IMG/VR virus record: IMGVR_UViG_3300042691_008788
Span: 1 to 64,000 of that record
From: a virus
Reading direction: 5' to 3' (one strand)
DNA length: 64,000 bases
The position numbers and the translations under genes were made by a program. A model generated the notes under the pieces. The model saw only the letters and a list, made by a program, of their open reading frames with translations, made no database searches and had not been told where the DNA came from. Shown piece by piece: positions 1 through 64,000 of this stretch. Within the stretch, counting starts at the first letter, position 1. The number at the start of each line of letters is the position of its first letter.

Positions 1-209
1 AGTTTCCAAATAGATATGGTAGGGTTTGCATAAGAAGATACAAGTATAAAAACATACTTGGAAAGATGTTAAGAATACCACCAGAGCATTGGATGAAAGC
101 GATATATCTCCCAACATATCAATTTGTAGGGGCAAGGCCAAACAAGGTGTGGAACAAGGTGTACAGAATGATGAAGAGAAACGGTATGCCAGAAGCACCA
201 AAGGAATAA
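1..209 (+). CDS. C-terminal end of an unidentified tail-region protein (5' truncated by window edge)
   Basis: An open frame enters the window in phase at base 3 and stops at TAA 207-209, giving about 68 residues with no start codon needed. The peptide is strongly basic and aromatic (motifs LRIPPEHWMKAIYLPTY and KVWNKVYRMMKRNG). It ends 4 bases before the next start, so it is in the same tail operon as the tube-fold, hub and tape-measure genes downstream. I do not recognise the family. Its position suggests a baseplate or tail-completion protein, but that is inference only. Confidence 0.6.
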   Translation, partial: FPNRYGRVCIRRYKYKNILGKMLRIPPEHWMKAIYLPTYQFVGARPNKVWNKVYRMMKRNGMPEAPKE

Positions 210-213
210 TAAA

Positions 214-1107
214 ATGCCAGATCCACTACCATTTGTAAGTAGAAACTCAAACTCACCTCAAGATAGTATTGGTCTATTGCAGGGTGGTGCGAATAGAGAT
301 GTTTCAGCACAGGCAACTGATGTCTATCAAAATCAATTGACCTTGACCAACATATACTTAAAGAGAGCAGAAGAACAACTTGAGCAATCTGTTGGTTACA
401 CAAAATACAAGACAGCGGTGCGTAGTAATATAGAACAACAAATGGCCCATATCGTAAATATGGGCGGTTATGCAAGACCCACAAGATTTCATCTTGAGTT
501 CACCGAGTTCAATCCGTATGTAAATGAGAGATTGTCTAGGAACTGCATGTCAACTAATCTGCCAGGTAGAGGACTTCAATCTCAGCCACTGAAGATATAT
601 GGTCCTCCTATGGAATATGTCTACGAAACCAACTACCAAAATGAACTTCAAATGACCTTTAGAGTTGGTTCTGACATGTTTGAACGAGTATTTTTCGAGG
701 ATTGGATGAACACAGCCTATTCGAACATAACGGCTGATGTCGAATATCCAGATGTCTACAGAAGAAGCCTTAAACTATATCAACTAGACATGCTTGATAA
801 AAAAGTTCTGTGTATGAGGCTTGATGATGTTTTCTGCAAGTCTGTTGGAGACATAGAACTAAGCACAGATGCATCTGATCAGATTGAAACAGTTACAGTA
901 ACTATGGGATACACTCAGTATCAGATAATAGGAAAAATGCGCGTTGCTCCAAAGGGAATAGCACCACCAGAACAATCGATACGCAAACCCATTTACCCAG
1001 GATCGATGCCACAGATACTACCACAACTTGGAAAAACAGATCCGACACTCACGGGAGAGCAAGAAGAAGTAATGGATATATTGAAGAATGCACTTAATGG
1101 AATATAA
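214..1107 (+). CDS. Baseplate/tail-tube-fold protein (T4 gp54/gp19-like)
   Basis: A 297-residue protein. After an N-terminal region with a helical stretch (about residues 45-60, KRAEEQLEQS) comes a core beginning GGYARPTRFHLEFTEF, then RNCMSTNLPGRGL and a C-terminal VTVTMGYTQYQI strand. This is the pattern of the tail-tube fold shared by T4 gp19 (tube) and the baseplate tube initiators gp48/gp54. With its N-terminal extension and its place upstream of a hub protein and tape measure, a gp54-type initiator, on which tube polymerisation starts, fits better than the major tube protein. The preceding gene ends 4 bases upstream. The exact T4 equivalent is uncertain. Confidence 0.7.
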   Translation: MPDPLPFVSRNSNSPQDSIGLLQGGANRDVSAQATDVYQNQLTLTNIYLKRAEEQLEQSVGYTKYKTAVRSNIEQQMAHIVNMGGYARPTRFHLEFTEFNPYVNERLSRNCMSTNLPGRGLQSQPLKIYGPPMEYVYETNYQNELQMTFRVGSDMFERVFFEDWMNTAYSNITADVEYPDVYRRSLKLYQLDMLDKKVLCMRLDDVFCKSVGDIELSTDASDQIETVTVTMGYTQYQIIGKMRVAPKGIAPPEQSIRKPIYPGSMPQILPQLGKTDPTLTGEQEEVMDILKNALNGI

Positions 1108-1125
1108 TTGAAATGGAGTTACATT

Positions 1126-1827
1126 ATGGCACTGCCAACACTTAGCGTACCGAAATACCCAATCATAATACCATCAACAAAGAAGAAGACTAGATTCAGA
1201 CCGTTCCTAGTCAAGGAACAGAAATTGCTGTTCATGGCACTTGAAAGTGGAGATGAAACACACATGATAGATGCCATGTGCGATATCGTCTCTATCTGTG
1301 TCGATGGAGTCGATGACCCAAAGAAAATGCCTATATTCGATCTTGAATATCTGTTCGCAAAGATAAGATCGAAATCAGTGGGCGAGACAGTCACTCTCAA
1401 GGCAACATGTCCAGAGTGTGATGCAAAGCAGGATGTGGAGATAAATCTAGAAAATGTGGAGGTGGAATTCCCGTCAGAACACAACAATAAGATAATGTTG
1501 TCTGATGATGTTGGTCTGATTCTGAAATATCCAGCCTTGGGTGATGTAAAGCCAGAGATGAAGGAGATGAATTCTGAAAATATAGTCAACTTCATCTGTG
1601 ATTCTATAGATGTCGTATTTGATAAGGAAACGACATACACCAGAAAAGACTTTACTGATGATGAGATAAAGCAGTTTGTAGATTCAATGAATGCGGCACA
1701 GTTTGAGAAGATATCGGGTTTCTATTTGAACATGCCAAACCTGAAGAAGGAAATAGAATGCAAATGCAAGAGTTGCAGCCATGAGTTCAAAATAGTCTAT
1801 AAGGGTCTTCGCGATTTTTTTATCTAA
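1126..1827 (+). CDS. Baseplate hub / tail assembly protein (T4 gp26-like)
   Basis: A 233-residue protein resembling the T4_baseplate (gp26) family: N-terminal LPTLSVPKYPIIIPST, FRPFLVKEQK near residue 30, and an internal zinc-ribbon-like pattern (CPECDAKQ ... CKCKSCSH). The start is the ATG at 1126, which has GGAG 9 bases upstream; an upstream in-frame TTG lacks a site. The last codons before TAA contain a T TTT TTT heptamer in phase for -1 slippage. The -1 frame runs open into the next small ORF, and together they precede the tape measure, which is the arrangement of a tail assembly chaperone pair (lambda G/GT type). Confidence 0.75.
   Translation: MALPTLSVPKYPIIIPSTKKKTRFRPFLVKEQKLLFMALESGDETHMIDAMCDIVSICVDGVDDPKKMPIFDLEYLFAKIRSKSVGETVTLKATCPECDAKQDVEINLENVEVEFPSEHNNKIMLSDDVGLILKYPALGDVKPEMKEMNSENIVNFICDSIDVVFDKETTYTRKDFTDDEIKQFVDSMNAAQFEKISGFYLNMPNLKKEIECKCKSCSHEFKIVYKGLRDFFI
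1815..1821 (+). other. Candidate -1 ribosomal frameshift site (T TTT TTT)
   Basis: Seven T residues lie exactly in X XXY YYZ phase: the zero-frame codons are TTT 1816-1818 and TTT 1819-1821, followed two codons later by TAA 1825-1827. After a -1 slip, reading continues from 1821 without a stop through the 1854-2021 ORF, so a fusion of about 298 residues would be made. A 10-base palindrome (TGTCATGACA, 1833-1842) follows closely. Function is inferred from position and phase only. Confidence 0.55.
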
Positions 1828-1853
1828 TACTCTGTCATGACAATGTGGGAAAC

Positions 1854-2021
1854 ATGTATCGGTGCAACTTCACCATGATGCAAAATCACCACTACTCGCT
1901 GACAGAGTTGGAAAACATGATTCCGTGGGAGAGGGAAGTATACATGAGTCTTCTCATTCAACACATAAAGGAAGAGAATGACAGACTCAAGCAACAGCAG
2001 GAAAAAATGAGAGCAAGGTAA
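1854..2021 (+). CDS. Small tail assembly protein, probable frameshift partner of the gp26-like gene
   Basis: A 55-residue ORF (ATG 1854, TAA 2019-2021) containing YSLTELENMIPWEREVYMSL, then an acidic/Gln-rich helical tail. Small proteins of the pattern LxELExMxPWEREVY follow gp26-type genes in other T4-like phages. The start has only a weak GGGA upstream. The same frame is open back to 1821, so the segment may instead be expressed mainly as a -1 frameshift extension of the upstream protein. It ends 4 bases before the tape measure start. Confidence 0.7.
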   Translation: MYRCNFTMMQNHHYSLTELENMIPWEREVYMSLLIQHIKEENDRLKQQQEKMRAR

Positions 2022-2025
2022 ATCA

Positions 2026-3948
2026 ATGGCACTACCATCACTTACACAGCAAAAAATGCAGGAAACTGATGACATAGAACTCATGAAGTATGTGAAGTAT
2101 AGTCTCAAAGAGTCTGTATCTACTTCATTGAAGTCAACGATGCTATCTCTACAGTCCATTCCAGCAAAGTCTCCATTGCTGAGAATGCTTGGTGGTGGAA
2201 TACTGGCTGAAAGAGCCGATATAAAGAAGCGAGAACTATTCGCAAGCCAAGGACGCGATCCAAACACTGGTAGAAAACTTACAAGAGCAGAAGTAGATGA
2301 AATAAACAACAGAAGAAAATCATATGGTGTGATGGGTGAAATACGAGATTCTGTGATAGCAATCTATGATATTCTTGAAAATGAAGGACCAAAAGAAAAA
2401 GACAAAAGCATACTTGCAGCGGAAGAACAAGCCAGTGAACTTGCCACACAGAATGAATTAATCAGGAAATCAGAAAGAAAGTTCTGGGAGGAGTTATTTG
2501 ACAAATACTTCTCTATTGGCGGAAGCGGTTTCGTAAGTCTGAGGTCTGGTATAGAGGCTGGTGGCGGTGGTGGCGGTGGTGGATTACTTTCAAATCTCTT
2601 CGGTGCTGGCATAGTCGCTGGCATAGTTGCTCTTACTGCCAGTGCGGCAGCAGCGGTTCTTCGTAGGCTGGGTATAAAAGTTCCAAAATCTATAAGTGAT
2701 AGGACAGTAGGAGCAAAAATAGGAAAGACTCCTAAAACAGAACCTATTGAAGCAAAACCAAAGTTAACAACGACAGAGCCAGAGGCAACAAGAACAAAAA
2801 CAGCACCAATAATAACAGATGATGAAGCAAGAACATTGCTAAGAAATCAGATTGATGCTCAGAACAAAGTAACCACAATTTCTAAAGAATTGGAGACTGC
2901 AACCAACACGGCAAACGCTAAACCTACAGGTCCAGATGTTCAAGATCAAATAAGAATCAAAAACATTGAAGAAAGACTTGGTTTTGCTAAAAATGAGTTG
3001 ATTGCTGCGGAGAATGCAGCAAAAAACGCTGGTGTGAGTGCAACAGAGGCAAGTCTAAAGGTAAGACAAAAGATAGTCACACCAGAAGGAAATATACCGC
3101 TACAAGGAGCGGCAGAATCATTTGAACAAGCGGGAAAAGCAGCAAAGATGCTGAAATTTCTCGGCAAAGCAGTTCCATTTGTTGGTCCTCTACTGATGGG
3201 TGGTGTTGGTGCTTATCAAGCGTATCAAGTAAGTCAGAGCGATATGACTGATGCTCAAAAAGCAATTGAATATAAGAGAATAGGAATATCAACGGGTAGT
3301 GGAATCGTAGGGGGTGAAATAGGTGCTGTACTAGGTGGATTGGTTGGTGCGCCATTTGGAGGGGTCGGCGCAATACCTGGAGCAATACTTGGTTCATATA
3401 TTGGTGCTGAACTTGGTCTTGCAGGCGGAAATTATTTTGCAGATGTATATGATTCATTATTTGGACCAGATGCATCAGAGTTGACACAAGAACAACTACA
3501 AAGAAGACAAAAACTACTTTTAGATACTGTCGGTACTCCTGGTGGCGGTGGTGGTATTAAGTACATTTACGATGAAGTTCTTCAATCACTTGATGCACAG
3601 AAAGACTTCTTCAAGTCTCTCGGCAATTGGTTTATTGGAAACGGATTTGTTCCAGATGCATCTGCACCCCAAACATTAGGATCAAATGCCTCATTTGGAA
3701 ACAAACCAATGATGGCTGCATCCTTTACATCACAGATGCCATCAAGTCAACAGATGATAGCAATGGACTTCATGCGTAGACAAAGTCAGGGAGTTGGTGG
3801 TGGAGTAAACATAATTGCTCCAACTACCGTAAACAACACCAATGCAACATCTAATGCGGCAATATCTACGAACCCAAGCGTAGAAAGAACGGGAGCAGAT
3901 TTACAGGGACTGATTTTCAGAAATCAATCAGCATATGCATTAGGTTAA
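2026..3948 (+). CDS. Tail tape measure / baseplate hub protein (T4 gp29-like role)
   Basis: A 640-residue protein. The N-terminal third is charged and helical; a poly-Gly linker (about residues 180-187) follows, then an Ala-rich hydrophobic segment (GIVAGIVALTASAAAAVLRRLG), a coiled-coil-like middle, and a long Gly/Ala-rich hydrophobic region (about 390-470, e.g. GGVGAYQAYQV and IGAVLGGLVGAPFGG). Hydrophobic Gly/Ala helices with coiled coils are typical of tape measures, which fix tail length and enter the host membrane. At 640 residues it is close to T4 gp29 (590). The gene follows the chaperone-like pair, as expected, and its end overlaps the convergent deaminase by 4 bases. Confidence 0.7.
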   Translation: MALPSLTQQKMQETDDIELMKYVKYSLKESVSTSLKSTMLSLQSIPAKSPLLRMLGGGILAERADIKKRELFASQGRDPNTGRKLTRAEVDEINNRRKSYGVMGEIRDSVIAIYDILENEGPKEKDKSILAAEEQASELATQNELIRKSERKFWEELFDKYFSIGGSGFVSLRSGIEAGGGGGGGGLLSNLFGAGIVAGIVALTASAAAAVLRRLGIKVPKSISDRTVGAKIGKTPKTEPIEAKPKLTTTEPEATRTKTAPIITDDEARTLLRNQIDAQNKVTTISKELETATNTANAKPTGPDVQDQIRIKNIEERLGFAKNELIAAENAAKNAGVSATEASLKVRQKIVTPEGNIPLQGAAESFEQAGKAAKMLKFLGKAVPFVGPLLMGGVGAYQAYQVSQSDMTDAQKAIEYKRIGISTGSGIVGGEIGAVLGGLVGAPFGGVGAIPGAILGSYIGAELGLAGGNYFADVYDSLFGPDASELTQEQLQRRQKLLLDTVGTPGGGGGIKYIYDEVLQSLDAQKDFFKSLGNWFIGNGFVPDASAPQTLGSNASFGNKPMMAASFTSQMPSSQQMIAMDFMRRQSQGVGGGVNIIAPTTVNNTNATSNAAISTNPSVERTGADLQGLIFRNQSAYALG

Positions 3949-4352
3949 GAATAAAGTTCAACCATGCTCATGTCAAACTCATGGATGCCATCATCCATCG
4001 TGTAGTAGATCTTGTCAAAGACCTTTGCACACCATGGGAGACACTTTGGACAGGGACGCGAGATTCGCATCTGCCCAAAACTATTGAACCTGAAGTTCCA
4101 TAGTTCAAGACCTTCCTTCCTGTCGCATTTCAGGAAAGCATCAAGTTCGGAGTGAACCTCTCCAAAGAGATAGCCGTGCTTGACAGCCAGCGGGTGCGTC
4201 TTGAATCTATTGATGCCTACTGCGAGGATCTTGTTCTTGTGCAGGATGACGCTGCAATGCCGCTTCCGACGCGGGATCTCAAGACACTTGGCCTGAGCAA
4301 AGTCGATCAACTTGCGGTGTTTTTCGGGATCTATCATAATAAAGATCTTCAT
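3945..4352 (-). CDS. Zinc-dependent deaminase (cytidine/dCMP deaminase fold)
   Basis: A 135-residue protein with both zinc motifs of the cytidine deaminase superfamily: HSELDAF (His ligand and catalytic Glu) near residues 67-73 and PCPKCLPWC (PCxxC) near 100-108. T4-like phages often carry dCMP deaminase to feed dTMP synthesis, but the spacing and flanks here are not those of a clear dCMP deaminase, so the substrate is open. The start at 4352 has CGGGA upstream. A GATAAATA late-type site lies 16 bases before the start. It converges with and overlaps the tape measure gene by 4 bases. Confidence 0.75.
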   Translation of the reverse strand: MKIFIMIDPEKHRKLIDFAQAKCLEIPRRKRHCSVILHKNKILAVGINRFKTHPLAVKHGYLFGEVHSELDAFLKCDRKEGLELWNFRFNSFGQMRISRPCPKCLPWCAKVFDKIYYTMDDGIHEFDMSMVELYS

Positions 4353-4367
4353 TCAATCCCGACACTC

Positions 4368-4375
4368 TATTTATC
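4368..4375 (-). promoter_or_regulatory. Late-promoter-like motif GATAAATA
   Basis: On the minus strand GATAAATA lies 16 bases before the deaminase ATG. It differs by one base from the T4 late -10 TATAAATA. There is no recognisable -35. Confidence 0.4.
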
Positions 4376-4426
4376 GGGGTCGATTACAGACTCATCGAAA
4401 GATTCTTTTCGATTTCAAAAGAATGT

Positions 4427-4576
4427 TTAGAGCCACCTTGCCATGAGTCCGATCAATAGTAGCGTAAAGGCAGCAATGGCAATCACCCGCGCAATACCTA
4501 ACGCAACTATTTGTGTCTCATCTTCCTTACGCTTTCGTTCCTCAAGCCATCTATCGTAGTCTTCGTTCATTCCCAT
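4427..4576 (-). CDS. Small single-pass membrane protein
   Basis: 49 residues starting MGMNEDYDRWLEER, highly charged for the first 22 residues and then one membrane segment (VALGIARVIAIAAFTLLLIGLM). I chose the ATG at 4576 because GGAGGT stands 6 bases upstream; a longer in-frame start at 4651 has an unnatural extra N-terminus. Topology would be charged N-terminus in the cytoplasm. No family recognised. Confidence 0.6.
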   Translation of the reverse strand: MGMNEDYDRWLEERKRKEDETQIVALGIARVIAIAAFTLLLIGLMARWL

Positions 4577-4651
4577 GAGAATACCTCCGTAAGATATAGG
4601 AGTCAAGCAAGTCACCAAAACAAATCTTTTGATCGTTTGTTTCAGAATCAT

Positions 4652-4810
4652 ATGCGTTCACCCTCAAAACATTTTTTCATCGACTTCCTTGACTTCCCTA
4701 AAGTAGACGATACTCTTGTGTCGATGAAGGTCATGGTGGCCTTCGAAGAGAACTTGTTGAGGGAGGGAGTCCTCGACGCATACATAATAGGAAGATTGGT
4801 GGTTTTGTGA
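4652..4810 (+). CDS. Small hypothetical protein
   Basis: 52 residues (starts MRSPSKHFFIDFLDF), no clear ribosome binding site. Support is limited to its GTGA overlap with the next gene (stop TGA 4808-4810, next start GTG 4807), a coupling style used throughout this region. The opposite strand is also open here, so the strand is not certain. Function unknown. Confidence 0.35.
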   Translation: MRSPSKHFFIDFLDFPKVDDTLVSMKVMVAFEENLLREGVLDAYIIGRLVVL

Positions 4811-5076
4811 AGTTGTTTCGCATGACGATAGATACTGATTCCAACCCAGATGACGATGCCCCCATCGTCAAAGGAAAGGATAGTACTGTCATGGAAGAGA
4901 AGGATGACTATGTTGGGCGTGTTTCCAATGAGAGGAAAGATGCTCTTGTGCATGACCTGATCCTTGTGGTCAAGTCTGCAATGACAAAGGTCAGTTCGCG
5001 GGATCAACTTTGGTGCGACATCATCAATAAGACCGAGAAGGACATCCGCCGCGTGGTGGATCAAGCGATCAAGTGA
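4807..5076 (+). CDS. Hypothetical acidic protein
   Basis: 89 residues with GTG start coupled to the previous stop; GGTGG lies 5 bases upstream. The first 40 residues are rich in Asp/Glu (NPDDDAPIVKGKDS), the rest is helical and mixed-charge. The next gene starts 12 bases on. No family recognised. An open frame on the opposite strand here is judged a shadow. Confidence 0.5.
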   Translation: MKLFRMTIDTDSNPDDDAPIVKGKDSTVMEEKDDYVGRVSNERKDALVHDLILVVKSAMTKVSSRDQLWCDIINKTEKDIRRVVDQAIK

Positions 5077-5088
5077 AGGAGATTCGTA

Positions 5089-5478
5089 ATGAAGATGGAA
5101 CTCGACCACAGGTTCGTGGCTGCATTCAAGACATTCATGGGCAGTCTGAACGAAATCGTAGGCAATGCAACGCAACAGAGAAGCACAGCCACCTATGAGG
5201 AGGGCTACAAGTATGTGCGGATCGTCGTTGCATCCGACAACAACGGAACCCCGTCCAAGACTGCATGGGGATTCATCGACAAGCGTTCGGGAGACATCTT
5301 CCGCGCTGCAAGTTGGAAGGCACCCTGCCTGAACCACATTCGCGGGAATCTTTATGACGAGAGCAATGGCCTCAAGCACTGCCATTGGACTGGTCCTGCG
5401 TACATATGGGAGATCAACGGGAAGGAGAAGGACGAAACCGTGGTTGTAACGACTGGCCCCGCAACGGAGGTTGTCTAA
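5089..5478 (+). CDS. Hypothetical protein
   Basis: 129 residues; strong AAGGAG 8 bases before the ATG at 5089. A helical N-terminus (AAFKTFMGSLNEIVG) is followed by a compact beta-rich part (YKYVRIVVASDNN, WGFIDKRSGDIFRAASWKAP, HIRGNLYD). Phage proteins with the WGFIDKxxGDIxKxAxWKxPxxxxRGN pattern are common, but their function is not known to me. The stop overlaps the next start (TAATG). Confidence 0.7.
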   Translation: MKMELDHRFVAAFKTFMGSLNEIVGNATQQRSTATYEEGYKYVRIVVASDNNGTPSKTAWGFIDKRSGDIFRAASWKAPCLNHIRGNLYDESNGLKHCHWTGPAYIWEINGKEKDETVVVTTGPATEVV

Positions 5479-5750
5479 TGTTTCGCCTTCATATTGATAT
5501 TCCCATTCCCGCTTCTGAAGAAGAGGCAATCGACAGCAGCAAGAGGATCATGGAACTTTTCCATTACATGATTCGTTCCAAGTCTTTCGGAAACTTTGAC
5601 ATCGAACAGATCAACTATCGTCTTGGTCACGATGAAGATCGTCAGAAGTCAAACTATCTCGACAAGAATGATAATGGACATGTCAGCAACAAGAAGTCAA
5701 AGATTGTTTTGACAAGACCATTGACAGCGGACGAAGCCGAGATAAAGTAG
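5478..5750 (+). CDS. Hypothetical protein
   Basis: 90 residues starting MFRLHIDIPIPASEEEA; GGAGG at 5466-5470 precedes the ATG, which overlaps the previous TAA by one base. An N-terminal strand, a helix (SSKRIMELFHYMIRS) and a basic tail. Last gene before the first tRNA. Family not recognised. Confidence 0.65.
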   Translation: MFRLHIDIPIPASEEEAIDSSKRIMELFHYMIRSKSFGNFDIEQINYRLGHDEDRQKSNYLDKNDNGHVSNKKSKIVLTRPLTADEAEIK

Positions 5751-5765
5751 TGGGGTCAAAGAAAC

Positions 5766-5840
5766 GCGCCGTGGGAGGTCTTGGCATCCTCAGTTCGATT
5801 TATAACCGAATAAGAGTTGGTTCGAATCCAACACGGCGTA
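5766..5840 (+). tRNA. tRNA-Ile(UAU), atypical
   Basis: Acceptor stem GCGCCGT/ACGGCGT (one G-T pair), D stem GAGG/CCTC, T arm GTTGG-TTCGAAT-CCAAC, variable loop TAAGA. The anticodon stem TTCGA/CCGAA has an A-C mismatch next to the loop TTTATAA, giving anticodon TAT at 5801-5803. There is one extra base between the D and anticodon stems and no T at position 8. No encoded CCA. The tRNA identity is fairly clear; functionality is less so. Confidence 0.65.
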
Positions 5841-5909
5841 CTCAACATCATGAGTGAAACGAATCGCCACTCAGGTGTTTCAAACTTTGCGATTCAAAGG
5901 AGCATGTAG

Positions 5910-6239
5910 ATGTTTGGTTTCAATAGCAATAGCGTGTTCAAGTTCGTGGGAGCGGCAAGCGCAGCGGGTTTCCTCTGGTTCACCTTCCTTTCTCCCGAAA
6001 CTGTCAATGCAGAGCAGAAGGCAAACTACTGCCTGATCGCATTCTTCGCGTCACTCGCTGTGTATTACTACTCGCGTTTCTCGCAGGAGTGCAAGCACAT
6101 CGAACAGGACGGAATGTGGCGGCGTTGTGATGACATTGAGCGGGAACAGAGTCAAGAGATCGGTCGCCTTTGGGACAAGATCAACAATCTTGAGTCGCAG
6201 TGTGATGGTGGTGCTTGCCCAAGCAAGCGTGGTCGCTGA
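5910..6239 (+). CDS. Membrane protein with two N-terminal transmembrane helices
   Basis: 109 residues; AAAGGAG precedes the ATG by 8 bases. Two membrane segments (FKFVGAASAAGFLWFTFL and YCLIAFFASLAVYYY) form a hairpin, followed by a charged cytoplasmic coiled-coil-like tail (RLWDKINNLESQC). The tail has four cysteines. A holin-like topology is possible, but nothing else supports it. It lies between the first tRNA and the tRNA cluster. Confidence 0.6.
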   Translation: MFGFNSNSVFKFVGAASAAGFLWFTFLSPETVNAEQKANYCLIAFFASLAVYYYSRFSQECKHIEQDGMWRRCDDIEREQSQEIGRLWDKINNLESQCDGGACPSKRGR

Positions 6240-6310
6240 CATGTCGGGTGGGGTCTGACCCCCTAGCGTCAGCAGAGGGTGAGCGCATTCTGCAAATAAC
6301 GCTCGTTCAT

Positions 6311-6381
6311 GCGGGTATGATGTAGCGGCAACATGTGAGTTTTCCAAACTTTCCTCACGGGTTCGAATCCCGTTACCCGCT
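6311..6381 (+). tRNA. tRNA-Gly(UCC)
   Basis: Acceptor GCGGGTA/TACCCGC, D stem ATGT/ACAT, anticodon loop TTTCCAA (anticodon TCC), T arm ACGGG-TTCGAAT-CCCGT, discriminator T, no CCA. The anticodon stem has one mismatch at its base and a G-T pair. First of a tight tRNA cluster. Confidence 0.85.
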
Positions 6382-6384
6382 TCT

Positions 6385-6457
6385 GCGTGTTTCAGTGTGT
6401 GATGCTGACTAGGATTACTGTTGTGATTGAGCATGGGTGCAAGCCCCACGACACGCT
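6385..6457 (+). other. tRNA-like element, degenerate
   Basis: 73 bases exactly fill the slot between two tRNAs. It has a 7-bp acceptor stem (GCGTGTT/GACACGC), a D-like TCAG/CTGA stem and a T arm with loop TGCAAGC (U55 replaced by G). No normal 5-bp anticodon stem with a 7-base loop can be drawn, so no anticodon is assigned. Probably a decayed tRNA or a tRNA-like RNA. Confidence 0.4.
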
Positions 6458-6462
6458 TTATT

Positions 6463-6549
6463 GGAAGGTTGTCCGAGTGGTTGAAGGAGCAGCATTGGAA
6501 ATGCTGTGTGCGCGTTAGTGTACCGTGGGTTCGAATCCCACATCTTCCG
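6463..6549 (+). tRNA. tRNA-Ser(GGA)
   Basis: Acceptor GGAAGGT/ATCTTCC, anticodon stem-loop GCAGCA-TTGGAAA-TGCTGT (anticodon GGA), a long class II variable arm and T arm GTGGG-TTCGAAT-CCCAC. Discriminator G. Confidence 0.92.
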
Positions 6550-6556
6550 TTTACAT

Positions 6557-6628
6557 TGGTCTGTAGCACAACGGTTGTGCAATCCGCTGTTAACGGATCG
6601 GTTATAGGTTCGAATCCTATCAGACCAG
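6557..6628 (+). tRNA. tRNA-Asn(GUU)
   Basis: Acceptor TGGTCTG/CAGACCA, D arm GCAC/GTGC, anticodon stem TCCG/CGGA with loop CTGTTAA (anticodon GTT), T arm TATAGG-TTCGAAT-CCTAT. Discriminator G. Confidence 0.95.
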
Positions 6629-6631
6629 TTT

Positions 6632-6713
6632 GGTTGTGTACTCAAGCGGCAACGAGGTTTGACTGTAAATCAAATGCCATTCGGCTTCAGGGGTTCGAGT
6701 CCCTTCGCAACCA
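6632..6713 (+). tRNA. tRNA-Tyr(GUA)
   Basis: Acceptor GGTTGTG/CGCAACC, anticodon loop CTGTAAA in stem TTTGA/TCAAA (anticodon GTA), a long variable arm as in bacterial tRNA-Tyr, and T arm AGGGG-TTCGAGT-CCCTT. Discriminator A. Confidence 0.95.
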
Positions 6714-6716
6714 CTA

Positions 6717-6788
6717 GCCACTTTAGCACAGAGGTAGTGCGTCATATTTGTAATGTGAATGTCGTGAGTTCGAATCTCACAAGTGGCT
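6717..6788 (+). tRNA. tRNA-Thr(UGU)
   Basis: Acceptor GCCACTT/AAGTGGC, D stem GCAC/GTGC, anticodon loop TTTGTAA (anticodon TGT), T arm GTGAG-TTCGAAT-CTCAC. Three bases separate it from tRNA-Tyr. Confidence 0.93.
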
Positions 6789-6793
6789 TTCAC

Positions 6794-6865
6794 GGTCCTA
6801 TCGTCTAAGGGTCAGGACAGGACACTTTCAATGTCCCAATCGGGGTTCGAATCCCCGTAGGATCA
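6794..6865 (+). tRNA. tRNA-Glu(UUC)
   Basis: Acceptor GGTCCTA/TAGGATC (one G-T pair), anticodon arm GGACA-CTTTCAA-TGTCC (anticodon TTC), T arm CGGGG-TTCGAAT-CCCCG. Discriminator A. Last of the tight cluster. Confidence 0.95.
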
Positions 6866-6872
6866 TTCTTCC

Positions 6873-7235
6873 ATGCCATGTTATGCTATCTCAATCCGTG
6901 AAGACAAACAGCACCTATTGAAGGACAATGGAGGTTTTTTGTTTTTCAGGAAGAAAAGCCTTGCAGACGGAGTGTGTGAATCGATGAACATGCTCAGAAA
7001 AAGCATGAAACTTGACCAAGTATATTCCGTCTGCAAGGTTGATGAAAAAGATTGGAAAGGTCTTCCAATAATCTACGATCAGGAGTACGAAAATGACACT
7101 TCCGCAGGAAATGTTTCAGGCTATACGAAACGCGCGGCACTTCATGGTGGCTCTGATGGATCCGACACAGACACCAAAGGTTCCAAAGGCAGTAAGACAA
7201 AGAGCAAGGGATCGACTCAAGCACTTCCCTTCTGA
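6873..7235 (+). CDS. Hypothetical protein with long out-of-frame overlap
   Basis: 120 residues. The first about 70 residues (MPCYAISIREDKQHLL ... VYSVCKVDEKDWKGLPI) look like a folded domain. The last about 48 residues are Gly/Ser/Lys/Thr-rich and overlap the next gene by 143 bases in a different frame, so this tail may be unstructured. No clear ribosome binding site follows the upstream tRNA-Glu. Family not recognised. Confidence 0.5.
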   Translation: MPCYAISIREDKQHLLKDNGGFLFFRKKSLADGVCESMNMLRKSMKLDQVYSVCKVDEKDWKGLPIIYDQEYENDTSAGNVSGYTKRAALHGGSDGSDTDTKGSKGSKTKSKGSTQALPF

Positions 7236-7416
7236 ATACGAAATCAATGAGTTGGAAAAGATGCACTCTCTGATGGGACGAGATCCAAACATTCTTCTCA
7301 ATGAGTGTATGAAGGGTCTTGACTCCATCCGTGGAGAACTTACCATAGTGAACAAGCGAGTGAATGATGTCGGCAACGGCATCATCGAAACGATCAAGAA
7401 CACAGCAAGGAGTTGA
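7093..7416 (+). CDS. Conserved phage hypothetical protein
   Basis: 107 residues, AGGAG 8 bases before the ATG. Motifs LPQEMFQAIRNARHFMVALMDP, PKAVRQRARDRLKHFPSEYEI and LMGRDPNILL. The PxxVRxxAxxxLxHFPSEYEI pattern recurs in T4-like phages of aquatic bacteria; function unknown. It overlaps the preceding ORF by 143 bases, and its stop region carries the Shine-Dalgarno of the next gene. Confidence 0.7.
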   Translation: MTLPQEMFQAIRNARHFMVALMDPTQTPKVPKAVRQRARDRLKHFPSEYEINELEKMHSLMGRDPNILLNECMKGLDSIRGELTIVNKRVNDVGNGIIETIKNTARS

Positions 7417-7417
7417 G

Positions 7418-7690
7418 ATGCCAAACAGCAAAGCAAAGAACGCCGCACGAAAGCACCGCAAGTCTCGCAATCGTTGGAAGGCCAAGCACCGCGAGGGTCT
7501 TGCTCTCGCCAAGGACAAGACTCCGAAGCCGAAGAAGAAGGTTTCTGTCTTTGAACGCGCAAAGGCAGCAATGGAAATATCCTCTCTGTCGGGGGCATCC
7601 CCGTCTGCCGTATCTAACCCGACAGAGAGGACTCCACGCCGCACCGCATCGATGATGACATTCGATGAACTCAGAGCCAACAAGGGCTGA
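7418..7690 (+). CDS. Small very basic protein with an internal 13-bp inverted repeat
   Basis: 90 residues from the ATG at 7418 (AAGGAG 9 bases upstream). The first half is Lys/Arg-rich (KAKNAARKHRKSRNRWKAKHREG), suggesting nucleic-acid binding. A perfect 13-bp inverted repeat (7581-7593 and 7618-7630, 24-base loop) lies inside the coding sequence and encodes a Ser/Pro-rich stretch. Function unknown. Confidence 0.65.
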   Translation: MPNSKAKNAARKHRKSRNRWKAKHREGLALAKDKTPKPKKKVSVFERAKAAMEISSLSGASPSAVSNPTERTPRRTASMMTFDELRANKG

Positions 7691-7691
7691 A

Positions 7692-8063
7692 ATGCAAAGA
7701 ACACTCTACGCTTGGAACAAGAAGCCGACTCATGCATCCGAAGAGAATCGGGGCGTGAAGACCAAGGCATGGAACGGAACAATTGGGAGAACAAAGATGC
7801 TAGACCGTACACAGATCGTTGAATCACTTCATAGCGGAATCTGCGAAGTTGCCTTCACCAAGGCCGATGGCACCGAGCGTGTGATGAAATGCACACTTTC
7901 AAAGTCATACCTTCCACCCGACACTCGACAAGTTCTTACTGAGGATGGACCAAGGAATCCAAACATCGTGAATGTTTGGGATACTGAAGCCAATGGTTGG
8001 AGGTCTTTCGCCATCGACCGCGTGAAGTCCTTCAATCGTGTCGGCTCACTGCTGAACGGATGA
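7692..8063 (+). CDS. DUF2693/WYL_2-like SH3-barrel protein
   Basis: 123 residues. The C-terminal about 85 residues (FTKADGTERVMKCTLSKSYLP, then NIVNVWDTEANGWRSFAIDRVKS) match the phage DUF2693 pattern, a small beta-barrel ending in W-RSFxIDRV. The family domain begins at an internal ATG (7797) that has GGGAG upstream, so translation could start there and give 88 residues. The longer frame is used because it starts right after the preceding stop. A regulatory or RNA-binding role is only a guess. Confidence 0.7.
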   Translation: MQRTLYAWNKKPTHASEENRGVKTKAWNGTIGRTKMLDRTQIVESLHSGICEVAFTKADGTERVMKCTLSKSYLPPDTRQVLTEDGPRNPNIVNVWDTEANGWRSFAIDRVKSFNRVGSLLNG

Positions 8064-8069
8064 TTTACT

Positions 8070-8142
8070 GCCCCTCTAACTCAATTGGCAGAGTATCGAA
8101 CTTTTAATTCGTCGGTTGTGGGTTCAAGTCCCACGGGGGGCA
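8070..8142 (+). tRNA. tRNA-Lys(UUU)
   Basis: Acceptor GCCCCTC/GGGGGGC, D stem ACTC/GAGT, anticodon loop CTTTTAA (anticodon TTT), T arm TGTGGG-TTCAAGT-CCCAC. Discriminator A. Its G-rich 3' end lies 4 bases before the next ATG and may serve as that gene's ribosome binding site. Confidence 0.93.
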
Positions 8143-8144
8143 TT

Positions 8145-8318
8145 ATGCGTAAGATGAAGCAGAAGAAGGCAGAGACAGAGAAGGTCGAAGTTGAGGTGAA
8201 CATCTCAGACGAGACTATGCTTATCATTGCAAGATACGCACACTCGCGAGATATCACAATCAACGAAGCCATCAATGAACTTCTATGGAAACACATAGAG
8301 TCTTTGGAGAAGAAGTGA
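8145..8318 (+). CDS. Small ribbon-helix-helix-like protein
   Basis: 57 residues from the ATG at 8145, directly after tRNA-Lys. A basic start (MRKMKQKKAETEK), one strand (VEVEVNISDET), then two helices (MLIIARYAHSRDITINEAINELLWKHIESL) match the strand-helix-helix layout of Arc/MetJ-type DNA-binding proteins. The only Shine-Dalgarno is the G6 at the 3' end of the tRNA. Probably a small DNA-binding regulator. Confidence 0.6.
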   Translation: MRKMKQKKAETEKVEVEVNISDETMLIIARYAHSRDITINEAINELLWKHIESLEKK

Positions 8319-8347
8319 AACAACGGCGCGGTAGACTTTCTCGGATT

Positions 8348-8355
8348 CATAAATA
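8348..8355 (+). promoter_or_regulatory. Late-promoter-like motif CATAAATA
   Basis: CATAAATA lies 20 bases before the HNH gene ATG, with GGAGG between. One mismatch to T4 TATAAATA. Confidence 0.4.
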
Positions 8356-8374
8356 AGCATGGAGGTTTGAATCC

Positions 8375-8737
8375 ATGCCATATAAAGATCCAGAACAAAA
8401 GAAGAAACATCGAAAAGCATACTATGAACGGACAAAGGCGCAAGCACACGAATACTACCTAGAAAACAAACTCAAGTTTCGTGATAGAAATCGTGTGGCT
8501 AGAAGAAGAAATACCGAATTTGTCAATGAATACAAAGTAAAACACGGGTGTAGTAAATGCGGATACAAAACCCATGCTTGTGGCATAGACTTTCATCACA
8601 CGGAAAAGAAGAAAGAGAATGTAGCAAGGATGGCAAAATCATGCCTTTCGATAGAAAGTCTTTTGGGGGAGATGTCGAAATGTATTTTGCTTTGTGCCAC
8701 TTGTCATAGAGAAGAGCATTACGCCAATAGATCGTAG
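8375..8737 (+). CDS. HNH homing-type endonuclease
   Basis: 120 residues, GGAGG upstream. The N-terminus MPYKDPEQKKKHRKAYYERTK is the usual basic leader of free-standing phage HNH nucleases. The nuclease core has CSKCGYKTHACGIDFHH (zinc CxxC and the first catalytic His) and LLCATCHREEH (second CxxC and final His). It sits between tRNA-Lys and tRNA-Leu, a common insertion place for mobile endonucleases, and probably spreads itself or flanking tRNAs by cutting phages lacking the insert. Confidence 0.85.
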   Translation: MPYKDPEQKKKHRKAYYERTKAQAHEYYLENKLKFRDRNRVARRRNTEFVNEYKVKHGCSKCGYKTHACGIDFHHTEKKKENVARMAKSCLSIESLLGEMSKCILLCATCHREEHYANRS

Positions 8738-8745
8738 AAAACCTC

Positions 8746-8828
8746 GCCAGCGTGGTGGAATGGCATACACGGTTCACTCAAAATGAACTGATCGATAGAT
8801 CGTGCAGGTTCGAATCCTGTCGCTGGTA
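8746..8828 (+). tRNA. tRNA-Leu(CAA)
   Basis: Acceptor GCCAGCG/CGCTGGT, anticodon arm GTTCA-CTCAAAA-TGAAC (anticodon CAA), class II variable arm with GATCG/CGATC, T arm GCAGG-TTCGAAT-CCTGT. Discriminator A. Confidence 0.93.
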
Positions 8829-8830
8829 TT

Positions 8831-9094
8831 ATGAACAAAGAACGCTACATCGAACTCGACCGATCAGGAACAGGACTCACCAAGGAAGAGTGGGAGCAGG
8901 GTTGGCATTGGTGCAACGAATGGGATGGAATGCTTGTCGGTCCCAACACCGATGAAGCACTTGTCTGTTCTTGCAGCCATCCTGCCATCGAAGCATGGAA
9001 GGAATCGGAAGAGGGCAAGAAGTTGCAGAAGAAACTTGACGAGCGATTCGAAAAACTCACCGAGAAAAACTTCTTGATGGAGGACGGCAAGTGA
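8831..9094 (+). CDS. Hypothetical protein
   Basis: 87 residues starting 3 bases after tRNA-Leu with no separate ribosome binding site. Motifs LTKEEWEQGWHWCNEWDGMLV and CSCSHPAIEAWKES; the phrase GWHxCxExDGLLVG is common in small phage proteins of unknown role. The gene ends in MEDGK and its stop overlaps the next GTG start (GTGA). Confidence 0.65.
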   Translation: MNKERYIELDRSGTGLTKEEWEQGWHWCNEWDGMLVGPNTDEALVCSCSHPAIEAWKESEEGKKLQKKLDERFEKLTEKNFLMEDGK

Positions 9095-9384
9095 TCAAAA
9101 AGAAGGCTAAGACCACCCGCACCACCAAGATGGAGCGTCTGCGTATTGAAGCAGAGAAGAATCGTCCCGTGGGTGTGAGGGTTGTGTCGGAAGGACGATG
9201 CGAGGTGGAGATCACCACGCTTTACAACTCCACGATGCACAAGCGCATGGGAGGAGTTCGTGCTGACTATTTTGATACCTCTGAACCTGCGTCACCGACC
9301 GTCTACATGGACAATCCGCACAACTTGCGAATCCTTGCACAGGCTTTGCTTGCGGCAGCGGATTGGATGGAGGACGGCAAGTGA
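9091..9384 (+). CDS. Hypothetical protein
   Basis: 97 residues, GTG start at 9091 overlapping the upstream stop; GGAGG 8 bases before. A Lys/Arg/Thr-rich N-terminus (first 25 residues) then a beta-rich part (VGVRVVSEGRCEVEITTLYN) and a helix (NLRILAQALLAAADWMEDGK). Ends with the same MEDGK and the same 19-base junction as its upstream neighbour. Confidence 0.6.
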   Translation: MIKKKAKTTRTTKMERLRIEAEKNRPVGVRVVSEGRCEVEITTLYNSTMHKRMGGVRADYFDTSEPASPTVYMDNPHNLRILAQALLAAADWMEDGK

Positions 9385-9755
9385 GCGGAAAGCAATACGA
9401 ACCAACCTACGAAGGTCAACTAGACAAGTGCCAAGACGAACGACACGCACTTCAAATGCAACTTGAGGAGTATCAGGAGTGTTTTGCAAATCTCCACAAG
9501 GAACACCATGAATTGTGGGATGATTTTGAGCGTGTCACGAAGGAACGGGATGAGGCTCGTAGGAGAATCTGCGAAACCACCGACATGACCAATCCCAGCG
9601 ATGATTGCTATGTGCGATTGACTCCGAAGCAGATTGCAGAGCATTATGGTTGGGATTGCTACAAAGAACCATATTGCTTTCGTGTAAACGGCGTTGTCGT
9701 TTCCAAGGGCAAGGCAGTCCCACCGAAGTTTGAACTTGGAGAGGATGACAAATGA
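9381..9755 (+). CDS. Coiled-coil hypothetical protein
   Basis: 124 residues, GTG start at 9381 in a GTGA overlap with GGAGG upstream. Residues 10-65 form a coiled coil (CQDERHALQMQLEEYQECF, ELWDDFERVTKERDEARRR). The C-terminal part (DCYVRLTPKQIAEHYGWDC, FRVNGVVVSKG) looks folded. Role unknown. Confidence 0.6.
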   Translation: MSGKQYEPTYEGQLDKCQDERHALQMQLEEYQECFANLHKEHHELWDDFERVTKERDEARRRICETTDMTNPSDDCYVRLTPKQIAEHYGWDCYKEPYCFRVNGVVVSKGKAVPPKFELGEDDK

Positions 9756-10117
9756 TTACAGCACTCTGGATCTGCATCTGTGTTTCTCTTGCCATGAATA
9801 TACTCATGGTGTTTTCTTATTACTTCCTCAATAATATTCCAGAGAGGACTGATCTGCTGAATTATGGATATACTCACTGGAAGCAATGGACGCAAACTGA
9901 AGTCGATGAACTCAAACGGGATAGACTATACCATAGTTCACGATTGGGGCATCAGGGCGCGGCAGTCCATCAGCACGATGAAAAGTTTAAGACATTGCAG
10001 CCTCTGATCGACTACATCAACCACAAGAACAATATGCAGAAGAAGGCAGACCTTGATGCAGCAGACAAGGCAAAACTCGCTGAACTCAAGAAGGCAGTAG
10101 GAGAACTACTCAAGTGA
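9752..10117 (+). CDS. Membrane-anchored hypothetical protein
   Basis: 121 residues with an N-terminal membrane anchor (ALWICICVSLAMNILMVFSYYF) and a long helical tail ending AKLAELKKAVGELL. ATGA overlap with the gene upstream, GAGAGG before the start. Topology suggests one pass with the coiled tail outside the membrane. Confidence 0.6.
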   Translation: MITALWICICVSLAMNILMVFSYYFLNNIPERTDLLNYGYTHWKQWTQTEVDELKRDRLYHSSRLGHQGAAVHQHDEKFKTLQPLIDYINHKNNMQKKADLDAADKAKLAELKKAVGELLK

Positions 10118-10443
10118 ACTACGACAATGTGACAAACGACCCTTATCTTGATGAATACTACAAGATTCATAGAGGTTTTGGTCAACCTGAGATCATCGAC
10201 AAGATGATCTATGAACGCCACGATCAGCGCAACTGCTCACCCCGTGTGAGCGATGAGATTTTACATGCGGCAGATCGGATCAGAAACAAATGGGTGGAAG
10301 AAGAGGTTCGTGAGTTCGTGCTGCGTATGTCGTGGCATATCATGCACCTTGAGGAAACGCTCAAGCGAAACAACATTCCCCACGAACCCTACCGAAGTTA
10401 CTACAACATGCCAAAGGAGGAAAATACAGATGTGGCAGGATGA
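10114..10443 (+). CDS. Hypothetical protein
   Basis: 109 residues, GTG start in GTGA overlap. Tyr/Asp-rich N-terminus (NYDNVTNDPYLDEYYKIHR), then mostly helical with VREFVLRMSWHIMHLEETL. Overlaps the next gene by 14 bases. No family recognised. Confidence 0.6.
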   Translation: MNYDNVTNDPYLDEYYKIHRGFGQPEIIDKMIYERHDQRNCSPRVSDEILHAADRIRNKWVEEEVREFVLRMSWHIMHLEETLKRNNIPHEPYRSYYNMPKEENTDVAG

Positions 10444-10642
10444 TGATCATCTACATATTGACTACCGTCTTCGTGTCGCAACGAAGCGCAGCGATCTTCC
10501 TCCTGATGTTCTGACCCTGATCGGGCTGGCATATGGGAAGATTTGCCAACTTCAAAGGGAACTGAAGAATACGCAAAAAGAACTCAGCAATTACGCCATG
10601 GACAGGATTGCTAAGTTTGATGAGGAAAATGGGCTTATATAA
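10430..10642 (+). CDS. Hypothetical helical protein
   Basis: 70 residues from the ATG at 10430, preceded by AAAGGAGG (inside the preceding gene). Starts MWQDDDHLHIDYRLR; C-terminal half is coiled coil (KICQLQRELKNTQKEL). The end of the gene overlaps the TATAAATA late promoter of the next gene. Confidence 0.6.
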   Translation: MWQDDDHLHIDYRLRVATKRSDLPPDVLTLIGLAYGKICQLQRELKNTQKELSNYAMDRIAKFDEENGLI

Positions 10643-10645
10643 ATA
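10638..10645 (+). promoter_or_regulatory. Late promoter, exact T4 consensus TATAAATA
   Basis: Exact TATAAATA 22 bases upstream of the 10668 start, with AGGAG between. It is the only late-type site in the small-gene region of 9-26 kb, and it marks a packaged-protein gene out of its usual cluster. Confidence 0.7.
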
Positions 10646-10667
10646 CCTCCATACAGGAGATATTCAG

Positions 10668-11213
10668 ATGAAGTCATACAGAGAATTCGTAACAGAGGCA
10701 GCATCCCGTTCCCTTTCCCGCCTACACAGCCATATTGAGCGTGGGCATATGGTAGGTTTCATCTCAGCAAGCCGTGGGAATCTTTCTCCCGCCGAGAACA
10801 ACAAGCGGACGAAGGCACTCAAGGCAAGCCTCAAGCAGCATGGATATACTCCTGTTCCTGTAAAGGGCGAGTACATCGAAGACCACAATGGAGAGAAGAA
10901 GAAGGTGAAGGAGAAGTCCTTCATGGTCCATTCAGGACAACCTGTTCAATGGTCAAGCAATCCAAACGCAGGACATGCCATCTTCTTGAAGAATCTCAAG
11001 AAGCACGGAGAGCAGTTTGGTCAAGACACCGTTCTTTCTGTTTCAAAGAAGCATGGTTCTGTGTTCCATGGAACGGGCAAGTCTGATTGGGTTCCCAAGG
11101 GTAAGAGAGCGCGTATTGGCGGGGCTGGTCTGAAGTCTGGTCCTGAGATTGAAAAGGGTGAGTTCAAGTCCCGACTGAAGAAGCGACCCTTCATCGTCGG
11201 TGGAGGTGACTGA
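10668..11213 (+). CDS. Putative internal head protein with capsid-targeting leader, DUF3293-like
   Basis: 181 residues from the ATG at 10668 (AGGAG upstream). The N-terminus MKSYREFVTEA has the form of T4 internal-protein leaders (MKTYQEFIAEA), with a V-T-E/A site for prohead protease after residue 10. The following domain (VGFISASRGNLSPAENNKR, LKQHGYTPVPVKGEYIE, KEKSFMVHS) resembles DUF3293, in which ITA..GxxLSxxENxxRNxxL precedes a SFLV strand. The C-terminus is basic. A late promoter drives it. Likely packaged and injected; activity unknown. Confidence 0.65.
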   Translation: MKSYREFVTEAASRSLSRLHSHIERGHMVGFISASRGNLSPAENNKRTKALKASLKQHGYTPVPVKGEYIEDHNGEKKKVKEKSFMVHSGQPVQWSSNPNAGHAIFLKNLKKHGEQFGQDTVLSVSKKHGSVFHGTGKSDWVPKGKRARIGGAGLKSGPEIEKGEFKSRLKKRPFIVGGGD

Positions 11214-11434
11214 TGAGTTTCTATACAGCATGGATGAATAGTTTTCGTGGAAAGTGCAAGTTTGATGTTTCACTATTCGCACTTTCTGAAGAAGAGCGAA
11301 AGGCAGAGTTCGGAGAAGACGACCCCGTCGATGAACTTCGCAATATGACAGCAAGTGAGAGAATCGCAATGTACGGAACAGACTTTTCTGAATACTTCAA
11401 CAAGTCTGTCATGAACCCCGACCACGGCATTTGA
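11213..11434 (+). CDS. Hypothetical acidic protein
   Basis: 73 residues; ATG overlaps the previous TGA by one base, GGAGG 6 bases upstream. Contains FALSEEERKAEFGEDDPVDELRNMTASER. Probably co-expressed with the packaged protein upstream. No family recognised. Confidence 0.55.
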   Translation: MSFYTAWMNSFRGKCKFDVSLFALSEEERKAEFGEDDPVDELRNMTASERIAMYGTDFSEYFNKSVMNPDHGI

Positions 11435-11490
11435 TTCAGAATCATTAGTCAACGATCCAAAGATTCTTTTCAAAACACGATCCAAGGTAG

Positions 11491-11518
11491 TTGACAGCGA
11501 ACGAATCTGCCATATACT
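11491..11518 (+). promoter_or_regulatory. Strong sigma70-type promoter
   Basis: TTGACA (11491-11496), 16-base spacer, TATACT (11513-11518). Predicted start near 11525, giving a 78-base leader with a strong hairpin before the 11603 gene. Confidence 0.8.
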
Positions 11519-11533
11519 TGTAGCACAACAGTT

Positions 11534-11565
11534 GAGGAGCGCACGGGACTGCGGTGCGCGGCCTC
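11534..11565 (+). promoter_or_regulatory. Leader hairpin in the 5' UTR
   Basis: GAGG-A-GCGCAC, 9-base loop, GTGCGC-GG-CCTC forms a 10-bp GC-rich stem starting about 9 bases after the predicted transcription start. It is not followed by a T-run. Could protect the mRNA 5' end or control translation; inference only. Confidence 0.5.
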
Positions 11566-11602
11566 TTTCAAAGTGAAGCAGTCAATGTAGGAGTGTAAGA
11601 CT

Positions 11603-11896
11603 ATGGCAACCGCCACCAAGACCCGTTCGACCCGTTCGCTCTCCAAGACCCGTCAGGTCATCAACTATCTCTCGTCAGGCAAGACCCTGAGTGCGGCTCA
11701 GGCCAACAGCAAGTTCGGCGTGAAGAACCTCCGCGCGATGATCTCCAGCATCCGTGAGCGTGTTGAGGCGCACGGCAACTGGGAGATCCTCACCGAGTCG
11801 AACAGCCGTGGTGACACGCTCTACCGCATGGTGGACATCCACCCTGGCACCCGCACCTACGGGTTCGACAAGAACGGCAACCGCTACTCGCTGTAA
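11603..11896 (+). CDS. Probable DNA-binding protein (helix-turn-helix/winged-helix-like)
   Basis: 97 residues; GGAG 10 bases upstream. A basic, Thr/Ser/Arg-rich start (residues 1-18) then helices TRQVINYLSSGKTLSAAQANSKF and VKNLRAMISSIRERVEA with a beta hairpin after (WEILTESNSRGDTLYRMVD): the layout of a winged helix. It stands alone between a strong promoter with a structured leader and a Rho-independent terminator, is GC-rich, and is probably highly expressed. Candidate regulator; target unknown. Confidence 0.6.
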   Translation: MATATKTRSTRSLSKTRQVINYLSSGKTLSAAQANSKFGVKNLRAMISSIRERVEAHGNWEILTESNSRGDTLYRMVDIHPGTRTYGFDKNGNRYSL

Positions 11897-11988
11897 ACTG
11901 ACAGAATATATTGTTAATGTCCGCGTGGGAACGGCGGTCGGCTTCAGCGGATGAGCCGATACTGAAACTCTAGTACTAGTCTAGAACG

Positions 11989-12025
11989 ACGGCAGGGGCT
12001 AACACCCCCTGCCGTTCCCTTTTTA
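11989..12025 (+). terminator. Rho-independent terminator
   Basis: 10-bp stem ACGGCAGGGG/CCCCTGCCGT with a 7-base loop, followed by TCCCTTTTT. Ends the single-gene transcript of the 11603 gene. The 92 bases between that gene and this hairpin hold nothing else I can recognise. Confidence 0.85.
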
Positions 12026-12036
12026 TGGAGAGACAT

Positions 12037-12180
12037 ATGGAAAACCGAAGACACAGCGCGGGGAAAGGTGATTCCTACAGACCCGTCGATCAGAAGAAGT
12101 GGTCGGACAACTGGGACAGAATCTTTGGCAAGAAGAAGCCGAAGAAAGATTCCAAGACCAAGAAGCCCAAGAAGGCTTGA
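12037..12180 (+). CDS. Small basic hypothetical protein
   Basis: 47 residues from the ATG at 12037 with GGAGAG 5 bases upstream. WSDNWDRIFGKKK near the middle followed by a Lys-rich tail. Small phage proteins with DNWDRIFGKK are widespread in T4-like phages of aquatic bacteria; function unknown. Starts right after the terminator's T-run. Confidence 0.65.
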   Translation: MENRRHSAGKGDSYRPVDQKKWSDNWDRIFGKKKPKKDSKTKKPKKA

Positions 12181-12212
12181 CAGCCCATACCGCCAAAGTA
12201 AAATCACCACAC

Positions 12213-12286
12213 GCACCTGTAACTCAGTTGGATAGAGTAACGGATTTCTAATCCGTCTGTCGCAGGTTCGAATCCTGCCAGGTGTG
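12213..12286 (+). tRNA. tRNA-Arg(UCU)
   Basis: Acceptor GCACCTG/CAGGTGT, D stem ACTC/GAGT, anticodon arm ACGGA-TTTCTAA-TCCGT (anticodon TCT), T arm CGCAGG-TTCGAAT-CCTGC. Discriminator G. Confidence 0.95.
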
Positions 12287-12327
12287 CTTATGACAAACAT
12301 CCACAACATTGTTCAAGGAGCAGACCG

Positions 12328-12588
12328 ATGAAGGATCTCATGTCACGCTACGGACAGGTTCGCAAGGTAACTGACAACGGACACGGCATTTTCACAATCG
12401 AAGGCGAGTCTCGCTATTGGAGAGCGGGAATGTCCGAGGACAACACCAAGGTTGCATATGTCGATCCCGAAGGCGGTCCATTCATTCACATTGATGAGGA
12501 CTACGGATTCGGAAAGATCCGCGAAATCCACATCGATAAGTCCGTGAAGGAGAACTATTTCAAAGTTCGTGTCGAGGTGGATGTCTGA
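12328..12588 (+). CDS. Hypothetical protein
   Basis: 86 residues, CAAGGAG upstream. Beta-rich (VRKVTDNGHGIFTIEGESRYW, VAYVDPEGGPFI) with a C-terminal strand FKVRVEVDV. Stop overlaps the next ATG by one base. No family recognised. Confidence 0.6.
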   Translation: MKDLMSRYGQVRKVTDNGHGIFTIEGESRYWRAGMSEDNTKVAYVDPEGGPFIHIDEDYGFGKIREIHIDKSVKENYFKVRVEVDV

Positions 12589-12830
12589 TGCAACCGAAGA
12601 AGCCAAAGTATCGCACACATGGTGAAATTCACAAGATCATCCATGACTCTCGCAGAGAAGCAAGCAGTCCACACGGTCCCCCACTAGAACCGACATACAT
12701 TGACTTGCTTGAAGTAGCAGAACAACTACTCAGAGACAACGAATTTTTGCAGTCTTCACTCGCTTTGTATGAGATGGTGGAGGAAGCAAACCACAACACA
12801 GCGGAATTTAGGAAAGCACACAAGTTCTGA
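12588..12830 (+). CDS. Hypothetical helical protein
   Basis: 80 residues, coupled to the gene before. Pro/Lys-rich start (MQPKKPKYRTHGEIHKI), then a helical segment IDLLEVAEQLLRDNEFLQSSL. No family recognised. Confidence 0.55.
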   Translation: MQPKKPKYRTHGEIHKIIHDSRREASSPHGPPLEPTYIDLLEVAEQLLRDNEFLQSSLALYEMVEEANHNTAEFRKAHKF

Positions 12831-12865
12831 TAGACAAATGGTCATCCCGCGACTGAAATGACCAG

Positions 12866-12884
12866 GAGCCTCTTTTGGAGGCTC
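12866..12884 (+). terminator. Possible terminator hairpin
   Basis: Stem GAGCCTC/GAGGCTC with a 5-base loop, followed by a moderately T-rich stretch (TGTCTATTTG). The rest of 12885-13018 is AT-rich with A and T runs and no gene. Confidence 0.5.
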
Positions 12885-13018
12885 TGTCTATTTGTGAACT
12901 TTGAAGTGCAAAAACACACAAATTGGCCTAAAAATCAGAAATGGGGTCAATTTCTGGAAAAATCTGAAAAAAATATCACCTTTTTTGGATTTTTTTCCGT
13001 TTTTGGTGGCTTAGGGTC

Positions 13019-13046
13019 TTGCATTTGGACGATTTACTGTCATACT
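13019..13046 (+). promoter_or_regulatory. Sigma70-type promoter, apparently leaderless
   Basis: TTGCAT (13019-13024), 16-base spacer, CATACT (13041-13046). Predicted start about 13053-13054, which coincides with an ATG of the next gene. Confidence 0.6.
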
Positions 13047-13047
13047 C

Positions 13048-13443
13048 ATGTGCATGGTGATCAACAAGACCAAGCGTCACGCGACCAACCCAGCAAATTG
13101 CGTGGAGTCATTCGTCTTCTCCTACCGCTGCCACACTGCCAACAGCAGCAAGGCATGGCCCATGGAGGGAAAGACGGGACATTTCCTGTTCCACAACGGG
13201 TACAACGATCAGACGCGCCTTCGTGGGCGTTGGCATGACCAGTGCATCGGCTTCTTCGATCTTGGCAACGGCATGGTGCGCTGCATTGGCGGCATCTTCT
13301 CAGTCGATCCGAAGAGGGGGCAGTGGAACACCTTCTCCACGACGGATCTCCCGAAGGAAGAAGCCCGTGCGCTCTATGCGGCCTCGCGTGATTTCACTTG
13401 GCGCGGTCCCGTGACGGTTTCCCACAACCATCAGTTCATCTGA
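13048..13443 (+). CDS. Hypothetical protein, first of an early operon
   Basis: 131 residues from ATG 13048; an in-frame ATG at 13054 coincides with the predicted transcription start, so the true product may lack two residues. No Shine-Dalgarno. Contains CVESFVFSYRCHTANSSKAW, HFLFHNGYNDQTRLRGRW and FFDLGNGMVRCIGG; a compact beta-rich domain is likely. GC-rich like its neighbours. Family not recognised. Confidence 0.65.
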   Translation: MCMVINKTKRHATNPANCVESFVFSYRCHTANSSKAWPMEGKTGHFLFHNGYNDQTRLRGRWHDQCIGFFDLGNGMVRCIGGIFSVDPKRGQWNTFSTTDLPKEEARALYAASRDFTWRGPVTVSHNHQFI

Positions 13444-13455
13444 GGAGACAACTTC

Positions 13456-13548
13456 ATGAGCAAGTACCAAGGCGACCCCGATCTTGAGCGTCTTTGCAAC
13501 GATGCAATGACCGAATGTGAATCGATCAACACCGAAAGGACGAATTGA
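13456..13548 (+). CDS. Small hypothetical peptide
   Basis: 30 residues (starts MSKYQGDPDLERLCNDAM), with GGAG 9 bases upstream. Its stop lies 2 bases before the next start. Spacing and ribosome binding site support it; no function can be assigned. Confidence 0.5.
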   Translation: MSKYQGDPDLERLCNDAMTECESINTERTN

Positions 13549-13550
13549 AC

Positions 13551-13934
13551 ATGAGCAAGACCACCGTTGGATCGTCAACTCTCGCCTCGCTGAATCAGAC
13601 TCTCGTCAACATGACTGCGGCCTCTCGCAATGAGGCCAAGAGCAAGCCGCGTCCGTCTGCGATCAAGGACGGCATCACCTACGATGGGCTGATTCGCAGG
13701 AGCGAGAAGAAGGAGACGCAGACGCACACCCTTGAGGACGCGCTCCGCAGCATCTCCGACATCCGCAAGCGCATCGGCAACCTGTACGCGCAGGGCAAGT
13801 TCAACAGCAACAGCCTCGCAAGCATCCTGACTCAGGTTGACAATGCCATCTTCTTCAAGTCCTGCGGCGAATTCGACCGCGCGGTCGCTCAGTGCAATGC
13901 ATGTGCGCTCGACCTCGACAATCGCAACTTCTGA
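13551..13934 (+). CDS. Hypothetical helical protein
   Basis: 127 residues from the ATG at 13551 with AAGGA upstream. Ser/Thr-rich N-terminus, then helical: LEDALRSISDIRKRIGNLYAQ and LASILTQVDNAIFF, ending in a helix with two Cys (CNACALDLDN). Part of the GC-rich early operon 13048-15014. Unknown family. Confidence 0.65.
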   Translation: MSKTTVGSSTLASLNQTLVNMTAASRNEAKSKPRPSAIKDGITYDGLIRRSEKKETQTHTLEDALRSISDIRKRIGNLYAQGKFNSNSLASILTQVDNAIFFKSCGEFDRAVAQCNACALDLDNRNF

Positions 13935-13946
13935 ACAAGGAAACAC

Positions 13947-14273
13947 ATGAACTTCTACAGCGAAAACGACCTCCCCGACCGCCCGACGATCTCCGCGCAG
14001 GAGAATGTCAATACGCTCGACCTCATCGGCAAGATCCTTGTCGCATATGCGACAAAGGGTGTTCCCATGGACCCCATGACCGCTTCGTCTCTGGCAATCC
14101 TCGCATCGGACTGCCGCGTGTACAGCACGGTGCGCGATCAGGAATCGCTCACGGACGAGAACAGCAAGAGCGTCCTGTCTGTCTTCGCAGCACAGAAGAC
14201 CTATGAGAAGGATCTTTCTGATGCTGCTGACGCGATCATTGCCGATCTTCGCAAGAGCGGCATCAACATCTGA
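13947..14273 (+). CDS. Hypothetical helical protein
   Basis: 108 residues, AAGGAAACAC before the ATG. Contains NTLDLIGKILVAYATKGVP and TASSLAILASDCRVY, ending in a helix (KDLSDAADAIIADLRKSG). The ribosome binding sequence resembles those of the neighbouring genes (GGAAAC-CACA-ATG). Unknown family. Confidence 0.65.
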   Translation: MNFYSENDLPDRPTISAQENVNTLDLIGKILVAYATKGVPMDPMTASSLAILASDCRVYSTVRDQESLTDENSKSVLSVFAAQKTYEKDLSDAADAIIADLRKSGINI

Positions 14274-14284
14274 GGAAACTCACA

Positions 14285-14575
14285 ATGACGAACACCGACA
14301 ACATCTCCGATACTCTCAGTCGCCTCAATCTTGTCGCGGATCCTGTCAATCGTGGCTTCACGATGACCTTCAAGAACCGCGTCACCGTGTCCATCCGTTG
14401 GGGAAACTTCAACTACTCTGACCGCAAGACCACGGCAGAGTGCGCGGCGTGGAATGCGGACACCCATGATTGGGTCCGTGTTCCCGATTTCGGTGACTAC
14501 GATTCTGTCATCGGGCATCTGAACACCGATGATGTCGCCAAGTTCATGTACAACGCCTCGACCATGACTCTCTGA
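14285..14575 (+). CDS. Hypothetical protein
   Basis: 96 residues; GAGGAAACTCACA before the ATG. Central segment GFTMTFKNRVTVSIRWGNFNY then WNADTHDWVRVPDFGDYDSV, a small beta-sheet domain with VSIRWGNxNYSD resembling other small phage proteins of unknown role. Same operon as the preceding genes. Confidence 0.65.
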   Translation: MTNTDNISDTLSRLNLVADPVNRGFTMTFKNRVTVSIRWGNFNYSDRKTTAECAAWNADTHDWVRVPDFGDYDSVIGHLNTDDVAKFMYNASTMTL

Positions 14576-14588
14576 GGAAAAACTCACA

Positions 14589-15014
14589 ATGAATTTCACC
14601 AATCTCACTCTCTCGACCATCGTTGTTGCTGTTGCTGCCACCTCTGCGGTCGCTGTTCCCCCGCCGAAGGGTCACGATACTGATAAGATTCTCGACGCGA
14701 TCCGCGTGACGGAGACTGGCGGCGAGAAGGATCCCGCGAATGCAGTCGGTGATGGCGGCAAGGCCATCGGTCCATTCCAAATTCACTACTCGTATTGGAA
14801 GGATGCAGTTGAATTTGATACTTCCATCGGTGGGAAGTACTCAGACTGCAAGGATGAAGCCTACGCGAGGAAGATCATCGTGGCGTATTGGACTCGCTAT
14901 GCACCGAATTGGTCATTCGAAACCCTCTCGCGGACGCACAACGGGGGACCAAAAGGTAGTAAAAAGTCCTCAACTCTGGATTATTGGTCGAAAGTGCGGA
15001 AAAACCTCGACTGA
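14589..15014 (+). CDS. Secreted lysozyme-fold protein, i-type (destabilase)-like endolysin
   Basis: 141 residues. An N-terminal signal peptide (NLTLSTIVVAVAATSAVA, probable cleavage before VPPP). The mature domain has ILDAIRVTETGGEKDP with the candidate catalytic Glu, AIGPFQIHYSYWKDA, then YSDCKDEAYARKII, and ends SRTHNGGPKG ... LDYWSKVRK. GPFQIxxxYWxD with RxHNGGPxG and YWxKV is the i-type lysozyme pattern, rare in phages. It would cleave peptidoglycan after Sec export, so lysis may not need a classical holin. It is in an early-type operon, which is odd for an endolysin. Confidence 0.7.
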   Translation: MNFTNLTLSTIVVAVAATSAVAVPPPKGHDTDKILDAIRVTETGGEKDPANAVGDGGKAIGPFQIHYSYWKDAVEFDTSIGGKYSDCKDEAYARKIIVAYWTRYAPNWSFETLSRTHNGGPKGSKKSSTLDYWSKVRKNLD

Positions 15015-15089
15015 TGGCGTTCGTAAGTCCTTATGGGACTGCGATTTACAGAAAAATGAACTTTTTTCGCCACTTTTCGTCCGACCCCG

Positions 15090-15118
15090 TTGACGGCACG
15101 GCCAAAGTATCAGATACT
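15090..15118 (+). promoter_or_regulatory. Sigma70-type promoter, apparently leaderless
   Basis: TTGACG (15090-15095), 17-base spacer, GATACT (15113-15118). The predicted start, 7 bases after the -10, is the A of the ATG at 15125. The stretch 15015-15089 before it holds no convincing gene. Confidence 0.65.
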
Positions 15119-15124
15119 CATGGC

Positions 15125-16408
15125 ATGTCGATGAAGAACACCAAGACGGCTTCCACCTCCCGCAACACCAACAAGGGCAACAGCATGAGCGCATACAGCA
15201 ACCTTCAGACTCGTCAGCGTCGTTTCGTGGATACCATCGTCAACCTCTTCGCCAACGGCGACGGCGAATACAACTACACTCGTCCGCAAGTGCTTGCCGC
15301 CGCTGAGGCTTGCAGCATGAGCGGTGCGCCAGTGTGGGTCACGAACGACAGCAAGCGTCGTGCGGGTCGCGGCCTGTACAGCATCCCCGAAGCGGCTTCC
15401 GCCAACGGTTCCGCTGCTCCCGCCAAGCCGCAAGTCCGCGCCGCTGCTGTCGCTCAGGTCGATGAGGCGGCACCCGCTCCCGCGTCGGTCGCGGCTCTCG
15501 TCACTCACACCGAATCGTTCGTCCCCGCGATCAATCCGATCTATGTGCCGTGGGGCAACTTCTCGACCCTCCGCAGCATCGTCAAGTCCAAGGTGTTCTT
15601 CCCCGCTTGGATCAACGGCCTGTCGGGCAACGGCAAGACCCTGATGGTCGAGCAGATTTGCGCGAAGGAAGGCCGCGAGTTCTTCCGCGTCAACATCACT
15701 GAGGAGACGGACGAAGACGATCTCCTTGGCGGCTTCCGCCTCATCAACGGCAACACCGTGTGGGTCGATGGCCCCGTGGTCGAAGCCATGAAGCGCGGTG
15801 CGGTGCTGCTGCTTGACGAACTCGACCTTGGCTCGTTCAAGACGATGTGCCTTCAGCCCGTGCTTGAGGGCAAGCCCGTGTTCCTCAAGAAGGTTGGCCG
15901 TCTCATCAAGCCTGAGCGCGGCTTCACCGTGTTCGCCACTGCGAACACGAAGGGCAAGGGTTCGGACGATGGTCGCTTCGTCGGCACCCGCGTTCAGAAT
16001 GAGGCTCTGCTTGAGCGGTTCAAGGTTACGGTCGATCAGCCGTACCCGCCGCTTGCGACCGAGATTTCGATCCTCACGAAGGCGTTCGATGCGCTTGGCG
16101 TGGACGAGAAGGTCTACACTCCGATTGCTGAGAACCTTGCGCGTTGGTCGGATTCGATCCGCAAGGCGGTCGATTCGGGTGCGGACATTGATGAGGTTGT
16201 CTCGACCCGCCGTCTCGTCGCGATTGCCGAAGGTTTCGTGATCTTCGGTGATCTCAAGGTTGCGATGAATCTCGCGCTGTCGCGGTTCGATGAGAACACG
16301 CGCAACACCTTCCACGACTTCTACAACAAGATCGCCGCGACCAACGATCAGGCGAAGGAAGAGCCGAAGGCCGCGAAGGCCGCTGCTGATGCGGCTGTTC
16401 CGTTCTGA
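15125..16408 (+). CDS. MoxR-type AAA+ ATPase (CobS-like)
   Basis: 427 residues from ATG 15125, the predicted transcription start; ATG 15185 (407 residues) is an alternative. After a DNA-binding-like N-terminal part and an Ala/Pro linker comes an AAA+ module: Walker A GLSGNGKT at about residue 165, ITEETDEDDLLGGFRL, Walker B AVLLLDELD, and FTVFATANTKGKG with a sensor Asn. This is the MoxR/CobS branch, which acts with VWA proteins to remodel a target complex or insert metal. The VWA partner is encoded at 23447, with a similar promoter. Very GC-rich codons. Confidence 0.85.
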   Translation: MSMKNTKTASTSRNTNKGNSMSAYSNLQTRQRRFVDTIVNLFANGDGEYNYTRPQVLAAAEACSMSGAPVWVTNDSKRRAGRGLYSIPEAASANGSAAPAKPQVRAAAVAQVDEAAPAPASVAALVTHTESFVPAINPIYVPWGNFSTLRSIVKSKVFFPAWINGLSGNGKTLMVEQICAKEGREFFRVNITEETDEDDLLGGFRLINGNTVWVDGPVVEAMKRGAVLLLDELDLGSFKTMCLQPVLEGKPVFLKKVGRLIKPERGFTVFATANTKGKGSDDGRFVGTRVQNEALLERFKVTVDQPYPPLATEISILTKAFDALGVDEKVYTPIAENLARWSDSIRKAVDSGADIDEVVSTRRLVAIAEGFVIFGDLKVAMNLALSRFDENTRNTFHDFYNKIAATNDQAKEEPKAAKAAADAAVPF

Positions 16409-16486
16409 TGCGGGACAATCGGGGGGCGATGCGACCGCCCCGTTCGCAAGTTCGACTTTCAGAAAACTCACACAGAGAAACACACA

Positions 16487-16717
16487 ATGAGCAACACCAA
16501 CATTCCATCGTTCAACGACATCTGTGGCACCGTGACTCAGGCTCTCGCTGAAACCATCATTAACCGAGAGGCTCTCATCACGCAACTGCGCGAGGAAAAT
16601 GCCAACCTCAAGTCCGCTCTCAACCGACGCAACAACCGCGCAGACTTCCGCTGCTGCAATGAGCAGAAGTCAGATTCCGATCCCGCGACTGGCGTTCAGT
16701 ACGGTGATCTTCACTAA
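16487..16717 (+). CDS. Hypothetical coiled-coil protein
   Basis: 76 residues, CAGAGAAACACACA before the ATG. A coiled-coil stretch INREALITQLREENANLKSAL precedes a Cys pair (CCNEQ) and a polar tail. The gap 16409-16486 holds a GC hairpin (around 16418-16443) without a T-run. Confidence 0.6.
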   Translation: MSNTNIPSFNDICGTVTQALAETIINREALITQLREENANLKSALNRRNNRADFRCCNEQKSDSDPATGVQYGDLH

Positions 16718-16781
16718 TCGTTTCATCGTTTCACAAGTCTCACTTTCACTTTCTCACTTTTCACACTAGGAGAATCTCACA

Positions 16782-17057
16782 ATGGCCCGTAAGCCCATCA
16801 ACCCGAACATCATTGATTGGAACGCCGTCGAAGCGACCCTCAACAACGGCAAGACGAACTTCAAGACGCTTGGCAAGTTGAACAAGGTGTCCGCGTCCAC
16901 GATCCGTCGCCTGATGCTTGCCCGTTACGGCACCCGCATCACCCTCAAGCGTGGTCGAGCGGTCGGTGGAATCTCTTGGAGCGTCAGCGTTCCCACGGCG
17001 GCAGTGCCGTCGAACCCTCCGACGACTGAGGACAACAGCAACGACAGCAACGCCTGA
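16782..17057 (+). CDS. Probable helix-turn-helix protein
   Basis: 91 residues, AGGAG upstream. [20 protein letters not shown] then [21 protein letters not shown] reads as an HTH (recognition helix [12 protein letters not shown]), followed by a basic strand and an Asn/Pro/Ser tail. Candidate small DNA-binding protein. Confidence 0.55.
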
Positions 17058-17085
17058 GTACGAAAACTCAAACACGGAGTCTCAA

Positions 17086-17382
17086 ATGACCGAAACCGAA
17101 AATGAAACTTACAATGGTTGGGCGACCCGTTCCACTTGGAACATTGCCCTGTGGATCAGCAACGATCAGAATCTTTATCGTTCTGCCACCGAAGCGGTTG
17201 ACACTCTCACTCGTCGCGGTACACTTAATGAGTCGCTGACTCCATCATGGGCGAAGGCGTTCGCATCGGTTGCGTTCGACAGGTGCTTCGGGAAGGAAGA
17301 GACTCCCGATGGCTACAGCGTGAACGACAAGAGCATCGACTGGACAGAGATCGCCAAGATGCTTCGTGAGATGGGCAACTAA
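17086..17382 (+). CDS. Conserved NGWATRxTWN protein (DUF7249-like)
   Basis: 98 residues from the ATG at 17086 with GGAG upstream. The motif [21 protein letters not shown] marks a small domain seen in many phages and some bacteria, function unknown. The remainder is helical ([26 protein letters not shown]). Member of the early gene string. Confidence 0.7.
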
Positions 17383-17399
17383 GAGAAAGGAAACACACA

Positions 17400-17711
17400 A
17401 TGACCGACGATAGCAAGTACGACATTCTGTTCAGCAACGACGAAGCCGTTCGCCCGTGGAGCATCACCGCATCCTCCCTTGAGGAGGACTACGACGATGA
17501 TGAGGACTTCGATGATGAGGAGGAGTTCGAAGACGAGGACGAAGACTTCGATGATGAGGAAGAGGAGTTCGAAGAGGACGAGGACGGCGAAGAGTGGGAA
17601 GATGACGAGGGCGAAGAGGAGGAAGAGGACTTCGATGACGAAGACTTCGAAGATGAGGAGTTCGATGACGAAGACTTCGAAGATGATGAGTTCGATGATG
17701 ACGATGAGTGA
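17400..17711 (+). CDS. Extremely acidic repetitive protein
   Basis: 103 residues; GAAAGGAAACACACA upstream. After about 28 normal residues the rest is almost all Asp, Glu and Phe in the repeating pattern DFDDEEF/EDEDFDD (Phe every 5-8 residues); not one Lys or Arg occurs in that part. The net charge is about -65. This could mimic DNA or sequester a basic protein, but low-complexity acidic tails also occur without known role. Confidence 0.65.
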   Translation: MTDDSKYDILFSNDEAVRPWSITASSLEEDYDDDEDFDDEEEFEDEDEDFDDEEEEFEEDEDGEEWEDDEGEEEEEDFDDEDFEDEEFDDEDFEDDEFDDDDE

Positions 17712-17745
17712 AGTTTGAGTTTCGCCACGGCGGCAGAGGCAAAGT

Positions 17746-17994
17746 ATGAATTACGAATATGACTACGAATACACAAACGAAGTCATCAGGGAGCAGAACG
17801 AACTACTCCTAAACTTTTCCTCTGCCGCCAAGAAAGAGTATGAACACAAACTCATTGAAGAACAGCAGAAGTTTGCACACACAATTGAAACATTGAAAAA
17901 ACAAGTTTTGGCGGCGATGGCAGAAGTCGCCAAGGCAAAACAGGAAGCGAACGAGTGGCGCAAGGCTTATGAAGACCTTGCAAAGTGTCTCTGA
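17746..17994 (+). CDS. Coiled-coil hypothetical protein
   Basis: 82 residues, CAGAGGCAAAGT before the ATG. Tyr/Glu-rich start (MNYEYDYEYTNEVIREQNE), then one long helix with heptads (EEQQKFAHTIETLKKQVL, AEVAKAKQEANEWRKAYE). No family recognised. Confidence 0.6.
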   Translation: MNYEYDYEYTNEVIREQNELLLNFSSAAKKEYEHKLIEEQQKFAHTIETLKKQVLAAMAEVAKAKQEANEWRKAYEDLAKCL

Positions 17995-18016
17995 AAACCA
18001 ACAAAGGAATCTCACA

Positions 18017-18424
18017 ATGAGCAATCTTGACAATGCCCGTTCCGTTGCAGAGGACACCATCAACCGCACCATGAACACGGAGGTCGGTCGCAAGATCATC
18101 ACTTCCAAGTTGATTGCGTTGACGCAGGAGAATGTGCGGCTCAAGCGCAAGGTGGCAGATGATCGCATTGCGGTCTTCACCCTCAATGCACTCTCTCGCA
18201 TTCTCGTCCGCAAGATTGAGAACAACCATCGTCTTCTCAATCAGCACAGCGTTCCGATGGACGATGTTTCCATTCGGCTCTCGCGCGAACTTGAGAACTT
18301 CACTCGCGAGAACTACGGGAACGAGATGATGGATCGCGTCGAGCGCATCCTCAAGGACACCGAAGGAGACGATATTCTTCTCCGCGACCTCATCGGCAAG
18401 GAGGCCGAAATCAACAATGCCTAA
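18017..18424 (+). CDS. Hypothetical helical protein
   Basis: 135 residues from the ATG at 18017 (AAAGGAATCTCACA upstream). Wholly helical with KLIALTQENVRLKRKVAD and IRLSRELENFTREN. Overlaps the next gene by 8 bases. No family recognised. Confidence 0.6.
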   Translation: MSNLDNARSVAEDTINRTMNTEVGRKIITSKLIALTQENVRLKRKVADDRIAVFTLNALSRILVRKIENNHRLLNQHSVPMDDVSIRLSRELENFTRENYGNEMMDRVERILKDTEGDDILLRDLIGKEAEINNA

Positions 18425-18779
18425 TATCAAGTTCATGCTCGTTTGTGAGAATCTTGTTTCGTACATCGTCACCACTCCGTTCACCGCGGTAAGCGAACTT
18501 CAAGAATGGCTCGACACGATTGCGGGAAATGCAAAGTTCGTGTGTGATCCAATCGCACATCTTCCACCGCGATCATTCGCAAATCTTCTCATTGCAGAAG
18601 ATGAAGAAGAGGAAATCGGTCCCGTGAAGAACTTCGCAAAGATCGAACACAGCAGCACATGGAAGGATTGCCATGGAACACTACTTGTCGATGACAACGA
18701 TTCTGTGTTCTATTGGGTGCGAGACAAGAATGAGTCTGGCAACTGGACACTTCCCGCGATGCTGAAACAGGGAGTCTAA
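18417..18779 (+). CDS. Hypothetical protein
   Basis: 120 residues; AAGGAGG 12 bases before the ATG inside the previous gene. MPNIKFMLVCENLVSYIVTT then an acidic loop (EDEEEEIGPVKNFAK) and YWVRDKNESGNW. Last gene before tRNA-Arg(CCU). Confidence 0.6.
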   Translation: MPNIKFMLVCENLVSYIVTTPFTAVSELQEWLDTIAGNAKFVCDPIAHLPPRSFANLLIAEDEEEEIGPVKNFAKIEHSSTWKDCHGTLLVDDNDSVFYWVRDKNESGNWTLPAMLKQGV

Positions 18780-18790
18780 AAAATCACACT

Positions 18791-18864
18791 GCCCCCGTAG
18801 CGTAGTTGGATAGCGCGGGTCTTTCCTAAAGACCAGGTCATAGGTTCGAATCCTATCGGGGGCG
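18791..18864 (+). tRNA. tRNA-Arg(CCU)
   Basis: Acceptor GCCCCCG/CGGGGGC, D stem GCGT... with TAGTTGGATAGCGC, anticodon arm GGTCT-TTCCTAA-AGACC (anticodon CCT), T arm ATAGG-TTCGAAT-CCTAT. Discriminator G. Confidence 0.95.
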
Positions 18865-18878
18865 TTGGAGAACACACA

Positions 18879-19037
18879 ATGCAGAATGATGAAACTGACA
18901 TTTGTGAAAAGACATACTACGAAGTTCGCATTGGCACTGCGATGCTCGTACTCATACTCATCACAAACATTCTGATTCTTTCCATGGGACTTCTAGGCTT
19001 CCTCTATTGGCTTGACAATGCCACTCCGACCAAGTAA
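18879..19037 (+). CDS. Small single-pass membrane protein
   Basis: 52 residues (ATG 18879, GGAG 9 bases upstream, within 15 bases of the tRNA end). A polar N-terminus of 18 residues and one long hydrophobic helix (AMLVLILITNILILSMGLLG). No family recognised. Confidence 0.55.
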   Translation: MQNDETDICEKTYYEVRIGTAMLVLILITNILILSMGLLGFLYWLDNATPTK

Positions 19038-19063
19038 GATGGTGCCTTCGAAAGGAGCAACCG

Positions 19064-19264
19064 ATGCCGAAGCGAGTTCTAGACAGGTTCGATCTTGAGG
19101 CAGAGCGCGAGGGTGCAGCCGTCAGGCAGCACAGCAAGACCATCTGCAAGCCGTTTGGTCATGGCAAGACCATAACCAAGCAGCGCAAGATGCAGAAGGA
19201 CGGAGAGGCTTTCATCGAACGCAAGACTGTGAAGTTCTCATTCGAAAGGATCGCATATGTGTAA
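19064..19264 (+). CDS. Small basic hypothetical protein
   Basis: 66 residues, GAAAGGAGCAACCG before the ATG. Lys/Arg-rich (KTICKPFGHGKTITKQRKM, ERKTVKFSFERIAYV). Overlaps the next gene by 8 bases. No family recognised. Confidence 0.6.
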   Translation: MPKRVLDRFDLEAEREGAAVRQHSKTICKPFGHGKTITKQRKMQKDGEAFIERKTVKFSFERIAYV

Positions 19265-19469
19265 GTGCATCGACTGCGGAGACACCATCTCACCCGCTCG
19301 TCTTGAGTTCCTTCCCGATACTGAGTGGTGCGTGAAGTGTTCAGACAAGCACACCTTCAAGTACGCTGCGTTCACAATCTATCCGCACAAGACGGGTGGA
19401 GAACTGTTCGTGGCTCGTACCAAGGAAGGTGCGCGTCGGCTTGAGCGTGAAGCGGTTCGTGGGCGGTAA
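19257..19469 (+). CDS. Zinc-finger protein, TraR/DksA-like
   Basis: 70 residues; GAAAGGA upstream. The start CKCIDCGDTISPARLEFLPDT followed by WCVKCSDKH gives a CxxC-x(17-20)-CxxC zinc finger with the IxxxRLExLP core of the TraR/DksA family. DksA-like proteins act on RNA polymerase secondary channels, but the N-terminal coiled coil is missing, so a transcription role is only possible. Confidence 0.65.
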   Translation: MCKCIDCGDTISPARLEFLPDTEWCVKCSDKHTFKYAAFTIYPHKTGGELFVARTKEGARRLEREAVRGR

Positions 19470-19489
19470 AGAATCTACGAGAATCGATC

Positions 19490-19792
19490 ATGACCTTCAC
19501 ACACAAGACATTCAAGATCGTTCGCAAGGCTCAGGCTGGTCGAAACTTTGACAGCGTCTTTGTTTTCACCATCTTGTATGGTATGACGGGAACTCCCGTG
19601 TCGGGAACCGTCTATCAGATCATCATCAAGAATGGCATTGTGGAAAATGATGATTGTCCGTTCCAATGGCCGATCTCCGATCACGGTGAGGAACACTTTT
19701 CATCTAGTCACATAAAGAGTATCCATACTCTCCGCAAACTCTGGATGTCAGCAACCAACAACGGGTGTCCATACATTCCCGCAGAGGAGTAA
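19490..19792 (+). CDS. Hypothetical protein
   Basis: 100 residues; GAGAATCGATC upstream, a poor binding site. N-terminal beta strands (FKIVRKAQAGRNFDSVFVFTIL, VYQIIIKNGIV) and a helix near the end (HIKSIHTLRKLWMSA). No family recognised. Confidence 0.55.
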   Translation: MTFTHKTFKIVRKAQAGRNFDSVFVFTILYGMTGTPVSGTVYQIIIKNGIVENDDCPFQWPISDHGEEHFSSSHIKSIHTLRKLWMSATNNGCPYIPAEE

Positions 19793-19796
19793 GAAC

Positions 19797-20243
19797 ATGC
19801 ACAGTGAAAAGCAGGAAACTCTCGTCTCTCGCTATCCCGAAATCTTCCGCGACTACAACGGCGATCCTCAGCGGACTTGCATGGCATGGGGCATTGAGTG
19901 CGGCGACGGTTGGTTCGATCTCATCGACACCATCTGCAAGGCGATTCAGAATCAGACCGAGCATGTGAATCGTCTGTGGCCGAACCTGAAGTTCGGCGTG
20001 GTCGCTGCTCAGGTCAAGGAGAAGTACGGGACTCTTCGTTTCTACAACGAGTTCATCTATGCCGATGGACTTGAGGAGCATGACAGAGATAGGTTGGAGA
20101 AGTACATCACTCAGGTCAACGGCATGGTTTCGTTCGCAGAGTTCATGTCGGGTCGCATCTGCGAGGTCTGTGGTCAGAAGGGTTCGCTCGACGGCAGTTC
20201 ATTCCCCCGATGCCGCTGCAAGGAATGCGAGAACAAGCAATGA
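19797..20243 (+). CDS. Conserved phage zinc-ribbon protein
   Basis: 148 residues, AGAGGAGTAAGAAC before the ATG. Conserved phrases: CMAWGIECGDGWFDLIDTIC, FGVVAAQVKEKYGTLRFYNE, FAEFMSGRICEVCGQKG and CRCKECEN. The WGxECGDGWFxLI...VKEKFGTLRFY...CExCG pattern occurs in many phages and prophages; function unknown. The C-terminal cysteines probably bind zinc. Overlaps the next start by 4 bases. Confidence 0.75.
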   Translation: MHSEKQETLVSRYPEIFRDYNGDPQRTCMAWGIECGDGWFDLIDTICKAIQNQTEHVNRLWPNLKFGVVAAQVKEKYGTLRFYNEFIYADGLEEHDRDRLEKYITQVNGMVSFAEFMSGRICEVCGQKGSLDGSSFPRCRCKECENKQ

Positions 20244-20551
20244 CCAAGACCATCAAGGAACACAAGATCATCGGCAACATTGACATCTCCACGAAGGACA
20301 TCAATGCGAATATTGAGAATTCCCAATCGCTCACGATCTACTTCCGCGAGATCTCAAAGGGCATCATCGACATCGTTGTGTATCCAACTTCATTCGACAA
20401 GGCAAACAAGTTCTTCTATGTTCCGACAGATGATACGAAGTGGCTCATCAATGTCGGGATGTCGAACATGAACTGGGTCGGCAGAAACCGAGCGCGTGAC
20501 ATCTACAAGTATCTGGTTCTAAAGCACAAGTTCAAACAGGAGAATTCATAA
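20240..20551 (+). CDS. Hypothetical protein
   Basis: 103 residues from the ATG at 20240 (ATGA overlap). Beta-rich start (HKIIGNIDISTKDINANIEN), YFREISKGIIDIVVYP, then a helical end (ARDIYKYLVLKHKF). Stop overlaps the next ATG by one base. No family recognised. Confidence 0.6.
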   Translation: MTKTIKEHKIIGNIDISTKDINANIENSQSLTIYFREISKGIIDIVVYPTSFDKANKFFYVPTDDTKWLINVGMSNMNWVGRNRARDIYKYLVLKHKFKQENS

Positions 20552-20661
20552 TGATTTCCGAACAAGCACTCTTCATCATCCTCATTGTTTCTTCCTTCAT
20601 GACGGGCTGGTACATGGGACGCATCCACCTCATGGCAAACGATTTCAAGAACCGAAAGTGA
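20551..20661 (+). CDS. Very small membrane protein
   Basis: 36 residues; CAGGAG 9 bases before the ATG. One membrane helix (ALFIILIVSSFMTGWYMG) then a short basic tail. Coupled to the gene before and 3 bases from the next. No family recognised. Confidence 0.55.
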   Translation: MISEQALFIILIVSSFMTGWYMGRIHLMANDFKNRK

Positions 20662-20664
20662 GAA

Positions 20665-21015
20665 ATGCAAATGAGCGATTCTGAAAACACCGAAGGCAAG
20701 GAAGCATTGGAATACTTCAAAAACCTCACATTGGAACCTCATGGTGCGATCATGTCTCTTGCAGACATGGAGAAGACCATCAAGTTCCACGAAGACGAAC
20801 TTGCAGCGGAGGACAAGCGAGTTGAGGGAACTGATGAGTATCCAAACTATGGAGATGACTTTGCCGACATGGTGTACATTGCTCGTCGGCTTCTAGATCA
20901 TGTGAAGACTCAGAAGCAAGAGATCGAAAAGGTGGTTCATGATTCATCGGCACTCGCTGCAAACCAATGCCATGCGGGATATGCTGGTGTGATTGGGGTT
21001 CGGAGGCGGCGGTGA
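20665..21015 (+). CDS. Hypothetical protein
   Basis: 116 residues; two near starts, 20665 and 20671. Acidic and helical (EGKEALEYFKNLTLEPHG, LADMEKTIKFHEDEL, DFADMVYIARRLLDHVKTQ). Ends with an Arg run and overlaps the next GTG start. No family recognised. Confidence 0.55.
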   Translation: MQMSDSENTEGKEALEYFKNLTLEPHGAIMSLADMEKTIKFHEDELAAEDKRVEGTDEYPNYGDDFADMVYIARRLLDHVKTQKQEIEKVVHDSSALAANQCHAGYAGVIGVRRRR

Positions 21016-21155
21016 GTGATTTCATGGAATGGTTTCTGATCTTCTTCATGCTCTATGTCTTCCTCAGCGTGTGGGTCTTCACGAACATGCTTGAGAAGAT
21101 TCTGAAGTTGCTTTCTGAGATTGTCGAGGAAATGGAGAAAGGAAGGATTCGATGA
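21012..21155 (+). CDS. Small membrane protein
   Basis: 47 residues from GTG 21012 (GGAGG 5 bases upstream; GTGA overlap). A hydrophobic helix (WFLIFFMLYVFLSVWVFTNM) and an amphipathic tail (LEKILKLLSEIVEEMEKG). An in-frame ATG at 21024 is an alternative start. ATGA overlap with the next gene. Confidence 0.55.
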   Translation: MSDFMEWFLIFFMLYVFLSVWVFTNMLEKILKLLSEIVEEMEKGRIR

Positions 21156-21445
21156 CGAACAGTGCAGACCAACTCATCTATGAACTTGAGAAGAAGGTTC
21201 GTGATCTTGAGAACTATATCCGCTTGCTTGAGAACAACATCGGAGATGCATCGTTCCTGCTGATGGATTGGGACGGCTACTACGATCCGCAGACGGGCAA
21301 GGGCAACACGAAGGAACTGGCATTGTTGGTGGAGGATGCCTACGGCCTGTTGCAGGGTAGGTCATGGAGGGATCCCGATCCTCCGAAGAAGCGAAGGAGC
21401 GGCGAGGTCGAGGGACAGTTGCTGCTGTGGGAGGATGAGGAGTGA
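21152..21445 (+). CDS. Coiled-coil hypothetical protein
   Basis: 97 residues; GAAAGGA upstream and ATGA overlap. N-terminal coiled coil (DQLIYELEKKVRDLENYI) followed by a small domain (FLLMDWDGYYDPQTGKGNT) and a polar tail. No family recognised. Confidence 0.6.
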   Translation: MTNSADQLIYELEKKVRDLENYIRLLENNIGDASFLLMDWDGYYDPQTGKGNTKELALLVEDAYGLLQGRSWRDPDPPKKRRSGEVEGQLLLWEDEE

Positions 21446-21633
21446 AGAGCCGAAGACCGAAGGTGGGGGACCGAGTCCATTGGGATGACGATGAGGAGGG
21501 CTTCAGCGGAGTCTATGAGATCACCGCGATACGGGGAAGGAAGAGGGATGACATCTGGCTCTACTCATCGGAACTAGGAACAGAGGTACAGGTCATGCTC
21601 TGTGAGATTGAGAATCGCATCATTGAGGAATGA
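21442..21633 (+). CDS. Small SH3-like hypothetical protein
   Basis: 63 residues from GTG 21442 (GAGGATGAGGAG upstream; GTGA overlap). KVGDRVHWDDDEEGFSGVYEIT and VQVMLCEIENRI read as a small beta-barrel of the kind seen in DNA/RNA-associated proteins. Directly upstream of the restriction-modification pair, which it may regulate, though nothing in the sequence proves that. Confidence 0.5.
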   Translation: MKSRRPKVGDRVHWDDDEEGFSGVYEITAIRGRKRDDIWLYSSELGTEVQVMLCEIENRIIEE

Positions 21634-21644
21634 GGAGACGAACG

Positions 21645-22181
21645 ATGGACAAGACCATATCCTCGCAAAGGACGGAAGACTTCCGTGGGGGCATCCAACT
21701 TGGTGCAACAGCATATGATGATCTTTCACGGGAAATGAATATCCGCCTAACGCGGATCAAGAAATCTCTTGCAACGGAACTCTCACAGAGCGGCTACTCA
21801 ATGAAGGTTAAAATCAATGAAAACGATCATGCAGTGCTTCACAGGGGGTGTTCCCCAGATGGCGGGATATGGTTCGATGCCACAGGCAAGGCGATTGTTG
21901 CATTTGAATCAAAGAAGCAAGGTGTGCGTGGAAATGCCCATGAGAGATGGTTCAAGAACTTCATGTTCATCTCGCATATCTACAATGGAATCAGATATGT
22001 GACATTTGTATCGGGGAAAGGTTGTGACTCTAACATGGGAGACGACTTTCGGAGTTTTCTCGAAATGCAAGGTAGAAAGACCGACATCCTCTATCCAGAT
22101 GGAGCATCTTTCTTCCTCTCGCAATCGGGGTTTACCGACGATGAGGTTCGGGAAATCATGAGAAAGGCAGTTGTGCAATGA
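21645..22181 (+). CDS. EcoRI-like PD-(D/E)xK restriction endonuclease (candidate)
   Basis: 178 residues from the ATG at 21645 (GAGGAG 7 bases upstream; an upstream in-frame ATG 21630 is also possible). The nuclease core is visible: PDGGI at residues 71-75, FESKKQG at 87-93 (ExK), then GNAHERWFKN at 96-105. EcoRI has PDGGI, VAEAKHQG and GNAIERSHKN in the same order and spacing style, so this is likely an EcoRI-family type II enzyme, though shorter than EcoRI (277). The following methyltransferase overlaps by 4 bases. Site specificity is unknown; GAATTC occurs several times in this window. Confidence 0.7.
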   Translation: MDKTISSQRTEDFRGGIQLGATAYDDLSREMNIRLTRIKKSLATELSQSGYSMKVKINENDHAVLHRGCSPDGGIWFDATGKAIVAFESKKQGVRGNAHERWFKNFMFISHIYNGIRYVTFVSGKGCDSNMGDDFRSFLEMQGRKTDILYPDGASFFLSQSGFTDDEVREIMRKAVVQ

Positions 22182-23008
22182 AGCCATTGTTCATGTGGGC
22201 TGGTGGAAAGTCGAAGATGATGAAGCACTATGTGCCTTTCATGAACTTTGGGAAGGTGGACACCTATTCGGAACCATTCTTCGGCGGTGGGGCAATGCTC
22301 ATCAAGGTCATGCGTGACCATGCTCCGAGAAAGGTATACATCAATGACATCAATGCGGACATCATGAACATCTACTCCGCGATCAAGAGCAGTCCGAATC
22401 TCTTCATCGGGGAGATGGATGGCTACTCATCGGTCTACCTACCACTCTCCAAGGAGGATAGGAAGAAGTACTTTTATGATCTTCGTACTACACATGCTTT
22501 CGAATACGAGAAGTACGATTCAGTCCCCCGCGCTGCCTTGCTGTACTTCCTGATGAAGACTGCCTTCAATGGAATCTGGCAGATCAACAAGAACACGAAC
22601 AACAGGTTCGGGACTCCATCGGGACTTCTCAACCAGCGGGATGCGGTCTATGATCGGGATAATGTCCTTGCATGGTCGCACATGCTGAACTCCACAGATA
22701 CGATACTGACATCAACGGATTGGTCGAATGTCCCGATCTCAGACTTCACATTCATGGATCCACCGTACAGGGATTCATTCGCGGACTACAATGAGTCCTT
22801 TCCCGATGCAGAACTTCTGAAACTCATGAAGGTGGTGGAGGATCACAAGGGGGTATGGTTGTGCAATCGGGATTGTGGAGATGGCTTCTTCGATGGCATG
22901 AAGGCAACGGTGCATAGGTTCCCCGTGACCTATACTGCGGGAAGAAGAAAGAGAACCGAGGATGGGTATGAAGCAAAGAAGGCAATGGAGATACTTGCAT
23001 ACAACTGA
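22178..23008 (+). CDS. D12-class N6-adenine DNA methyltransferase (Dam-like)
   Basis: 276 residues. Motif I region FMWAGGKSKMM at the N-terminus, SAM-binding EPFFGGGAM near residue 32, and catalytic DPPY near 190 (FTFMDPPYRDSF), the order of D12/alpha-class enzymes (Dam, DpnM, T4 Dam). GIWQINKNTNNRFGTPSG matches the region N-terminal to the target recognition part. It would protect the phage, and host if expressed, against the overlapping upstream nuclease. As an orphan it would resemble T4 Dam; the overlap argues for a restriction-modification pair. A terminator follows. Confidence 0.9.
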   Translation: MKPLFMWAGGKSKMMKHYVPFMNFGKVDTYSEPFFGGGAMLIKVMRDHAPRKVYINDINADIMNIYSAIKSSPNLFIGEMDGYSSVYLPLSKEDRKKYFYDLRTTHAFEYEKYDSVPRAALLYFLMKTAFNGIWQINKNTNNRFGTPSGLLNQRDAVYDRDNVLAWSHMLNSTDTILTSTDWSNVPISDFTFMDPPYRDSFADYNESFPDAELLKLMKVVEDHKGVWLCNRDCGDGFFDGMKATVHRFPVTYTAGRRKRTEDGYEAKKAMEILAYN

Positions 23009-23030
23009 GAGACACATTGCGAAGTTTAGG

Positions 23031-23070
23031 AAATCGGTTTGGTGAGAAAAAATTGCCAAGCCGATTTTTC
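23031..23070 (+). terminator. Rho-independent terminator
   Basis: 12-bp stem AAATCGGTTTGG/CCAAGCCGATTT (one G-T pair), 13-base A-rich loop, then TTTC. Because the stem ends in A3/T5 it could also stop transcription from the right. Confidence 0.75.
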
Positions 23071-23097
23071 ATTTTCGGCATAGGGCAAAATAAAAGT

Positions 23098-23123
23098 GGG
23101 GGTAGGGGGTAGGGGGTAGGGGG
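23098..23123 (+). other. G-quadruplex motif
   Basis: Four tracts of exactly five G separated by TA (G5 at 23098, 23105, 23112 and 23119). Such a run can form a stable parallel quadruplex in single-stranded DNA. Lies in the longest gene-free stretch of the window (23009-23446). Confidence 0.75.
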
Positions 23124-23141
23124 TCTTGGAGAAGATGAGAG

Positions 23142-23183
23142 GAGAGGGATGGGAAGAGAGGGATGGGAAGAGAGGGATGGGGA
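23142..23183 (+). repeat. Three tandem 14-bp repeats
   Basis: Three copies of GAGAGGGATGGGAA (last copy with one change), adding six more G3 tracts next to the quadruplex. The remaining 23184-23411 is G-rich then C-rich with no gene that I can support. Confidence 0.8.
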
Positions 23184-23411
23184 GTTTGGGAAATGTGTTT
23201 GGGTGGAAAATGGGGGAGATGGCATTGCCAAAATCTAGCCCCCATGTCAAGCCAGAAATCACTGTTCCCGACAAGATTTCCAAAGATTCTTGCCCTACCC
23301 CATAGGCCGATAATGGCTCCGCAATGCCCCCGAAACCACCCATATTCCGTAAGTCCTGATATTTCCAAGACTTACAATCTAGACATTTTTTTCCCGCATG
23401 GATCAAGTGGC

Positions 23412-23440
23412 TTGCCGCAAGTGCCGATTTACCTTATACT
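23412..23440 (+). promoter_or_regulatory. Sigma70-type promoter, apparently leaderless
   Basis: TTGCCG (23412-23417), 17-base spacer, TATACT (23435-23440). The predicted start is exactly the A of the ATG at 23447. Confidence 0.7.
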
Positions 23441-23446
23441 TACAGC

Positions 23447-25996
23447 ATGGCTAACAGCACTATGAACACCGCGAACACCTCCCGCAACTCGCTCCTGGCG
23501 CAACTCCTCGCGTCTGAGGGCATCACGGTCGAGCATCGTCCCGATGCCAAGACGGCATGGTTCGAACTCGACTCGCGTCGGCTTGTCCTCCCGCAGTGGG
23601 AGAACAAGAACCAGTCTGTCTATGACTTCCTTGTCGGTCACGAAGTCGGCCATGCCAAGTACACTCCCGCTGATGAGTGGAAGAGCGAGAGCATCCGCAT
23701 CGGTGGCGAGGGCAACAGCATGATCGCGAAGGACTACATCAATGTGGTCGAGGATGCGCGTATTGAGCGCATGATCAAGCGCGAGTTCCCTGGCCTTCGC
23801 TCTGACTTCGTCGCGGGGTACAAGGAACTCGCTTCGATGGATGCCTTCGGTCTTCAGGGTCGCGATGTCGCTTCGCTTCCCCTCGTTGACCGCATCAACC
23901 TCTACTACAAGTTGGGTGTCCACACGGGCATGGTGGTCCCGTTCACCGCTGAGGAGCAGGTCTTCATCGACCGCATCAACGCGGCCAAGACCTTCAAGGA
24001 TGTCACCGACATCTCTGCCGATCTCTATGAGTTCGCGAAGCAGCAGAAGAAGGAACGCGAGGAGCAGCAGGGCAACGACGGCAACAAGGGCGGTGAGGGT
24101 CAGCAGGGCAAGGATCGCAAGAGTGGCAAGGGCGAAGCCTCTGACGGTGGCAAGGAAGAGCGCAAGGAAACCGCCAGTGCCAACGGCGAAGAGGACGGCG
24201 ACAGCGACAAGTCGGAGACTCGCGAAGGCGGCAACGAAGACCAGAGCGGTCGCAGCGAGTCGCAGGAAGATGGCGAAGGTGAAGAGGAGTCGAGCGGTTC
24301 CAAGTCCGACAGCGCGGAAGACGCGAACGATGACGGCTCGACCGCCGACTCGTCCGACGAGACCGATGAGGGTGGCAACATGGAAACCGAAGCCAAGCAG
24401 AATCCCGACTTCGCTCCCGATGCTTCCTCGACCGTGAGCAACCTTGAGAAGTCGATGACCAAGTTCATCAACACCCACACCATCGAACAGACGATCACCG
24501 TCCCGCAGATCGATGCTTCCAAGGTTGTCGTGACCGCGAACGAGTTCGTTGCTCTCATGGACCAGTGCAAGGTCGGTCGCTACCACGGCAACAGCATCGG
24601 CAACGATGTCCTTGCTGCGGGTGGCATGAGCAAGTACATGGACGGCCTTGCTCTTGAGGCTTTCAAGAAGATGACGCAAGAGAACCGCCGCGCGGTCGAT
24701 CTCATGGTCAAGCGGTTCGATACTCGTCGTGCTGCGCGTAACTATGCGCGTCAGTCGAGTGCCAAGACGGGACGCATCTCGACCCGCCACCTCGCCAAGT
24801 ACAAGTTCAGCGAGGACATCTTTGAGCGCATCACGATCAAGAACGATGAGAAGAACCACGGCATCGTGATCCTCCTCGACTGGTCTGGTTCGATGGGTGG
24901 CATGATTCAGGACACCGTGAACCAGTTGGGTGCGCTTCTCAACTTCTGCCGCCGCGTCGGCATCCCCGCCGAAGTCTACTTCTTCAGCAGTGTCCACAGC
25001 AAGATCGCTGACGAATTGTTCACGAAGAACAATCCGAACCTCAACGGCAGGAAGAACAGGGACGGCGAACTCATCAGCCGCCAAAACTGCGCTCGTTGGG
25101 GTGCGGTCGTTGAGGGTGTGAATTGGAATCTGCACGACGAGTGCTTTGCATTTACCGATGCGGTCTGTGGTCTTCCCTCTGGCACTGCGGGAAAGACTGC
25201 TGCGGTCTACAAGGCGTTCAGCCTGATTCAGGTCTACCATGCCAACATGGGCAACAAGGACTTTGCGCGGACCATGGGTCGCCTTCTCGTCCTCTCGCAG
25301 ATGGTTGGCGGTGGCTATGTCTCGCTCACGAACCCGCAAAGCCTTGCTCTTGGCGACACCCCGCTTGATGAGTCGATCCTTGCCATGCGCGACATCGTCA
25401 ACAACTTCCGAAAGTCCAGCAACACCAAGGTGACTTTCATCAGCCTCAGCGATGGCGAGGGCATGAGCATCATCAATGCGGTCAGCAGCAATGCTCTCCG
25501 CGATGCCAACCCGACCCGCAAGGTTGCGCGTGTGATGGTCGATGCTTCGAATGGCCGTCGCTATGCTGCGGACGATGGTGGTGGACACCGCAACACCCAT
25601 GAGATCGTGGTGCAGATGTTCAAGGATGCGACCAATGTGGACATCGTGGGCGTGATGATGGCGGGTCGCCTCTCCTATTGCAGCACCTTCTCTTCGGCTT
25701 GCTATGCCCAGAACAAGAAGATGGACTACCAGGCTCGTCGTGAATTTGAGCAGAAGTTGGTTGAGAAGTTCGAAGATGACAAGTGCATCTCGCTCCCCTA
25801 CGGTGCATACAGCCAGTACTTCTTCGTGCAGATCGTCAGCCGCATGAACACGGAGTACGCACAGCGCAAGGAGCAGAAGAAGTTGGACAACATGAAGAAC
25901 CGCAAGGTTGCCCTGACCCGCGAACTCGTTGCTGCCACCAAGCGTGACAGTGCGAACCGCGTCTTCATCAATCGCCTGATGGACATCGTGGCCTAA
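23447..25996 (+). CDS. VWA-domain protein with HEXXH motif (CobT-like partner of the MoxR ATPase)
   Basis: 849 residues. N-terminal domain with HEVGHAKYTP (H65-E66, H69) and VVEDARIERMIKREFPG, a metalloprotease-like zinc motif; a 150-residue acidic Gly/Ser/Glu/Lys-rich linker (about 205-325); a middle helical region; a VWA domain with the MIDAS DWSGS at residue 478 and FISLSDGEGMS; and a basic C-terminal tail. CobT-like proteins of T4-like phages share this plan and pair with MoxR/CobS ATPases. The target is unknown. Leaderless promoter, strong GC-rich codon use. Confidence 0.8.
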   Translation: MANSTMNTANTSRNSLLAQLLASEGITVEHRPDAKTAWFELDSRRLVLPQWENKNQSVYDFLVGHEVGHAKYTPADEWKSESIRIGGEGNSMIAKDYINVVEDARIERMIKREFPGLRSDFVAGYKELASMDAFGLQGRDVASLPLVDRINLYYKLGVHTGMVVPFTAEEQVFIDRINAAKTFKDVTDISADLYEFAKQQKKEREEQQGNDGNKGGEGQQGKDRKSGKGEASDGGKEERKETASANGEEDGDSDKSETREGGNEDQSGRSESQEDGEGEEESSGSKSDSAEDANDDGSTADSSDETDEGGNMETEAKQNPDFAPDASSTVSNLEKSMTKFINTHTIEQTITVPQIDASKVVVTANEFVALMDQCKVGRYHGNSIGNDVLAAGGMSKYMDGLALEAFKKMTQENRRAVDLMVKRFDTRRAARNYARQSSAKTGRISTRHLAKYKFSEDIFERITIKNDEKNHGIVILLDWSGSMGGMIQDTVNQLGALLNFCRRVGIPAEVYFFSSVHSKIADELFTKNNPNLNGRKNRDGELISRQNCARWGAVVEGVNWNLHDECFAFTDAVCGLPSGTAGKTAAVYKAFSLIQVYHANMGNKDFARTMGRLLVLSQMVGGGYVSLTNPQSLALGDTPLDESILAMRDIVNNFRKSSNTKVTFISLSDGEGMSIINAVSSNALRDANPTRKVARVMVDASNGRRYAADDGGGHRNTHEIVVQMFKDATNVDIVGVMMAGRLSYCSTFSSACYAQNKKMDYQARREFEQKLVEKFEDDKCISLPYGAYSQYFFVQIVSRMNTEYAQRKEQKKLDNMKNRKVALTRELVAATKRDSANRVFINRLMDIVA

Positions 25997-26033
25997 GTCA
26001 AAACTCAAACTTCCCAAAGGAGAGAACACCACA

Positions 26034-26360
26034 ATGAACCAGAACAAGACCGCCAACTTCACCACCATCACCACCCACAGGATTCAGGGAGGTCAGTACA
26101 ACAGCCTGATGACCTTTGAGGTGCAGGATGGGAAGGACATTGTGAGGATTCGCAGTTACTTCAATGCCAACGAGAACAGGTATGTGGAGTCGTTCAGCAT
26201 CAATCCCCCCGAAGCCGAAGGTCGCGAAAACGGCTGGGTCATCGATGCCGAAACCTGGTACGACATCAAGATCGGCAGGGCAATCTACAAGTACATGACT
26301 AGGGACGAGAAGAACAATCCCGATTTCATGAACCATATCCCCTTCCTCCCCGTGCCTTAA
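26034..26360 (+). CDS. Hypothetical protein
   Basis: 108 residues; AAAGGAGAG upstream. Beta-rich (FTTITTHRIQGGQYNSLMTFEV, DIVRIRSYFNANENRYVESF) then ETWYDIKIGRAIYKYM. Its stop codon lies in the loop of the following terminator. Probably co-transcribed with the VWA gene. Confidence 0.65.
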   Translation: MNQNKTANFTTITTHRIQGGQYNSLMTFEVQDGKDIVRIRSYFNANENRYVESFSINPPEAEGRENGWVIDAETWYDIKIGRAIYKYMTRDEKNNPDFMNHIPFLPVP

Positions 26361-26377
26361 AAAGCACGGGTTTTTTC
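26349..26377 (+). terminator. Rho-independent terminator
   Basis: Stem CCCGTGC/GCACGGG, 8-base loop containing the stop codon of the preceding gene, followed by T6. Ends the VWA transcript. Confidence 0.9.
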
Positions 26378-26412
26378 TAGTCGAAACTCATAGATACCGA
26401 AGGAGGACTCTG

Positions 26413-26871
26413 ATGATTCGTACACTCAGTAGAACATCCCCCGAGGTGAAGGACTTCCTGAAGTTCATAAAGGAAGACCTGAAGAACCACAGAATCCACT
26501 TGAAGTTCTCAAAGAACCGCAATGTAAGGTTCAGCAAGACCACCACCACAGCAGCCTACTTCCATGAACCCGCGTCCAATAGATGGGGTTCTATTCGCAT
26601 TGGTACAGGCAATAGGAAACCCATTACGATACTCACAAACCTAGTCCATGAGTATTGCCATTTCATCCAATGGAAGAACGGTGACAGGGACTGGCTCAAG
26701 GGCAGTGGGGATCACATCGAAGGATCCCGCTATGTGCTTCTTGAGGAGCGTACAGAGAAGGAAATGATTTCCCTCATGCGCTCATGGAATCTTCCATTGA
26801 ACTTCTCAGGAATTCGTAAACGCTCTCGTTCCTACATTGCATGGCTTCGATCAAACGAAATAGATATCTGA
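26413..26871 (+). CDS. Small zinc metalloprotease-like protein
   Basis: 152 residues; AAGGAGGA upstream. The motif LVHEYCHFIQWKNGD (HEXXH) near residue 78 marks a gluzincin-like or SprT-like zinc site; a possible third ligand Glu lies further on (VLLEERTEKEM). The N-terminal half is basic, the C-terminal tail Arg/Ser-rich. No leader for packaging is visible. Substrate unknown. Confidence 0.65.
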   Translation: MIRTLSRTSPEVKDFLKFIKEDLKNHRIHLKFSKNRNVRFSKTTTTAAYFHEPASNRWGSIRIGTGNRKPITILTNLVHEYCHFIQWKNGDRDWLKGSGDHIEGSRYVLLEERTEKEMISLMRSWNLPLNFSGIRKRSRSYIAWLRSNEIDI

Positions 26872-26893
26872 TACCCCTTTAGGAGATTTCATT

Positions 26894-27184
26894 ATGCCAA
26901 CCTATGACTTCAAGTGTGACAAGTGCGAACATCTTTTCGAATCATTCAGAACCATTGCCGACCGCGATGCTCCTTGTTCATCCCCATGCCCCCATTGCAA
27001 GAAATCTGGTGGTGTCCGTCGTGACTTCATCGGATCTCCCGCAGCAGCCGTGGATATGAATCTTACCCCTGGTGCAGATTTCAAAGAGGTCATGAAAAAG
27101 GTATCAAAGGGTGTTCCGAAGCGGTATCGGGAGAACCTCGACCAAGCCGCATCTCGTCGTGGCACCGTATGGGGTAATGGCTGA
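26894..27184 (+). CDS. FmdB-type zinc-ribbon protein
   Basis: 96 residues; TTAGGAG upstream. MPTYDFKCDKCEHLFESF then CSSPCPHCKKSGGVRRDF is the CxxC...CxxC putative regulatory FmdB zinc ribbon. The second half (LTPGADFKEVMKKVSKGVPKR) is a helical segment common to phage versions. Probably a small nucleic-acid or protein-binding factor. Confidence 0.8.
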   Translation: MPTYDFKCDKCEHLFESFRTIADRDAPCSSPCPHCKKSGGVRRDFIGSPAAAVDMNLTPGADFKEVMKKVSKGVPKRYRENLDQAASRRGTVWGNG

Positions 27185-27213
27185 TCACACGGTCAATCCA
27201 TATTTTTTCTACA

Positions 27214-27221
27214 TATAAATG
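27214..27221 (+). promoter_or_regulatory. Late-promoter-like motif TATAAATG
   Basis: One mismatch to TATAAATA, 60 bases upstream of the first packaged-protein gene at 27282. The 97-base gap 27185-27281 holds nothing else. Confidence 0.5.
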
Positions 27222-27281
27222 TCTTTCTAAAGGTAGAAATACCACTCAAATACAGAAACTTCAATAAGAAAATGGCATAAA

Positions 27282-27776
27282 ATGAGATACACAGAAGCAA
27301 GAGCAATCCTATCAGAAGCAATCGAACAACTTGATGAGACAAAACTTTTACAGAGACAAATATCTCCAGGACAACAAGGAGGCTCAACAAAGTTTTATCC
27401 GCGAGATGACCCGTCTTCTCCTTATCATTGGTACCCGACGAATGATGAGCCATTTGGACCATCGAAGTGGTTTCCGTTACCAGCCTATCCTGGTGATGCG
27501 CCACCTCCCCCAATAGATCTACGCAAGCCACCACCACCACTAAGGAGTCCAAAGGAACGACTACAGGATGAACAAGATAGAGCAAAGCGCAAAGACTATA
27601 ATGATACGCGACAGAGGGATCGATTAAGAGACTTTCGCAAAAAAATACAGGATGGATTAAACCAGAAACCATATCAAAGACCTTATGTGGCACCTTCTGG
27701 ACCTGGTGCGGGTTGGAATAATCCATATAGCCGCCCTTCTGAGCCTCCTCACCAAACTAGACCAGACTTTGACTAA
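27282..27776 (+). CDS. Pro-rich internal head protein candidate, paralog 1
   Basis: 164 residues. The leader MRYTEARAILSEAIEQLDE carries an L-S-E/A prohead-protease site at residue 12. The middle is Pro/Gly/Tyr-rich and disordered (PPPPIDLRKPPPPLRSP); a basic helical part (RQRDRLRDFRKKIQDGLNQ) follows, with a Pro-rich end. The same leader and basic helix recur in the next two genes. Role probably structural or cargo inside the head. Confidence 0.65.
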   Translation: MRYTEARAILSEAIEQLDETKLLQRQISPGQQGGSTKFYPRDDPSSPYHWYPTNDEPFGPSKWFPLPAYPGDAPPPPIDLRKPPPPLRSPKERLQDEQDRAKRKDYNDTRQRDRLRDFRKKIQDGLNQKPYQRPYVAPSGPGAGWNNPYSRPSEPPHQTRPDFD

Positions 27777-27802
27777 TCAAACTTCTCAAAGGAAACAGGA
27801 AA

Positions 27803-28486
27803 ATGAGATACGAAACAGCAAGAGCAATCCTATCTGAAGCCATCGAACAGTTGGATGAGAAAGAACTCCTACAAAGACTTGTAGACCCAGGTGATAGCAC
27901 ATTTGAACGCTCGCGTGGAGGATCAAAAAAACCATCTAGCCCAGGCATATGGGGACCGCAGTATCGACCGTTAAGACCAGATCCATCGGAACCAGTTGTA
28001 TACCCTCCAGCCAACCCTCAACAAAAACTTCCACCAGTTTTTAGACCAGATTTTGAGGACAGTCCACAAACTCCAAGACCAAGAGATCCAGATCCAGAGT
28101 ATGGCAATCCTTTTAACCGCAAACCTTGGGGGTGGCAACCAGGCAAGCCTCTTGAAATTCGTCCACCTGTTTATAGCCCCGATGGTGATCTTATAAAACC
28201 TGCAATATTCCCGTGGACAGAACCACATAGACCTCTACCCCCACCTGAGAGCAGACCAGAAAGACCTTCAAGAATTCCCCGCCCACCCATAGGTGGGCAA
28301 CCAAGAGTTCCAGGTGTAAAGTATCCCAATGATGCGGGTGGTCTGCGTGGTCCATTAGATCCTATTGAAATCGAACGAAGACGCAATAATCTACAGCGTG
28401 ATCGTGAAAGGTTGAGAAGATTCCGTGATCAAGTGCGAGATGGATTAAACCAAAGACCATATCAAAGTCAACCGCGATTCAGATAA
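27803..28486 (+). CDS. Pro-rich internal head protein candidate, paralog 2
   Basis: 227 residues; CAAAGGAAACAGG upstream. Leader MRYETARAILSEAIEQLDE with the L-S-E/A site. The 130-residue middle is Pro/Arg-rich with no regular structure, then RERLRRFRDQVRDGLNQRPYQ, a basic helix very like paralog 1. The first 50 bases of coding sequence are nearly identical to paralog 3, indicating recent duplication. Confidence 0.65.
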   Translation: MRYETARAILSEAIEQLDEKELLQRLVDPGDSTFERSRGGSKKPSSPGIWGPQYRPLRPDPSEPVVYPPANPQQKLPPVFRPDFEDSPQTPRPRDPDPEYGNPFNRKPWGWQPGKPLEIRPPVYSPDGDLIKPAIFPWTEPHRPLPPPESRPERPSRIPRPPIGGQPRVPGVKYPNDAGGLRGPLDPIEIERRRNNLQRDRERLRRFRDQVRDGLNQRPYQSQPRFR

Positions 28487-28521
28487 TGTGGATAGCCTAG
28501 CATGATAAGAAAGAAGCAAAA

Positions 28522-28875
28522 ATGAGATACGAAGCAGCAAGAGCAATCCTATCTGAAGCCATCGAACAGTTGGATGAGTACAAATATATGCAGCCAGTGG
28601 ACCCCGTATACCCATTTGATCCTGCAAGAGATAAGTTCAATCCTAAGAAACACATGCATGATGTCTGGATGCCCGTTCCACCCACAGGAGTGGATCCAGG
28701 CTTACCACGCGTTCCACCAATAGACATTGGAAAACCACCACCACCAATGATGACTCCACAAGAAAGAGCGGAGGAAAGAAGGCAGGAAGGTATGAGGCGT
28801 TATCGTGGGGAAAGAATACTCCGTGACCGACTGAGAAAATTCGGTGATACAGTACGAGATGCATTACGCCGTTAG
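28522..28875 (+). CDS. Pro-rich internal head protein candidate, paralog 3
   Basis: 117 residues. Leader MRYEAARAILSEAIEQLDE with the L-S-E/A site, Pro/Met-rich middle and the C-terminal basic helix ILRDRLRKFGDTVRDALRR. Shortest of the three tandem copies, about 35 bases after the second. Confidence 0.65.
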   Translation: MRYEAARAILSEAIEQLDEYKYMQPVDPVYPFDPARDKFNPKKHMHDVWMPVPPTGVDPGLPRVPPIDIGKPPPPMMTPQERAEERRQEGMRRYRGERILRDRLRKFGDTVRDALRR

Positions 28876-28915
28876 AATTAAAAGATAATACAGAAACTTG
28901 ACAAAGAGAGAAAAG

Positions 28916-30235
28916 ATGAACAACCTATTCCTAAACCACCTAAACTCAATCACACCTCAAGGAAAAGCCAAAGATACATGCATCTTTGTTCCTGCAAGTG
29001 ATATTAATGAAGCCCCCAAGTATGTCCAAGATGCCATTCCCGCAGTCCCAAATCTTTACATGCTCACCTACAGTCCTGGTGAGAAGAATGAGACTCAGGG
29101 TGGAAGGAGGAAGTTCGTTGGTAAGATGAAGAAGAATCCTTCTATGGTCTATGAGGGTGCCTACAAGGGTGCCATGGAGGATTGGCTAACTGATCTTCCC
29201 AAGCCAGCGATTGCGGAACTCAAGGCAAAGCACGGGAAGGAACTTGCCCATACGGGTGGAGCGGGATACCGAGACATTGCCACCAAGAAGACCCTTCCAC
29301 TTCACAAGTCCATCGTCGGCATCCTGAAGAAGCACAAGGTCAAGCCATTTGCCCAAAACATCCATGACTCGTCCCATGTCATCCAGATGTCATTCCATAC
29401 CTTCCATGGTGACATGAATGAGGAGAAGCATGTGGATGATGAGGGTGGAATGGCAATGGGTGAACTCAAGTCTATTATTGCAAATGCTAATGACATCATG
29501 TCGATGCTAAAGTCTGATTCTCAACTTGAGGGATGGGTTCAGTCCAAGATTACGAAATCAGCAGATTACATTTCTTCAGTGAAAGACTACCTTTCCAATA
29601 CTCCAAATTCGATATCTGAAGAGGAGAAAAAGAAAGAAGAAAATGAAGAATCAACCAAGAGCATGATTGCTCGTCTTGTTGCTAGGGGTCACAAGAAACT
29701 TGGTAAAAAGATTCCCGATGATGTGATCCGCGATGTCGATCCAAAGTACAAGACCAAGGATGACATGTACGAAGCCGCACAAGAGATAGACAATCTTCCT
29801 CCAAGCGACAATCCATTTTGGCAAGGTAGTAGAACTAGAAAGCCATCTGATGGAAGACCAAATCTTTTTTGGAGAAGGAAAGTAAATCCTGGTAATGAAA
29901 TAGATGCTCTTGAGCCAAGAGGATCAAGAGATATTCGCTATTTTGAAGGACAGAGGCAGTTGAGAGATAGGCTTCCTTCAAATCCTCCTCCAAGTGTAGC
30001 AGAGGCAGCACCCGACATTGGACAGAACCTCAAGGGGATGCCAAAGAGGGCGGGTAGAAAACTTGCATATGCTTCCAAGAGGTGGGGCAAGGGCGAAATC
30101 CCATACAGCGAGTACAAGGTTGCGGATGAAAGACACACCCGCAAGATGGGTGGAAATGCAAGACGAATTGGAAAGAATCTTGACCAAGCCGTGACAGACT
30201 TCATCTCAAGGAAGCCAAGACGAAAGCGAAGATGA
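28916..30235 (+). CDS. Internal head protein candidate, ITPQGKA leader
   Basis: 439 residues from the ATG at 28916 (AGAGAG upstream). The start MNNLFLNHLNSITPQGKA is shared with the gene at 34526. A possible I-N-E/A site lies at about residue 36 (SDINEAPK). A domain of about 200 residues (MLTYSPGEKNETQGGRRKFVG, HTGGAGYRDIATKKTLPLHK, QNIHDSSHVIQMSFHTFHGD) looks folded; the rest is charged and ends very basic (RRKRR). Function unknown; probably packaged. Confidence 0.6.
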   Translation: MNNLFLNHLNSITPQGKAKDTCIFVPASDINEAPKYVQDAIPAVPNLYMLTYSPGEKNETQGGRRKFVGKMKKNPSMVYEGAYKGAMEDWLTDLPKPAIAELKAKHGKELAHTGGAGYRDIATKKTLPLHKSIVGILKKHKVKPFAQNIHDSSHVIQMSFHTFHGDMNEEKHVDDEGGMAMGELKSIIANANDIMSMLKSDSQLEGWVQSKITKSADYISSVKDYLSNTPNSISEEEKKKEENEESTKSMIARLVARGHKKLGKKIPDDVIRDVDPKYKTKDDMYEAAQEIDNLPPSDNPFWQGSRTRKPSDGRPNLFWRRKVNPGNEIDALEPRGSRDIRYFEGQRQLRDRLPSNPPPSVAEAAPDIGQNLKGMPKRAGRKLAYASKRWGKGEIPYSEYKVADERHTRKMGGNARRIGKNLDQAVTDFISRKPRRKRR

Positions 30236-30240
30236 GTTAG

Positions 30241-30549
30241 ATGAAATCATTCAATCAGTTCATTTCCGAAAGTTCAGAAAGACTTGTGAAGATTAAGCAG
30301 TCTGGTCATTCTGCAAACATCCGCAAGATTGATGACAACACATCCATGTTCTCTCATCGTGGTGTGGTCGGTCATGTGACCAAGGCATGGAACCGCATGG
30401 GTGGTTGGGGGTATCAGGCGGGGAACATCCGCGTGAATGGTAAGGATGTCGGTCTTCCCGTGATCCATGGAACACACAAGACCATGAATGATGCCATTCA
30501 CAATGCCTATCAGCACACGATGTGGCACATGTCCAAGGGGAAGAAATGA
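30241..30549 (+). CDS. Small internal head protein candidate with MKSF leader
   Basis: 102 residues. The leader MKSFNQFISES has an I-S-E/S site at residue 10, like T4 internal proteins. The mature part is basic with His/Asn (HSANIRKIDDNTSMFSHRG, NRMGGWGYQAGNIRVNG) and ends WHMSKGKK. ATGA overlap with the metalloprotease gene, so the two are made together. Confidence 0.65.
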   Translation: MKSFNQFISESSERLVKIKQSGHSANIRKIDDNTSMFSHRGVVGHVTKAWNRMGGWGYQAGNIRVNGKDVGLPVIHGTHKTMNDAIHNAYQHTMWHMSKGKK

Positions 30550-30914
30550 AGTCCTTCATGCAGTTCATTTCAGAGCAGAATGAGAACACGATCAATGACT
30601 TCGTGCAGTTCGCTGCACAGGAACTTGGCTTGCAGACCACTCCAAGCATCAGGTTGTTGCAGTCGCGTGAGAATGGCATGACCACGGCATCCTATTGCCC
30701 CGAGGACAAGAGCATCAAGGTATTGTGTGGCAACAGAGCCACATTTGACATTTGCAGATCCATTGCACATGAGTTGGTGCATCAGATGCAGGATGAGAAT
30801 GGCGATGAACTCGACGGAGAGACGGGATCACCATGCGAGGATGAAGCCAATGCACTCGCGGGTAGGTTGATTCGCACCTATGGCGGCAACAATGCTGGCT
30901 TCTATGAGGAATAA
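30546..30914 (+). CDS. Metalloprotease with capsid-targeting leader
   Basis: 122 residues from the ATG at 30546. The leader MKSFMQFISEQ carries an I-S-E site. The rest has SIAHELVHQMQDENGDE (HEXXH, residues 75-79) and CEDEANALAGRLIR with the third-ligand Glu about 20 residues on, the pattern of small gluzincin-like proteases (ImmA/IrrE relatives). If processed and injected it could cut a host protein at the start of infection. Catalytic residues are intact; the target is unknown. Confidence 0.7.
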   Translation: MKSFMQFISEQNENTINDFVQFAAQELGLQTTPSIRLLQSRENGMTTASYCPEDKSIKVLCGNRATFDICRSIAHELVHQMQDENGDELDGETGSPCEDEANALAGRLIRTYGGNNAGFYEE

Positions 30915-30917
30915 GAG

Positions 30918-31421
30918 ATGAAGACCTACGAACAGTTCATTGCAGAGGCAATGGAAATAAAGAATCTTTCCGAGAATTGGTCATATGCTCATGATTTTGA
31001 TGAGATGCCGAACTCAGAGAAGCAGAAGTATGTCTACCATGTCACAACGGCAGCAAGGGCAGCAAAGATTGTCAAGCATGGTCTGAAGCCACGCAGTCCA
31101 AAGGGTCGCACCAACTACCCAGGCAACAAGGAATACACCCAAGGTCATGCATTCGTGACCAATCATCAAGGTGTGCGCTATTGGAAGGATCAGACGCTTC
31201 ATGCAGTGAATCGACGCAAGCGCGAGGTGGATGAAAGAGACTACGAAAACATCCATGTGGTAAAGTTCCCAATCTCAAATCTCGCAAAGTCCACAAAAAG
31301 AAAGTTCACGACCGATCAACTTGGCACCAAGGATGCAAGGAAACATGATGATGATCCACTCATTGATCCATCAAGTCATGAAGGATCCACCGCATTCAGG
31401 ATTCGAAAGAAAGTCCGCTGA
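30918..31421 (+). CDS. Head-packaged ADP-ribosyltransferase-like protein (candidate)
   Basis: 167 residues. The leader MKTYEQFIAEA is nearly identical to the T4 internal-protein leader MKTYQEFIAEA, with I-A-E/A cleavage after residue 10. The mature domain has VYHVTTAARAAKIVKHGLKP (40-58), then HAFVTNHQGVRYW (77-89) and VVKFPIS, the signature of ART-fold proteins of the YHvT...GLxP type. T4 Alt is also a packaged ADP-ribosyltransferase. The catalytic Glu cannot be fixed by eye. Terminator follows. Confidence 0.6.
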   Translation: MKTYEQFIAEAMEIKNLSENWSYAHDFDEMPNSEKQKYVYHVTTAARAAKIVKHGLKPRSPKGRTNYPGNKEYTQGHAFVTNHQGVRYWKDQTLHAVNRRKREVDERDYENIHVVKFPISNLAKSTKRKFTTDQLGTKDARKHDDDPLIDPSSHEGSTAFRIRKKVR

Positions 31422-31524
31422 TACCAAGCCTCACACCATAGATGGATTGATTGGTGGATTTGATGTATCAGAATGGTGGTACATATCCACCATTGATGAT
31501 GAATAACCCAGTCAAGCGCAGACA

Positions 31525-31554
31525 GGAGAGGCTAACCCCTCTCCTTGTTGTTTT
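31525..31554 (+). terminator. Rho-independent terminator
   Basis: Stem GGAGAGG/CCTCTCC with a 6-base loop, then TTGTTGTTTTCC. Separates two packaged-protein transcripts. The 31422-31524 stretch holds no gene I can support. Confidence 0.8.
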
Positions 31555-31555
31555 C

Positions 31556-31562
31556 CTAAATA
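31556..31562 (+). promoter_or_regulatory. Late-promoter-like motif CTAAATA
   Basis: CTAAATA 6 bases before the 31569 ATG and directly after a terminator. The same motif recurs before several genes on both strands. Confidence 0.45.
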
Positions 31563-31568
31563 TCACAT

Positions 31569-33728
31569 ATGAATACCATTACAATAACCAAGATAGAAGA
31601 AGCATCCGCACCCAATAAGGGCAAGGCATTTCTCCTTGCTGGATCGTTCAGTCCATACACGGTTGGACACCATGAGGTTGCACGACAAGCCGCTGAACAT
31701 GCTAAAGGTACAGGTCATACGCACTTCTACCATGGCATCGGTGGTGCGGCAAAGCAGACGCACGACGATCCATTGACACACGCACAGAAGAGATCCATTG
31801 TCCGTGCTGGTCACAGAGAACTCGCAAAGGAACACAAAGGGTTGAAGTTCCGTGCGATGGGATCGGAGCAAAGAGATCCATTCAGGCAACTTGCACACCT
31901 CGCGCAGAGGGGTCACAAGCACATCACGGTTGGTCTTGGCTCCGATCAGATGAAAGGCAAGTTGAAAAGGGAAATAGAGGGCAGCATTGCAAAAAAGGGT
32001 GGCATTGAGGACAAGACGGGAAAGATCCACAAGGTCAGGGTGGACTTCCATCAACTTGGTGGAGAGAGACACGAAGGAGAGATGCCACGACATGAGGTGT
32101 TGAGTAGATTGAGGAAGGGAGACATCAGCGTTGCAAAGGCTGGTCGTCTTCGCAAGGCGGTTGCATCTGGTGATACAGAACTAGCACATGAACTCATGCC
32201 AAAGCACATGAATAAGCCAAAGTACTTCGGCATGATCAAGTCCGCACAATCGAAGATAGCAAAGCCAAAGAAGAAGGTGGTGAAAGAAGGCTACATGTCC
32301 TTCGCTGAGTTTGTTTCGGAGGACATCGAACTGATTCCCGTAACTAGAGATAGAGATGCAGGGAAGCCAAGGAAAGCAGAGGTTGTCCACAAGGACTATG
32401 GAACGAAGACCTACTCATCCGACAAGGTTGTGACTCGAAAGAATCATGGAGAGATTCATCCTGGTTACGAACTTCATCAGCACTCCGTCGAGATGGACAA
32501 CAACAGACCGAGTGGACCACAAAGGATTGTGAAGCACAAGTTCACGATAGTACACAAGGCAAGCGGAGATATCGCTGGAGAAATGCACGCTTGGGGTGGC
32601 AAACTTCATCCGAAGAAGGGCGTTGTGTTTGGGTCAAAAGGCAAGGCACTGAAGGTATCTCATCTTGAGATGCATCCCGAACACGGCAGCAAGAAGGTCG
32701 GAGCATCTTTGCCCGTTGAAATGTACAGACATCTTCATAGAAGAGGACATGCCATTCAATCTGATTCAGTACAGAGCCACGGTGGAGCGCATGTGTGGAA
32801 CACAATGCGTAATGATCGTGAACTCAAGAAGCACATGATGATCCATGATGATGACAAGGTAGACACGAAGCAAAAACATGCATTTCAGACTCGCGCATAT
32901 AGAAGACCAGAGAGACACATTTGGCACCAGTTCAGCAGAAGTTGGAGTGGCGGAAGAGATAATCCATCAAAGGTAGAACCAGAGTATGGAGTTGATCCCG
33001 ACTTCAAGAGGACATTGATTCTTGCTGGTAAGAAGCGCAAGAAGAAGCCCGCTGTTGTATCGGAAGACATTGAGATGGCTGATATTCTTGTAAAGCCGAA
33101 GAGCGGTGGACTGAGTCCACGAAACTTTGAGAAGATGGTCGCACACAAAGGGTTGAAGCCAAAGAGATCTGGTAAGATTGCAAAGGGATACACTCTCTAC
33201 ACATCGGTTGATGCAACACATCCCGAATTTGAAGATCACCATATCGTGCATGATGCAACAGGACATGTTGCGGGTGAAGTTTCGACTCGCACATCTGGCA
33301 ACGACCACACGGTCATTCACACAGATGTTCATGGAGATCACACACAGAAAGTAATAGGAAAATCCCTTGCCGTGCTTGCATATAAGCACCTTGCAAAGAA
33401 GAAGGGAAACCTACACAGCAGCAGTCTACAGAGTCCTGGTGGTGCATCCATATGGAATAGACTTCGCAAGAATCCAAAGATGAAGGGTCAGGTCTTTCAT
33501 AAGATGAGAGGACAGGCAGAGGTTCCTGCACACGATCTACCCGATAAGAAGATATGGGCAACAGATGTCAAAGGTGGAATGTCATCATCCAACAAAGATA
33601 TTCCAAAGCCTCTTCCTCCATCGAAGCATCATGCCGCAGAGCATGAAAATGTGATAGGATCGCGTCTTGTGATCAGACCCATAAAAAAGACTAAATATAA
33701 AAGTACCAAAACAGGAGAAACAAAATGA
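31569..33728 (+). CDS. Polyprotein: nucleotidyltransferase-like domain plus two GNAT-like domains, packaged
   Basis: 719 residues. The leader has an I-E-E/A site at residue 11 (TKIEEASAP). Residues 20-230 resemble a cytidylyltransferase-like (NMNAT) domain with GSFSPYTVGHHEV (TxGH motif, 31-34). A second leader-like segment MSFAEFVSED stands at 243-252. Two related GNAT-like domains follow: GASLPVEMYRHLHRRGHAIQ ... GGAHVWNTM and GKSLAVLAYKHLAKKKGNL ... GGASIWNRL. A third L/I-x-E-like site lies between them (VVSEDIE). Probably several injected enzymes in one chain. No Shine-Dalgarno upstream. Confidence 0.6.
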   Translation: MNTITITKIEEASAPNKGKAFLLAGSFSPYTVGHHEVARQAAEHAKGTGHTHFYHGIGGAAKQTHDDPLTHAQKRSIVRAGHRELAKEHKGLKFRAMGSEQRDPFRQLAHLAQRGHKHITVGLGSDQMKGKLKREIEGSIAKKGGIEDKTGKIHKVRVDFHQLGGERHEGEMPRHEVLSRLRKGDISVAKAGRLRKAVASGDTELAHELMPKHMNKPKYFGMIKSAQSKIAKPKKKVVKEGYMSFAEFVSEDIELIPVTRDRDAGKPRKAEVVHKDYGTKTYSSDKVVTRKNHGEIHPGYELHQHSVEMDNNRPSGPQRIVKHKFTIVHKASGDIAGEMHAWGGKLHPKKGVVFGSKGKALKVSHLEMHPEHGSKKVGASLPVEMYRHLHRRGHAIQSDSVQSHGGAHVWNTMRNDRELKKHMMIHDDDKVDTKQKHAFQTRAYRRPERHIWHQFSRSWSGGRDNPSKVEPEYGVDPDFKRTLILAGKKRKKKPAVVSEDIEMADILVKPKSGGLSPRNFEKMVAHKGLKPKRSGKIAKGYTLYTSVDATHPEFEDHHIVHDATGHVAGEVSTRTSGNDHTVIHTDVHGDHTQKVIGKSLAVLAYKHLAKKKGNLHSSSLQSPGGASIWNRLRKNPKMKGQVFHKMRGQAEVPAHDLPDKKIWATDVKGGMSSSNKDIPKPLPPSKHHAAEHENVIGSRLVIRPIKKTKYKSTKTGETK
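33691..33697 (+). promoter_or_regulatory. Late-promoter-like motif CTAAATA
   Basis: CTAAATA overlapping TATAAAAG, 28 bases before the 33725 ATG and inside the end of the previous gene. GGAG lies between. Confidence 0.45.
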
Positions 33729-34525
33729 GCATTCCAAACATTCAGCAGCAACTTTACCTCAAGAAAGCACTCAATGAGGACACCGATGGGATGTTCGATC
33801 ATCCAACTCTTGATGAAGGTTCCTATGTTCACTCAAAGAAGCAACTCAAGAAAGCCGTCAAGGGTTCAAAGAGAGAGATTGTCAAGGCACTCAAGCGCGG
33901 CAACAAGAAAGATGCTGAGTTTTGGATGCAGAACAAGAAGGACGCAGAGTCACAAATGTCTGAATCCATTGCTGAAGGTTCTTATGTTCACTCAAAGAAC
34001 CAACTAAAGAAGGCTGTCAAAGGTTCAAAGAGAGAGATTGTCAAGGCAATGAAGCGCGGCAACAAGAAGGATGCAGAGTTTTGGATGCAGAACAAAAAGG
34101 ATGCAGAATCACAAATGTCTGAATCCATTACTGAAGGTTTGCTCCGCAGATACAACGAACTCACAGAAGGATCACGCGGTCTTGCTCGTTATCAGCGCAT
34201 CGTAAAGGCATTGACAAAAAAGGCCGCTTCTTTGAAATCCACCCCAAAGCCAACAACAATGGCTGGTGATGAAGCACTTCATAAGAGAACTATGAATAAA
34301 CTAAAACTTTCAAAGGGTCAGCAGTTGCGTGACCGTGTGCAGATTTCTCGCGAACGCATGAGGGCTGGATTGGCTCCAAGCATTCCATCAAAGACCGTGA
34401 GTCCCGCTCAAGGTGATGAGACAGGAACATGGAGAATCAAGTCTGGTGCTGATCGCGCGCCAAAAACAGTTTTAAAGTATCGCGCAGCATCGGCAGCAAA
34501 AGCAGCAAAAGGAAAGGCCAAGTAA
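33725..34525 (+). CDS. Basic internal head protein candidate with a tandem 53-residue repeat
   Basis: 266 residues; CAGGAG upstream and ATGA overlap with the polyprotein gene. First site L-N-E/D at residue 18. Two 53-residue repeats start EGSYVHSKKQLKKAVKGSK and end SQMSESIAE / SQMSESITE, so each repeat border is itself an I-x-E/G protease site. The C-terminus is Lys/Ala-rich. Cleavage would release two near-identical basic peptides, which would suit DNA condensation or injection. Confidence 0.65.
   Translation: MSIPNIQQQLYLKKALNEDTDGMFDHPTLDEGSYVHSKKQLKKAVKGSKREIVKALKRGNKKDAEFWMQNKKDAESQMSESIAEGSYVHSKNQLKKAVKGSKREIVKAMKRGNKKDAEFWMQNKKDAESQMSESITEGLLRRYNELTEGSRGLARYQRIVKALTKKAASLKSTPKPTTMAGDEALHKRTMNKLKLSKGQQLRDRVQISRERMRAGLAPSIPSKTVSPAQGDETGTWRIKSGADRAPKTVLKYRAASAAKAAKGKAK
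33815..34132 (+). repeat. Tandem repeat, 2 copies of 159 bp
   Basis: Copies at 33815-33973 and 33974-34132, in frame (53 codons each), differing by scattered substitutions; a few bases of a third copy follow. Direct duplication within the coding sequence. Confidence 0.9.
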
Positions 34526-35554
34526 ATGAACAATCAGTTTCTACAACATCTCAAGTCCATCACTCCTCAAGGCAAGGCCGAGGAGAAGAAGATATTCATC
34601 TCAGCAGAACGACTCAAGGAGTTGGAGGCAGAAGAACTTGATGAGGCCACACGCTCCAAGTATCTAAAGGTATATGGTAAGCACAAGGTTGGAACTGATA
34701 CAGGCGCACTTGAACTTGCAAGAAAGAAGCACGATGCTGCCATCATGCGTCGCGGTGGTGCTTCTCCAGAGGCAGTTAAGAGGGGACTAGCCAATGAATA
34801 TGGCATAGACCACGAAGTTGATATGGCAAAGTATAGATTTGCAAACAAGAGGGCTAAACACTTAGATAAAGCGATTGCCAATTATAATAGAAAAGCAAGC
34901 AAGTCAACGAACGAGGCCGTATCAACCAATGACCCAAACAGAGGTCGCATGGGAAGAGCAAAGCCAAAACTACCACCTGGTCTAGATCCTTATGATATGT
35001 ACAGCAAGGGTGAGATTCAACCATATGGTGGCAAACTTCAGAAGAGACTTCGCTCAATGAGTGCAGAAGATCGCAAGAGATACTATCAGCAGATCGGCAT
35101 TCGTTCACGCGCTGCAAGCCGTAGTGGAAAGACTCAGAGATTGTTTCCTATGACTGAAGGCGTTAAGAGGATGCGTAGGCTTCGCTCTGCGCGATTTGGG
35201 CAACAGGGAACCACGAAGGAACTTGATGCTGCCTATGATAAGGAACTCTCCAAGGTGAGCGCAAGCCGTCTTCGTCGTGGCGGTGCGCCAAAGCAGACCG
35301 TTCGTGCGTTCTTCACAGACAAGCCAACCACAAAGGCAGCGGACAAGGCATATTCGAAGTTCTCCAAGGATGCAATGAACAAGGCAAGTGCCAAGGGCAA
35401 GAAGATCTTCGAAGCAACTAAGGTTGGCAAGAAGATCAAGCGCAAGATTGTGAAAGCAAAAAACAGGCTTCGCAACATCGGAAGAAGAGTAGTAGATACA
35501 CTTGGAACTCCCCAAGATAATACAGATTACATGCTCACTGGTAGGAAGTTCTAA
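34526..35554 (+). CDS. Basic internal head protein candidate, ITPQGKA leader
   Basis: 342 residues, starting at the base after the preceding stop. The start MNNQFLQHLKSITPQGKA matches the 28916 gene; an L-D-E/A site lies at about residue 40. The mature part is very basic with repeated phrases (RSKYLKVYGKHKVG, SASRLRRGGAPKQTVRAFF, GRRVVDTLGTPQDN). Probable DNA-associated core or injected protein. Confidence 0.6.
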   Translation: MNNQFLQHLKSITPQGKAEEKKIFISAERLKELEAEELDEATRSKYLKVYGKHKVGTDTGALELARKKHDAAIMRRGGASPEAVKRGLANEYGIDHEVDMAKYRFANKRAKHLDKAIANYNRKASKSTNEAVSTNDPNRGRMGRAKPKLPPGLDPYDMYSKGEIQPYGGKLQKRLRSMSAEDRKRYYQQIGIRSRAASRSGKTQRLFPMTEGVKRMRRLRSARFGQQGTTKELDAAYDKELSKVSASRLRRGGAPKQTVRAFFTDKPTTKAADKAYSKFSKDAMNKASAKGKKIFEATKVGKKIKRKIVKAKNRLRNIGRRVVDTLGTPQDNTDYMLTGRKF

Positions 35555-35566
35555 AAGGAAATAACA

Positions 35567-37009
35567 ATGAAGACTAGAGATCTTAAATCACTATCAGAAA
35601 CAATCGCATCCGTGGTCGATCCAATCGATAAGGAACGCGCACAGATGCTACAGGAAGGCTTTCTCAACTCGTTGACCGAGAAGGCTCGTCAGATCGCTTC
35701 CAAGGAAATGGAAGATGAAGGCGAAGAGGAAGAAGACGAGGACGAGATGGAGGATGAAGGCGAAGAGGAAGAGAAGCCAACCTCCAAGAAGAAAAAGGCC
35801 AAGATGGATGAGGCTTATCCAACGACTTATGTACCAGAACCAAAGCCAGTAAAGCCAGAACCAAAGCCAGTAAAGCCAAAGAAGAAATTGAGTGATTATA
35901 GATCAAAGCCTTATCCAAAACTCACCAATGAGGACATCGAACTTGCAGAGAAGGCAGCACCTGGCTATGAGGATTGGGCATCCGATCCCAAGGTCAAGGC
36001 ATCCTTCAAGAAGCAATACGGCAAGCGTTGGAAGGAAGTCATGTACGGACACTCATGGAACCTTGCCAAGCAGGAAAACAAGTTGGGTTTGGATGAAGAA
36101 GAACAGTTGGATGAATTGACTGATGCCCTTATTAGCAGGGCAAGGAACAAGGCAATCCTACGAGGTCCAGAGAAGCGTGGTTTTGTTAAGAAAGCAACAA
36201 AGAGACTCCAATCAAGCGGAGCAATGGCTCCACGACCAAGCACTTCGACGGAACGCGATTCACAGTGGAACAAAGCATTCAATGAAGAAACTGATTTGGA
36301 TGAAGCAGTATCCGCCAAGCGTATGCGTATCATCCGCAAGTATGTCAAGGGAAATAAGAGAGTTCCAGAGCATCTGAAGGACTACATGGAGAGATCCTTC
36401 AAGAAGAAGAGGTTCAAGGACAAGCAACTCTCCGATGGTAGAGGAGCAGTCGGTGCATTGGAGACTCGTATGCGTAGGAAGTCTGCTGCACTAAGAGCAA
36501 GAGGCATTGAACCAAAGGGTGTTGCACCAGGATACCTTGAAGAAGGCATCCTCAAGAAACTTCGCAGGGCCAAGGGAGCAGCATATGCTGCCATGCAAAA
36601 GGGAGAGGGAGACAAGTATGCCAAACTCCATGGAGTGGCATCTGGACTTGAGTCAAGGTACAAGGCAAGTATGGCTCGTCGTGGTGAAGCAACACAAGAG
36701 ACAGTAAGGGGTGCGGGAAGCCGCCTTTCCAAGAAGGGCAAGTATACTCTCAAGGCAGGAAAACTAGCCACACAGCATGACAATGCAATCTCCCGTTTCC
36801 GCACGAAGGTTCGCACGGCAGAGTTGTTTGGCAGGGAAACCGATAAGGGAGCAAAGAGAGAGCGTCAACAGGCACAGGCCAAGTTCCGCATGGATGCTCG
36901 TCACGGAGATTTTGGTTATAATGACATAATTACTCCCGAGATCAAGAAGGCTGGCCTGAGAGCGCGTTACAACTACGAAAAGAGATACGGTAGACTAAAG
37001 GGAAAGTAA
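35567..37009 (+). CDS. Large basic internal head protein candidate
   Basis: 480 residues; AAAGGAAATAACA upstream. Leader MKTRDLKSLSETIAS with an L-S-E/T site. A strongly acidic block (residues 47-70, Glu/Asp) and a Pro/Lys repeat (EPKPVKPEPKPVKPK) are followed by about 350 basic residues with LDELTDALISRARNKAILRG and many RR/KK. Further L-x-E sites (DELTDAL, YLEEGIL) suggest multiple cuts. Looks like a T4-type core or packaged DNA-binding protein. Confidence 0.6.
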   Translation: MKTRDLKSLSETIASVVDPIDKERAQMLQEGFLNSLTEKARQIASKEMEDEGEEEEDEDEMEDEGEEEEKPTSKKKKAKMDEAYPTTYVPEPKPVKPEPKPVKPKKKLSDYRSKPYPKLTNEDIELAEKAAPGYEDWASDPKVKASFKKQYGKRWKEVMYGHSWNLAKQENKLGLDEEEQLDELTDALISRARNKAILRGPEKRGFVKKATKRLQSSGAMAPRPSTSTERDSQWNKAFNEETDLDEAVSAKRMRIIRKYVKGNKRVPEHLKDYMERSFKKKRFKDKQLSDGRGAVGALETRMRRKSAALRARGIEPKGVAPGYLEEGILKKLRRAKGAAYAAMQKGEGDKYAKLHGVASGLESRYKASMARRGEATQETVRGAGSRLSKKGKYTLKAGKLATQHDNAISRFRTKVRTAELFGRETDKGAKRERQQAQAKFRMDARHGDFGYNDIITPEIKKAGLRARYNYEKRYGRLKGK

Positions 37010-37025
37010 TAAAAGGAGATAGATC

Positions 37026-37142
37026 ATGGCAAAAGTGAAGACACCCGCAAGACCACGCATTCGGGAACTAAAGCATCAGTTGTACATCAAGGCATTGAAC
37101 CGCAAGAAGAACCTTGATGGGTGCAATGGTAGAAAATACTAA
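37026..37142 (+). CDS. Small basic peptide
   Basis: 38 residues (MAKVKTPARPRIRELKHQLY start) with AAAGGAGAT 4-11 bases upstream. Basic, helical. Its TAA overlaps a CTAAATA late motif. No family recognised. Confidence 0.55.
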   Translation: MAKVKTPARPRIRELKHQLYIKALNRKKNLDGCNGRKY

Positions 37143-37145
37143 ATA
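37139..37145 (+). promoter_or_regulatory. Late-promoter-like motif CTAAATA
   Basis: CTAAATA 73 bases before the 37218 start, inside the only gap of this transcript. The rest of 37146-37217 holds an AAAGG binding site. Confidence 0.45.
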
Positions 37146-37217
37146 TTCAAACACGCACTGATATTCTAGAACCTATCAGCGCACTCACATAGTTTCGAAA
37201 CTACGAAAGGTAAGAAA

Positions 37218-38204
37218 ATGGCAATCAATAGAGACGCATACAAGTCACTCGTAGAGTCAGTCAATGAGGCTGTCTCTGCACCATCAGTGGGTGCATCAAA
37301 GGGTGCAGCCCGTGTAAGAGGCGGAAGAACTTCCTCGACTGCATCATCCAAGCCATCGAATCTCCAATGGGGTTCATCGGCAATCGGTGGAGCAATGAAC
37401 GCAACTGAACTTGCACAATGGCTTGCATCACAGCAAGGAAGTGGAAAGCAAGGCCCATCAGTCGGCGTTGCTGACACAGCAATGGGTGTTGCGAAGGGAT
37501 CGGCAGCAAAGAACCTCTCCAGCGTATCTGGAAGAGGTGGCTCAAACACACAGCGTGCAGCAGCATCATCTTCTGGGTGGGGTGGCTCTGGTGTCTACGG
37601 TGCAAAGAATGCAGAAGATCTTGCCCGTATCCTAAATCAAATGCAGAATGATGGGCCATCTGTTTCGACGGGTGCATCAAAGGGTGGCATGAAGTCACGA
37701 AACAATCCACTCTCAAGTCGCAAGCCAGGATCAACGAGTTCATCTAAGCCAGCAGCAAAGAAGCCAACCGTTTCCGTTGCTGATGTTCAAGAAGCACTTG
37801 ATATCCTTGCAGAGGCTCAACTAAACGAGTGGCCGATCAATATTGGTGGCCGCACTGCAAACAATGCATCTGAACTTGCACAGATCCTAAACTCAATGCA
37901 GAATTCAGGAAAGCCATCGGGTTCAACTCCATCTGTTTCTAAGGGAGTTGCTGGTGCTGCCCCAAGAGGAAACCTCCTATCAAACCGTAGACCAGGTACA
38001 ACTACAACGGCAAAGCCAGCACCAAAGGCTCCAACAGTTGGAGTTGGTGGCATAGGAGCAATGTCTGAAGAATGGGACATCCTTGACGAGATCCTCGCAG
38101 AAGGTCTTGAACTCTACGGGGAAGAAGGACTCGCAGAGATCCTTGCTCACTTCGCAGAGACTGGCGAGATGTCCGAAGAACTCGCTGATCTTCTTGGCGA
38201 ATAA
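37218..38204 (+). CDS. Gly/Ser-rich internal head protein candidate
   Basis: 328 residues. Leader MAINRDAYKSLVESVNEAVS with an L-V-E/S site at residue 13. Low-complexity Gly/Ser/Ala with repeated phrases (ATELAQWLASQQGSG, AEDLARILNQMQNDG, ASELAQILNSMQNSG) and SxPSVG-KG blocks; further L-A-E sites occur. The C-terminal 50 residues are acidic helices (EEWDILDEILAEGLELYGEEG). Terminator follows. Likely packaged; role unknown. Confidence 0.6.
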   Translation: MAINRDAYKSLVESVNEAVSAPSVGASKGAARVRGGRTSSTASSKPSNLQWGSSAIGGAMNATELAQWLASQQGSGKQGPSVGVADTAMGVAKGSAAKNLSSVSGRGGSNTQRAAASSSGWGGSGVYGAKNAEDLARILNQMQNDGPSVSTGASKGGMKSRNNPLSSRKPGSTSSSKPAAKKPTVSVADVQEALDILAEAQLNEWPINIGGRTANNASELAQILNSMQNSGKPSGSTPSVSKGVAGAAPRGNLLSNRRPGTTTTAKPAPKAPTVGVGGIGAMSEEWDILDEILAEGLELYGEEGLAEILAHFAETGEMSEELADLLGE

Positions 38205-38230
38205 TCAAACTTAGTTAAACTTAGTCACAA

Positions 38231-38262
38231 GGGGAGAGGGTAAAACCTCTCCCCTGTTATTT
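38231..38262 (+). terminator. Rho-independent terminator
   Basis: Perfect 9-bp stem GGGGAGAGG/CCTCTCCCC, 6-base loop, then TGTTATTT. Same layout (terminator followed at once by a late motif) as at 31525-31562. Confidence 0.85.
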
Positions 38263-38270
38263 CATAAATA
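38263..38270 (+). promoter_or_regulatory. Late-promoter-like motif CATAAATA
   Basis: One mismatch to TATAAATA, 5 bases before the 38275 ATG, directly after the terminator. Confidence 0.45.
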
Positions 38271-38274
38271 CATC

Positions 38275-38841
38275 ATGGAGGATTATCTTGGAATGGCCGA
38301 TTCTTTAACATCAAGCATCACTAGAGTTCTCATGGAGAGTCATGATACGGACTTGTCTGGCAAGTTCTCATTATTCACTCTTTATTCGGACAACAGTTCA
38401 GTTCTTCACATCTTCGAAGACGAGGAAACCTTTGAAGCCATGAAATACAAGTTTTCATCAGATGACAACATCAAGCGTCTCGGTGCCTCAAGGTTGCCAG
38501 AGAACACTACCTTCAAGAAACTTTCAGAATCAATAGAGCGCAAGTTCGATGTGCCAAGAGAAACAATCTCAGTCCGCACACACGATCCCATGCCCAAGGA
38601 ACAGCCACAGCCCAAGAAGGTTGTGAATGAAATGAGGAAGGCTCCCATGCAGCCCAAGAAGGGTTCCGTGGTAGAGAGCGTCCTCAAGGGCAGAGAAAGA
38701 TTCTCAAACCAACCAAGACAGCAGATGCCTCAGATGGAGGCACCCAAGGAAGAGCCTACAATCAACTCCTTCCGCCCCGCAACGAACCAAAAAATAGATC
38801 TGTCCAAGTTGAACAGCGGCGACAGACCAATGCTAGGATGA
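38275..38841 (+). CDS. Internal head protein candidate
   Basis: 188 residues. A short leader ends in RVLMESHD (L-M-E/S at about residue 21). The first domain is mixed alpha/beta (LSGKFSLFTLYSDNSSVLHIF, FEDEETFEAMKYKF), the rest Pro/Gln/Lys-rich (PMPKEQPQPKKVVNEMRK) with V-N-E and V-V-E sites. Unrecognised family. Confidence 0.55.
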   Translation: MEDYLGMADSLTSSITRVLMESHDTDLSGKFSLFTLYSDNSSVLHIFEDEETFEAMKYKFSSDDNIKRLGASRLPENTTFKKLSESIERKFDVPRETISVRTHDPMPKEQPQPKKVVNEMRKAPMQPKKGSVVESVLKGRERFSNQPRQQMPQMEAPKEEPTINSFRPATNQKIDLSKLNSGDRPMLG

Positions 38842-38844
38842 ACC

Positions 38845-39318
38845 ATGGCCGAAAAGAAAGATAAAGAATCAAAAGAGAAGTCATCATCCAACGAGAAAAC
38901 ATATCTCGTCAAGTACAGGCTCAAGGGCGAGAAGGGAAGGACTCCTCGCAAGATCACTGTACAGGCATTGAACCAAGCCGATGCCAAGAAGACTGCAATA
39001 GCAACCATTCCTGGTGCAGAAGTTGTCGGTGGGGCAAAGGAACTCAGCGAAGGTGTGCTTGACTTTGCGGGTCGATTGGGTAAGTTTGCAAGTAGATGCG
39101 CTGGTAGACTCTGCCATGCCTATTCAAGTAGCCCAATCAGGGACAAGGGAAGCATCTCCACCACAAGAAAGATATTCACAAGAGAACTAGCCCACATGGC
39201 TGGAAACAAACTCATGGATATTGGTGGAGAAGATGCAAGACCAATGTCAAAGATGCGATTCTCAAGTGGCAGAAAGAAGAAAAAGACAACTACTAGAAAA
39301 AAGAAACGATCACCATAA
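38845..39318 (+). CDS. Basic hypothetical protein
   Basis: 157 residues, 3 bases after the previous stop, AGGATG upstream. Charged N-terminus (KKDKESKEKSSSNEK), a short compact domain (YLVKYRLKGEKGRTPRKITV, QADAKKTAIATIPGAEV) and an Arg/Lys-rich tail (GRKKKKTTTRKKKR). L-S-E/G at about residue 69. Likely in the same packaged set; function unknown. Confidence 0.55.
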   Translation: MAEKKDKESKEKSSSNEKTYLVKYRLKGEKGRTPRKITVQALNQADAKKTAIATIPGAEVVGGAKELSEGVLDFAGRLGKFASRCAGRLCHAYSSSPIRDKGSISTTRKIFTRELAHMAGNKLMDIGGEDARPMSKMRFSSGRKKKKTTTRKKKRSP

Positions 39319-39333
39319 TACTTGAGGTGAGTA

Positions 39334-40485
39334 ATGGCATTTGAATACAAACCAAAAGACTTTGGATTTTCTGGTAAAGAAATCGCATTTGAGCAGTATG
39401 TAAAAACTGTTAAGTCTGTAGTGAATAAACTATCAAGCAAAGATCATCCTGTAAGATACATGATGTCACTTGTTGAACATGCCAATGGCGAGATAAGCAA
39501 TGCAGATCTTAAAAAAGTCTGCGATGCAACTAAACTCAGCACCGCACAAAAAAACAATATACAAAAATACTTTGCTGAAGTTGTTGGTCCTATTTGGTCA
39601 ACGCAGAACAATGTATTTGGTGATACGCCAAATCCCAAGAAATGTTTTGTGTTTCATCCATCTGCGGCAAATACTCCATTGACTGATTATGAAGTTCGTA
39701 TCGTTGGTAGCGATGGTAAAAAAACAGCACATGCTAGACAAAGTACAAAGAAAAAACTAAACGAAGCAAACTCTGCTATGCGTTCGATGAGAATATCGGC
39801 AAAGTCTGGCACCACTACCAACACAGTAAAAGCAAAAGACATACTCAGTGTTCTTCGTGAAAGAAATGGTATAAACGAAAAAAACTGGAAGGGGTCTGTG
39901 GAAGAACAATTACTTGAGGTTATTGCAGACTCAAGCACTTCAGTTGGTCCATTGAGTGGTGCCATATTACTCACTCAGAAGAAAGTAATTACCAACTATA
40001 CTCCTACCACAACTCTACAAAAACTTGTGGATACTTTGTCTTCGGGCGGAACAGCAAAGACATTACTAGGAAAGTCTGTTGATACTGTGCTAAATGACAA
40101 AGAAGTTCAGTCTCTAAAGCCAATAGTAGAGGCAGAAAAATCACTGAATCACTTCATAAACAACAAAGGAAAAGTAGTTACTCATTCAAACAAGGATTCA
40201 TTGATTGTTGGATATATCTGCGTTGCAGTAGAAAGATATCTGCAAAAGATATCACAAAAATCAGATAAACTCGAACTTGATGGGATTTTTTCAGATGCTA
40301 TTGGTGGCATCATAAACTATGTTGAGTTCACCATTGATTCTTCCAATTTTCCAAAATGGAAATATTATGGAATGAAAGAATTGAACAACATAGATGGTTA
40401 CTTGCGTTCAAAGAATAGTCTATCAACTCGTTTGGCAAAGCGAGGAATGGCCGACTCACTTGGATTCCAACCTGTATTCAAATAA
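39334..40485 (+). CDS. Hypothetical protein, unrecognised
   Basis: 383 residues; GAGGTGAG upstream. AT-rich codons unlike the early genes. Mostly helical N-terminal half (FEQYVKTVKSVVNKLSS, LKKVCDATKLSTAQKNN), a Phe/Pro loop (KKCFVFHPSAANTPL), then further helices. No leader or catalytic motif that I recognise. Same transcript as the packaged proteins and directly upstream of the RuvC-like gene. Confidence 0.55.
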   Translation: MAFEYKPKDFGFSGKEIAFEQYVKTVKSVVNKLSSKDHPVRYMMSLVEHANGEISNADLKKVCDATKLSTAQKNNIQKYFAEVVGPIWSTQNNVFGDTPNPKKCFVFHPSAANTPLTDYEVRIVGSDGKKTAHARQSTKKKLNEANSAMRSMRISAKSGTTTNTVKAKDILSVLRERNGINEKNWKGSVEEQLLEVIADSSTSVGPLSGAILLTQKKVITNYTPTTTLQKLVDTLSSGGTAKTLLGKSVDTVLNDKEVQSLKPIVEAEKSLNHFINNKGKVVTHSNKDSLIVGYICVAVERYLQKISQKSDKLELDGIFSDAIGGIINYVEFTIDSSNFPKWKYYGMKELNNIDGYLRSKNSLSTRLAKRGMADSLGFQPVFK

Positions 40486-40486
40486 C

Positions 40487-40493
40487 CTAAATA
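40487..40493 (+). promoter_or_regulatory. Late-promoter-like motif CTAAATA
   Basis: CTAAATA 6 bases before the ATG of the RuvC-like gene (same spacing as at 31556). Confidence 0.45.
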
Positions 40494-40498
40494 TTTGC

Positions 40499-41074
40499 AT
40501 GGGTCATGAACTACACATCATCGCGGGAATCGACTACTCGTTGTGTGGTCCTTGCATCTGCGTCTTTGAAGGTGGTGCAAAGTTCTCGTTCGATGACTGC
40601 TGCTTCTACTTCCTGACAGATACCAAGAAGTATGCAAAGGTTTTTCTTGGAAACATCCACGGAGAGTTGTTCTCTGAGTGGGAACAAGACATGGAGCGGT
40701 ATCAGAGCATCGCTGATTGGGCTGTGGATATCCTCAAGAATGTCAAGCAAGTCGCACTTGAGGGATATGCATACTCAGCCACGGGAAAGGTCTTCCACAT
40801 CGCTGAGAACACGGGAGTCCTAAAGTACAAGTTGTTCAGTGAAGGCATTCCCGTGACTATCATACCACCAACAGAAGTGAAGAAGTTCGGTAGTGGCAAG
40901 GGCAATGCTGACAAGACCGCTATGCATGAGGCATTTCTAAAGGAAACGGGAATCGACCTCAAGGCCATCATGACACCCGACAAGAGAGATGTTGCATCCC
41001 CCGTGTCTGATATCGTTGATGCCTACTACATCTGCAAGAAGATGCACGGCGAGTTGATCCTATCGTCTATTTGA
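40499..41074 (+). CDS. RuvC-like Holliday junction resolvase
   Basis: 191 residues from the ATG at 40499. RNase H-fold nuclease signature: IIAGIDYSLCGPCICV (first Asp at 12), VALEGYAYSATGKVFHIAEN (catalytic Glu), IPPTEVKKFGSGKGNADKTAM, and PVSDIVDAYYICKKM (final acidic pair). Phage RuvC-like resolvases cut branched DNA before packaging and take the place of T4 gp49. No ribosome binding site is visible. Convergent, 8-base overlap with the membrane protein gene. Confidence 0.85.
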   Translation: MGHELHIIAGIDYSLCGPCICVFEGGAKFSFDDCCFYFLTDTKKYAKVFLGNIHGELFSEWEQDMERYQSIADWAVDILKNVKQVALEGYAYSATGKVFHIAENTGVLKYKLFSEGIPVTIIPPTEVKKFGSGKGNADKTAMHEAFLKETGIDLKAIMTPDKRDVASPVSDIVDAYYICKKMHGELILSSI

Positions 41075-41945
41075 CGAGTTTGGATCTAATCTCCTTGACG
41101 ATCTTCTGAGTCGATGCCTTCTGAACCTTACGAGCAATACCATCATCACCGAAGATCTTGTTCTTGACCTCTTCGGGAACCTCGGTCTTGATGCTCTCAA
41201 GCAACTGCACATTGTCGGCAACTGCTTCCTCTGTCTTCTTGGAGCGGAAGATGAGATATCCAACTGAGCCAGCGGATACAAGGAATCCTATGATGAAGAC
41301 CACAAGACCAACGGTTGCGATCTCCTGATAGTAGTATTGATTTGCGGCAGCAAGACCAACAGATACGAATCCAGCGCATAGAATCATACCACCGATTATT
41401 CTGTGGAAGTATGCGACGATCATGCCAGCGACGATCATGGCAAAGCCAACCATCCAGAAGATGCGAACGATCTTCTGAATCTCTGCTGTGGAAGCAGCCA
41501 CAAGATCATCGTATTTCTTCTTCCAATCGCTGTTGGTTTTTTCAAGTTCTTGGATCTGATTAAGCAATGGCTGAGTCTTCTCTGCCACTATCTCTTGCTT
41601 GACCATCTCTGTTTCTTTCTGTATTGAGATGGTTGCATTCTCGACCTTGTTGCTCTCGACAACGATCTTAGATGCCTCTTCGGTTATCTTTGGATCATCC
41701 GTGCTGTCCTTGATGATCGTTGCTGATTCACTTATAGCAACCGCAGATTGCTTGATTTGCTCTGTTTCGGCAGCAATGTTCTCAGTAGCAGTCTCAACCT
41801 TCTCAATGTTTTGATACACGGTTGTTGCAACTGGTGTGGTTGGCTTCTCTATCTTTGGTGTAGATGGTGTAGATGTACACTTGACACCCATCATCATGAC
41901 TCCAAGTGTAAATATCGCGGCCACTCGCATCATCATGTTGTTCAT
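41067..41945 (-). CDS. Coiled-coil membrane protein with signal sequence
   Basis: 292 residues. N-terminal hydrophobic signal (MRVAAIFTLGVMMMGVKC, poor lipobox at Cys), a Thr/Pro linker, a long coiled coil (about 45-150, rich in Glu/Ile/Thr), then three membrane helices (MVGFAMIVAGMIVAYF, GGMILCAGFVSVGLAAA, VGLVVFIIGFLVSAGSVGY) and a charged tail. Could take part in envelope disruption or receptor blocking; no known family recognised. Last gene of the minus-strand transcript. Confidence 0.6.
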   Translation of the reverse strand: MNNMMMRVAAIFTLGVMMMGVKCTSTPSTPKIEKPTTPVATTVYQNIEKVETATENIAAETEQIKQSAVAISESATIIKDSTDDPKITEEASKIVVESNKVENATISIQKETEMVKQEIVAEKTQPLLNQIQELEKTNSDWKKKYDDLVAASTAEIQKIVRIFWMVGFAMIVAGMIVAYFHRIIGGMILCAGFVSVGLAAANQYYYQEIATVGLVVFIIGFLVSAGSVGYLIFRSKKTEEAVADNVQLLESIKTEVPEEVKNKIFGDDGIARKVQKASTQKIVKEIRSKLVK

Positions 41946-41946
41946 A

Positions 41947-42966
41947 TCATCGCACCATCGACTTTCTTTTCTTCAAAGACTTTGCTCTCTTGCGGTTTGC
42001 TGCTGCTCTCTTCTTCTTGGACTTGCGAGCAGACTTCTTTGCTTGTCTTGACCTCTTGGCTTTCTCAGCCCCACCCATCTTGATGCAAGCCTTGCCACCA
42101 CGCTTTGCCAACTTCTGTCCCTCTGGACACTTGAAGACGATGCGCTTCTTTCCACCACGAATGACGATCTTGCGCTTTGCACCCTCGGCAAGCATCTCAA
42201 GTTCCTCGACGGGAATCAAATCAACTACCTGATCCATGGTGATGTCATCAACGCCATGAATGATGTAGTGTGTCTCCGTGAGCGAGGTGTTCGTGATGTC
42301 GAGTGACAACTTCATCTCATTCACTGGTTCGGACTGCTGTCCCTTGGCGAACCTTGGATTCTCAAAGTTTTTCTTGGGGAATCCCTTCGGACCCTGACGA
42401 ACCAACTTGACCTGTGTGGCATTCTTACCCTTGCCAAGCGTGGATACGAGTCCCTCATGCTCCTCGCCATCATGTGTCTTTATGTCGAACTGATGCTCAT
42501 GCCCACGGAACTCATCAAGCATGTGGTGAGTTGCCTGAGCGATGTGATGGTGTGCCTTGAACAATGCCTTGAAGTGGTGGACATTGTCATCGATGTCCTT
42601 GTGCAGTTCACCGAGTTTCTTTGCCCTACCCTTCTCGCTCTTTGTGGTTCTGTCAACCCACTTCTTTGCATGAGCCTTCAACCCTTCGACGCTGCGGAGT
42701 CCCGTTGTCCTTGCTGCGGTGTTGGAGTAGTTCCTCACCATGTCATGCATCTGCGAGTGAACACCTTCTCCACTTGCAAGCCTACGGGAGAACTCATGCA
42801 CTTCTGGAGTCAGGTGCTTCTGTGCGGCGGCAAGATGCTTGGTGATCTGCCTGTCGCGATTCGCTGCAAGGGACAACTTGATCTTCTTGTTGATGGCAAG
42901 ATCGGGAGCATGGACTCCTTCACCCTGTATCTGACTCACATCTGGATGGCTTGAGACTTTCTTCAT
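41947..42966 (-). CDS. DUF6267-like protein, C-terminal part
   Basis: 339 residues, start overlapping the stop of the upstream gene by 4 bases (ATGA). Helical N-terminal part (ITKHLAAAQKHLTPEVHEF, HHFKALFKAHHHIAQATHHM), a small beta domain, then KRKIVIRGGKKRIVFKCPEG ... CIKMGGAEKAKRS and a Lys/Arg-rich tail. The CxxG-K...C basic tail is common in T4-like phages of aquatic bacteria. With the preceding gene it may make up one longer protein in relatives. An L-A-E/G site precedes the basic tail, which may be released. Confidence 0.6.
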   Translation of the reverse strand: MKKVSSHPDVSQIQGEGVHAPDLAINKKIKLSLAANRDRQITKHLAAAQKHLTPEVHEFSRRLASGEGVHSQMHDMVRNYSNTAARTTGLRSVEGLKAHAKKWVDRTTKSEKGRAKKLGELHKDIDDNVHHFKALFKAHHHIAQATHHMLDEFRGHEHQFDIKTHDGEEHEGLVSTLGKGKNATQVKLVRQGPKGFPKKNFENPRFAKGQQSEPVNEMKLSLDITNTSLTETHYIIHGVDDITMDQVVDLIPVEELEMLAEGAKRKIVIRGGKKRIVFKCPEGQKLAKRGGKACIKMGGAEKAKRSRQAKKSARKSKKKRAAANRKRAKSLKKRKSMVR

Positions 42967-43721
42967 GCCTTTGTTCCTGTCTTGGGAAGTTTATACTGCG
43001 AGTGAGCGGCAATGGTCAATGTCGCACCAGGCTTTGTCTTGTAGGTGATCGTATTTGGCTTTGCTGTTTCCGATTTGGTATCGGTATGATGGACGAGATC
43101 AGCCTGAAATGCATGACCAGGCTCGATGTTCATCTTCTTGACATGACGCAGAGCGGGTATGAGGTCACGGACATAGTGTTCCTTGCCTGTCTTATGAATG
43201 TCTTCCTCGCTTGTGAAGGTGGCATCCTCATTGCCGTGCTTGGAGCGGACAAAATGAGTTCCATCATGATGGCGACCTATCACGATGCTGTGACCGCCAT
43301 CGACCTTGAGGGATGGTTGATGTCCCTTGGTGATCTTGCCCTTGAACCTCTGATGCATGGCAGTCATGTGCTTCATGGCAACCGATGGATCACCATGGTA
43401 GAGATAGTCCGCGACATGTTCAAGATGTCCCGTGGTGGCTTTCTTGCTCCTCTTGAGTGCCATCTCCATGAGATCGGACTTTTGCTTTGGCTTCCTGCGC
43501 CAGATGCCTCTACCAAACTCTCTTTGCTTGTACTTGGGGGAGACAGGCTCGCCATCCGAAACCATGGCAAGACCAGGAGCAGAGGCCGTGTTTGCAACCT
43601 CTTCATCAAAGAACATCTCAAGGATATCCATCTTGTCTTGGTCGAGCATTGCCTCTGCAACAAGAAGCCGTGCCTCGGCTTCGATGCTCTCAACAAGGAA
43701 TCTTTCGTAACTCTTGCTCAT
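42963..43721 (-). CDS. DUF6267-like ligase/nucleotidyltransferase-type protein with packaging leader
   Basis: 252 residues. Leader MSKSYERFLVESIEAE with an L-V-E/S site. The core has SLKVDGGHSIVIGR (K139-x-D-G, the motif I form of nucleic-acid ligases), FVRSKHGNEDATFTSEEDI, HAFQADLVHHTD and ITYKTKPGATLTIAAHSQYK. These phrases match the phage family DUF6267. A ligase or nucleotidyltransferase activity is possible but not shown. Overlaps both neighbours by 4 bases. Confidence 0.65.
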   Translation of the reverse strand: MSKSYERFLVESIEAEARLLVAEAMLDQDKMDILEMFFDEEVANTASAPGLAMVSDGEPVSPKYKQREFGRGIWRRKPKQKSDLMEMALKRSKKATTGHLEHVADYLYHGDPSVAMKHMTAMHQRFKGKITKGHQPSLKVDGGHSIVIGRHHDGTHFVRSKHGNEDATFTSEEDIHKTGKEHYVRDLIPALRHVKKMNIEPGHAFQADLVHHTDTKSETAKPNTITYKTKPGATLTIAAHSQYKLPKTGTKA

Positions 43722-44095
43722 ATTTTCCTCAGTTCCTCCAGCAGTCCCTGTTCCATGGGAATGGCCGCTAGATCTGCTTCTGGTATCTCAAGGTGAAGAA
43801 CATTCAGAAAATATAGAAATGTCTTCAATCTCGGGTAAAACTTCTCTTCCATTCTGTAGAAGAGTATTCTATTTCCCTCTTCTATTCCAAACACATTCGT
43901 CATTATGATGAGATGATTCAGTATCAACCTGTTTCTCTGTCCAAGATCGCCATCTTCACGATTCATCAGCCTCTTTATGTACTTGATCCTGTCTAAATCC
44001 TCATAGAACTCCTCAAGGGAGCCGCATTGAGGATTGTCATAATGTTGAAGGGCGAAGGACAGGAAGTCCTCATCACAAAGAGGCTTTTCACACAT
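43718..44095 (-). CDS. Conserved T4-like phage protein
   Basis: 125 residues. FLSFALQHYDNPQCGSLEEF, EDLDRIKYIKRLMNRE, LGQRNRLILNHLIIMTNVFG and FLYFLNVLHLEIPEADL form a pattern (HYDNPQC...KYIKRL...RLILNHxIxxxNVFG) conserved in T4-like phages of aquatic hosts. Function unknown; probably virion or assembly related as it is in a late transcript. Confidence 0.7.
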   Translation of the reverse strand: MCEKPLCDEDFLSFALQHYDNPQCGSLEEFYEDLDRIKYIKRLMNREDGDLGQRNRLILNHLIIMTNVFGIEEGNRILFYRMEEKFYPRLKTFLYFLNVLHLEIPEADLAAIPMEQGLLEELRKI

Positions 44096-44101
44096 GATGG
44101 A

Positions 44102-44617
44102 TTAGTCGTGCTTGCCTTTTGAAGATGCCATATAAAGTTCGGCATCGATCATGTAGAGTCCACCAGGAACCATCGATGTCTTGATCTTCAACTTGCCGTG
44201 CATACGAGAGCGGAGGAAGATCTCGTCATCGATGTACTGATCACCAGTGACTGGATGATCGCTTGTCTTTCTTCCATACTGATACACATTGTATGTTCCG
44301 TCTCTTCCATTCAACATGAAGTTTTCGTCTCCGTCATCGACATGAAGACCGATTGTCTGCAACTGAAGAAAGAGGCGATTCAATCTGTCGCTTGGATCAA
44401 GATGGGTACCAGATACGAATCTCTTGATGAATGCATTGATGACTTGCATATTCTCTGGCTTCTCGACATAGAACAAGGCGCGGTCATCGATAGCAGACCT
44501 GTGGTTTGTGTTGTATGTGGACTCAAGAAGAGCCTCAATAAGGGTCTGATTGCGACTCTTGTCCAAGGTATTTGATGCTACATCTGCCAACGAGTCTCTG
44601 CGCGTGAATGGGTTCAT
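44102..44617 (-). CDS. Conserved hypothetical protein
   Basis: 171 residues from ATG 44617 (CGGAG 6 bases upstream). Helical N-terminus (LIEALLESTYNTNHRSAIDD), then ALFYVEKPENMQVINAFIKRF and beta strands ending LKIKTSMVPGGLYMIDAELYMA. First gene after a TATAAATT late-type site on this strand. No family recognised. Confidence 0.6.
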   Translation of the reverse strand: MNPFTRRDSLADVASNTLDKSRNQTLIEALLESTYNTNHRSAIDDRALFYVEKPENMQVINAFIKRFVSGTHLDPSDRLNRLFLQLQTIGLHVDDGDENFMLNGRDGTYNVYQYGRKTSDHPVTGDQYIDDEIFLRSRMHGKLKIKTSMVPGGLYMIDAELYMASSKGKHD

Positions 44618-44630
44618 TTGAATCTCCGTG

Positions 44631-44638
44631 AATTTATA
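44631..44638 (-). promoter_or_regulatory. Late-promoter-like motif TATAAATT
   Basis: One mismatch to TATAAATA on the minus strand, 13 bases before the 44617 ATG. Lies just beyond the terminator of the upstream small gene. Confidence 0.55.
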
Positions 44639-44650
44639 AAAATATGTATA

Positions 44651-44679
44651 AAAGAAAACGGTGGCATTGCTGCCACCGT
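44651..44679 (-). terminator. Rho-independent terminator (minus strand)
   Basis: Stem ACGGTGGCA/TGCCACCGT with a 4-base loop; on the minus strand followed by TTTTCTTT. Ends the transcript of the 44709-44822 gene. Confidence 0.85.
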
Positions 44680-44708
44680 ATCCCTGATCCTTGCTTGTGG
44701 TCAGTTGT

Positions 44709-44822
44709 TCACTTGTTCCAAGGAAGTTTGGTCGAAACCCACTTCCAGAGTGGCGCACCGATGAGCGCACCAGCAACGAACATTAGAACACTCCACCAAG
44801 CCGTACCTAGAAAATCTGCCAT
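44709..44822 (-). CDS. Very small membrane protein (possible holin)
   Basis: 37 residues; AAAGGAG 6 bases before the ATG. One membrane helix with aromatic entry (GTAWWSVLMFVAGALIGAPLW) then a basic tail (KWVSTKLPWNK). Stands alone with its own terminator. Short single-pass proteins with a basic C-terminus include class III holins, but that is only a possibility. Confidence 0.55.
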   Translation of the reverse strand: MADFLGTAWWSVLMFVAGALIGAPLWKWVSTKLPWNK

Positions 44823-44899
44823 TTGTTTCTCCTTTGTAAATAGAAACCCTATACATCTATATATGGTTGGATTTCGGGATTTCCTAAATCGACCCCATG

Positions 44900-44906
44900 C
44901 TAAATA
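44900..44906 (+). promoter_or_regulatory. Late-promoter-like motif CTAAATA
   Basis: CTAAATA 21 bases before the 44927 ATG with TAGGAGG between. Confidence 0.45.
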
Positions 44907-44926
44907 TGATTAGGAGGAATCTCTAT

Positions 44927-45151
44927 ATGAATATGCAGTACACAGAATCATTCAATATCCCAACTGGAGGATGGACAGGCGGGGCAAGTGGTATTCTAAA
45001 TGGAACAACCGCTGGCATCACCGCAGACATTCGTCTATGGCGCGACAATTCCGCCACAGCAGCAAGACGAGTCAGCCTTGCACCAGGCGAGATTCTACCA
45101 GTAAAGGTTCGCTATGTCAATCACAACTCGACGGTGACTGGATTCAACTGA
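44927..45151 (+). CDS. Small virion-type protein
   Basis: 74 residues; TAGGAGG 9 bases before the ATG. Beta-rich and Gly/Thr/Ala-rich (FNIPTGGWTGGASGILNGTT, ARRVSLAPGEILPVKVRYV), the composition of a small head-decoration or appendage protein. Single late gene facing the exonuclease gene, with a 31-base convergent overlap. Confidence 0.6.
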   Translation: MNMQYTESFNIPTGGWTGGASGILNGTTAGITADIRLWRDNSATAARRVSLAPGEILPVKVRYVNHNSTVTGFN

Positions 45152-45798
45152 TACCACTGCTTGTACAACTGAATCGCTCTAAGAAGCCCAGGGACACCCT
45201 CCGTGGGCTTCTTTATAAATTCTTGTAGAGTTCCTGTCTCACAGGCAATCAGGATCACAACCTGTTCGATCTTGCGTCCCGTGAGTTCCTGAAACATCAA
45301 GGAATATGCCGTGGCTTGCTGAAAGTAGTTCTTGATCCCACTCTCGTACTTCTCGCGAGTGGAACCCTTGAAGTCAACCACTGATAGTTTCCCATCGTAG
45401 TCGCAGATGCAGTCCACTCGACCCGCAAGACCCACGCTCTCACTCCACATGTGCTGTTCAAGTGCATAGACATTGTCGATCTTGGATTCAACATGGCTCT
45501 TGAGCATTTCATAGAGTTCATTAACAGCAGAATGTTCGCAAAGAGCAACATCCTCGTTCTTGAGGAGATGTTCCATCATTGAGTGAATGAGGTTTCCGCG
45601 ATCAACAACTCTCTGTGCCTCGCGTGGATTCGATCTTTTCCATATCTCAATTCCGTCCTTGCCTTCGAATCCCGTGACCGTGGTGACGGATGGTAGATGC
45701 TTTCCCGATGGCGTAATGTAGACTCTTCCGTTCTTTGTTTCAAGAACTTTTAGTTCGGGGAGGTTGAGTTGGATTGGTTGGTAGTTATATTGCTTCAA
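45121..45798 (-). CDS. RecB/Cas4-type exonuclease (PD-(D/E)xK)
   Basis: 225 residues. N-terminal GRVYITPSGKHLPSVTTVTG and RGNLIHSMMEHLL (the G-x-xxH motif of the RecB nuclease family), then LAGRVDCICDYDGKLSVVDFKGS with the catalytic D...DxK and YFQQATAYSLMFQE (the QxxxY motif). This set is typical of phage exonucleases of the MGME1/Cas4-like group, acting in recombination or DNA end processing. Ends a three-gene minus transcript. Confidence 0.85.
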   Translation of the reverse strand: MKQYNYQPIQLNLPELKVLETKNGRVYITPSGKHLPSVTTVTGFEGKDGIEIWKRSNPREAQRVVDRGNLIHSMMEHLLKNEDVALCEHSAVNELYEMLKSHVESKIDNVYALEQHMWSESVGLAGRVDCICDYDGKLSVVDFKGSTREKYESGIKNYFQQATAYSLMFQELTGRKIEQVVILIACETGTLQEFIKKPTEGVPGLLRAIQLYKQWYQLNPVTVEL

Positions 45799-46101
45799 TC
45801 ATTTGTCCATTTCACATGGAGGAGTAGGAAAGTCTCTGCTCCTCTTTGATATATCCATCATCTGACCTGGTGTACGAACCTTGGTCTTCTTATCTACATC
45901 CTTCTTCTCGGAAAGCACTTCCTTGAAGTGGGCCACAGTCTCACTAACGGACATGTTATTGTAACGCGCTTCTCTTATGATGTCAACATAGTTCTGATTA
46001 GAAACTATTGCTTGCCACGGAAGATTCATTCTATCGGCACAACGACGAGCAAACGAGTAATCAGACTCATGCTTCTCTGTCAGTTTCTTCTTTCGTGCCA
46101 T
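45799..46101 (-). CDS. Hypothetical protein
   Basis: 100 residues, overlapping the previous gene by 35 bases; abuts the exonuclease stop. Basic N-terminus (MARKKKLTEKHESDYSF), RRCADRMNLPWQAIVSNQN, NNMSVSETVAHFKEVLSEKK. Helical. No family recognised. Confidence 0.6.
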   Translation of the reverse strand: MARKKKLTEKHESDYSFARRCADRMNLPWQAIVSNQNYVDIIREARYNNMSVSETVAHFKEVLSEKKDVDKKTKVRTPGQMMDISKRSRDFPTPPCEMDK

Positions 46102-46270
46102 TTGATTTCTTCCTTTTTGGCATCTTTGGATTTAACAAAGATTTTTTATCTTTCTCCGTCAACCCAAAGAATCCGATATCCATGAGCAACTTGATTCTTT
46201 CTTTCTTCAACTGATCGTCAGAAGCAAGTATGGTCTTCAATGATTCAATGAGTTGCTTGTCTTTCTTCAT
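46067..46270 (-). CDS. Small helical hypothetical protein
   Basis: 67 residues from ATG 46270. KKDKQLIESLKTILASDDQL, RIKLLMDIGFFGLTEKDKKS and a Lys-rich tail. CTAAATA lies 6 bases upstream on this strand. First gene of the exonuclease transcript. No family recognised. Confidence 0.6.
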   Translation of the reverse strand: MKKDKQLIESLKTILASDDQLKKERIKLLMDIGFFGLTEKDKKSLLNPKMPKRKKSNGTKEETDREA

Positions 46271-46275
46271 GCCAG

Positions 46276-46282
46276 TATTTAG
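46276..46282 (-). promoter_or_regulatory. Late-promoter-like motif CTAAATA (minus strand)
   Basis: CTAAATA 6 bases before the 46270 ATG; the same 6-base spacing is seen at 31556 and 40487. Confidence 0.45.
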
Positions 46283-46300
46283 GGTAAGAGATCTTTGTGG

Positions 46301-46337
46301 ATAAAAAAACTGCCTCTTGCGTTTAGACAAGAGGCAG
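46301..46337 (-). terminator. Rho-independent terminator (minus strand)
   Basis: 10-bp stem CTGCCTCTTG/CAAGAGGCAG with an 8-base loop, then T7 on the minus strand. Ends the gp32 transcript after the structured 3' segment. Confidence 0.9.
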
Positions 46338-46445
46338 CGGTAGCGAAGTTCCTTGTTCGGGTGAGTTACCTCCCGACGCGCAGTGAATAGCGTAACGACG
46401 CTTGCACTGTCCCCACGCCGACTCAGTGAGAAGACTGGGGCGAAC
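46301..46445 (-). ncRNA. Candidate structured RNA in the gp32 3' region
   Basis: The 125 bases after the gp32 stop contain no gene but form consecutive hairpins: CCCCA/TGGGG (46411-46440), CAGTG/CACTG enclosing AGCGT/ACGCT with a 4-base loop (46381-46409), and TCGGG/CCCGA (46357-46376), followed by the terminator. It may be a processed 3'-UTR small RNA or an mRNA-stabilising element. I recognise no known RNA family. Confidence 0.5.
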
Positions 46446-46462
46446 ACCAATATGTATAAAAA

Positions 46463-47404
46463 TCACTCGTTTGCGAGTCGCTTGAAGTAGTCAAGAGCAT
46501 CATCATCCTCATCGGAATCCTCTGTCTTGCTCTTTGGCTTTGCTTCCCGACCAGGTGACTTCGCTTCAGCCGCAGGGAACTTCGGGGTGAACTTCTTCTG
46601 AGGAGTTTCCTCTTCATCCTCCGAAAGATCCATGTTCTCTGCCTTTGCAGTAGATGAACCATTGATGACAGATTGGAACTTTGTCTTTAGTTCACCATAC
46701 TGCTTGAACTGATCTGGCTTGACAAAGTCCTGTAGCGGGTACTCCTTGCGCCACAGAGCCTCAAGAGCCTTCTCATCGCCCTCAAGGAGAGGAGATGCAG
46801 CAGAGAACTCGGACTTGTCATAGTTGCGATATCCATCAACATTGCGAATCTTGATCTTGAAATTCGCACCCTGCCAGAAGTCGAATGGATTCACGGGATC
46901 CTCGTCCTTGTACTGCGGATTCATCTTGTCGTTGATCTTATCAAAGATCTTCTTGCCATAGCGATAGAGGAAGATCTTTCCGTTGTTGGACGGATTCACA
47001 GGGTCATCAATGACGAGAATGTTGCTGATGTATGACAACTTCCGCTTGCGGTCACGGGCGATGTTCTTGTCATCATCATTGCCACTGTTCCAAAGTTCGT
47101 TATTGGCTTCGCAGACAGGACACTTCTGTCCGATGGTGGTGGGACAATTCTCAATGTACCAACCCCCCTTTGACTGAAAGCCGTGGCTGAAGACACGAAC
47201 CCAAGGAAGATCTTCGCTTGGGGGAGCAGGAAGGAAGCGGATCACCGCATAGCCATTTCCCGTCTTGTCCACTTCTGGTTGCCACATGCGGTCATCCTTG
47301 TAGGAGTTCTCACCCCCACCCTTCGTGACCTTCTCAAGTTCCTTTGCAAGCAGATTGCTTGCATTCTTGGAATTCTTCTTCATACTTGCGAAATCGTTTG
47401 CCAT
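46463..47404 (-). CDS. Single-stranded DNA-binding protein (T4 gp32-like)
   Basis: 313 residues; AAGGAG upstream. T4 gp32 plan: a basic N-terminal part for cooperative binding (SMKKNSKNASNLLAKELEKV), an OB-fold core with GYAVIRFLPAPP, WVRVFSHGFQ and a zinc site (CPTTIGQKCPVCEAN; T4 uses His-Cys3), DDPVNPSNNGKIFLYRYGKKI, and a very acidic C-terminal tail (SDEDDDALDYFKRL) that recruits replication proteins. T4 gp32 is 301 residues. A strong early-type promoter drives it. Confidence 0.93.
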   Translation of the reverse strand: MANDFASMKKNSKNASNLLAKELEKVTKGGGENSYKDDRMWQPEVDKTGNGYAVIRFLPAPPSEDLPWVRVFSHGFQSKGGWYIENCPTTIGQKCPVCEANNELWNSGNDDDKNIARDRKRKLSYISNILVIDDPVNPSNNGKIFLYRYGKKIFDKINDKMNPQYKDEDPVNPFDFWQGANFKIKIRNVDGYRNYDKSEFSAASPLLEGDEKALEALWRKEYPLQDFVKPDQFKQYGELKTKFQSVINGSSTAKAENMDLSEDEEETPQKKFTPKFPAAEAKSPGREAKPKSKTEDSDEDDDALDYFKRLANE

Positions 47405-47450
47405 GTATTTCTCCTTGTGCTAGGTGTACTGAGTATCTGACTATGTGCTG

Positions 47451-47478
47451 AGTATACAGCGTGTACGGCGTGTGTCAA
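47451..47478 (-). promoter_or_regulatory. Strong sigma70-type promoter for gp32
   Basis: On the minus strand TTGACA (47473-47478), 16-base spacer, TATACT (47451-47456). Predicted start near 47444, about 40 bases before the gp32 ATG. Confidence 0.8.
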
Positions 47479-47690
47479 GCAAAAGGCAATGATTTCTTCC
47501 GCGGTAGAAGATTGATTTGCCTTGCCTCGTTCTCAATGTTTTCGATGATAGGTTTGGAAAGATGCTTTGCAACAAGCGAAGCATCTACCGAATGTTCCTC
47601 ACAGACCTCAAGGACAGCCTCCATATAGGAGATTTTCCTATTAGAAACCATGCGTTCAATGAGAGTGGATATCTGTGTGGGGTCTATCAT
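47475..47690 (-). CDS. Late transcription accessory protein (T4 gp33-like)
   Basis: 71 residues. ISTLIERMVSNRKISYMEAV, LEVCEEHSVDASLVAKHL and ENIENEARQINLLPRKKSLP match the short gp33-type co-activators of T4-like phages (SYxxAVLxxCExxxIExxxVAKLI ... KIExEAxxLNxLP). gp33 links RNA polymerase with the sliding clamp for late transcription, in keeping with the late motifs in this window. Its 3' end overlaps the -35 region of the gp32 promoter. Confidence 0.8.
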   Translation of the reverse strand: MIDPTQISTLIERMVSNRKISYMEAVLEVCEEHSVDASLVAKHLSKPIIENIENEARQINLLPRKKSLPFA

Positions 47691-47697
47691 GGTGAAG

Positions 47698-47724
47698 ATT
47701 GTACCTTATGTATGGTGCTGTCAA
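47698..47724 (-). promoter_or_regulatory. Sigma70-type promoter for the gp33-like gene
   Basis: On the minus strand TTGACA (47719-47724), 15-base spacer, TACAAT (47698-47703), just 8 bases before the ATG at 47690. Spacing is short, so strength is uncertain. Confidence 0.5.
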
Positions 47725-47728
47725 GGAG

Positions 47729-47736
47729 TATAAATA
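47729..47736 (+). promoter_or_regulatory. Late promoter, exact T4 consensus TATAAATA
   Basis: Exact TATAAATA 35 bases upstream of the 47772 virion gene. Divergent from the gp33-like gene that presumably activates it. Confidence 0.75.
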
Positions 47737-47771
47737 AGAAAGACAAATAGAATCAAAAAGGAACCCAAAAC

Positions 47772-49400
47772 ATGTCCGACATCTACGATGACAACTTGAC
47801 CATCAATCCAGGCACGGGTGGAGCAATTGTAGCCACAGACTATTATGATGATGCACACTTTCAGGTTGTCAAGATTGCATTTGGAAACACTGGAGAAGCC
47901 ATGCGGGTAAACAGCAGCACTGGTCTGCCAGTAAACCTAGTGACTTCTGGTGCAAATGTCAATACATCCATAACATCCATTGGTGCTGGTCTGAAGGTTG
48001 GAATCAATGGAAATGTTGCAGTTTATGGAGTTGCTGGAGCAACGGCAGTTGGGGTGACTGCATCGGATCTTGATATCCGTTCCCTGACTGCGGGTGATCC
48101 AAGCACGGGACTTGCACCTGGCGCAGACTTTGTCCGCGTGGTTGGCCTTTCGGGTGCATGGCCTGTCGGTGTCACTGCAACAAATCTAGGCATCCGTGCA
48201 TTGACCGCTGGCGATCCAACCACAGCGGGTGCTGCGGGACAGGACACAGTTCGCATCGTCGGTTACTCAGGAGGATGGCCCATTGGTGTCACCGCTGTTG
48301 ACCTTGACATCCGCTCATTGACATATGGTTCTGACAGTGTGTCTGTATTGAATACTGTAAATATTGACTATACGGTGGATTCTCCATACTCTGTAAGTAT
48401 AGCAGATGGATTCCCCACCAGATTGCTAAGAGCCACCAAATCAGCAGACCCATCTGGTGATTTTCCAACTCTAAATGCAAATATTTCTATTAGTGGAAAT
48501 GTAGAAGACACAGTCCGCGTCGTTGGTCTATCTGGTGCATGGCCCGTCAATACATTCGCTCATGGCCTCACAAACATCAACAACTATGACACCAAGTTGC
48601 CGATGCTTGTTGATGCCAGCGGTGCCTTGGCTGTTTATCTTGCATCTGGTTCTATTTCTGTAACGGCTGATGTTGGAAGTCTAAGCATCGGTGATGTCAC
48701 CATGAGTGGCATCTCGCTTGCATATCCAACTGGTCTATCCAAGACAATCCCAATCGTAGGATATACAGGATCAGATGCTGTACCAGTTGCGGTAACTGGT
48801 TCGGTGAACATCATGGGCATGGGACTCACTCACCTGAACGACATCAGCGTCAATACAGCGCGTGTGCTTGGCGCAAGCGGTGATTATATTGGAATCACAG
48901 GTGATGTAAGAGACAAGATAAATGATATTGAGTTTACTACTGGTCCTTCTGGCCTAAAATACTTGCAAGTTTTTGATTTGAACTCAAGTGCAATAAACAC
49001 CAGCGCAACCACAGTCGCTGCCGATAGCACCGCCATCAAAAATATCTTTCAAGCGACTTCAGCATCTCCCAATAAACTTGCATCACAGGTAGATGGAGTG
49101 AATGCGGTAAATGTAGATGTCAAGAGGATAGCCCAACCCACAGGTGGAACATCTGGTAGGATTGCAGCACCATCTGGAGGAACACAGATGGGTAGTTTGA
49201 ACCTCGAAAGCGGAATTCATTTCAAGAGTGACTTGAGCAACTCGGGAGTTGTATTCGTAGGTTTCAATAATCAAGTTTCAACACAGATAGGATTCCCACT
49301 CTATGCAGGTGATCAGATATTCATAGAAACCAACAACCTCAATAATATGTATGTGTCATCAACTATAAATGGCGCAACAGTCTACTTCATAGGAACATAA
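47772..49400 (+). CDS. Virion appendage protein with repeated modules
   Basis: 542 residues; AAAGGAACC upstream. An N-terminal IYDDNLTINPGTGGAIVATD is followed by about 4 repeats of the form VRVVGLSGAWPVGVTATNL-IRALTAGDP, all beta-strand/Thr/Gly-rich, and a C-terminal domain (MGSLNLESGIHFKSDLSNSG, PLYAGDQIFIETNNL). Composition and repeats fit a tail fiber or head fiber. First of three late genes at 47.8-54.7 kb. Confidence 0.65.
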   Translation: MSDIYDDNLTINPGTGGAIVATDYYDDAHFQVVKIAFGNTGEAMRVNSSTGLPVNLVTSGANVNTSITSIGAGLKVGINGNVAVYGVAGATAVGVTASDLDIRSLTAGDPSTGLAPGADFVRVVGLSGAWPVGVTATNLGIRALTAGDPTTAGAAGQDTVRIVGYSGGWPIGVTAVDLDIRSLTYGSDSVSVLNTVNIDYTVDSPYSVSIADGFPTRLLRATKSADPSGDFPTLNANISISGNVEDTVRVVGLSGAWPVNTFAHGLTNINNYDTKLPMLVDASGALAVYLASGSISVTADVGSLSIGDVTMSGISLAYPTGLSKTIPIVGYTGSDAVPVAVTGSVNIMGMGLTHLNDISVNTARVLGASGDYIGITGDVRDKINDIEFTTGPSGLKYLQVFDLNSSAINTSATTVAADSTAIKNIFQATSASPNKLASQVDGVNAVNVDVKRIAQPTGGTSGRIAAPSGGTQMGSLNLESGIHFKSDLSNSGVVFVGFNNQVSTQIGFPLYAGDQIFIETNNLNNMYVSSTINGATVYFIGT

Positions 49401-49401
49401 C

Positions 49402-49824
49402 ATGCGTAGTGACTTTATAAACAAGAGAGATTTTCAGAGAAAACGGAATGCTACATCCACTCAGAATTTTGTAGATGGTGAGATTATAATCATTCCCGAG
49501 TTTGACACCATGTTTCTTCACGAACCAAATGTGTTTGGGACACAAACCGTTGAGAGATGGAGCGACATTCAAAATATACCACCAACTCTTAGACCAAATC
49601 CAGATTTCAATACAATGCCAGAAATGGCAATAGGATTGTTGAATCCTTGGGATGATGGTCATCAAAGACCAGACAATGCTCCTGGACAGATTACAACACA
49701 AACCAGGCCAAGAACACCAACTAGGATAGCAATGGCATTCAACCTTGCCAGCCTACCTACAAATGTACAAATTATCGATGCAAATTTAAATCTCACGGTA
49801 ACACAAAAAAGAGATTGGGATTGA
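49402..49824 (+). CDS. Small virion protein with truncated DNRLRE-like domain
   Basis: 140 residues, start one base after the previous stop. A polar N-terminal part (FQRKRNATSTQNFVDGEIII), PPTLRPNPDFNTMPEMAIGL, then TRIAMAFNLASLPTNVQIID and ANLNLTVTQKRDW. The end resembles the first strands of a DNRLRE-type beta-sandwich (FDLSSLPxxAxIxxAxLxL), which normally runs on for about 100 more residues. Possibly truncated. Confidence 0.55.
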   Translation: MRSDFINKRDFQRKRNATSTQNFVDGEIIIIPEFDTMFLHEPNVFGTQTVERWSDIQNIPPTLRPNPDFNTMPEMAIGLLNPWDDGHQRPDNAPGQITTQTRPRTPTRIAMAFNLASLPTNVQIIDANLNLTVTQKRDWD

Positions 49825-49860
49825 AAAATTGAAAAATATTGAAATAAGTGAGGATCACTA

Positions 49861-52800
49861 ATGCCATTTGAACCAACAATTATTACTCCAAGCGGAGCAA
49901 CAAACGCCTTCACTACACTAGACCAACCATACCCAGTAGTGTTTGGAACTGCTGCTGGTAGTCCTGGTATTTGGAGGGGAGACGCAGAAACATCCATAGC
50001 CGATCAACTAACTGAACAGGGACTGATACCCGATGTGTCAATTGCCGCACAGATACAATCGGAACAGATAGGATCTGACAAGAACGCAGTCTGTAGGTGG
50101 ATTACCCCACCATTTCAAACAGTTGGTGGAAATGGGAATCCAGAGTACATTGATGTTGGTGTTATGGCATTTCATTACAGTGGAATACAAAAAGTTGAGT
50201 TTTTCCTGAATGGACCAAATAATAAGGCTGTTGTTACTGAGGTAACTTACAACCCAGAACAAGATGTCTCGGCATACTGGATACGCATAACTGCGGACAA
50301 TTTGGACGATTCTGGAGATTTGTGGCACACTGGACTTGATGCAGTTTCTGGAGGTGGAGCAAACCTCGGTAGAGCAAATGGCCCAACATACAAAAGACAT
50401 CATGAATTACAGGCGGTCGTTTATCCAAAAAATGGACCGCCAAGAATACTTCATGGAAAACCAAATAACTCATTTGACAATATCCTGTATAACGAGATAC
50501 CATCTCATACAAGATCTGATGGGATCCGCTACGGCTCAAAAGAAAACGGAATACGCTCATTCTACTTTTCTAGCAATCGAAACAACACTCTCTTCAACGG
50601 CTCAGTTTATGTCGATGCAGTAAATGGAGTCGATGATCTTTCAAGAAGCGGAACAGAACAGGAACCAATGTACAGCATAGAGTTCGCATTTAGAAAACTT
50701 ATGCGAATGAAATTCAAGCATTACAATCCAAGCAGTAATCTTGATCTGCAATTGATAACTGAAGGAGATGTTGGTGGTGGAAAAATATACCTCATGGATC
50801 TTGGAGATGGGCCAGCCAGTTTTGCTGGTCATAAAATGGGATATAAGAACCTGGCGGATCAGACAGCACCATCCACCGTAACCATTAAAAATGGAAAATA
50901 TGATACTGGATTTCCATTTAAGTGTTTTGCCCACAGGTGGGTGACGATATCACCAGCACCAGGAGTAACTGATAAAAAGAGAGCGAAGATAAAGGGATTC
51001 CACCCTCAGCAAAATATAGCCTTTTACAAGCAAGCAGCAAACTTCGGAATAGTATGCACACTCGTCAAATACGAAAATTTGTATATGGAATCAGACTATC
51101 CATATACTGAATATCTTTTCGGCATTGGTCCAGTACTTGATCAGAATGAAACAACATCACAACTTCAATATACAGACAAGTGGAGAGTAAAAAGAGGAGT
51201 TGCTTCCGATCCACCAAATCCAACAACTGAAGATCCATCGGATCAACTATGCTGTATGTGGGGATTCAGGCATACTTCATTAGCCACATTTGCTCCAGTT
51301 AACGCTGTTTCCAATATTTCTATTAGAGAAAATGTAAAGTTCATAATGCCTCCTCGGGCATGGTTCCATGAAGTAGATGTGGATGCAGACACAAGAACAC
51401 CAGAAAGGATTTATAAGTGGGCTGATGCATATGGTTTGACATACACCACCACGATGATAACTCCATTCAACCATAATACATTGACAGCAGCAGATCTAAA
51501 GGCTAATACCAAGGGATTCACCTGGCAAAATGCACACATTGGAATACAGCACAAGGACGGCACACTTGCTTTTGGCGGAACATATGGAAATGGATCTTCT
51601 CCAGGTAATCCTCTACAACTCGACAAGGTTCCATCCATATTCGTGAAGACTCTGACTCCAATGGCTGGATTCTGTGCAGATGCTGGATATACCTTCAACT
51701 TCTCATGGGTAAATCCAGTAGGATCACATACAAATGCACAGTTCGATACGGCAGCAACATCTTATATCTTCATGACCAACAGTGTCATTAGAAAGAGTCA
51801 AGAACCAGGTCAATGTCGTTTCGACATGTGCATCAACTCCACCATAGATCAGACTCAAGGAGATATTTTCCTCGGAAACGGTGTTCTATATCAGCCATTC
51901 ATTATAAATGGATATGCAATGTCAAACACCGTAAATGCTGGTAGTGCGGTGTTTGGTAGACCGCACTCAGACATTCTCCAATCCAATGGAGGAGAATTCT
52001 CGTTCTTGGCAAGAGAAGTTGGCATGAACAATGTAATCATGTACAGACTCAACAACCCAAGCCCAAGGAGTCCAAGATACGACAATCCAGAAAAAAGACA
52101 TTTTGTTCCTGGAACTGGAAAGGTCACGAATCCAAATAGACAAGGACAAGCATTGTTCTCTGGTCAGGTCAAAGAAGGAAAAGTCTTCTATGAAGGAGTT
52201 ACATACACCTATACAGGAACCCCATATAACAAAGATATTGTCCTTTGCGATAGTCTAATAAAGACAAGAGACGCCTCTCAACAATGGATATTGTCTTGTA
52301 GGCATGAAAATATTCTTGCATACAACACACAGATGATGTCAAGCAATCCCGACACTCCAATTCCAAACAACACTATGATTGGAATGGCTGGTGGACCAAA
52401 TGGAGCGGTCAGGAGATATCAGGATGCTGTACCATCATATCCATTCCTACATAGACCAAATAGCAATACAGCAGGATTTAAGATACACTCAAGTTTTGAT
52501 CTATTCTTACTCGACAATGTACAGACATATAAGGTAGATCCAAATTTTGAGGATGAACAAAATCAAACATTCAATCAACCAAGAGAAAAATTGCAGTTGT
52601 GGGTCAGTGCAAATCAAACCGCGAATAGTAGTGGAATTGCAAATACAACTAAAGTCGGAATAGATTTAAGACAGACAATAGACAATAAGCCACTACCACC
52701 AATTGATGAAGATGTTGTTATTTCAAATCTTGAATATCCATTTGAATTGAACGGAAAAGTTGGCAATGATCAAGCAAAGATATTCTTCCCCGTAGTCGAT

Positions 52801-54693
52801 TTAGACAAGGATGCCTATCTACTAGAACCAATAATAGATGGTTCACGACCACAACCAACAGCCACGATCAGAGGAACCTGGTGGACAAATACACTACCAA
52901 GCACTGTAAATGGTGCGCCGTATGGTTGGTGGCCGTCTGCCGTGACATATGAAAACTTCAGAAATGGTGACAATGGTGATGGTGCTGCTGGCGATATTAG
53001 GGTGTATTGGAATACTGAAAAACTTGGTACAGGTGGAGATCCAACACTTGGCACAGGAAAATCAAATCCACAGCCAACCGATCCTGGCTACAATCCTAAT
53101 CAAAGAGGATTTAGAAACACAATATTGTATAGGTACACAAATTTTGATTATGATGGAACTAGAGATGATAATGGTGTGGTAAGACAAAGAAGCGAGTTTG
53201 AAGGTGATAGCACACAAGTGGACACTCAACAAGGAAATCCACCAACACCATTGCAAAATCATCCAATAACCATCAGACTTACTACCACGGACATAAAGCA
53301 AAATATGTCTTGGACAATGAAAGACAACATAGATCCTAGTGCTGGAACAACACACGGACCAGATGGAATATATCCTTCAGCGGACATAATACAGATACCA
53401 AATTATCTTGATAGAATAGAGGAAATAACCGATCCAAATAATAGTCCAGAGATAGGACCAAGTGTAAATTCAGAGATAATTGGCAACACATTCGCTTACA
53501 TAAATCAGGGTGGTGTATATGTCAGTGGTGGTGTAGTAGACAATATACAACTCAATACAAATTTTGGTGATACCAATAAAATTGTTATAACAAATCTTGC
53601 AACTACATTCCTAAACAAAGCAAGAAAAAATAACGGCATGACCATGTGTTTAATTATACATGGAAAAAGCAACCCAAGTTCTGAGTTCGGTGAATTTAAA
53701 TACCTGGCTGCCCCACCAGAGGAAATAGATCCAGATACTGGATTGCCAAGACAAGGTGACTTTGATTTTGATGAGGTATTCTATGAAAACTTCTACAAGA
53801 AGTTTGCTTATATTGCGTTCAATAGTAAGGAATCACCTGTAACCCAATCTATAACAAGCAATCAGTTCTCATTTAGAAAATCCGCACACCACACATACAT
53901 CAATTTCAGTAGACCAGAAATGGATGGGTTGTCTCTGTCTAGTGCATTGAACGGAACATCAATCATCGACATGGTAACTCCTTTTGTTAGCACTCCAAAG
54001 TTGGCTAAATTACAAACAGCAACAATAGGTTGCACATGTAACTTCAACTCATATGGAACAGAAAATACTTCAGCGAGCAGAGTTGCTGGTACAAGCCCGA
54101 CTACAATAACTTGCAAAAGTATTAGCCTTGAGTATCTTGGTTTTGATGGAAATCAAATTAGATTTAAGAATAAAGCAGCATCTTCAATGTTCTCAAGCAG
54201 AACTCCAGCATATCAACACAGTGGAGCAATAGGATCTGCCAATCAAACATTTCAATTCAATAGTTCTATAAATGACTATAGATTTGATATACCATTGAAT
54301 GAACCAGATGTACCACCAACACCAGAACAATCGATAAACATCAGATTCTTAAATCCAGTTGGTTCTGGTTCCAAGAATCTATTGGGATATAAAGTTCCCG
54401 CTGCTGGTGTACGCTTGTTTGGCGGAACAAATAATATTGGTATCACCGCTGGCTCTTACATCAGGGTCAGCAACTCACCATCAAATAATGGAATCTATCA
54501 AGTATTGTCTGTAATAGATGGTATTGATGGCGATACACTTTCAAACACGGCTACAAATGGATCTACTGAATATCAGTATCTTGAACTAAGTAGAAGCATA
54601 ACTGCACAAGAACAGGCTGTTGGAAATAGCATAGTGATTGAGAATGTATCACATCTACCGATACTTCATGTGAAATATCGACAACCACTATAA
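49861..54693 (+). CDS. Giant virion protein, probable beta-helix tail spike/adhesin
   Basis: 1610 residues, GTGAGGATCACTA upstream. An N-terminal domain (about 1-250), then VYVDAVNGVDDLSRSGTEQEPMYSIEFAFRKL near 240-275, the usual entry to a parallel beta-helix (YVDxxxGxDxxxxGTxxxPxxSI). The middle is Asn/Thr/Gly-rich with short strands; the C-terminal part has RFLNPVGSGSKNLLGYKV and further beta domains. Likely host-contact fiber, spike or baseplate wedge decoration. Ends at a bidirectional terminator. Confidence 0.6.
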   Translation: MPFEPTIITPSGATNAFTTLDQPYPVVFGTAAGSPGIWRGDAETSIADQLTEQGLIPDVSIAAQIQSEQIGSDKNAVCRWITPPFQTVGGNGNPEYIDVGVMAFHYSGIQKVEFFLNGPNNKAVVTEVTYNPEQDVSAYWIRITADNLDDSGDLWHTGLDAVSGGGANLGRANGPTYKRHHELQAVVYPKNGPPRILHGKPNNSFDNILYNEIPSHTRSDGIRYGSKENGIRSFYFSSNRNNTLFNGSVYVDAVNGVDDLSRSGTEQEPMYSIEFAFRKLMRMKFKHYNPSSNLDLQLITEGDVGGGKIYLMDLGDGPASFAGHKMGYKNLADQTAPSTVTIKNGKYDTGFPFKCFAHRWVTISPAPGVTDKKRAKIKGFHPQQNIAFYKQAANFGIVCTLVKYENLYMESDYPYTEYLFGIGPVLDQNETTSQLQYTDKWRVKRGVASDPPNPTTEDPSDQLCCMWGFRHTSLATFAPVNAVSNISIRENVKFIMPPRAWFHEVDVDADTRTPERIYKWADAYGLTYTTTMITPFNHNTLTAADLKANTKGFTWQNAHIGIQHKDGTLAFGGTYGNGSSPGNPLQLDKVPSIFVKTLTPMAGFCADAGYTFNFSWVNPVGSHTNAQFDTAATSYIFMTNSVIRKSQEPGQCRFDMCINSTIDQTQGDIFLGNGVLYQPFIINGYAMSNTVNAGSAVFGRPHSDILQSNGGEFSFLAREVGMNNVIMYRLNNPSPRSPRYDNPEKRHFVPGTGKVTNPNRQGQALFSGQVKEGKVFYEGVTYTYTGTPYNKDIVLCDSLIKTRDASQQWILSCRHENILAYNTQMMSSNPDTPIPNNTMIGMAGGPNGAVRRYQDAVPSYPFLHRPNSNTAGFKIHSSFDLFLLDNVQTYKVDPNFEDEQNQTFNQPREKLQLWVSANQTANSSGIANTTKVGIDLRQTIDNKPLPPIDEDVVISNLEYPFELNGKVGNDQAKIFFPVVDLDKDAYLLEPIIDGSRPQPTATIRGTWWTNTLPSTVNGAPYGWWPSAVTYENFRNGDNGDGAAGDIRVYWNTEKLGTGGDPTLGTGKSNPQPTDPGYNPNQRGFRNTILYRYTNFDYDGTRDDNGVVRQRSEFEGDSTQVDTQQGNPPTPLQNHPITIRLTTTDIKQNMSWTMKDNIDPSAGTTHGPDGIYPSADIIQIPNYLDRIEEITDPNNSPEIGPSVNSEIIGNTFAYINQGGVYVSGGVVDNIQLNTNFGDTNKIVITNLATTFLNKARKNNGMTMCLIIHGKSNPSSEFGEFKYLAAPPEEIDPDTGLPRQGDFDFDEVFYENFYKKFAYIAFNSKESPVTQSITSNQFSFRKSAHHTYINFSRPEMDGLSLSSALNGTSIIDMVTPFVSTPKLAKLQTATIGCTCNFNSYGTENTSASRVAGTSPTTITCKSISLEYLGFDGNQIRFKNKAASSMFSSRTPAYQHSGAIGSANQTFQFNSSINDYRFDIPLNEPDVPPTPEQSINIRFLNPVGSGSKNLLGYKVPAAGVRLFGGTNNIGITAGSYIRVSNSPSNNGIYQVLSVIDGIDGDTLSNTATNGSTEYQYLELSRSITAQEQAVGNSIVIENVSHLPILHVKYRQPL

Positions 54694-54696
54694 AAG

Positions 54697-54730
54697 CAAA
54701 ACCCCCCGTGTGAAGAGCGGGGGGTTTGCA
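54697..54730 (+). terminator. Rho-independent terminator (bidirectional)
   Basis: Stem AAACCCCCCG/CGGGGGGTTT with a 9-base loop, 6 bases after the stop of the giant virion gene. The A/T flanks allow use from both sides. Confidence 0.85.
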
Positions 54731-54767
54731 CATGTGGGTGTCAAATCATAACCCACTCGCATCTATC

Positions 54768-54802
54768 TATGAAAAGAAACAACCCCCATTTCTGGGGGTT
54801 GT
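54768..54802 (-). terminator. Rho-independent terminator of the PEP-CTERM gene
   Basis: On the minus strand ACAACCCCCA-GAAA-TGGGGGTTGT followed by TTTCTTTTC. The 38 bases between it and the PEP-CTERM stop hold nothing else. Confidence 0.85.
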
Positions 54803-54840
54803 CGGCCAAGAGATGCTATCTCAAGGGGGGTTGTTACTAT

Positions 54841-55506
54841 TTAGCGGCGACGACGGCCAACAAGACCCGCCATGCCAAGAAGAGCGATTGCTCCTGGTGA
54901 TGGAGCAGAAAGAACAAATGCCCCACCCGCTGTGCTTCCAATCGACGGTGGAAGCGGATGCCAAGAACCCCATCCACCAGGTCCGAATGGACTGGTCTGC
55001 CAGAATCCCGCTGTGTTCTCTCCCTGCGACCATACGAACTGATCCCCAGCAGCATCATTGAGAAGAACACCGATGTTCATGAAATATGAACCCGCTGCAA
55101 TCTCAAATGCAAGAGGAACATAGAACTCATATACAGGTTGACCAAAGAAGTTTTCATCTCCAGTCGGTGTTGCGGTGATATTTGTCATGCTGATCTTGGT
55201 TGAGAAAACCTGATCGCTGAAATCATCATTCCAAACAACGACCTGAAATGCATAGAAGTTTGTGATTCCCTGATCATTGAAACCATTGGACGAACCCCAC
55301 CAACGAAGCGAGGATGTCGTATAGGAATCCTCAAGGGAGAATGCCTGTGCGCCACTTTGTGCATAGGTATATGTTCCCTTTGAATTGAATGCGTCAGAAT
55401 AGAATCCAACCGTGTCTGCCACTGGATTGTTCACAACTACAAATTCTGCCTTTGCTACCGAGCCACACATCACGGCTGCTACCAAACCAACAATAAAATT
55501 CTTCAT
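54841..55506 (-). CDS. Secreted PEP-CTERM-type surface protein
   Basis: 221 residues; AAAGGAGATAG upstream. An N-terminal signal peptide (NFIVGLVAAVMCGSVAKA, cleavage before EF), a beta-rich domain (FNSKGTYTYAQSGAQAFSLE, SLRWWGSSNGFNDQGI, YEFYVPLAFEIAAGSYF), and a C-terminal sorting tail: APSPGAIALLGMAGLVGRRRR, i.e. a P-x-P-G box, one hydrophobic helix and four Arg. Exosortase hosts anchor such proteins on the cell surface. A phage-borne copy would alter the host envelope. It has a consensus promoter and its own terminator, like a moron gene. Confidence 0.8.
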   Translation of the reverse strand: MKNFIVGLVAAVMCGSVAKAEFVVVNNPVADTVGFYSDAFNSKGTYTYAQSGAQAFSLEDSYTTSSLRWWGSSNGFNDQGITNFYAFQVVVWNDDFSDQVFSTKISMTNITATPTGDENFFGQPVYEFYVPLAFEIAAGSYFMNIGVLLNDAAGDQFVWSQGENTAGFWQTSPFGPGGWGSWHPLPPSIGSTAGGAFVLSAPSPGAIALLGMAGLVGRRRR

Positions 55507-55529
55507 TCTATCTCCTTTGTTTTACTGCC

Positions 55530-55543
55530 ACCACCATGGTGGT
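55530..55543. promoter_or_regulatory. Perfect 14-bp palindrome in the leader (possible operator)
   Basis: ACCACCATGGTGGT lies about 5-18 bases downstream of the predicted transcription start of the PEP-CTERM gene. It could be a repressor site or a 5' mRNA hairpin. Confidence 0.45.
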
Positions 55544-55554
55544 CAGTTGTTGTC

Positions 55555-55582
55555 ATTATATTCGTTTTTTATTGACTGTCAA
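55555..55582 (-). promoter_or_regulatory. Full-consensus sigma70 promoter for the PEP-CTERM gene
   Basis: On the minus strand TTGACA (55577-55582), 16-base spacer, TATAAT (55555-55560). Both hexamers are exact consensus. The -35 overlaps the stop of the ribonucleotide reductase gene. Confidence 0.85.
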
Positions 55583-57507
55583 GCAGTAAGATCAACGATT
55601 TCGCACTTATCACCAGAGCAAGCAAATGTCTGTGAACTTGCTGTTGCATCCACCTTCTCATATTGCTTCAACATCGACCAATCGACTCCTACAGGCATCT
55701 TTTCAAGAAGTGCATCGTATTGTGCCTTCGTGCATTCTTGATATGGAGCCTGTCGGTACGAGTGGTCCGAGTGGGGCAGGAACGAGATGCCGCTGATCTC
55801 ATCGAAGTGCTTGTAAACAAATGCACCTACATCCATCCACTCATGATCGCGAACAGTGATGGTGATAGATGGCTTGTGTTCACACCAGTGACGCTGATAT
55901 GCCAACCACAACTCAAGGTGTTCTATTGCCGTGAGGTCATTGCGGGTGACAGAACCCTCTGCCTTCTGCGGGAACGAGAAGACCATGGTGTGGTCGGGCT
56001 TCATGACGCACGGCTCATGGGGGAAGCCAAGATCCACCATCATCTGACAGAGTGGATCTTTGCGATCTGCACGAACGGTGCGGATGTAGTATTCGCTATG
56101 TCGTGGATGGATACCCGACGCAGAATCGGTTAATTGGCTGACAGTTCCAGAAGGTTTGACACATGTGATTGCAGCAGCGGGATTGATTCCAATCTTCTTA
56201 GACCACTCAAGATTTGTCTCAATGGCGTGTTCTTTGAGAGCGATCAGAATATTTGCACTATTTTTCGTATCACTCATCATCTTATTGTCAAGAATACCAG
56301 TCAGCGAAAGGCCAAGCAATGCCTCTTCTTCACAGTTCTTGTTCCATGATGATGAAAGATAAGGGAAGTGTGTTAGAGATGCTTGCCATGTGCCTAGAAT
56401 AGATGCTAGACGAACCTTGCGCTTCAGGGATTCTGCCGTGTCATCTGCTCTTACAACGACCTCGGTGAGATTACAGAACTCACAGTCGCGAAGAATGATC
56501 TCTGAACATGGATTCGTTCCAAAGTCATAGTTTGGATCGCGACGATCACCCAACTTTGCCACAGTCTTCTTTGCTGCATCGCGGTTGAATATTCCACGCT
56601 CACCGCTCTTGGACTTGTAAAGTGAAACCCACTCGTCCATGAACACACCGATCTCGGGCTTTTCCTTGTATGCAACAGAGTTGTTCGCTAGTGCGCGTTG
56701 TGCATTGTCATTCCACCATGCACCCGTCTTGGCATCGCGCATTCTTTCGTCTGTCAGGTTTGAAAGCGAAATGAGAGCAGAGCGTCGTACTCCTCCGACG
56801 ACGACAATCTCCGCAACCTTACAGACGATATCATGGCATTCGATGGATGTAAGTTTTCGTCCTGCGGCTCGTCTAAAGGTGTCAACGGTGAATCTAAAGA
56901 GATCCTCCAATGGCTTTGGTCCACTCGCGCGACCTCCAAATGTCTTAAGTCTTGCTCCCGCAGGACGAATCTTTGATAGATCCCATTGGGGTACTTGACC
57001 TCCAATAAGAAGAGAGATGAGTTCGCGGAACGCCTTAGCCCAACCAGCCTTTGAATCCTGCACAACAATCGTCGTATCGGAATCAGTGAACACTTCAGCG
57101 ATTGTAGGAAGTTTCTCGACATATTGCCTTTCCACGGAGAAGCCTACACCTGTACCGCACATCAATATGTAGAGGATCTCATCAAATGCGCGGACACGAT
57201 TGACTGCAACATAGGAGCAGTTATAACCAGCCGTATTGTCGCGCTTGAGGGCTTCTCCTGCGGTCATGAGCGAACGCATGGAAGGCATGATCTCAAGGTT
57301 CAGAATGGCTGTCTTCAGTTCCTGTCGAAGTGCGGGATCGACATTGTAGTTCTTGTTGTTGGCAAGATGATCGTCAAAGAACCTGAAGTAACGCTCAACA
57401 GTCTCTTCCCAAGTCTCCCGTCTACCCTCCTTCTCAAGCCATCTGGCGTATCTGGAAATGAAGATGAAGTGCTGATAAGGTGTTGGAAGACTCTGAAATG
57501 AACTCAT
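55579..57507 (-). CDS. nrdJ: B12-dependent (class II) ribonucleoside-triphosphate reductase
   Basis: 642 residues from ATG 57507 (CAGGAG upstream; the frame runs on 27 codons without a better start). Monomeric RTPR plan: AGYNCSYVAVNRVRAFDEIL, MCGTGVGFSVE, GVRRSALISLSN, ALANNSVAYKEKPEIG, NPCSEIILRDCEFCNLTEVV with the active-site Cys, CVKPSGTVSQLTDSASG and the C-terminal redox pair TFACSGDKCEI. It makes dNTPs from NTPs using adenosylcobalamin, so it needs host B12. Typical size (L. leichmannii enzyme 739). Expressed from an extended -10 TATACT site. Confidence 0.93.
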   Translation of the reverse strand: MSSFQSLPTPYQHFIFISRYARWLEKEGRRETWEETVERYFRFFDDHLANNKNYNVDPALRQELKTAILNLEIMPSMRSLMTAGEALKRDNTAGYNCSYVAVNRVRAFDEILYILMCGTGVGFSVERQYVEKLPTIAEVFTDSDTTIVVQDSKAGWAKAFRELISLLIGGQVPQWDLSKIRPAGARLKTFGGRASGPKPLEDLFRFTVDTFRRAAGRKLTSIECHDIVCKVAEIVVVGGVRRSALISLSNLTDERMRDAKTGAWWNDNAQRALANNSVAYKEKPEIGVFMDEWVSLYKSKSGERGIFNRDAAKKTVAKLGDRRDPNYDFGTNPCSEIILRDCEFCNLTEVVVRADDTAESLKRKVRLASILGTWQASLTHFPYLSSSWNKNCEEEALLGLSLTGILDNKMMSDTKNSANILIALKEHAIETNLEWSKKIGINPAAAITCVKPSGTVSQLTDSASGIHPRHSEYYIRTVRADRKDPLCQMMVDLGFPHEPCVMKPDHTMVFSFPQKAEGSVTRNDLTAIEHLELWLAYQRHWCEHKPSITITVRDHEWMDVGAFVYKHFDEISGISFLPHSDHSYRQAPYQECTKAQYDALLEKMPVGVDWSMLKQYEKVDATASSQTFACSGDKCEIVDLTA

Positions 57508-57555
57508 GTGAAACTGTACTCCTGTTTTTGTTGTTGAGTCGAATATGTAGACTGT

Positions 57556-57561
57556 AGTATA
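57556..57561 (-). promoter_or_regulatory. Extended -10 promoter for the ribonucleotide reductase gene
   Basis: On the minus strand TGCTATACT (TG-n-TATACT) about 49 bases before the ATG, no clear -35. Rest of the gap 57508-57625 holds no gene. Confidence 0.55.
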
Positions 57562-57625
57562 GCACAAAATTTGGCTTTGGAAGACCAAAGTATTTGGATT
57601 AACATTTGATTTTTATTGAGTTGTG

Positions 57626-59131
57626 TTACTCAAAATATCCATCAAAAGAAACGCTTCCACGCAACACTAATGTGTTGCCCGTTACGGTTCCAAATGGACG
57701 CACTATCAAATTAATGAAGTGACCCGCAGGAATAACAAGTGGAGATGTAAATTCCATGTTAAATCCTGGTTTATGGGCACCAGCCGCATCAGTTGCCAAA
57801 AACCCATGACCGCCGATTACAATGGATTTACCAGATACAGTTGTTGCCGAATCTGATGTATTGGTTGCGGAGGCACTTGAGCCAACAGTGACAATATATG
57901 ATATAAAAATAGGGTTGGTTGAGGCTCCTACCGATGGAACAGTATCTCCAATGCGAACACCTGTGATGTATAGGGTTTTGCCTGGTCGTGCAGCAGTTCC
58001 TATCGGATTCTGAAATGCAAACACTGGATAATCTGCATCGGATGTCAGAGTAGAAATAGCAGGAGATGTCCACAGACCACCAAGGTTATTGAGAGCAGGA
58101 GCAGATGTTGCCGTCCATGTACCCGCAGTACGAGCAGTCGCACTTGCTGGATGTCCTGTAGAAGCAGAAGCGCGAGTCACCGTTGGTCCTGGAGTGTTTC
58201 CAACATGTAGATGATATGATCCACCACCACTTCCCACCATTGCATGTGACCAAGGCTTATCTGTGTTCTGATCACCAAATCCAACATTCACACATCCAAC
58301 ATTGATTTGTCTGATAGTAGATGGGACTGCGGTATTTACCGTTCTGAATCCGACAGGCAAAGCCGATGCGTTAGAAAACTGTGACTGCGATGATGGACAC
58401 CTAATGCTTCCTACGAGTACATCATTGATCCAAAATTTCACAATATTGTTGTCAACAACAATGAGGTAGTGATTTATTTCCTCCTCTTTAAATAAACCGT
58501 AACCATCTCGGGAAGGAACATTTCTTGTATCTAATGTTATTTCTGTAATATCAATTTGGTTGCTTGTAATGATACCTTTCAGTTGACCACCTGAAATGCA
58601 TCTGAAAAAGATTCCATCAATGGGTTGTTGTGTGGCTTGATTCAAGAGGTACAACAATCCCCATTCACTGATGGCATTCACCGCCAGAGGACCACCTATG
58701 GAAATCCACATGTCCACATAGATGGGATAAGTTCCGAATGTAGGAAAAGTTCTCCATGTCCTCACATATGCAGCAGCACCGCTTGTAATCATCGCAGCAA
58801 TCGCAGCAGAATTGACCGTGAGAACTCCGTTAGCCTGTACAGAACCAGTGGTTGTTGCAAAAGAATAGAAATGTGTAGTGAGTATTACGCTTCCTTCAAA
58901 TGTCGCATTGAAGACAGTTTGGTCCGATCCCACGCGAACGCGATAGTCATCAGAGGACTCAATGGCTTTTAAATCACGGGAGCCAAGAATGCTTCCCGCA
59001 TCTATTTCTGTACTCAAACTAGCAAATCCAGCACTTATTTCAGTCTGTGGTGTCACCACCTTGAGTTGGTGATATGCATCTATATCCACCAAGTCATTTG
59101 AACGGTTTCCATTCGTAATCTTCACACTCAT
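57626..59131 (-). CDS. Fiber/appendage protein, paralog A
   Basis: 501 residues; AGAGGACTATAAG upstream. A polar N-terminal part (GNRSNDLVDIDAYHQLKVVT), a beta-sandwich with a lectin-like look (VILTTHFYSFATTTGSVQAN, FFRCISGGQLKGIITSN), a LWTSPAISTLTSDADYPVFAF segment and a C-terminal PLVIPAGHFINLIVRPFGTV. About two thirds identical to paralog B (59433-60929), with an 88-base stretch identical at DNA level. Probably an exposed virion fiber subunit. Confidence 0.65.
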   Translation of the reverse strand: MSVKITNGNRSNDLVDIDAYHQLKVVTPQTEISAGFASLSTEIDAGSILGSRDLKAIESSDDYRVRVGSDQTVFNATFEGSVILTTHFYSFATTTGSVQANGVLTVNSAAIAAMITSGAAAYVRTWRTFPTFGTYPIYVDMWISIGGPLAVNAISEWGLLYLLNQATQQPIDGIFFRCISGGQLKGIITSNQIDITEITLDTRNVPSRDGYGLFKEEEINHYLIVVDNNIVKFWINDVLVGSIRCPSSQSQFSNASALPVGFRTVNTAVPSTIRQINVGCVNVGFGDQNTDKPWSHAMVGSGGGSYHLHVGNTPGPTVTRASASTGHPASATARTAGTWTATSAPALNNLGGLWTSPAISTLTSDADYPVFAFQNPIGTAARPGKTLYITGVRIGDTVPSVGASTNPIFISYIVTVGSSASATNTSDSATTVSGKSIVIGGHGFLATDAAGAHKPGFNMEFTSPLVIPAGHFINLIVRPFGTVTGNTLVLRGSVSFDGYFE

Positions 59132-59148
59132 CTTATAGTCCTCTCCAT

Positions 59149-59433
59149 TCAGATTGCATCAATAGTAGCAAAAGAAAACTCAACTTGAGTCTTTACATAC
59201 GCATATGCATCAGCAACGGTAAATCCCGATGGGAAAACTGTTGGCATATCTGTGGGTTGAACTGTGTATGTAATCTGTCGTAACACTTCACACTCCCGTC
59301 CACGGGCAGTTTCATCATAATATCCATCTAGTCTTATGGTGCAAGACCCGTTTATATTAAAAGTAACCGCAGCAATTTTCCAGTACAAAGCGGGAACACC
59401 GTGTGGAGTTTGTACAATTTGTATAAGTGCCAT
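59149..59433 (-). CDS. Small virion/tail-associated protein
   Basis: 94 residues between the two fiber paralogs, starting on the last base of paralog B's stop. IQIVQTPHGVPALYWKIAAV, FNINGSCTIRLDGYYDETARG, TDMPTVFPSGFTVADAYAYV; a beta-rich module resembling small phage proteins that accompany fiber genes. No function known. Confidence 0.6.
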   Translation of the reverse strand: MALIQIVQTPHGVPALYWKIAAVTFNINGSCTIRLDGYYDETARGRECEVLRQITYTVQPTDMPTVFPSGFTVADAYAYVKTQVEFSFATIDAI

Positions 59434-60929
59434 TATTCAAAATATCCGTTTACTGCAAGGCTACTTGTAACTACAAGAGTATTGCTTGCTACTGTTCCAA
59501 ATGGACGCACAACGAAGTGAAAATAGTGTCCTGCGGGAACCATTAAAGGAGAATCAAACCGCACTTCAAATCCAGGTTTATAGTTTCCCACGACTTCAGT
59601 TGCCAAAAACCCATGTCCACCCACCGTGATGGATTTTCCCGATACAGTTGTTGCGGAATCTGCTGTGCTTGTGGCAACCGCACTGTTGCCAACCATAACA
59701 ATGTATGATAGAAAAATAGCGTTGGTTGAAGCCACAGTGGAAACATATGCTTCTCCAACACGAATACCTGTGATGTATAAAGTCTTTCCTGGAAGTGTCT
59801 GAGTTCCTGTCGGATTCTGAAATGCAAACACTGGATAATCTGCATCGGATGTCAGAGTAGAAATAGCAGGAGATGTCCACAGACCACCAAGGTTATTTAA
59901 TGCTGGTGCAGATGTTGCCGTCCATGTACCCGCAGTACGACCAGTCGCACTTGCTGGATGTCCAAATGTTGCACCAGCGCGAGTCACCGTTGGTCCTGGA
60001 GTGTTTCCATTTGCAAACTGATATGCTCCGTTACCCAAACCACACAGAACATGCGTCCAAGGCTTGTTTGTATTCTGATCACCAAATCCAACATTCACAT
60101 AACCAATGGAAAGTTGACGAGCAGAAGATGCTGCACCCGTATTTACTACACGGAATCCAACAGGATTACCAGATGATGCGGAGAACTGTGCCTGTGCAGC
60201 AGGACATGGAATTTCGGCAACAAGCACATCATTAATCCAAAAGCGGACTATGTCATTGTGGAATACAAGCAGATAGTGATTGGATTCAGTTGGATCAAAT
60301 GTGCCAACACCGTCTCGCGCAGGAACATTTGTCGTGGTGATGGTGACATCAGCAACATCTACAGAGTTATTAGTAACGATTGCCTTCAAAGTACCACCAG
60401 AAGTACGACGGAAGAAAATACCGTCAATGGGTTGTTGTGTGGCTTGTGCCGTGAGGTACAACAATCCCCATTCGCTTATTGCATTTGTGGCAGTGACATT
60501 GGCTTCACGAATCCACATGTCCACATAGGTGGGATAGGTTCCAAATGTTGAGAAATGCCTGTGTGAACGAACATAAGCAGCGTGACCTGTTGTGGTCGAT
60601 GTTCCATTGTTTAGCACCATGAATCCTGTGGCTTGTGCAGTTGTCATCGATGTGAGCAACTGACTCCATGTGGTTGTGAGGATGGTGGTACCTTCAAAGG
60701 TTGTATTGAACATTGTCTGGTCAATACCGACACGAAGACGATAGTCATCAGAGCATTCGGGGGGAATGACAGTACGAGTTCCCAATACATCACCACTATC
60801 CACTTCCGTACTCAACTGTACAAATCCTGCATTCTCCTCGGTCTGAGGAGTTACCACTTGCAATTCGTATGTTGCACTCACATTTGCAAGCCCTGCTGAA
60901 TTGTTTCCGCCCTTAATATTCACAGCCAT
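59433..60929 (-). CDS. Fiber/appendage protein, paralog B
   Basis: 498 residues; AAAGGAGATAAAAG upstream. Same plan as paralog A: N-terminal GGNNSAGLANVSATYELQVV, a central FFRRTSGGTLKAIVTNN segment, APALNNLGGLWTSPAISTLT and C-terminal PLMVPAGHYFHFVVRPFG. Probably arose by duplication and kept similar by recombination. Translated just before the small 94-residue protein. Confidence 0.65.
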   Translation of the reverse strand: MAVNIKGGNNSAGLANVSATYELQVVTPQTEENAGFVQLSTEVDSGDVLGTRTVIPPECSDDYRLRVGIDQTMFNTTFEGTTILTTTWSQLLTSMTTAQATGFMVLNNGTSTTTGHAAYVRSHRHFSTFGTYPTYVDMWIREANVTATNAISEWGLLYLTAQATQQPIDGIFFRRTSGGTLKAIVTNNSVDVADVTITTTNVPARDGVGTFDPTESNHYLLVFHNDIVRFWINDVLVAEIPCPAAQAQFSASSGNPVGFRVVNTGAASSARQLSIGYVNVGFGDQNTNKPWTHVLCGLGNGAYQFANGNTPGPTVTRAGATFGHPASATGRTAGTWTATSAPALNNLGGLWTSPAISTLTSDADYPVFAFQNPTGTQTLPGKTLYITGIRVGEAYVSTVASTNAIFLSYIVMVGNSAVATSTADSATTVSGKSITVGGHGFLATEVVGNYKPGFEVRFDSPLMVPAGHYFHFVVRPFGTVASNTLVVTSSLAVNGYFE

Positions 60930-60941
60930 CTTTTATCTCCT

Positions 60942-64000
<3,059 letters not shown>

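Follow-up and report, generated by a model that had tools for sequence, protein, structure and literature searches.

Candidate injected proteins with prohead-protease leaders in a T4-like phage from a metagenome

The window analysed here, a stretch of 64,000 nucleotides, comes from a T4-like phage represented by metagenome sequence alone (IMG/VR virus record IMGVR_UViG_3300042691_008788, 156.6 kb) and contains a gene cluster (27.3-39.3 kb) whose products mostly begin with short leaders resembling those of T4 internal proteins. Do these leaders mark proteins that travel in the phage head and enter the host with the DNA? The internal proteins of T4 have been known for decades, with just a handful of cargoes and functions known. 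Our analysis suggests that the phage probably injects a ready-made protein toolkit with its DNA. We judge it probable that the cluster, together with the gene at 10668, encodes virion cargo, which would be synthesized late, brought into the prohead core by a capsid-targeting signal at the N-terminus like that of T4 internal proteins, stripped of its leader by the phage's own gp21-type protease cutting after [LIV]xE, retained in the head and released with the DNA. The same cuts would part the modules of multidomain cargo encoded at 31569 and probably at 33725, 34526 and 35567, and an injected SAM lyase would drain the host SAM pool before phage gene expression, disarming SAM-dependent restriction (e.g., type I/III R-M, BREX). 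For this phage we infer packaging, prohead cleavage and injection, like the role of each cargo in the host, from sequence and analogy: the first two are well supported on that footing, delivery into the host would follow from knowledge of T4, and presence in the virion is expected by analogy with the cyanophage S-CREM2 and with S-SZBM1.

Leader sites and the head-targeting pattern

The initial annotation held that nearly all cluster genes, as well as those at 10668 and 42963, carry an N-terminal protease site, and both this reading and its gene positions are correct. When genes of the 156.6-kb record are screened by its criterion ([LIV]xE before A, S, T, D or Q, with E at residues 8-21), the site is present in 11 of 14 cluster genes versus 14 of 146 elsewhere (Fisher p=4e-8), and also in 10668 and 42963; shuffling of the leaders (5000 trials) yields a mean of 1.4 matches and a maximum of 6, against the real 11. 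The three cluster genes without it are 28916, 34526 and 38845. Matches outside the cluster include gp21, gp22 and gp23 (the N-terminal region of gp23 carries LRE↓A, the arrow marking the expected cut), which are themselves expected substrates of the protease. Site density across the whole cluster proteins is no higher than elsewhere in the phage; it is the position of the sites, rather than their number, that counts. Comparison with homologues shows the leader site retained in 23 of 25 cases, and in 7 of 19 when other genes are compared (p=1.4e-4), the glutamate and the residue two before it being conserved while their neighbours change: leader sequences drift among relatives, and the sites within them persist. 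The same leader is found at the head of 47 protein families in viral contigs. Its proposed likeness to T4 is close, with 30918 starting MKTYEQFIAEA and T4 IPII and IPIII (NC_000866) starting MKTYQEFIAEA.

A gp21 homolog, which the initial annotation proposed to seek outside the window, is encoded at 111875-112522 of the genome (G000); this S77 protease matches the Pfam profile PF03420 at 3.3e-39 and the T4 gp21 structure at 8.3e-21, and has GELGHP and GVSSRG motifs (catalytic His and Ser) at aligned places. The same genome encodes a gp22-type scaffold (T4_CASP, 9.4e-65), which has the highest [LIV]xE density among all genes of the phage, and a homologue of the late sigma factor gp55. Phage records contain no relatives at the DNA level and gave no tblastn match to 30918 or 31569; relatives come from IMG/VR only.

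The bare four-residue motif is a weak predictor. As a predictor of S-CREM2 virion proteins it was rejected (6/28 versus 22/128, p=0.38), and a stricter pattern was therefore adopted, drawn from mutagenesis of T4 IPIII, in which leader positions 4, 7, 8 and 10 are key (PMC9026906): within a 10-residue signal, an aromatic residue at 4, F at 7, a hydrophobic residue at 8 and E at 10. Five of 170 genes match (10668, 30241, 30546, 30918 and, offset by one, 42963). The pattern picks four S-CREM2 ORFs, all of them in the published virion mass spectrometry list (p=0.003, no false call), in a test that is not fully blind, the pattern having been written after the S-CREM2 leaders had been seen. One of these ORFs is a SAM lyase homologous to 10668, and another is a cytidylyltransferase, the type to which the initial domain of 31569 also belongs; the S-CREM2 authors point out that enzymes may have co-purified with virions (PMC10665884). 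In a replicate with S-SZBM1, one of two annotated strict-pattern ORFs is detected in a shallow virion list of 30 proteins. Bare [LIV]xE occurs in about 10% of the other N-termini of the present phage.

The remaining eight of the 13 leader genes do not match the strict pattern and lack the aromatic targeting residues; the case for their leaders is made by clustering and, in five instances, also by conservation in relatives. More than ten different cargo proteins, as first proposed, is a plausible number, though the support is uneven: five carry the full T4-type targeting signal, and eight carry a cleavage-type site alone, three of these eight being proline-rich paralogues.

Candidate cargo genes and a predicted polyprotein

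The cluster, all on the plus strand, opens with three paralogous genes for proline-rich basic candidate cargo (27282..27776, 27803..28486 and 28522..28875), with leaders MRYTEARAILSE↓A, MRYETARAILSE↓A and MRYEAARAILSE↓A; no late-type promoter was found upstream of 27282. Further along are three candidates with full targeting leaders: a small protein (30241..30549, MKSFNQFISE↓S), whose site L012 retains as LTE↓A and L022 as LAE↓G; a protein with an HELVH motif (30546..30914, MKSFMQFISE↓Q) and a conserved site; and a protein resembling ADP-ribosyltransferases by eye (30918..31421, MKTYEQFIAE↓A). The claim that several of the proteins have enzyme motifs stands for the SAM lyase and for the NTase and GNAT folds described below, and not for the latter two candidates. 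The match of 30546 to Peptidase_M78 (8e-4) is below the cut-off, so that a metallopeptidase is a suggestion only. An ADP-ribosyltransferase reading (T4 Alt-type or other) of 30918 likewise falls short of significance: PARP (E=0.02) is below the cut-off, PDB sequence and fold searches returned nothing significant, and the AF2 model has a pLDDT of 51.

Downstream of 31569 are a basic candidate (33725..34525) with leader LNE18↓D, conserved in L011, L012 and L022, and a 53-aa tandem repeat whose borders fall exactly at LDE31↓G, IAE84↓G and ITE137↓G; a basic modular protein without an [LIV]xE leader (34526..35554), the modules of which begin after LDE40↓A and MTE211↓G; a modular basic/acidic candidate (35567..37009) with a conserved leader site, LSE11↓T, and more sites at 30, 82, 246 and 326; a repetitive Ser/Gly-rich candidate (37218..38204) with conserved leader sites LVE13↓S / VNE17↓A; a candidate cargo or core protein (38293..38841) with leader LME15↓S, which is LLE↓S or LME↓S in three relatives; and a basic protein that closes the cluster without a leader and with one internal LSE↓G (38845..39318). 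A segment of 34526 that spans a module beginning just after a site resembles one in 35567 (9e-4). On the minus strand, 42963..43721 encodes the N-terminal half of a DUF6267-type protein, with targeting leader MSKSYERFLVE↓S, and 41947..42966 encodes the C-terminal half (PF19782, 9.5e-8, profile positions 200-373) and a basic tail similar to a family of head scaffolds (phrog_3503, 2.5e-5). The L012 homologue of 42963 matches DUF6267 at positions 3-165 (5e-12), and conservation of the leader site in L012 and L011 is no more than loose.

The product of 31569..33728 (leader IEE11↓A) is a predicted cargo polyprotein, in which a nucleotidyltransferase domain (phrog_395, 4.6e-6) is separated by VKE240↓G and VSE251↓D from a first GNAT module, and this by VSE499↓D from a second. 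Both folds are supported, the GNAT modules as predicted acetyltransferases: the AF2 model of the module has a pLDDT of 70, the best Foldseek match has E 5.7e-4 and prob 1.00 with a modest TM (at most 0.43), and nearly all of the 50 PDB matches listed are acetyltransferases, mostly GNAT; Pfam gave no match to the modules. Relatives have from one to three GNAT modules per homologue, and no junction is without a protease-type site. In four homologues, 18 of 18 sites lie in leaders or linkers and 0 in domains, these proteins being related, so that their sites do not count as independent (p=0.017 for the window protein by itself). Because all 18 sites fall in leaders and linkers, their placement suggests that 31569 encodes a polyprotein that would be cut up in the prohead. 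Profile searches found no peptidase domain within it. BLAST found no homology between it and the S-CREM2 NTase (ORF154), the family type alone being common to the two.

This placement bears on a different reading of the cluster, by which the five full-signal proteins alone are head cargo and the products of 27282-28875 and 31569-39318 are prohead core or scaffold-like proteins, chopped and mostly leaving the head like T4 gp22 and gp67, that is, assembly parts and not effectors. Several cluster proteins do share with core proteins a basic, acidic or repetitive make-up and an abundance of internal sites, 41947 has its scaffold-like tail, and in T4 the core proteins are processed to fragments (PMC9026906). 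However, 31569 holds folded enzyme domains without sites, so that cutting would release them intact, and NTase-type proteins occur in the virions of S-CREM2, S-SZBM1 and S-SCSM1, with targeting leaders on those of the first two. We consider this reading unlikely, though it deserves serious weight.

The SAM lyase gene and late promoters

From its sequence, the product of 10668..11213 (plus strand) is firmly assigned as a SAM lyase, because it matches PF23780 (Svi3-3/T3 SAMase family; 2.6e-14, 53.7 bits against a cut-off of 28, residues 31-133) and is 30% identical to S-CREM2 ORF6, which mass spectrometry detected in virions with 19 unique peptides (PMC10665884). Its leader is of the T4 head-targeting type, MKSYREFVTE↓A, with the cut expected after E10, and in every aligned homologue [LIV]xE↓[AS] directly precedes the conserved SLSR core while the leaders differ. 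Y69, E71 and E82 do not vary across eight homologues and are candidate counterparts of Svi3-3 Tyr58/Glu69; PDB sequences gave no single-sequence match, and the profile match to 7OCK is weak (E=0.53).

A T4-type late promoter, TATAAATA, lies 30 bp upstream of this gene (10638..10645, plus strand), and ATAAATA is kept upstream of the homologous SAM lyase gene in L026, L028, L033, L034 and P-TIM68. Another, CATAAATA, lies 30 bp upstream of 38293 (38263..38270, plus strand). Genome-wide, NATAAATA is found 20-50 bp upstream of 12 genes versus 0.3 expected; its total count is that of chance (19 versus 17.9), and it is non-random only in its placement upstream of genes.

The SAM lyase gene sits amid small genes and tRNAs of early type. 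Such a setting would suit an enzyme that works mainly when newly made in the infected cell, as in T3, its leader being a relic or packaging a minor fraction; we hold this to be improbable, given a late-type promoter of its own that is conserved in relatives, the S-CREM2 homologue detected in virions, and the consideration that an enzyme made only late could not help against restriction of the incoming DNA. Very improbable, finally, is that the leaders have nothing to do with the prohead protease and that [LIV]xE, a short motif present at about 10% of other N-termini and not predictive alone in S-CREM2, arises incidentally from amphipathic, acidic helices at the N-termini encoded by ordinary early or host-takeover genes, a notion opposed by the enrichment, the conserved E and residue two before it, the late promoters, the near-identity with T4 IPII and IPIII leaders and the virion mass spectrometry of leader-bearing proteins.

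Comparison with known systems

T4 IPI, IPII, IPIII and Alt, which are the known kind, have in common with the candidates described here the 10-residue signal, the L/I-x-E cleavage motif, gp21 and gp22, whereas this phage has many more candidate cargo genes, most of them in one cluster, eight leaders that deviate from the aromatic pattern, a SAM lyase among the candidates, and internal sites in multidomain proteins; no homology with T4 internal proteins was found beyond the leader. SAM lyase in virions is also already known: proteins associated with S-CREM2 virions include a SAM hydrolase, a cytidylyltransferase, a kinase and a 'Cas9' (PMC10665884), and S-SCSM1 has an NMNAT-like virion protein. 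The S-SZBM1 virion contains a cytidylyltransferase. The homologous SAM lyase and the CTP_transf-type protein of S-CREM2 bear the same kind of leader as here, but the available portion of the S-CREM2 paper does not tie the virion enzymes to leaders or to a prohead protease, and ORF154, at 286 aa, has no room for GNAT modules of the 31569 kind. New here is the NTase-GNAT architecture of 31569, with sites confined to leaders and linkers; the initial annotation mentioned neither this architecture nor the late promoters.

In its multiple domains (an NTase and two GNAT-fold modules) and its presumed delivery, 31569 resembles the polyvalent proteins of phages and conjugative elements (e.g., P1 DarA/DdrB), which carry several conflict-related domains per polypeptide and are proposed to enter along with DNA and to be freed by proteolysis (Iyer et al. 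2017, PMC5512222). Their release is thought to occur through an embedded peptidase, whereas that of 31569 is predicted to depend on a separate capsid-assembly protease with sites at each junction. In the giant phages phiKZ and SPN3US, a different phage group with different cargo that we compare through the literature alone, a relative of gp21 cuts many ejection or inner-body head proteins on the C-terminal side of a glutamate, and these proteins are ejected (PMC9026906).

If cargo loading operates as proposed, the N-terminal code would allow likely injected phage proteins to be read from sequence alone and early-acting anti-defence enzymes to be listed across environmental phages, and the polyprotein would be a new route for delivering several enzymes in a fixed ratio from one gene. 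It would also offer a possible reason for the recurrence of SAM lyase and NMNAT-like enzymes in cyanophage virions, left open by their discoverers (PMC10665884, PMC9602691). More tentatively, and with a chance that we put somewhat short of even, T4-like phages of fresh and sea water may run an open cargo-loading system, in which a ten-residue tag and a protease site admit any protein, and in which protease sites are the points where long cargo polyproteins gain, lose and swap enzyme modules (GNAT, HNH, basic peptides), the capsid-assembly protease then cutting these chains into individual enzymes for injection. The cluster protein encoded at 28916..30235 (plus strand), which has no [LIV]xE leader, begins with MNNLFLNHLNSITPQG, an N-terminus that is common to 34526 and similar in L011 and L022, and is possibly a second class of cargo.

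Leader sites and head-assembly genes

The source of the window is a T4-like myophage. Its full record (156,618 bases, of which the window is bases 1-64000) encodes, outside the window, a major capsid protein (phrog_138, 2.6e-141), a scaffold protein (phrog_237; Pfam T4_CASP, 9.4e-65), a portal, a terminase, a gp55-type late sigma factor, and the gp21 homolog that the initial annotation had proposed seeking there, a head maturation protease (phrog_207; Peptidase_S77, 3.3e-39). The capsid protein is nearest (about 55%) to those of Mosig (Pelagibacter), Melnitz (Methylophilales) and marine cyanophages.

With gene starts set by a simple script rather than a trained gene caller, and the site taken as initially defined ([LIV]xE before A, S, T, D or Q; "|" below marks the expected cut), the claim that nearly all genes of the cluster (14 genes, 27.3-39.3 kb) carry a leader site holds: 11 of the 14 have it, at residues 10-18, versus 14 among the remaining 146 genes of the phage (p=4e-8); when the leaders of the cluster genes were shuffled, at most 6 matched, versus 11 real ones. 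Genes 10668 and 42963, outside the cluster, also carry the site, and the T4 leader initially given for comparison is correct, since MKTYQEFIAEA opens both IPII and IPIII (NC_000866). Leader sites are kept in 23 of 25 comparisons with relatives (L011, L012, L022, L026, L028, L030 and L033; a shift of a few residues tolerated) versus 7 of 19 for such sites of other genes (p=1.4e-4), while their flanks vary (IEEA, IDEA, ITEA; ISES, LTEA, LAEG); conservation is weaker for 42963. T4-type late promoters (NATAAATA) lie 20-50 bp upstream of 12 genes, tail genes included, versus 0.3 expected; one precedes 38293.

Two cluster proteins that lack the [LIV]xE leader (28916-30235 and 34526-35554) share the N-terminus MNN[LQ]FL[NQ]HL[NK]SITPQGKA, similar in relatives L011 and L022, which may be a second, undescribed targeting signal. 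Outside the window, a leader-like start, MKTLNEILNE|S, occurs at 74632-75210 of the full record (G000; L002:10632-11210, minus strand), adjoining apparent sugar-metabolism genes.

Strict targeting pattern and virion proteomes

The bare motif can mislead because it is common: in cyanophage S-CREM2 its frequency is about equal among detected non-tail virion proteins and undetected proteins. According to a review of the T4 head, the IPIII leader relies on residues 4 and 7 for targeting and on residues 8 and 10 for its processing (PMC9026906). A strict pattern, M-x(1-4)-[FYW]-x-x-F-[LIVMF]-x-E, written after the S-CREM2 leaders had been seen, matches 5 of 170 genes of the phage (10668, 30241, 30546, 30918 and 42963) and 4 of the 209 S-CREM2 ORFs examined; all four (ORF6, SAM hydrolase; ORF14, kinase; ORF136; ORF154, cytidylyltransferase) are among the 52 proteins of the virion proteome (PMC10665884, Table 3; p=0.0027). 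A looser pattern matches 7 ORFs, 5 of them detected in virions (p=0.0085), and in cyanophage S-SZBM1, whose virion list has only 30 proteins, one of two annotated strict matches was detected. These matches indicate that leader and virion presence go together in a cultured relative, subject to the post-hoc pattern and to co-purification with virions, which the S-CREM2 authors could not exclude. For the present phage we infer cleavage, packaging and injection.

S-CREM2 ORF12 (L160:7704-10313), annotated as a CRISPR-Cas9 nuclease and detected in virions (PMC10665884), has a targeting-type signal, RFASFMAE|A, somewhat further in than usual; a Pfam search gave no match, and the Cas9 name looks doubtful. 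The S-SZBM1 neighbours SSZBM1_191 and SSZBM1_192 (L164:32312-33126) have T4-type leaders (MKSFKSFLSES, MKTFKQYITEA) and are absent from its 30-protein list.

SAM lyase and other cargo candidates

By sequence, 10668 is firmly predicted to encode a SAM lyase (PF23780, 2.6e-14), of a family that destroys SAM and counters restriction (PMC7877911, PMC8406200). Leaders among homologues read MKSYREFVTE, MKDFKQIREEAALIE or MKTYKEFIQDIQE, and that of Alishewanella phage Slickus01 is an unrelated sequence ending LSE, yet [LIV]xE|[AS] always stands directly ahead of the conserved SLSR (LEE|SSLSR at the equivalent position of S-CREM2 ORF6), the clearest case of a site kept while the leader drifts. The gene is surrounded by tRNAs and small genes; a late promoter (TATAAATA) lies exactly 30 bp upstream, and its ATAAATA is kept in relatives L026, L028, L033, L034 and P-TIM68. 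A SAM lyase made late could not shield the DNA that started that infection, and would therefore be most sensible as cargo for the following one. The window also encodes a D12-class adenine DNA methyltransferase (22178-23008; PF02086, 9.5e-28), whose cofactor the SAM lyase would consume; S-CREM2 has a like pairing of ORF8 with SAM hydrolase ORF6. In P-TIM68 the second gene upstream of that for the SAM lyase is annotated as a putative peptidase.

Functions of the other candidates are predictions. The enzyme motifs initially reported among the cargo stand for the SAM lyase and, as supported folds, for NTase and GNAT; the HELVH motif of 30546, a possible metallopeptidase, is suggestive only, and 30918, ART-like by eye, had no significant ADP-ribosyltransferase match in profile, PDB sequence and fold searches. 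Genes 42963 and 41947 are two halves of one DUF6267-type protein, and DUF6267 proteins with the leader occur in other viral contigs.

Modular proteins and spread of the tag

The 31569 protein begins with a cytidylyltransferase-type (NTase) domain (phrog_395, 4.6e-6), and the predicted structure of the modules that follow supports a GNAT acetyltransferase-like assignment. Homologues have one GNAT module (L012), two (window and L022) or three (L011); the L014 homologue has an HNH-type domain (HNH_3, 3e-4, under the family cut-off) after its NTase, and the L018 C-terminus is similar to that of the L014 protein. At least one protease-type site lies at every NTase-GNAT and GNAT-GNAT junction, often in the form of a complete internal leader (VKE|GYMSFAEFVSE|D). 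With domain limits drawn by hand from sequence landmarks, 18 of 18 sites in four homologues fall in leaders or linkers, and their domains hold 0 sites in 1,885 residues versus about 12 expected from the genome average, statistics that overstate independence because homologues share ancestry; for the window protein by itself, site placement has p=0.017. In 33725 a 53-residue unit is repeated, each exactly site to site (LDE|G, IAE|G, ITE|G), and 34526 and 35567 have similar basic modules beginning right after MTE|G and LEE|G. This placement of sites at junctions and repeats suggests that 31569 and its modular neighbours are probably polyproteins cut into pieces by the prohead protease.

Scanning the DNA of viral contigs for MK[ST..][YF..]xxF[IM]xEA gave at least 120 stretches. 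Many unrelated proteins bear the tag, since the matches listed include at least 122 proteins of at least 40 aa in at least 47 families, among them NTases, DUF6267, zeta-toxin/AAA kinases, adenylate kinase, GNAT, DPBB, glucosaminidase and one PARP-like protein. Cargo of this kind is already known from T4 (its internal proteins and Alt); loading of varied proteins by T4-like phages via a targeting sequence has been suggested (PMC9026906), and an anti-restriction role for the SAM hydrolase in S-CREM2 virions has been proposed (PMC10665884). Polyvalent proteins (PMC5512222) are likewise a known idea, although their release mechanism differs from the prohead-protease cutting proposed here. A literature search covering few subscription journals and no bioRxiv preprints found neither a link between cyanophage virion enzymes and targeting leaders nor a description of cargo polyproteins cut by a prohead protease.

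Elsewhere, the window encodes, upstream of the cluster, a large 'peptidase' (phrog_459; 23447-25996); just ahead of the cluster (26413-26871), a conserved protein, possibly a metalloprotease, that carries the HExxH motif VHEYCHF and had no match in a Pfam search; a destabilase-type protein (14589-15014; PF05497, 9e-8); and a PD-(D/E)XK nuclease (45121-45798; PF12705, 2.6e-9).
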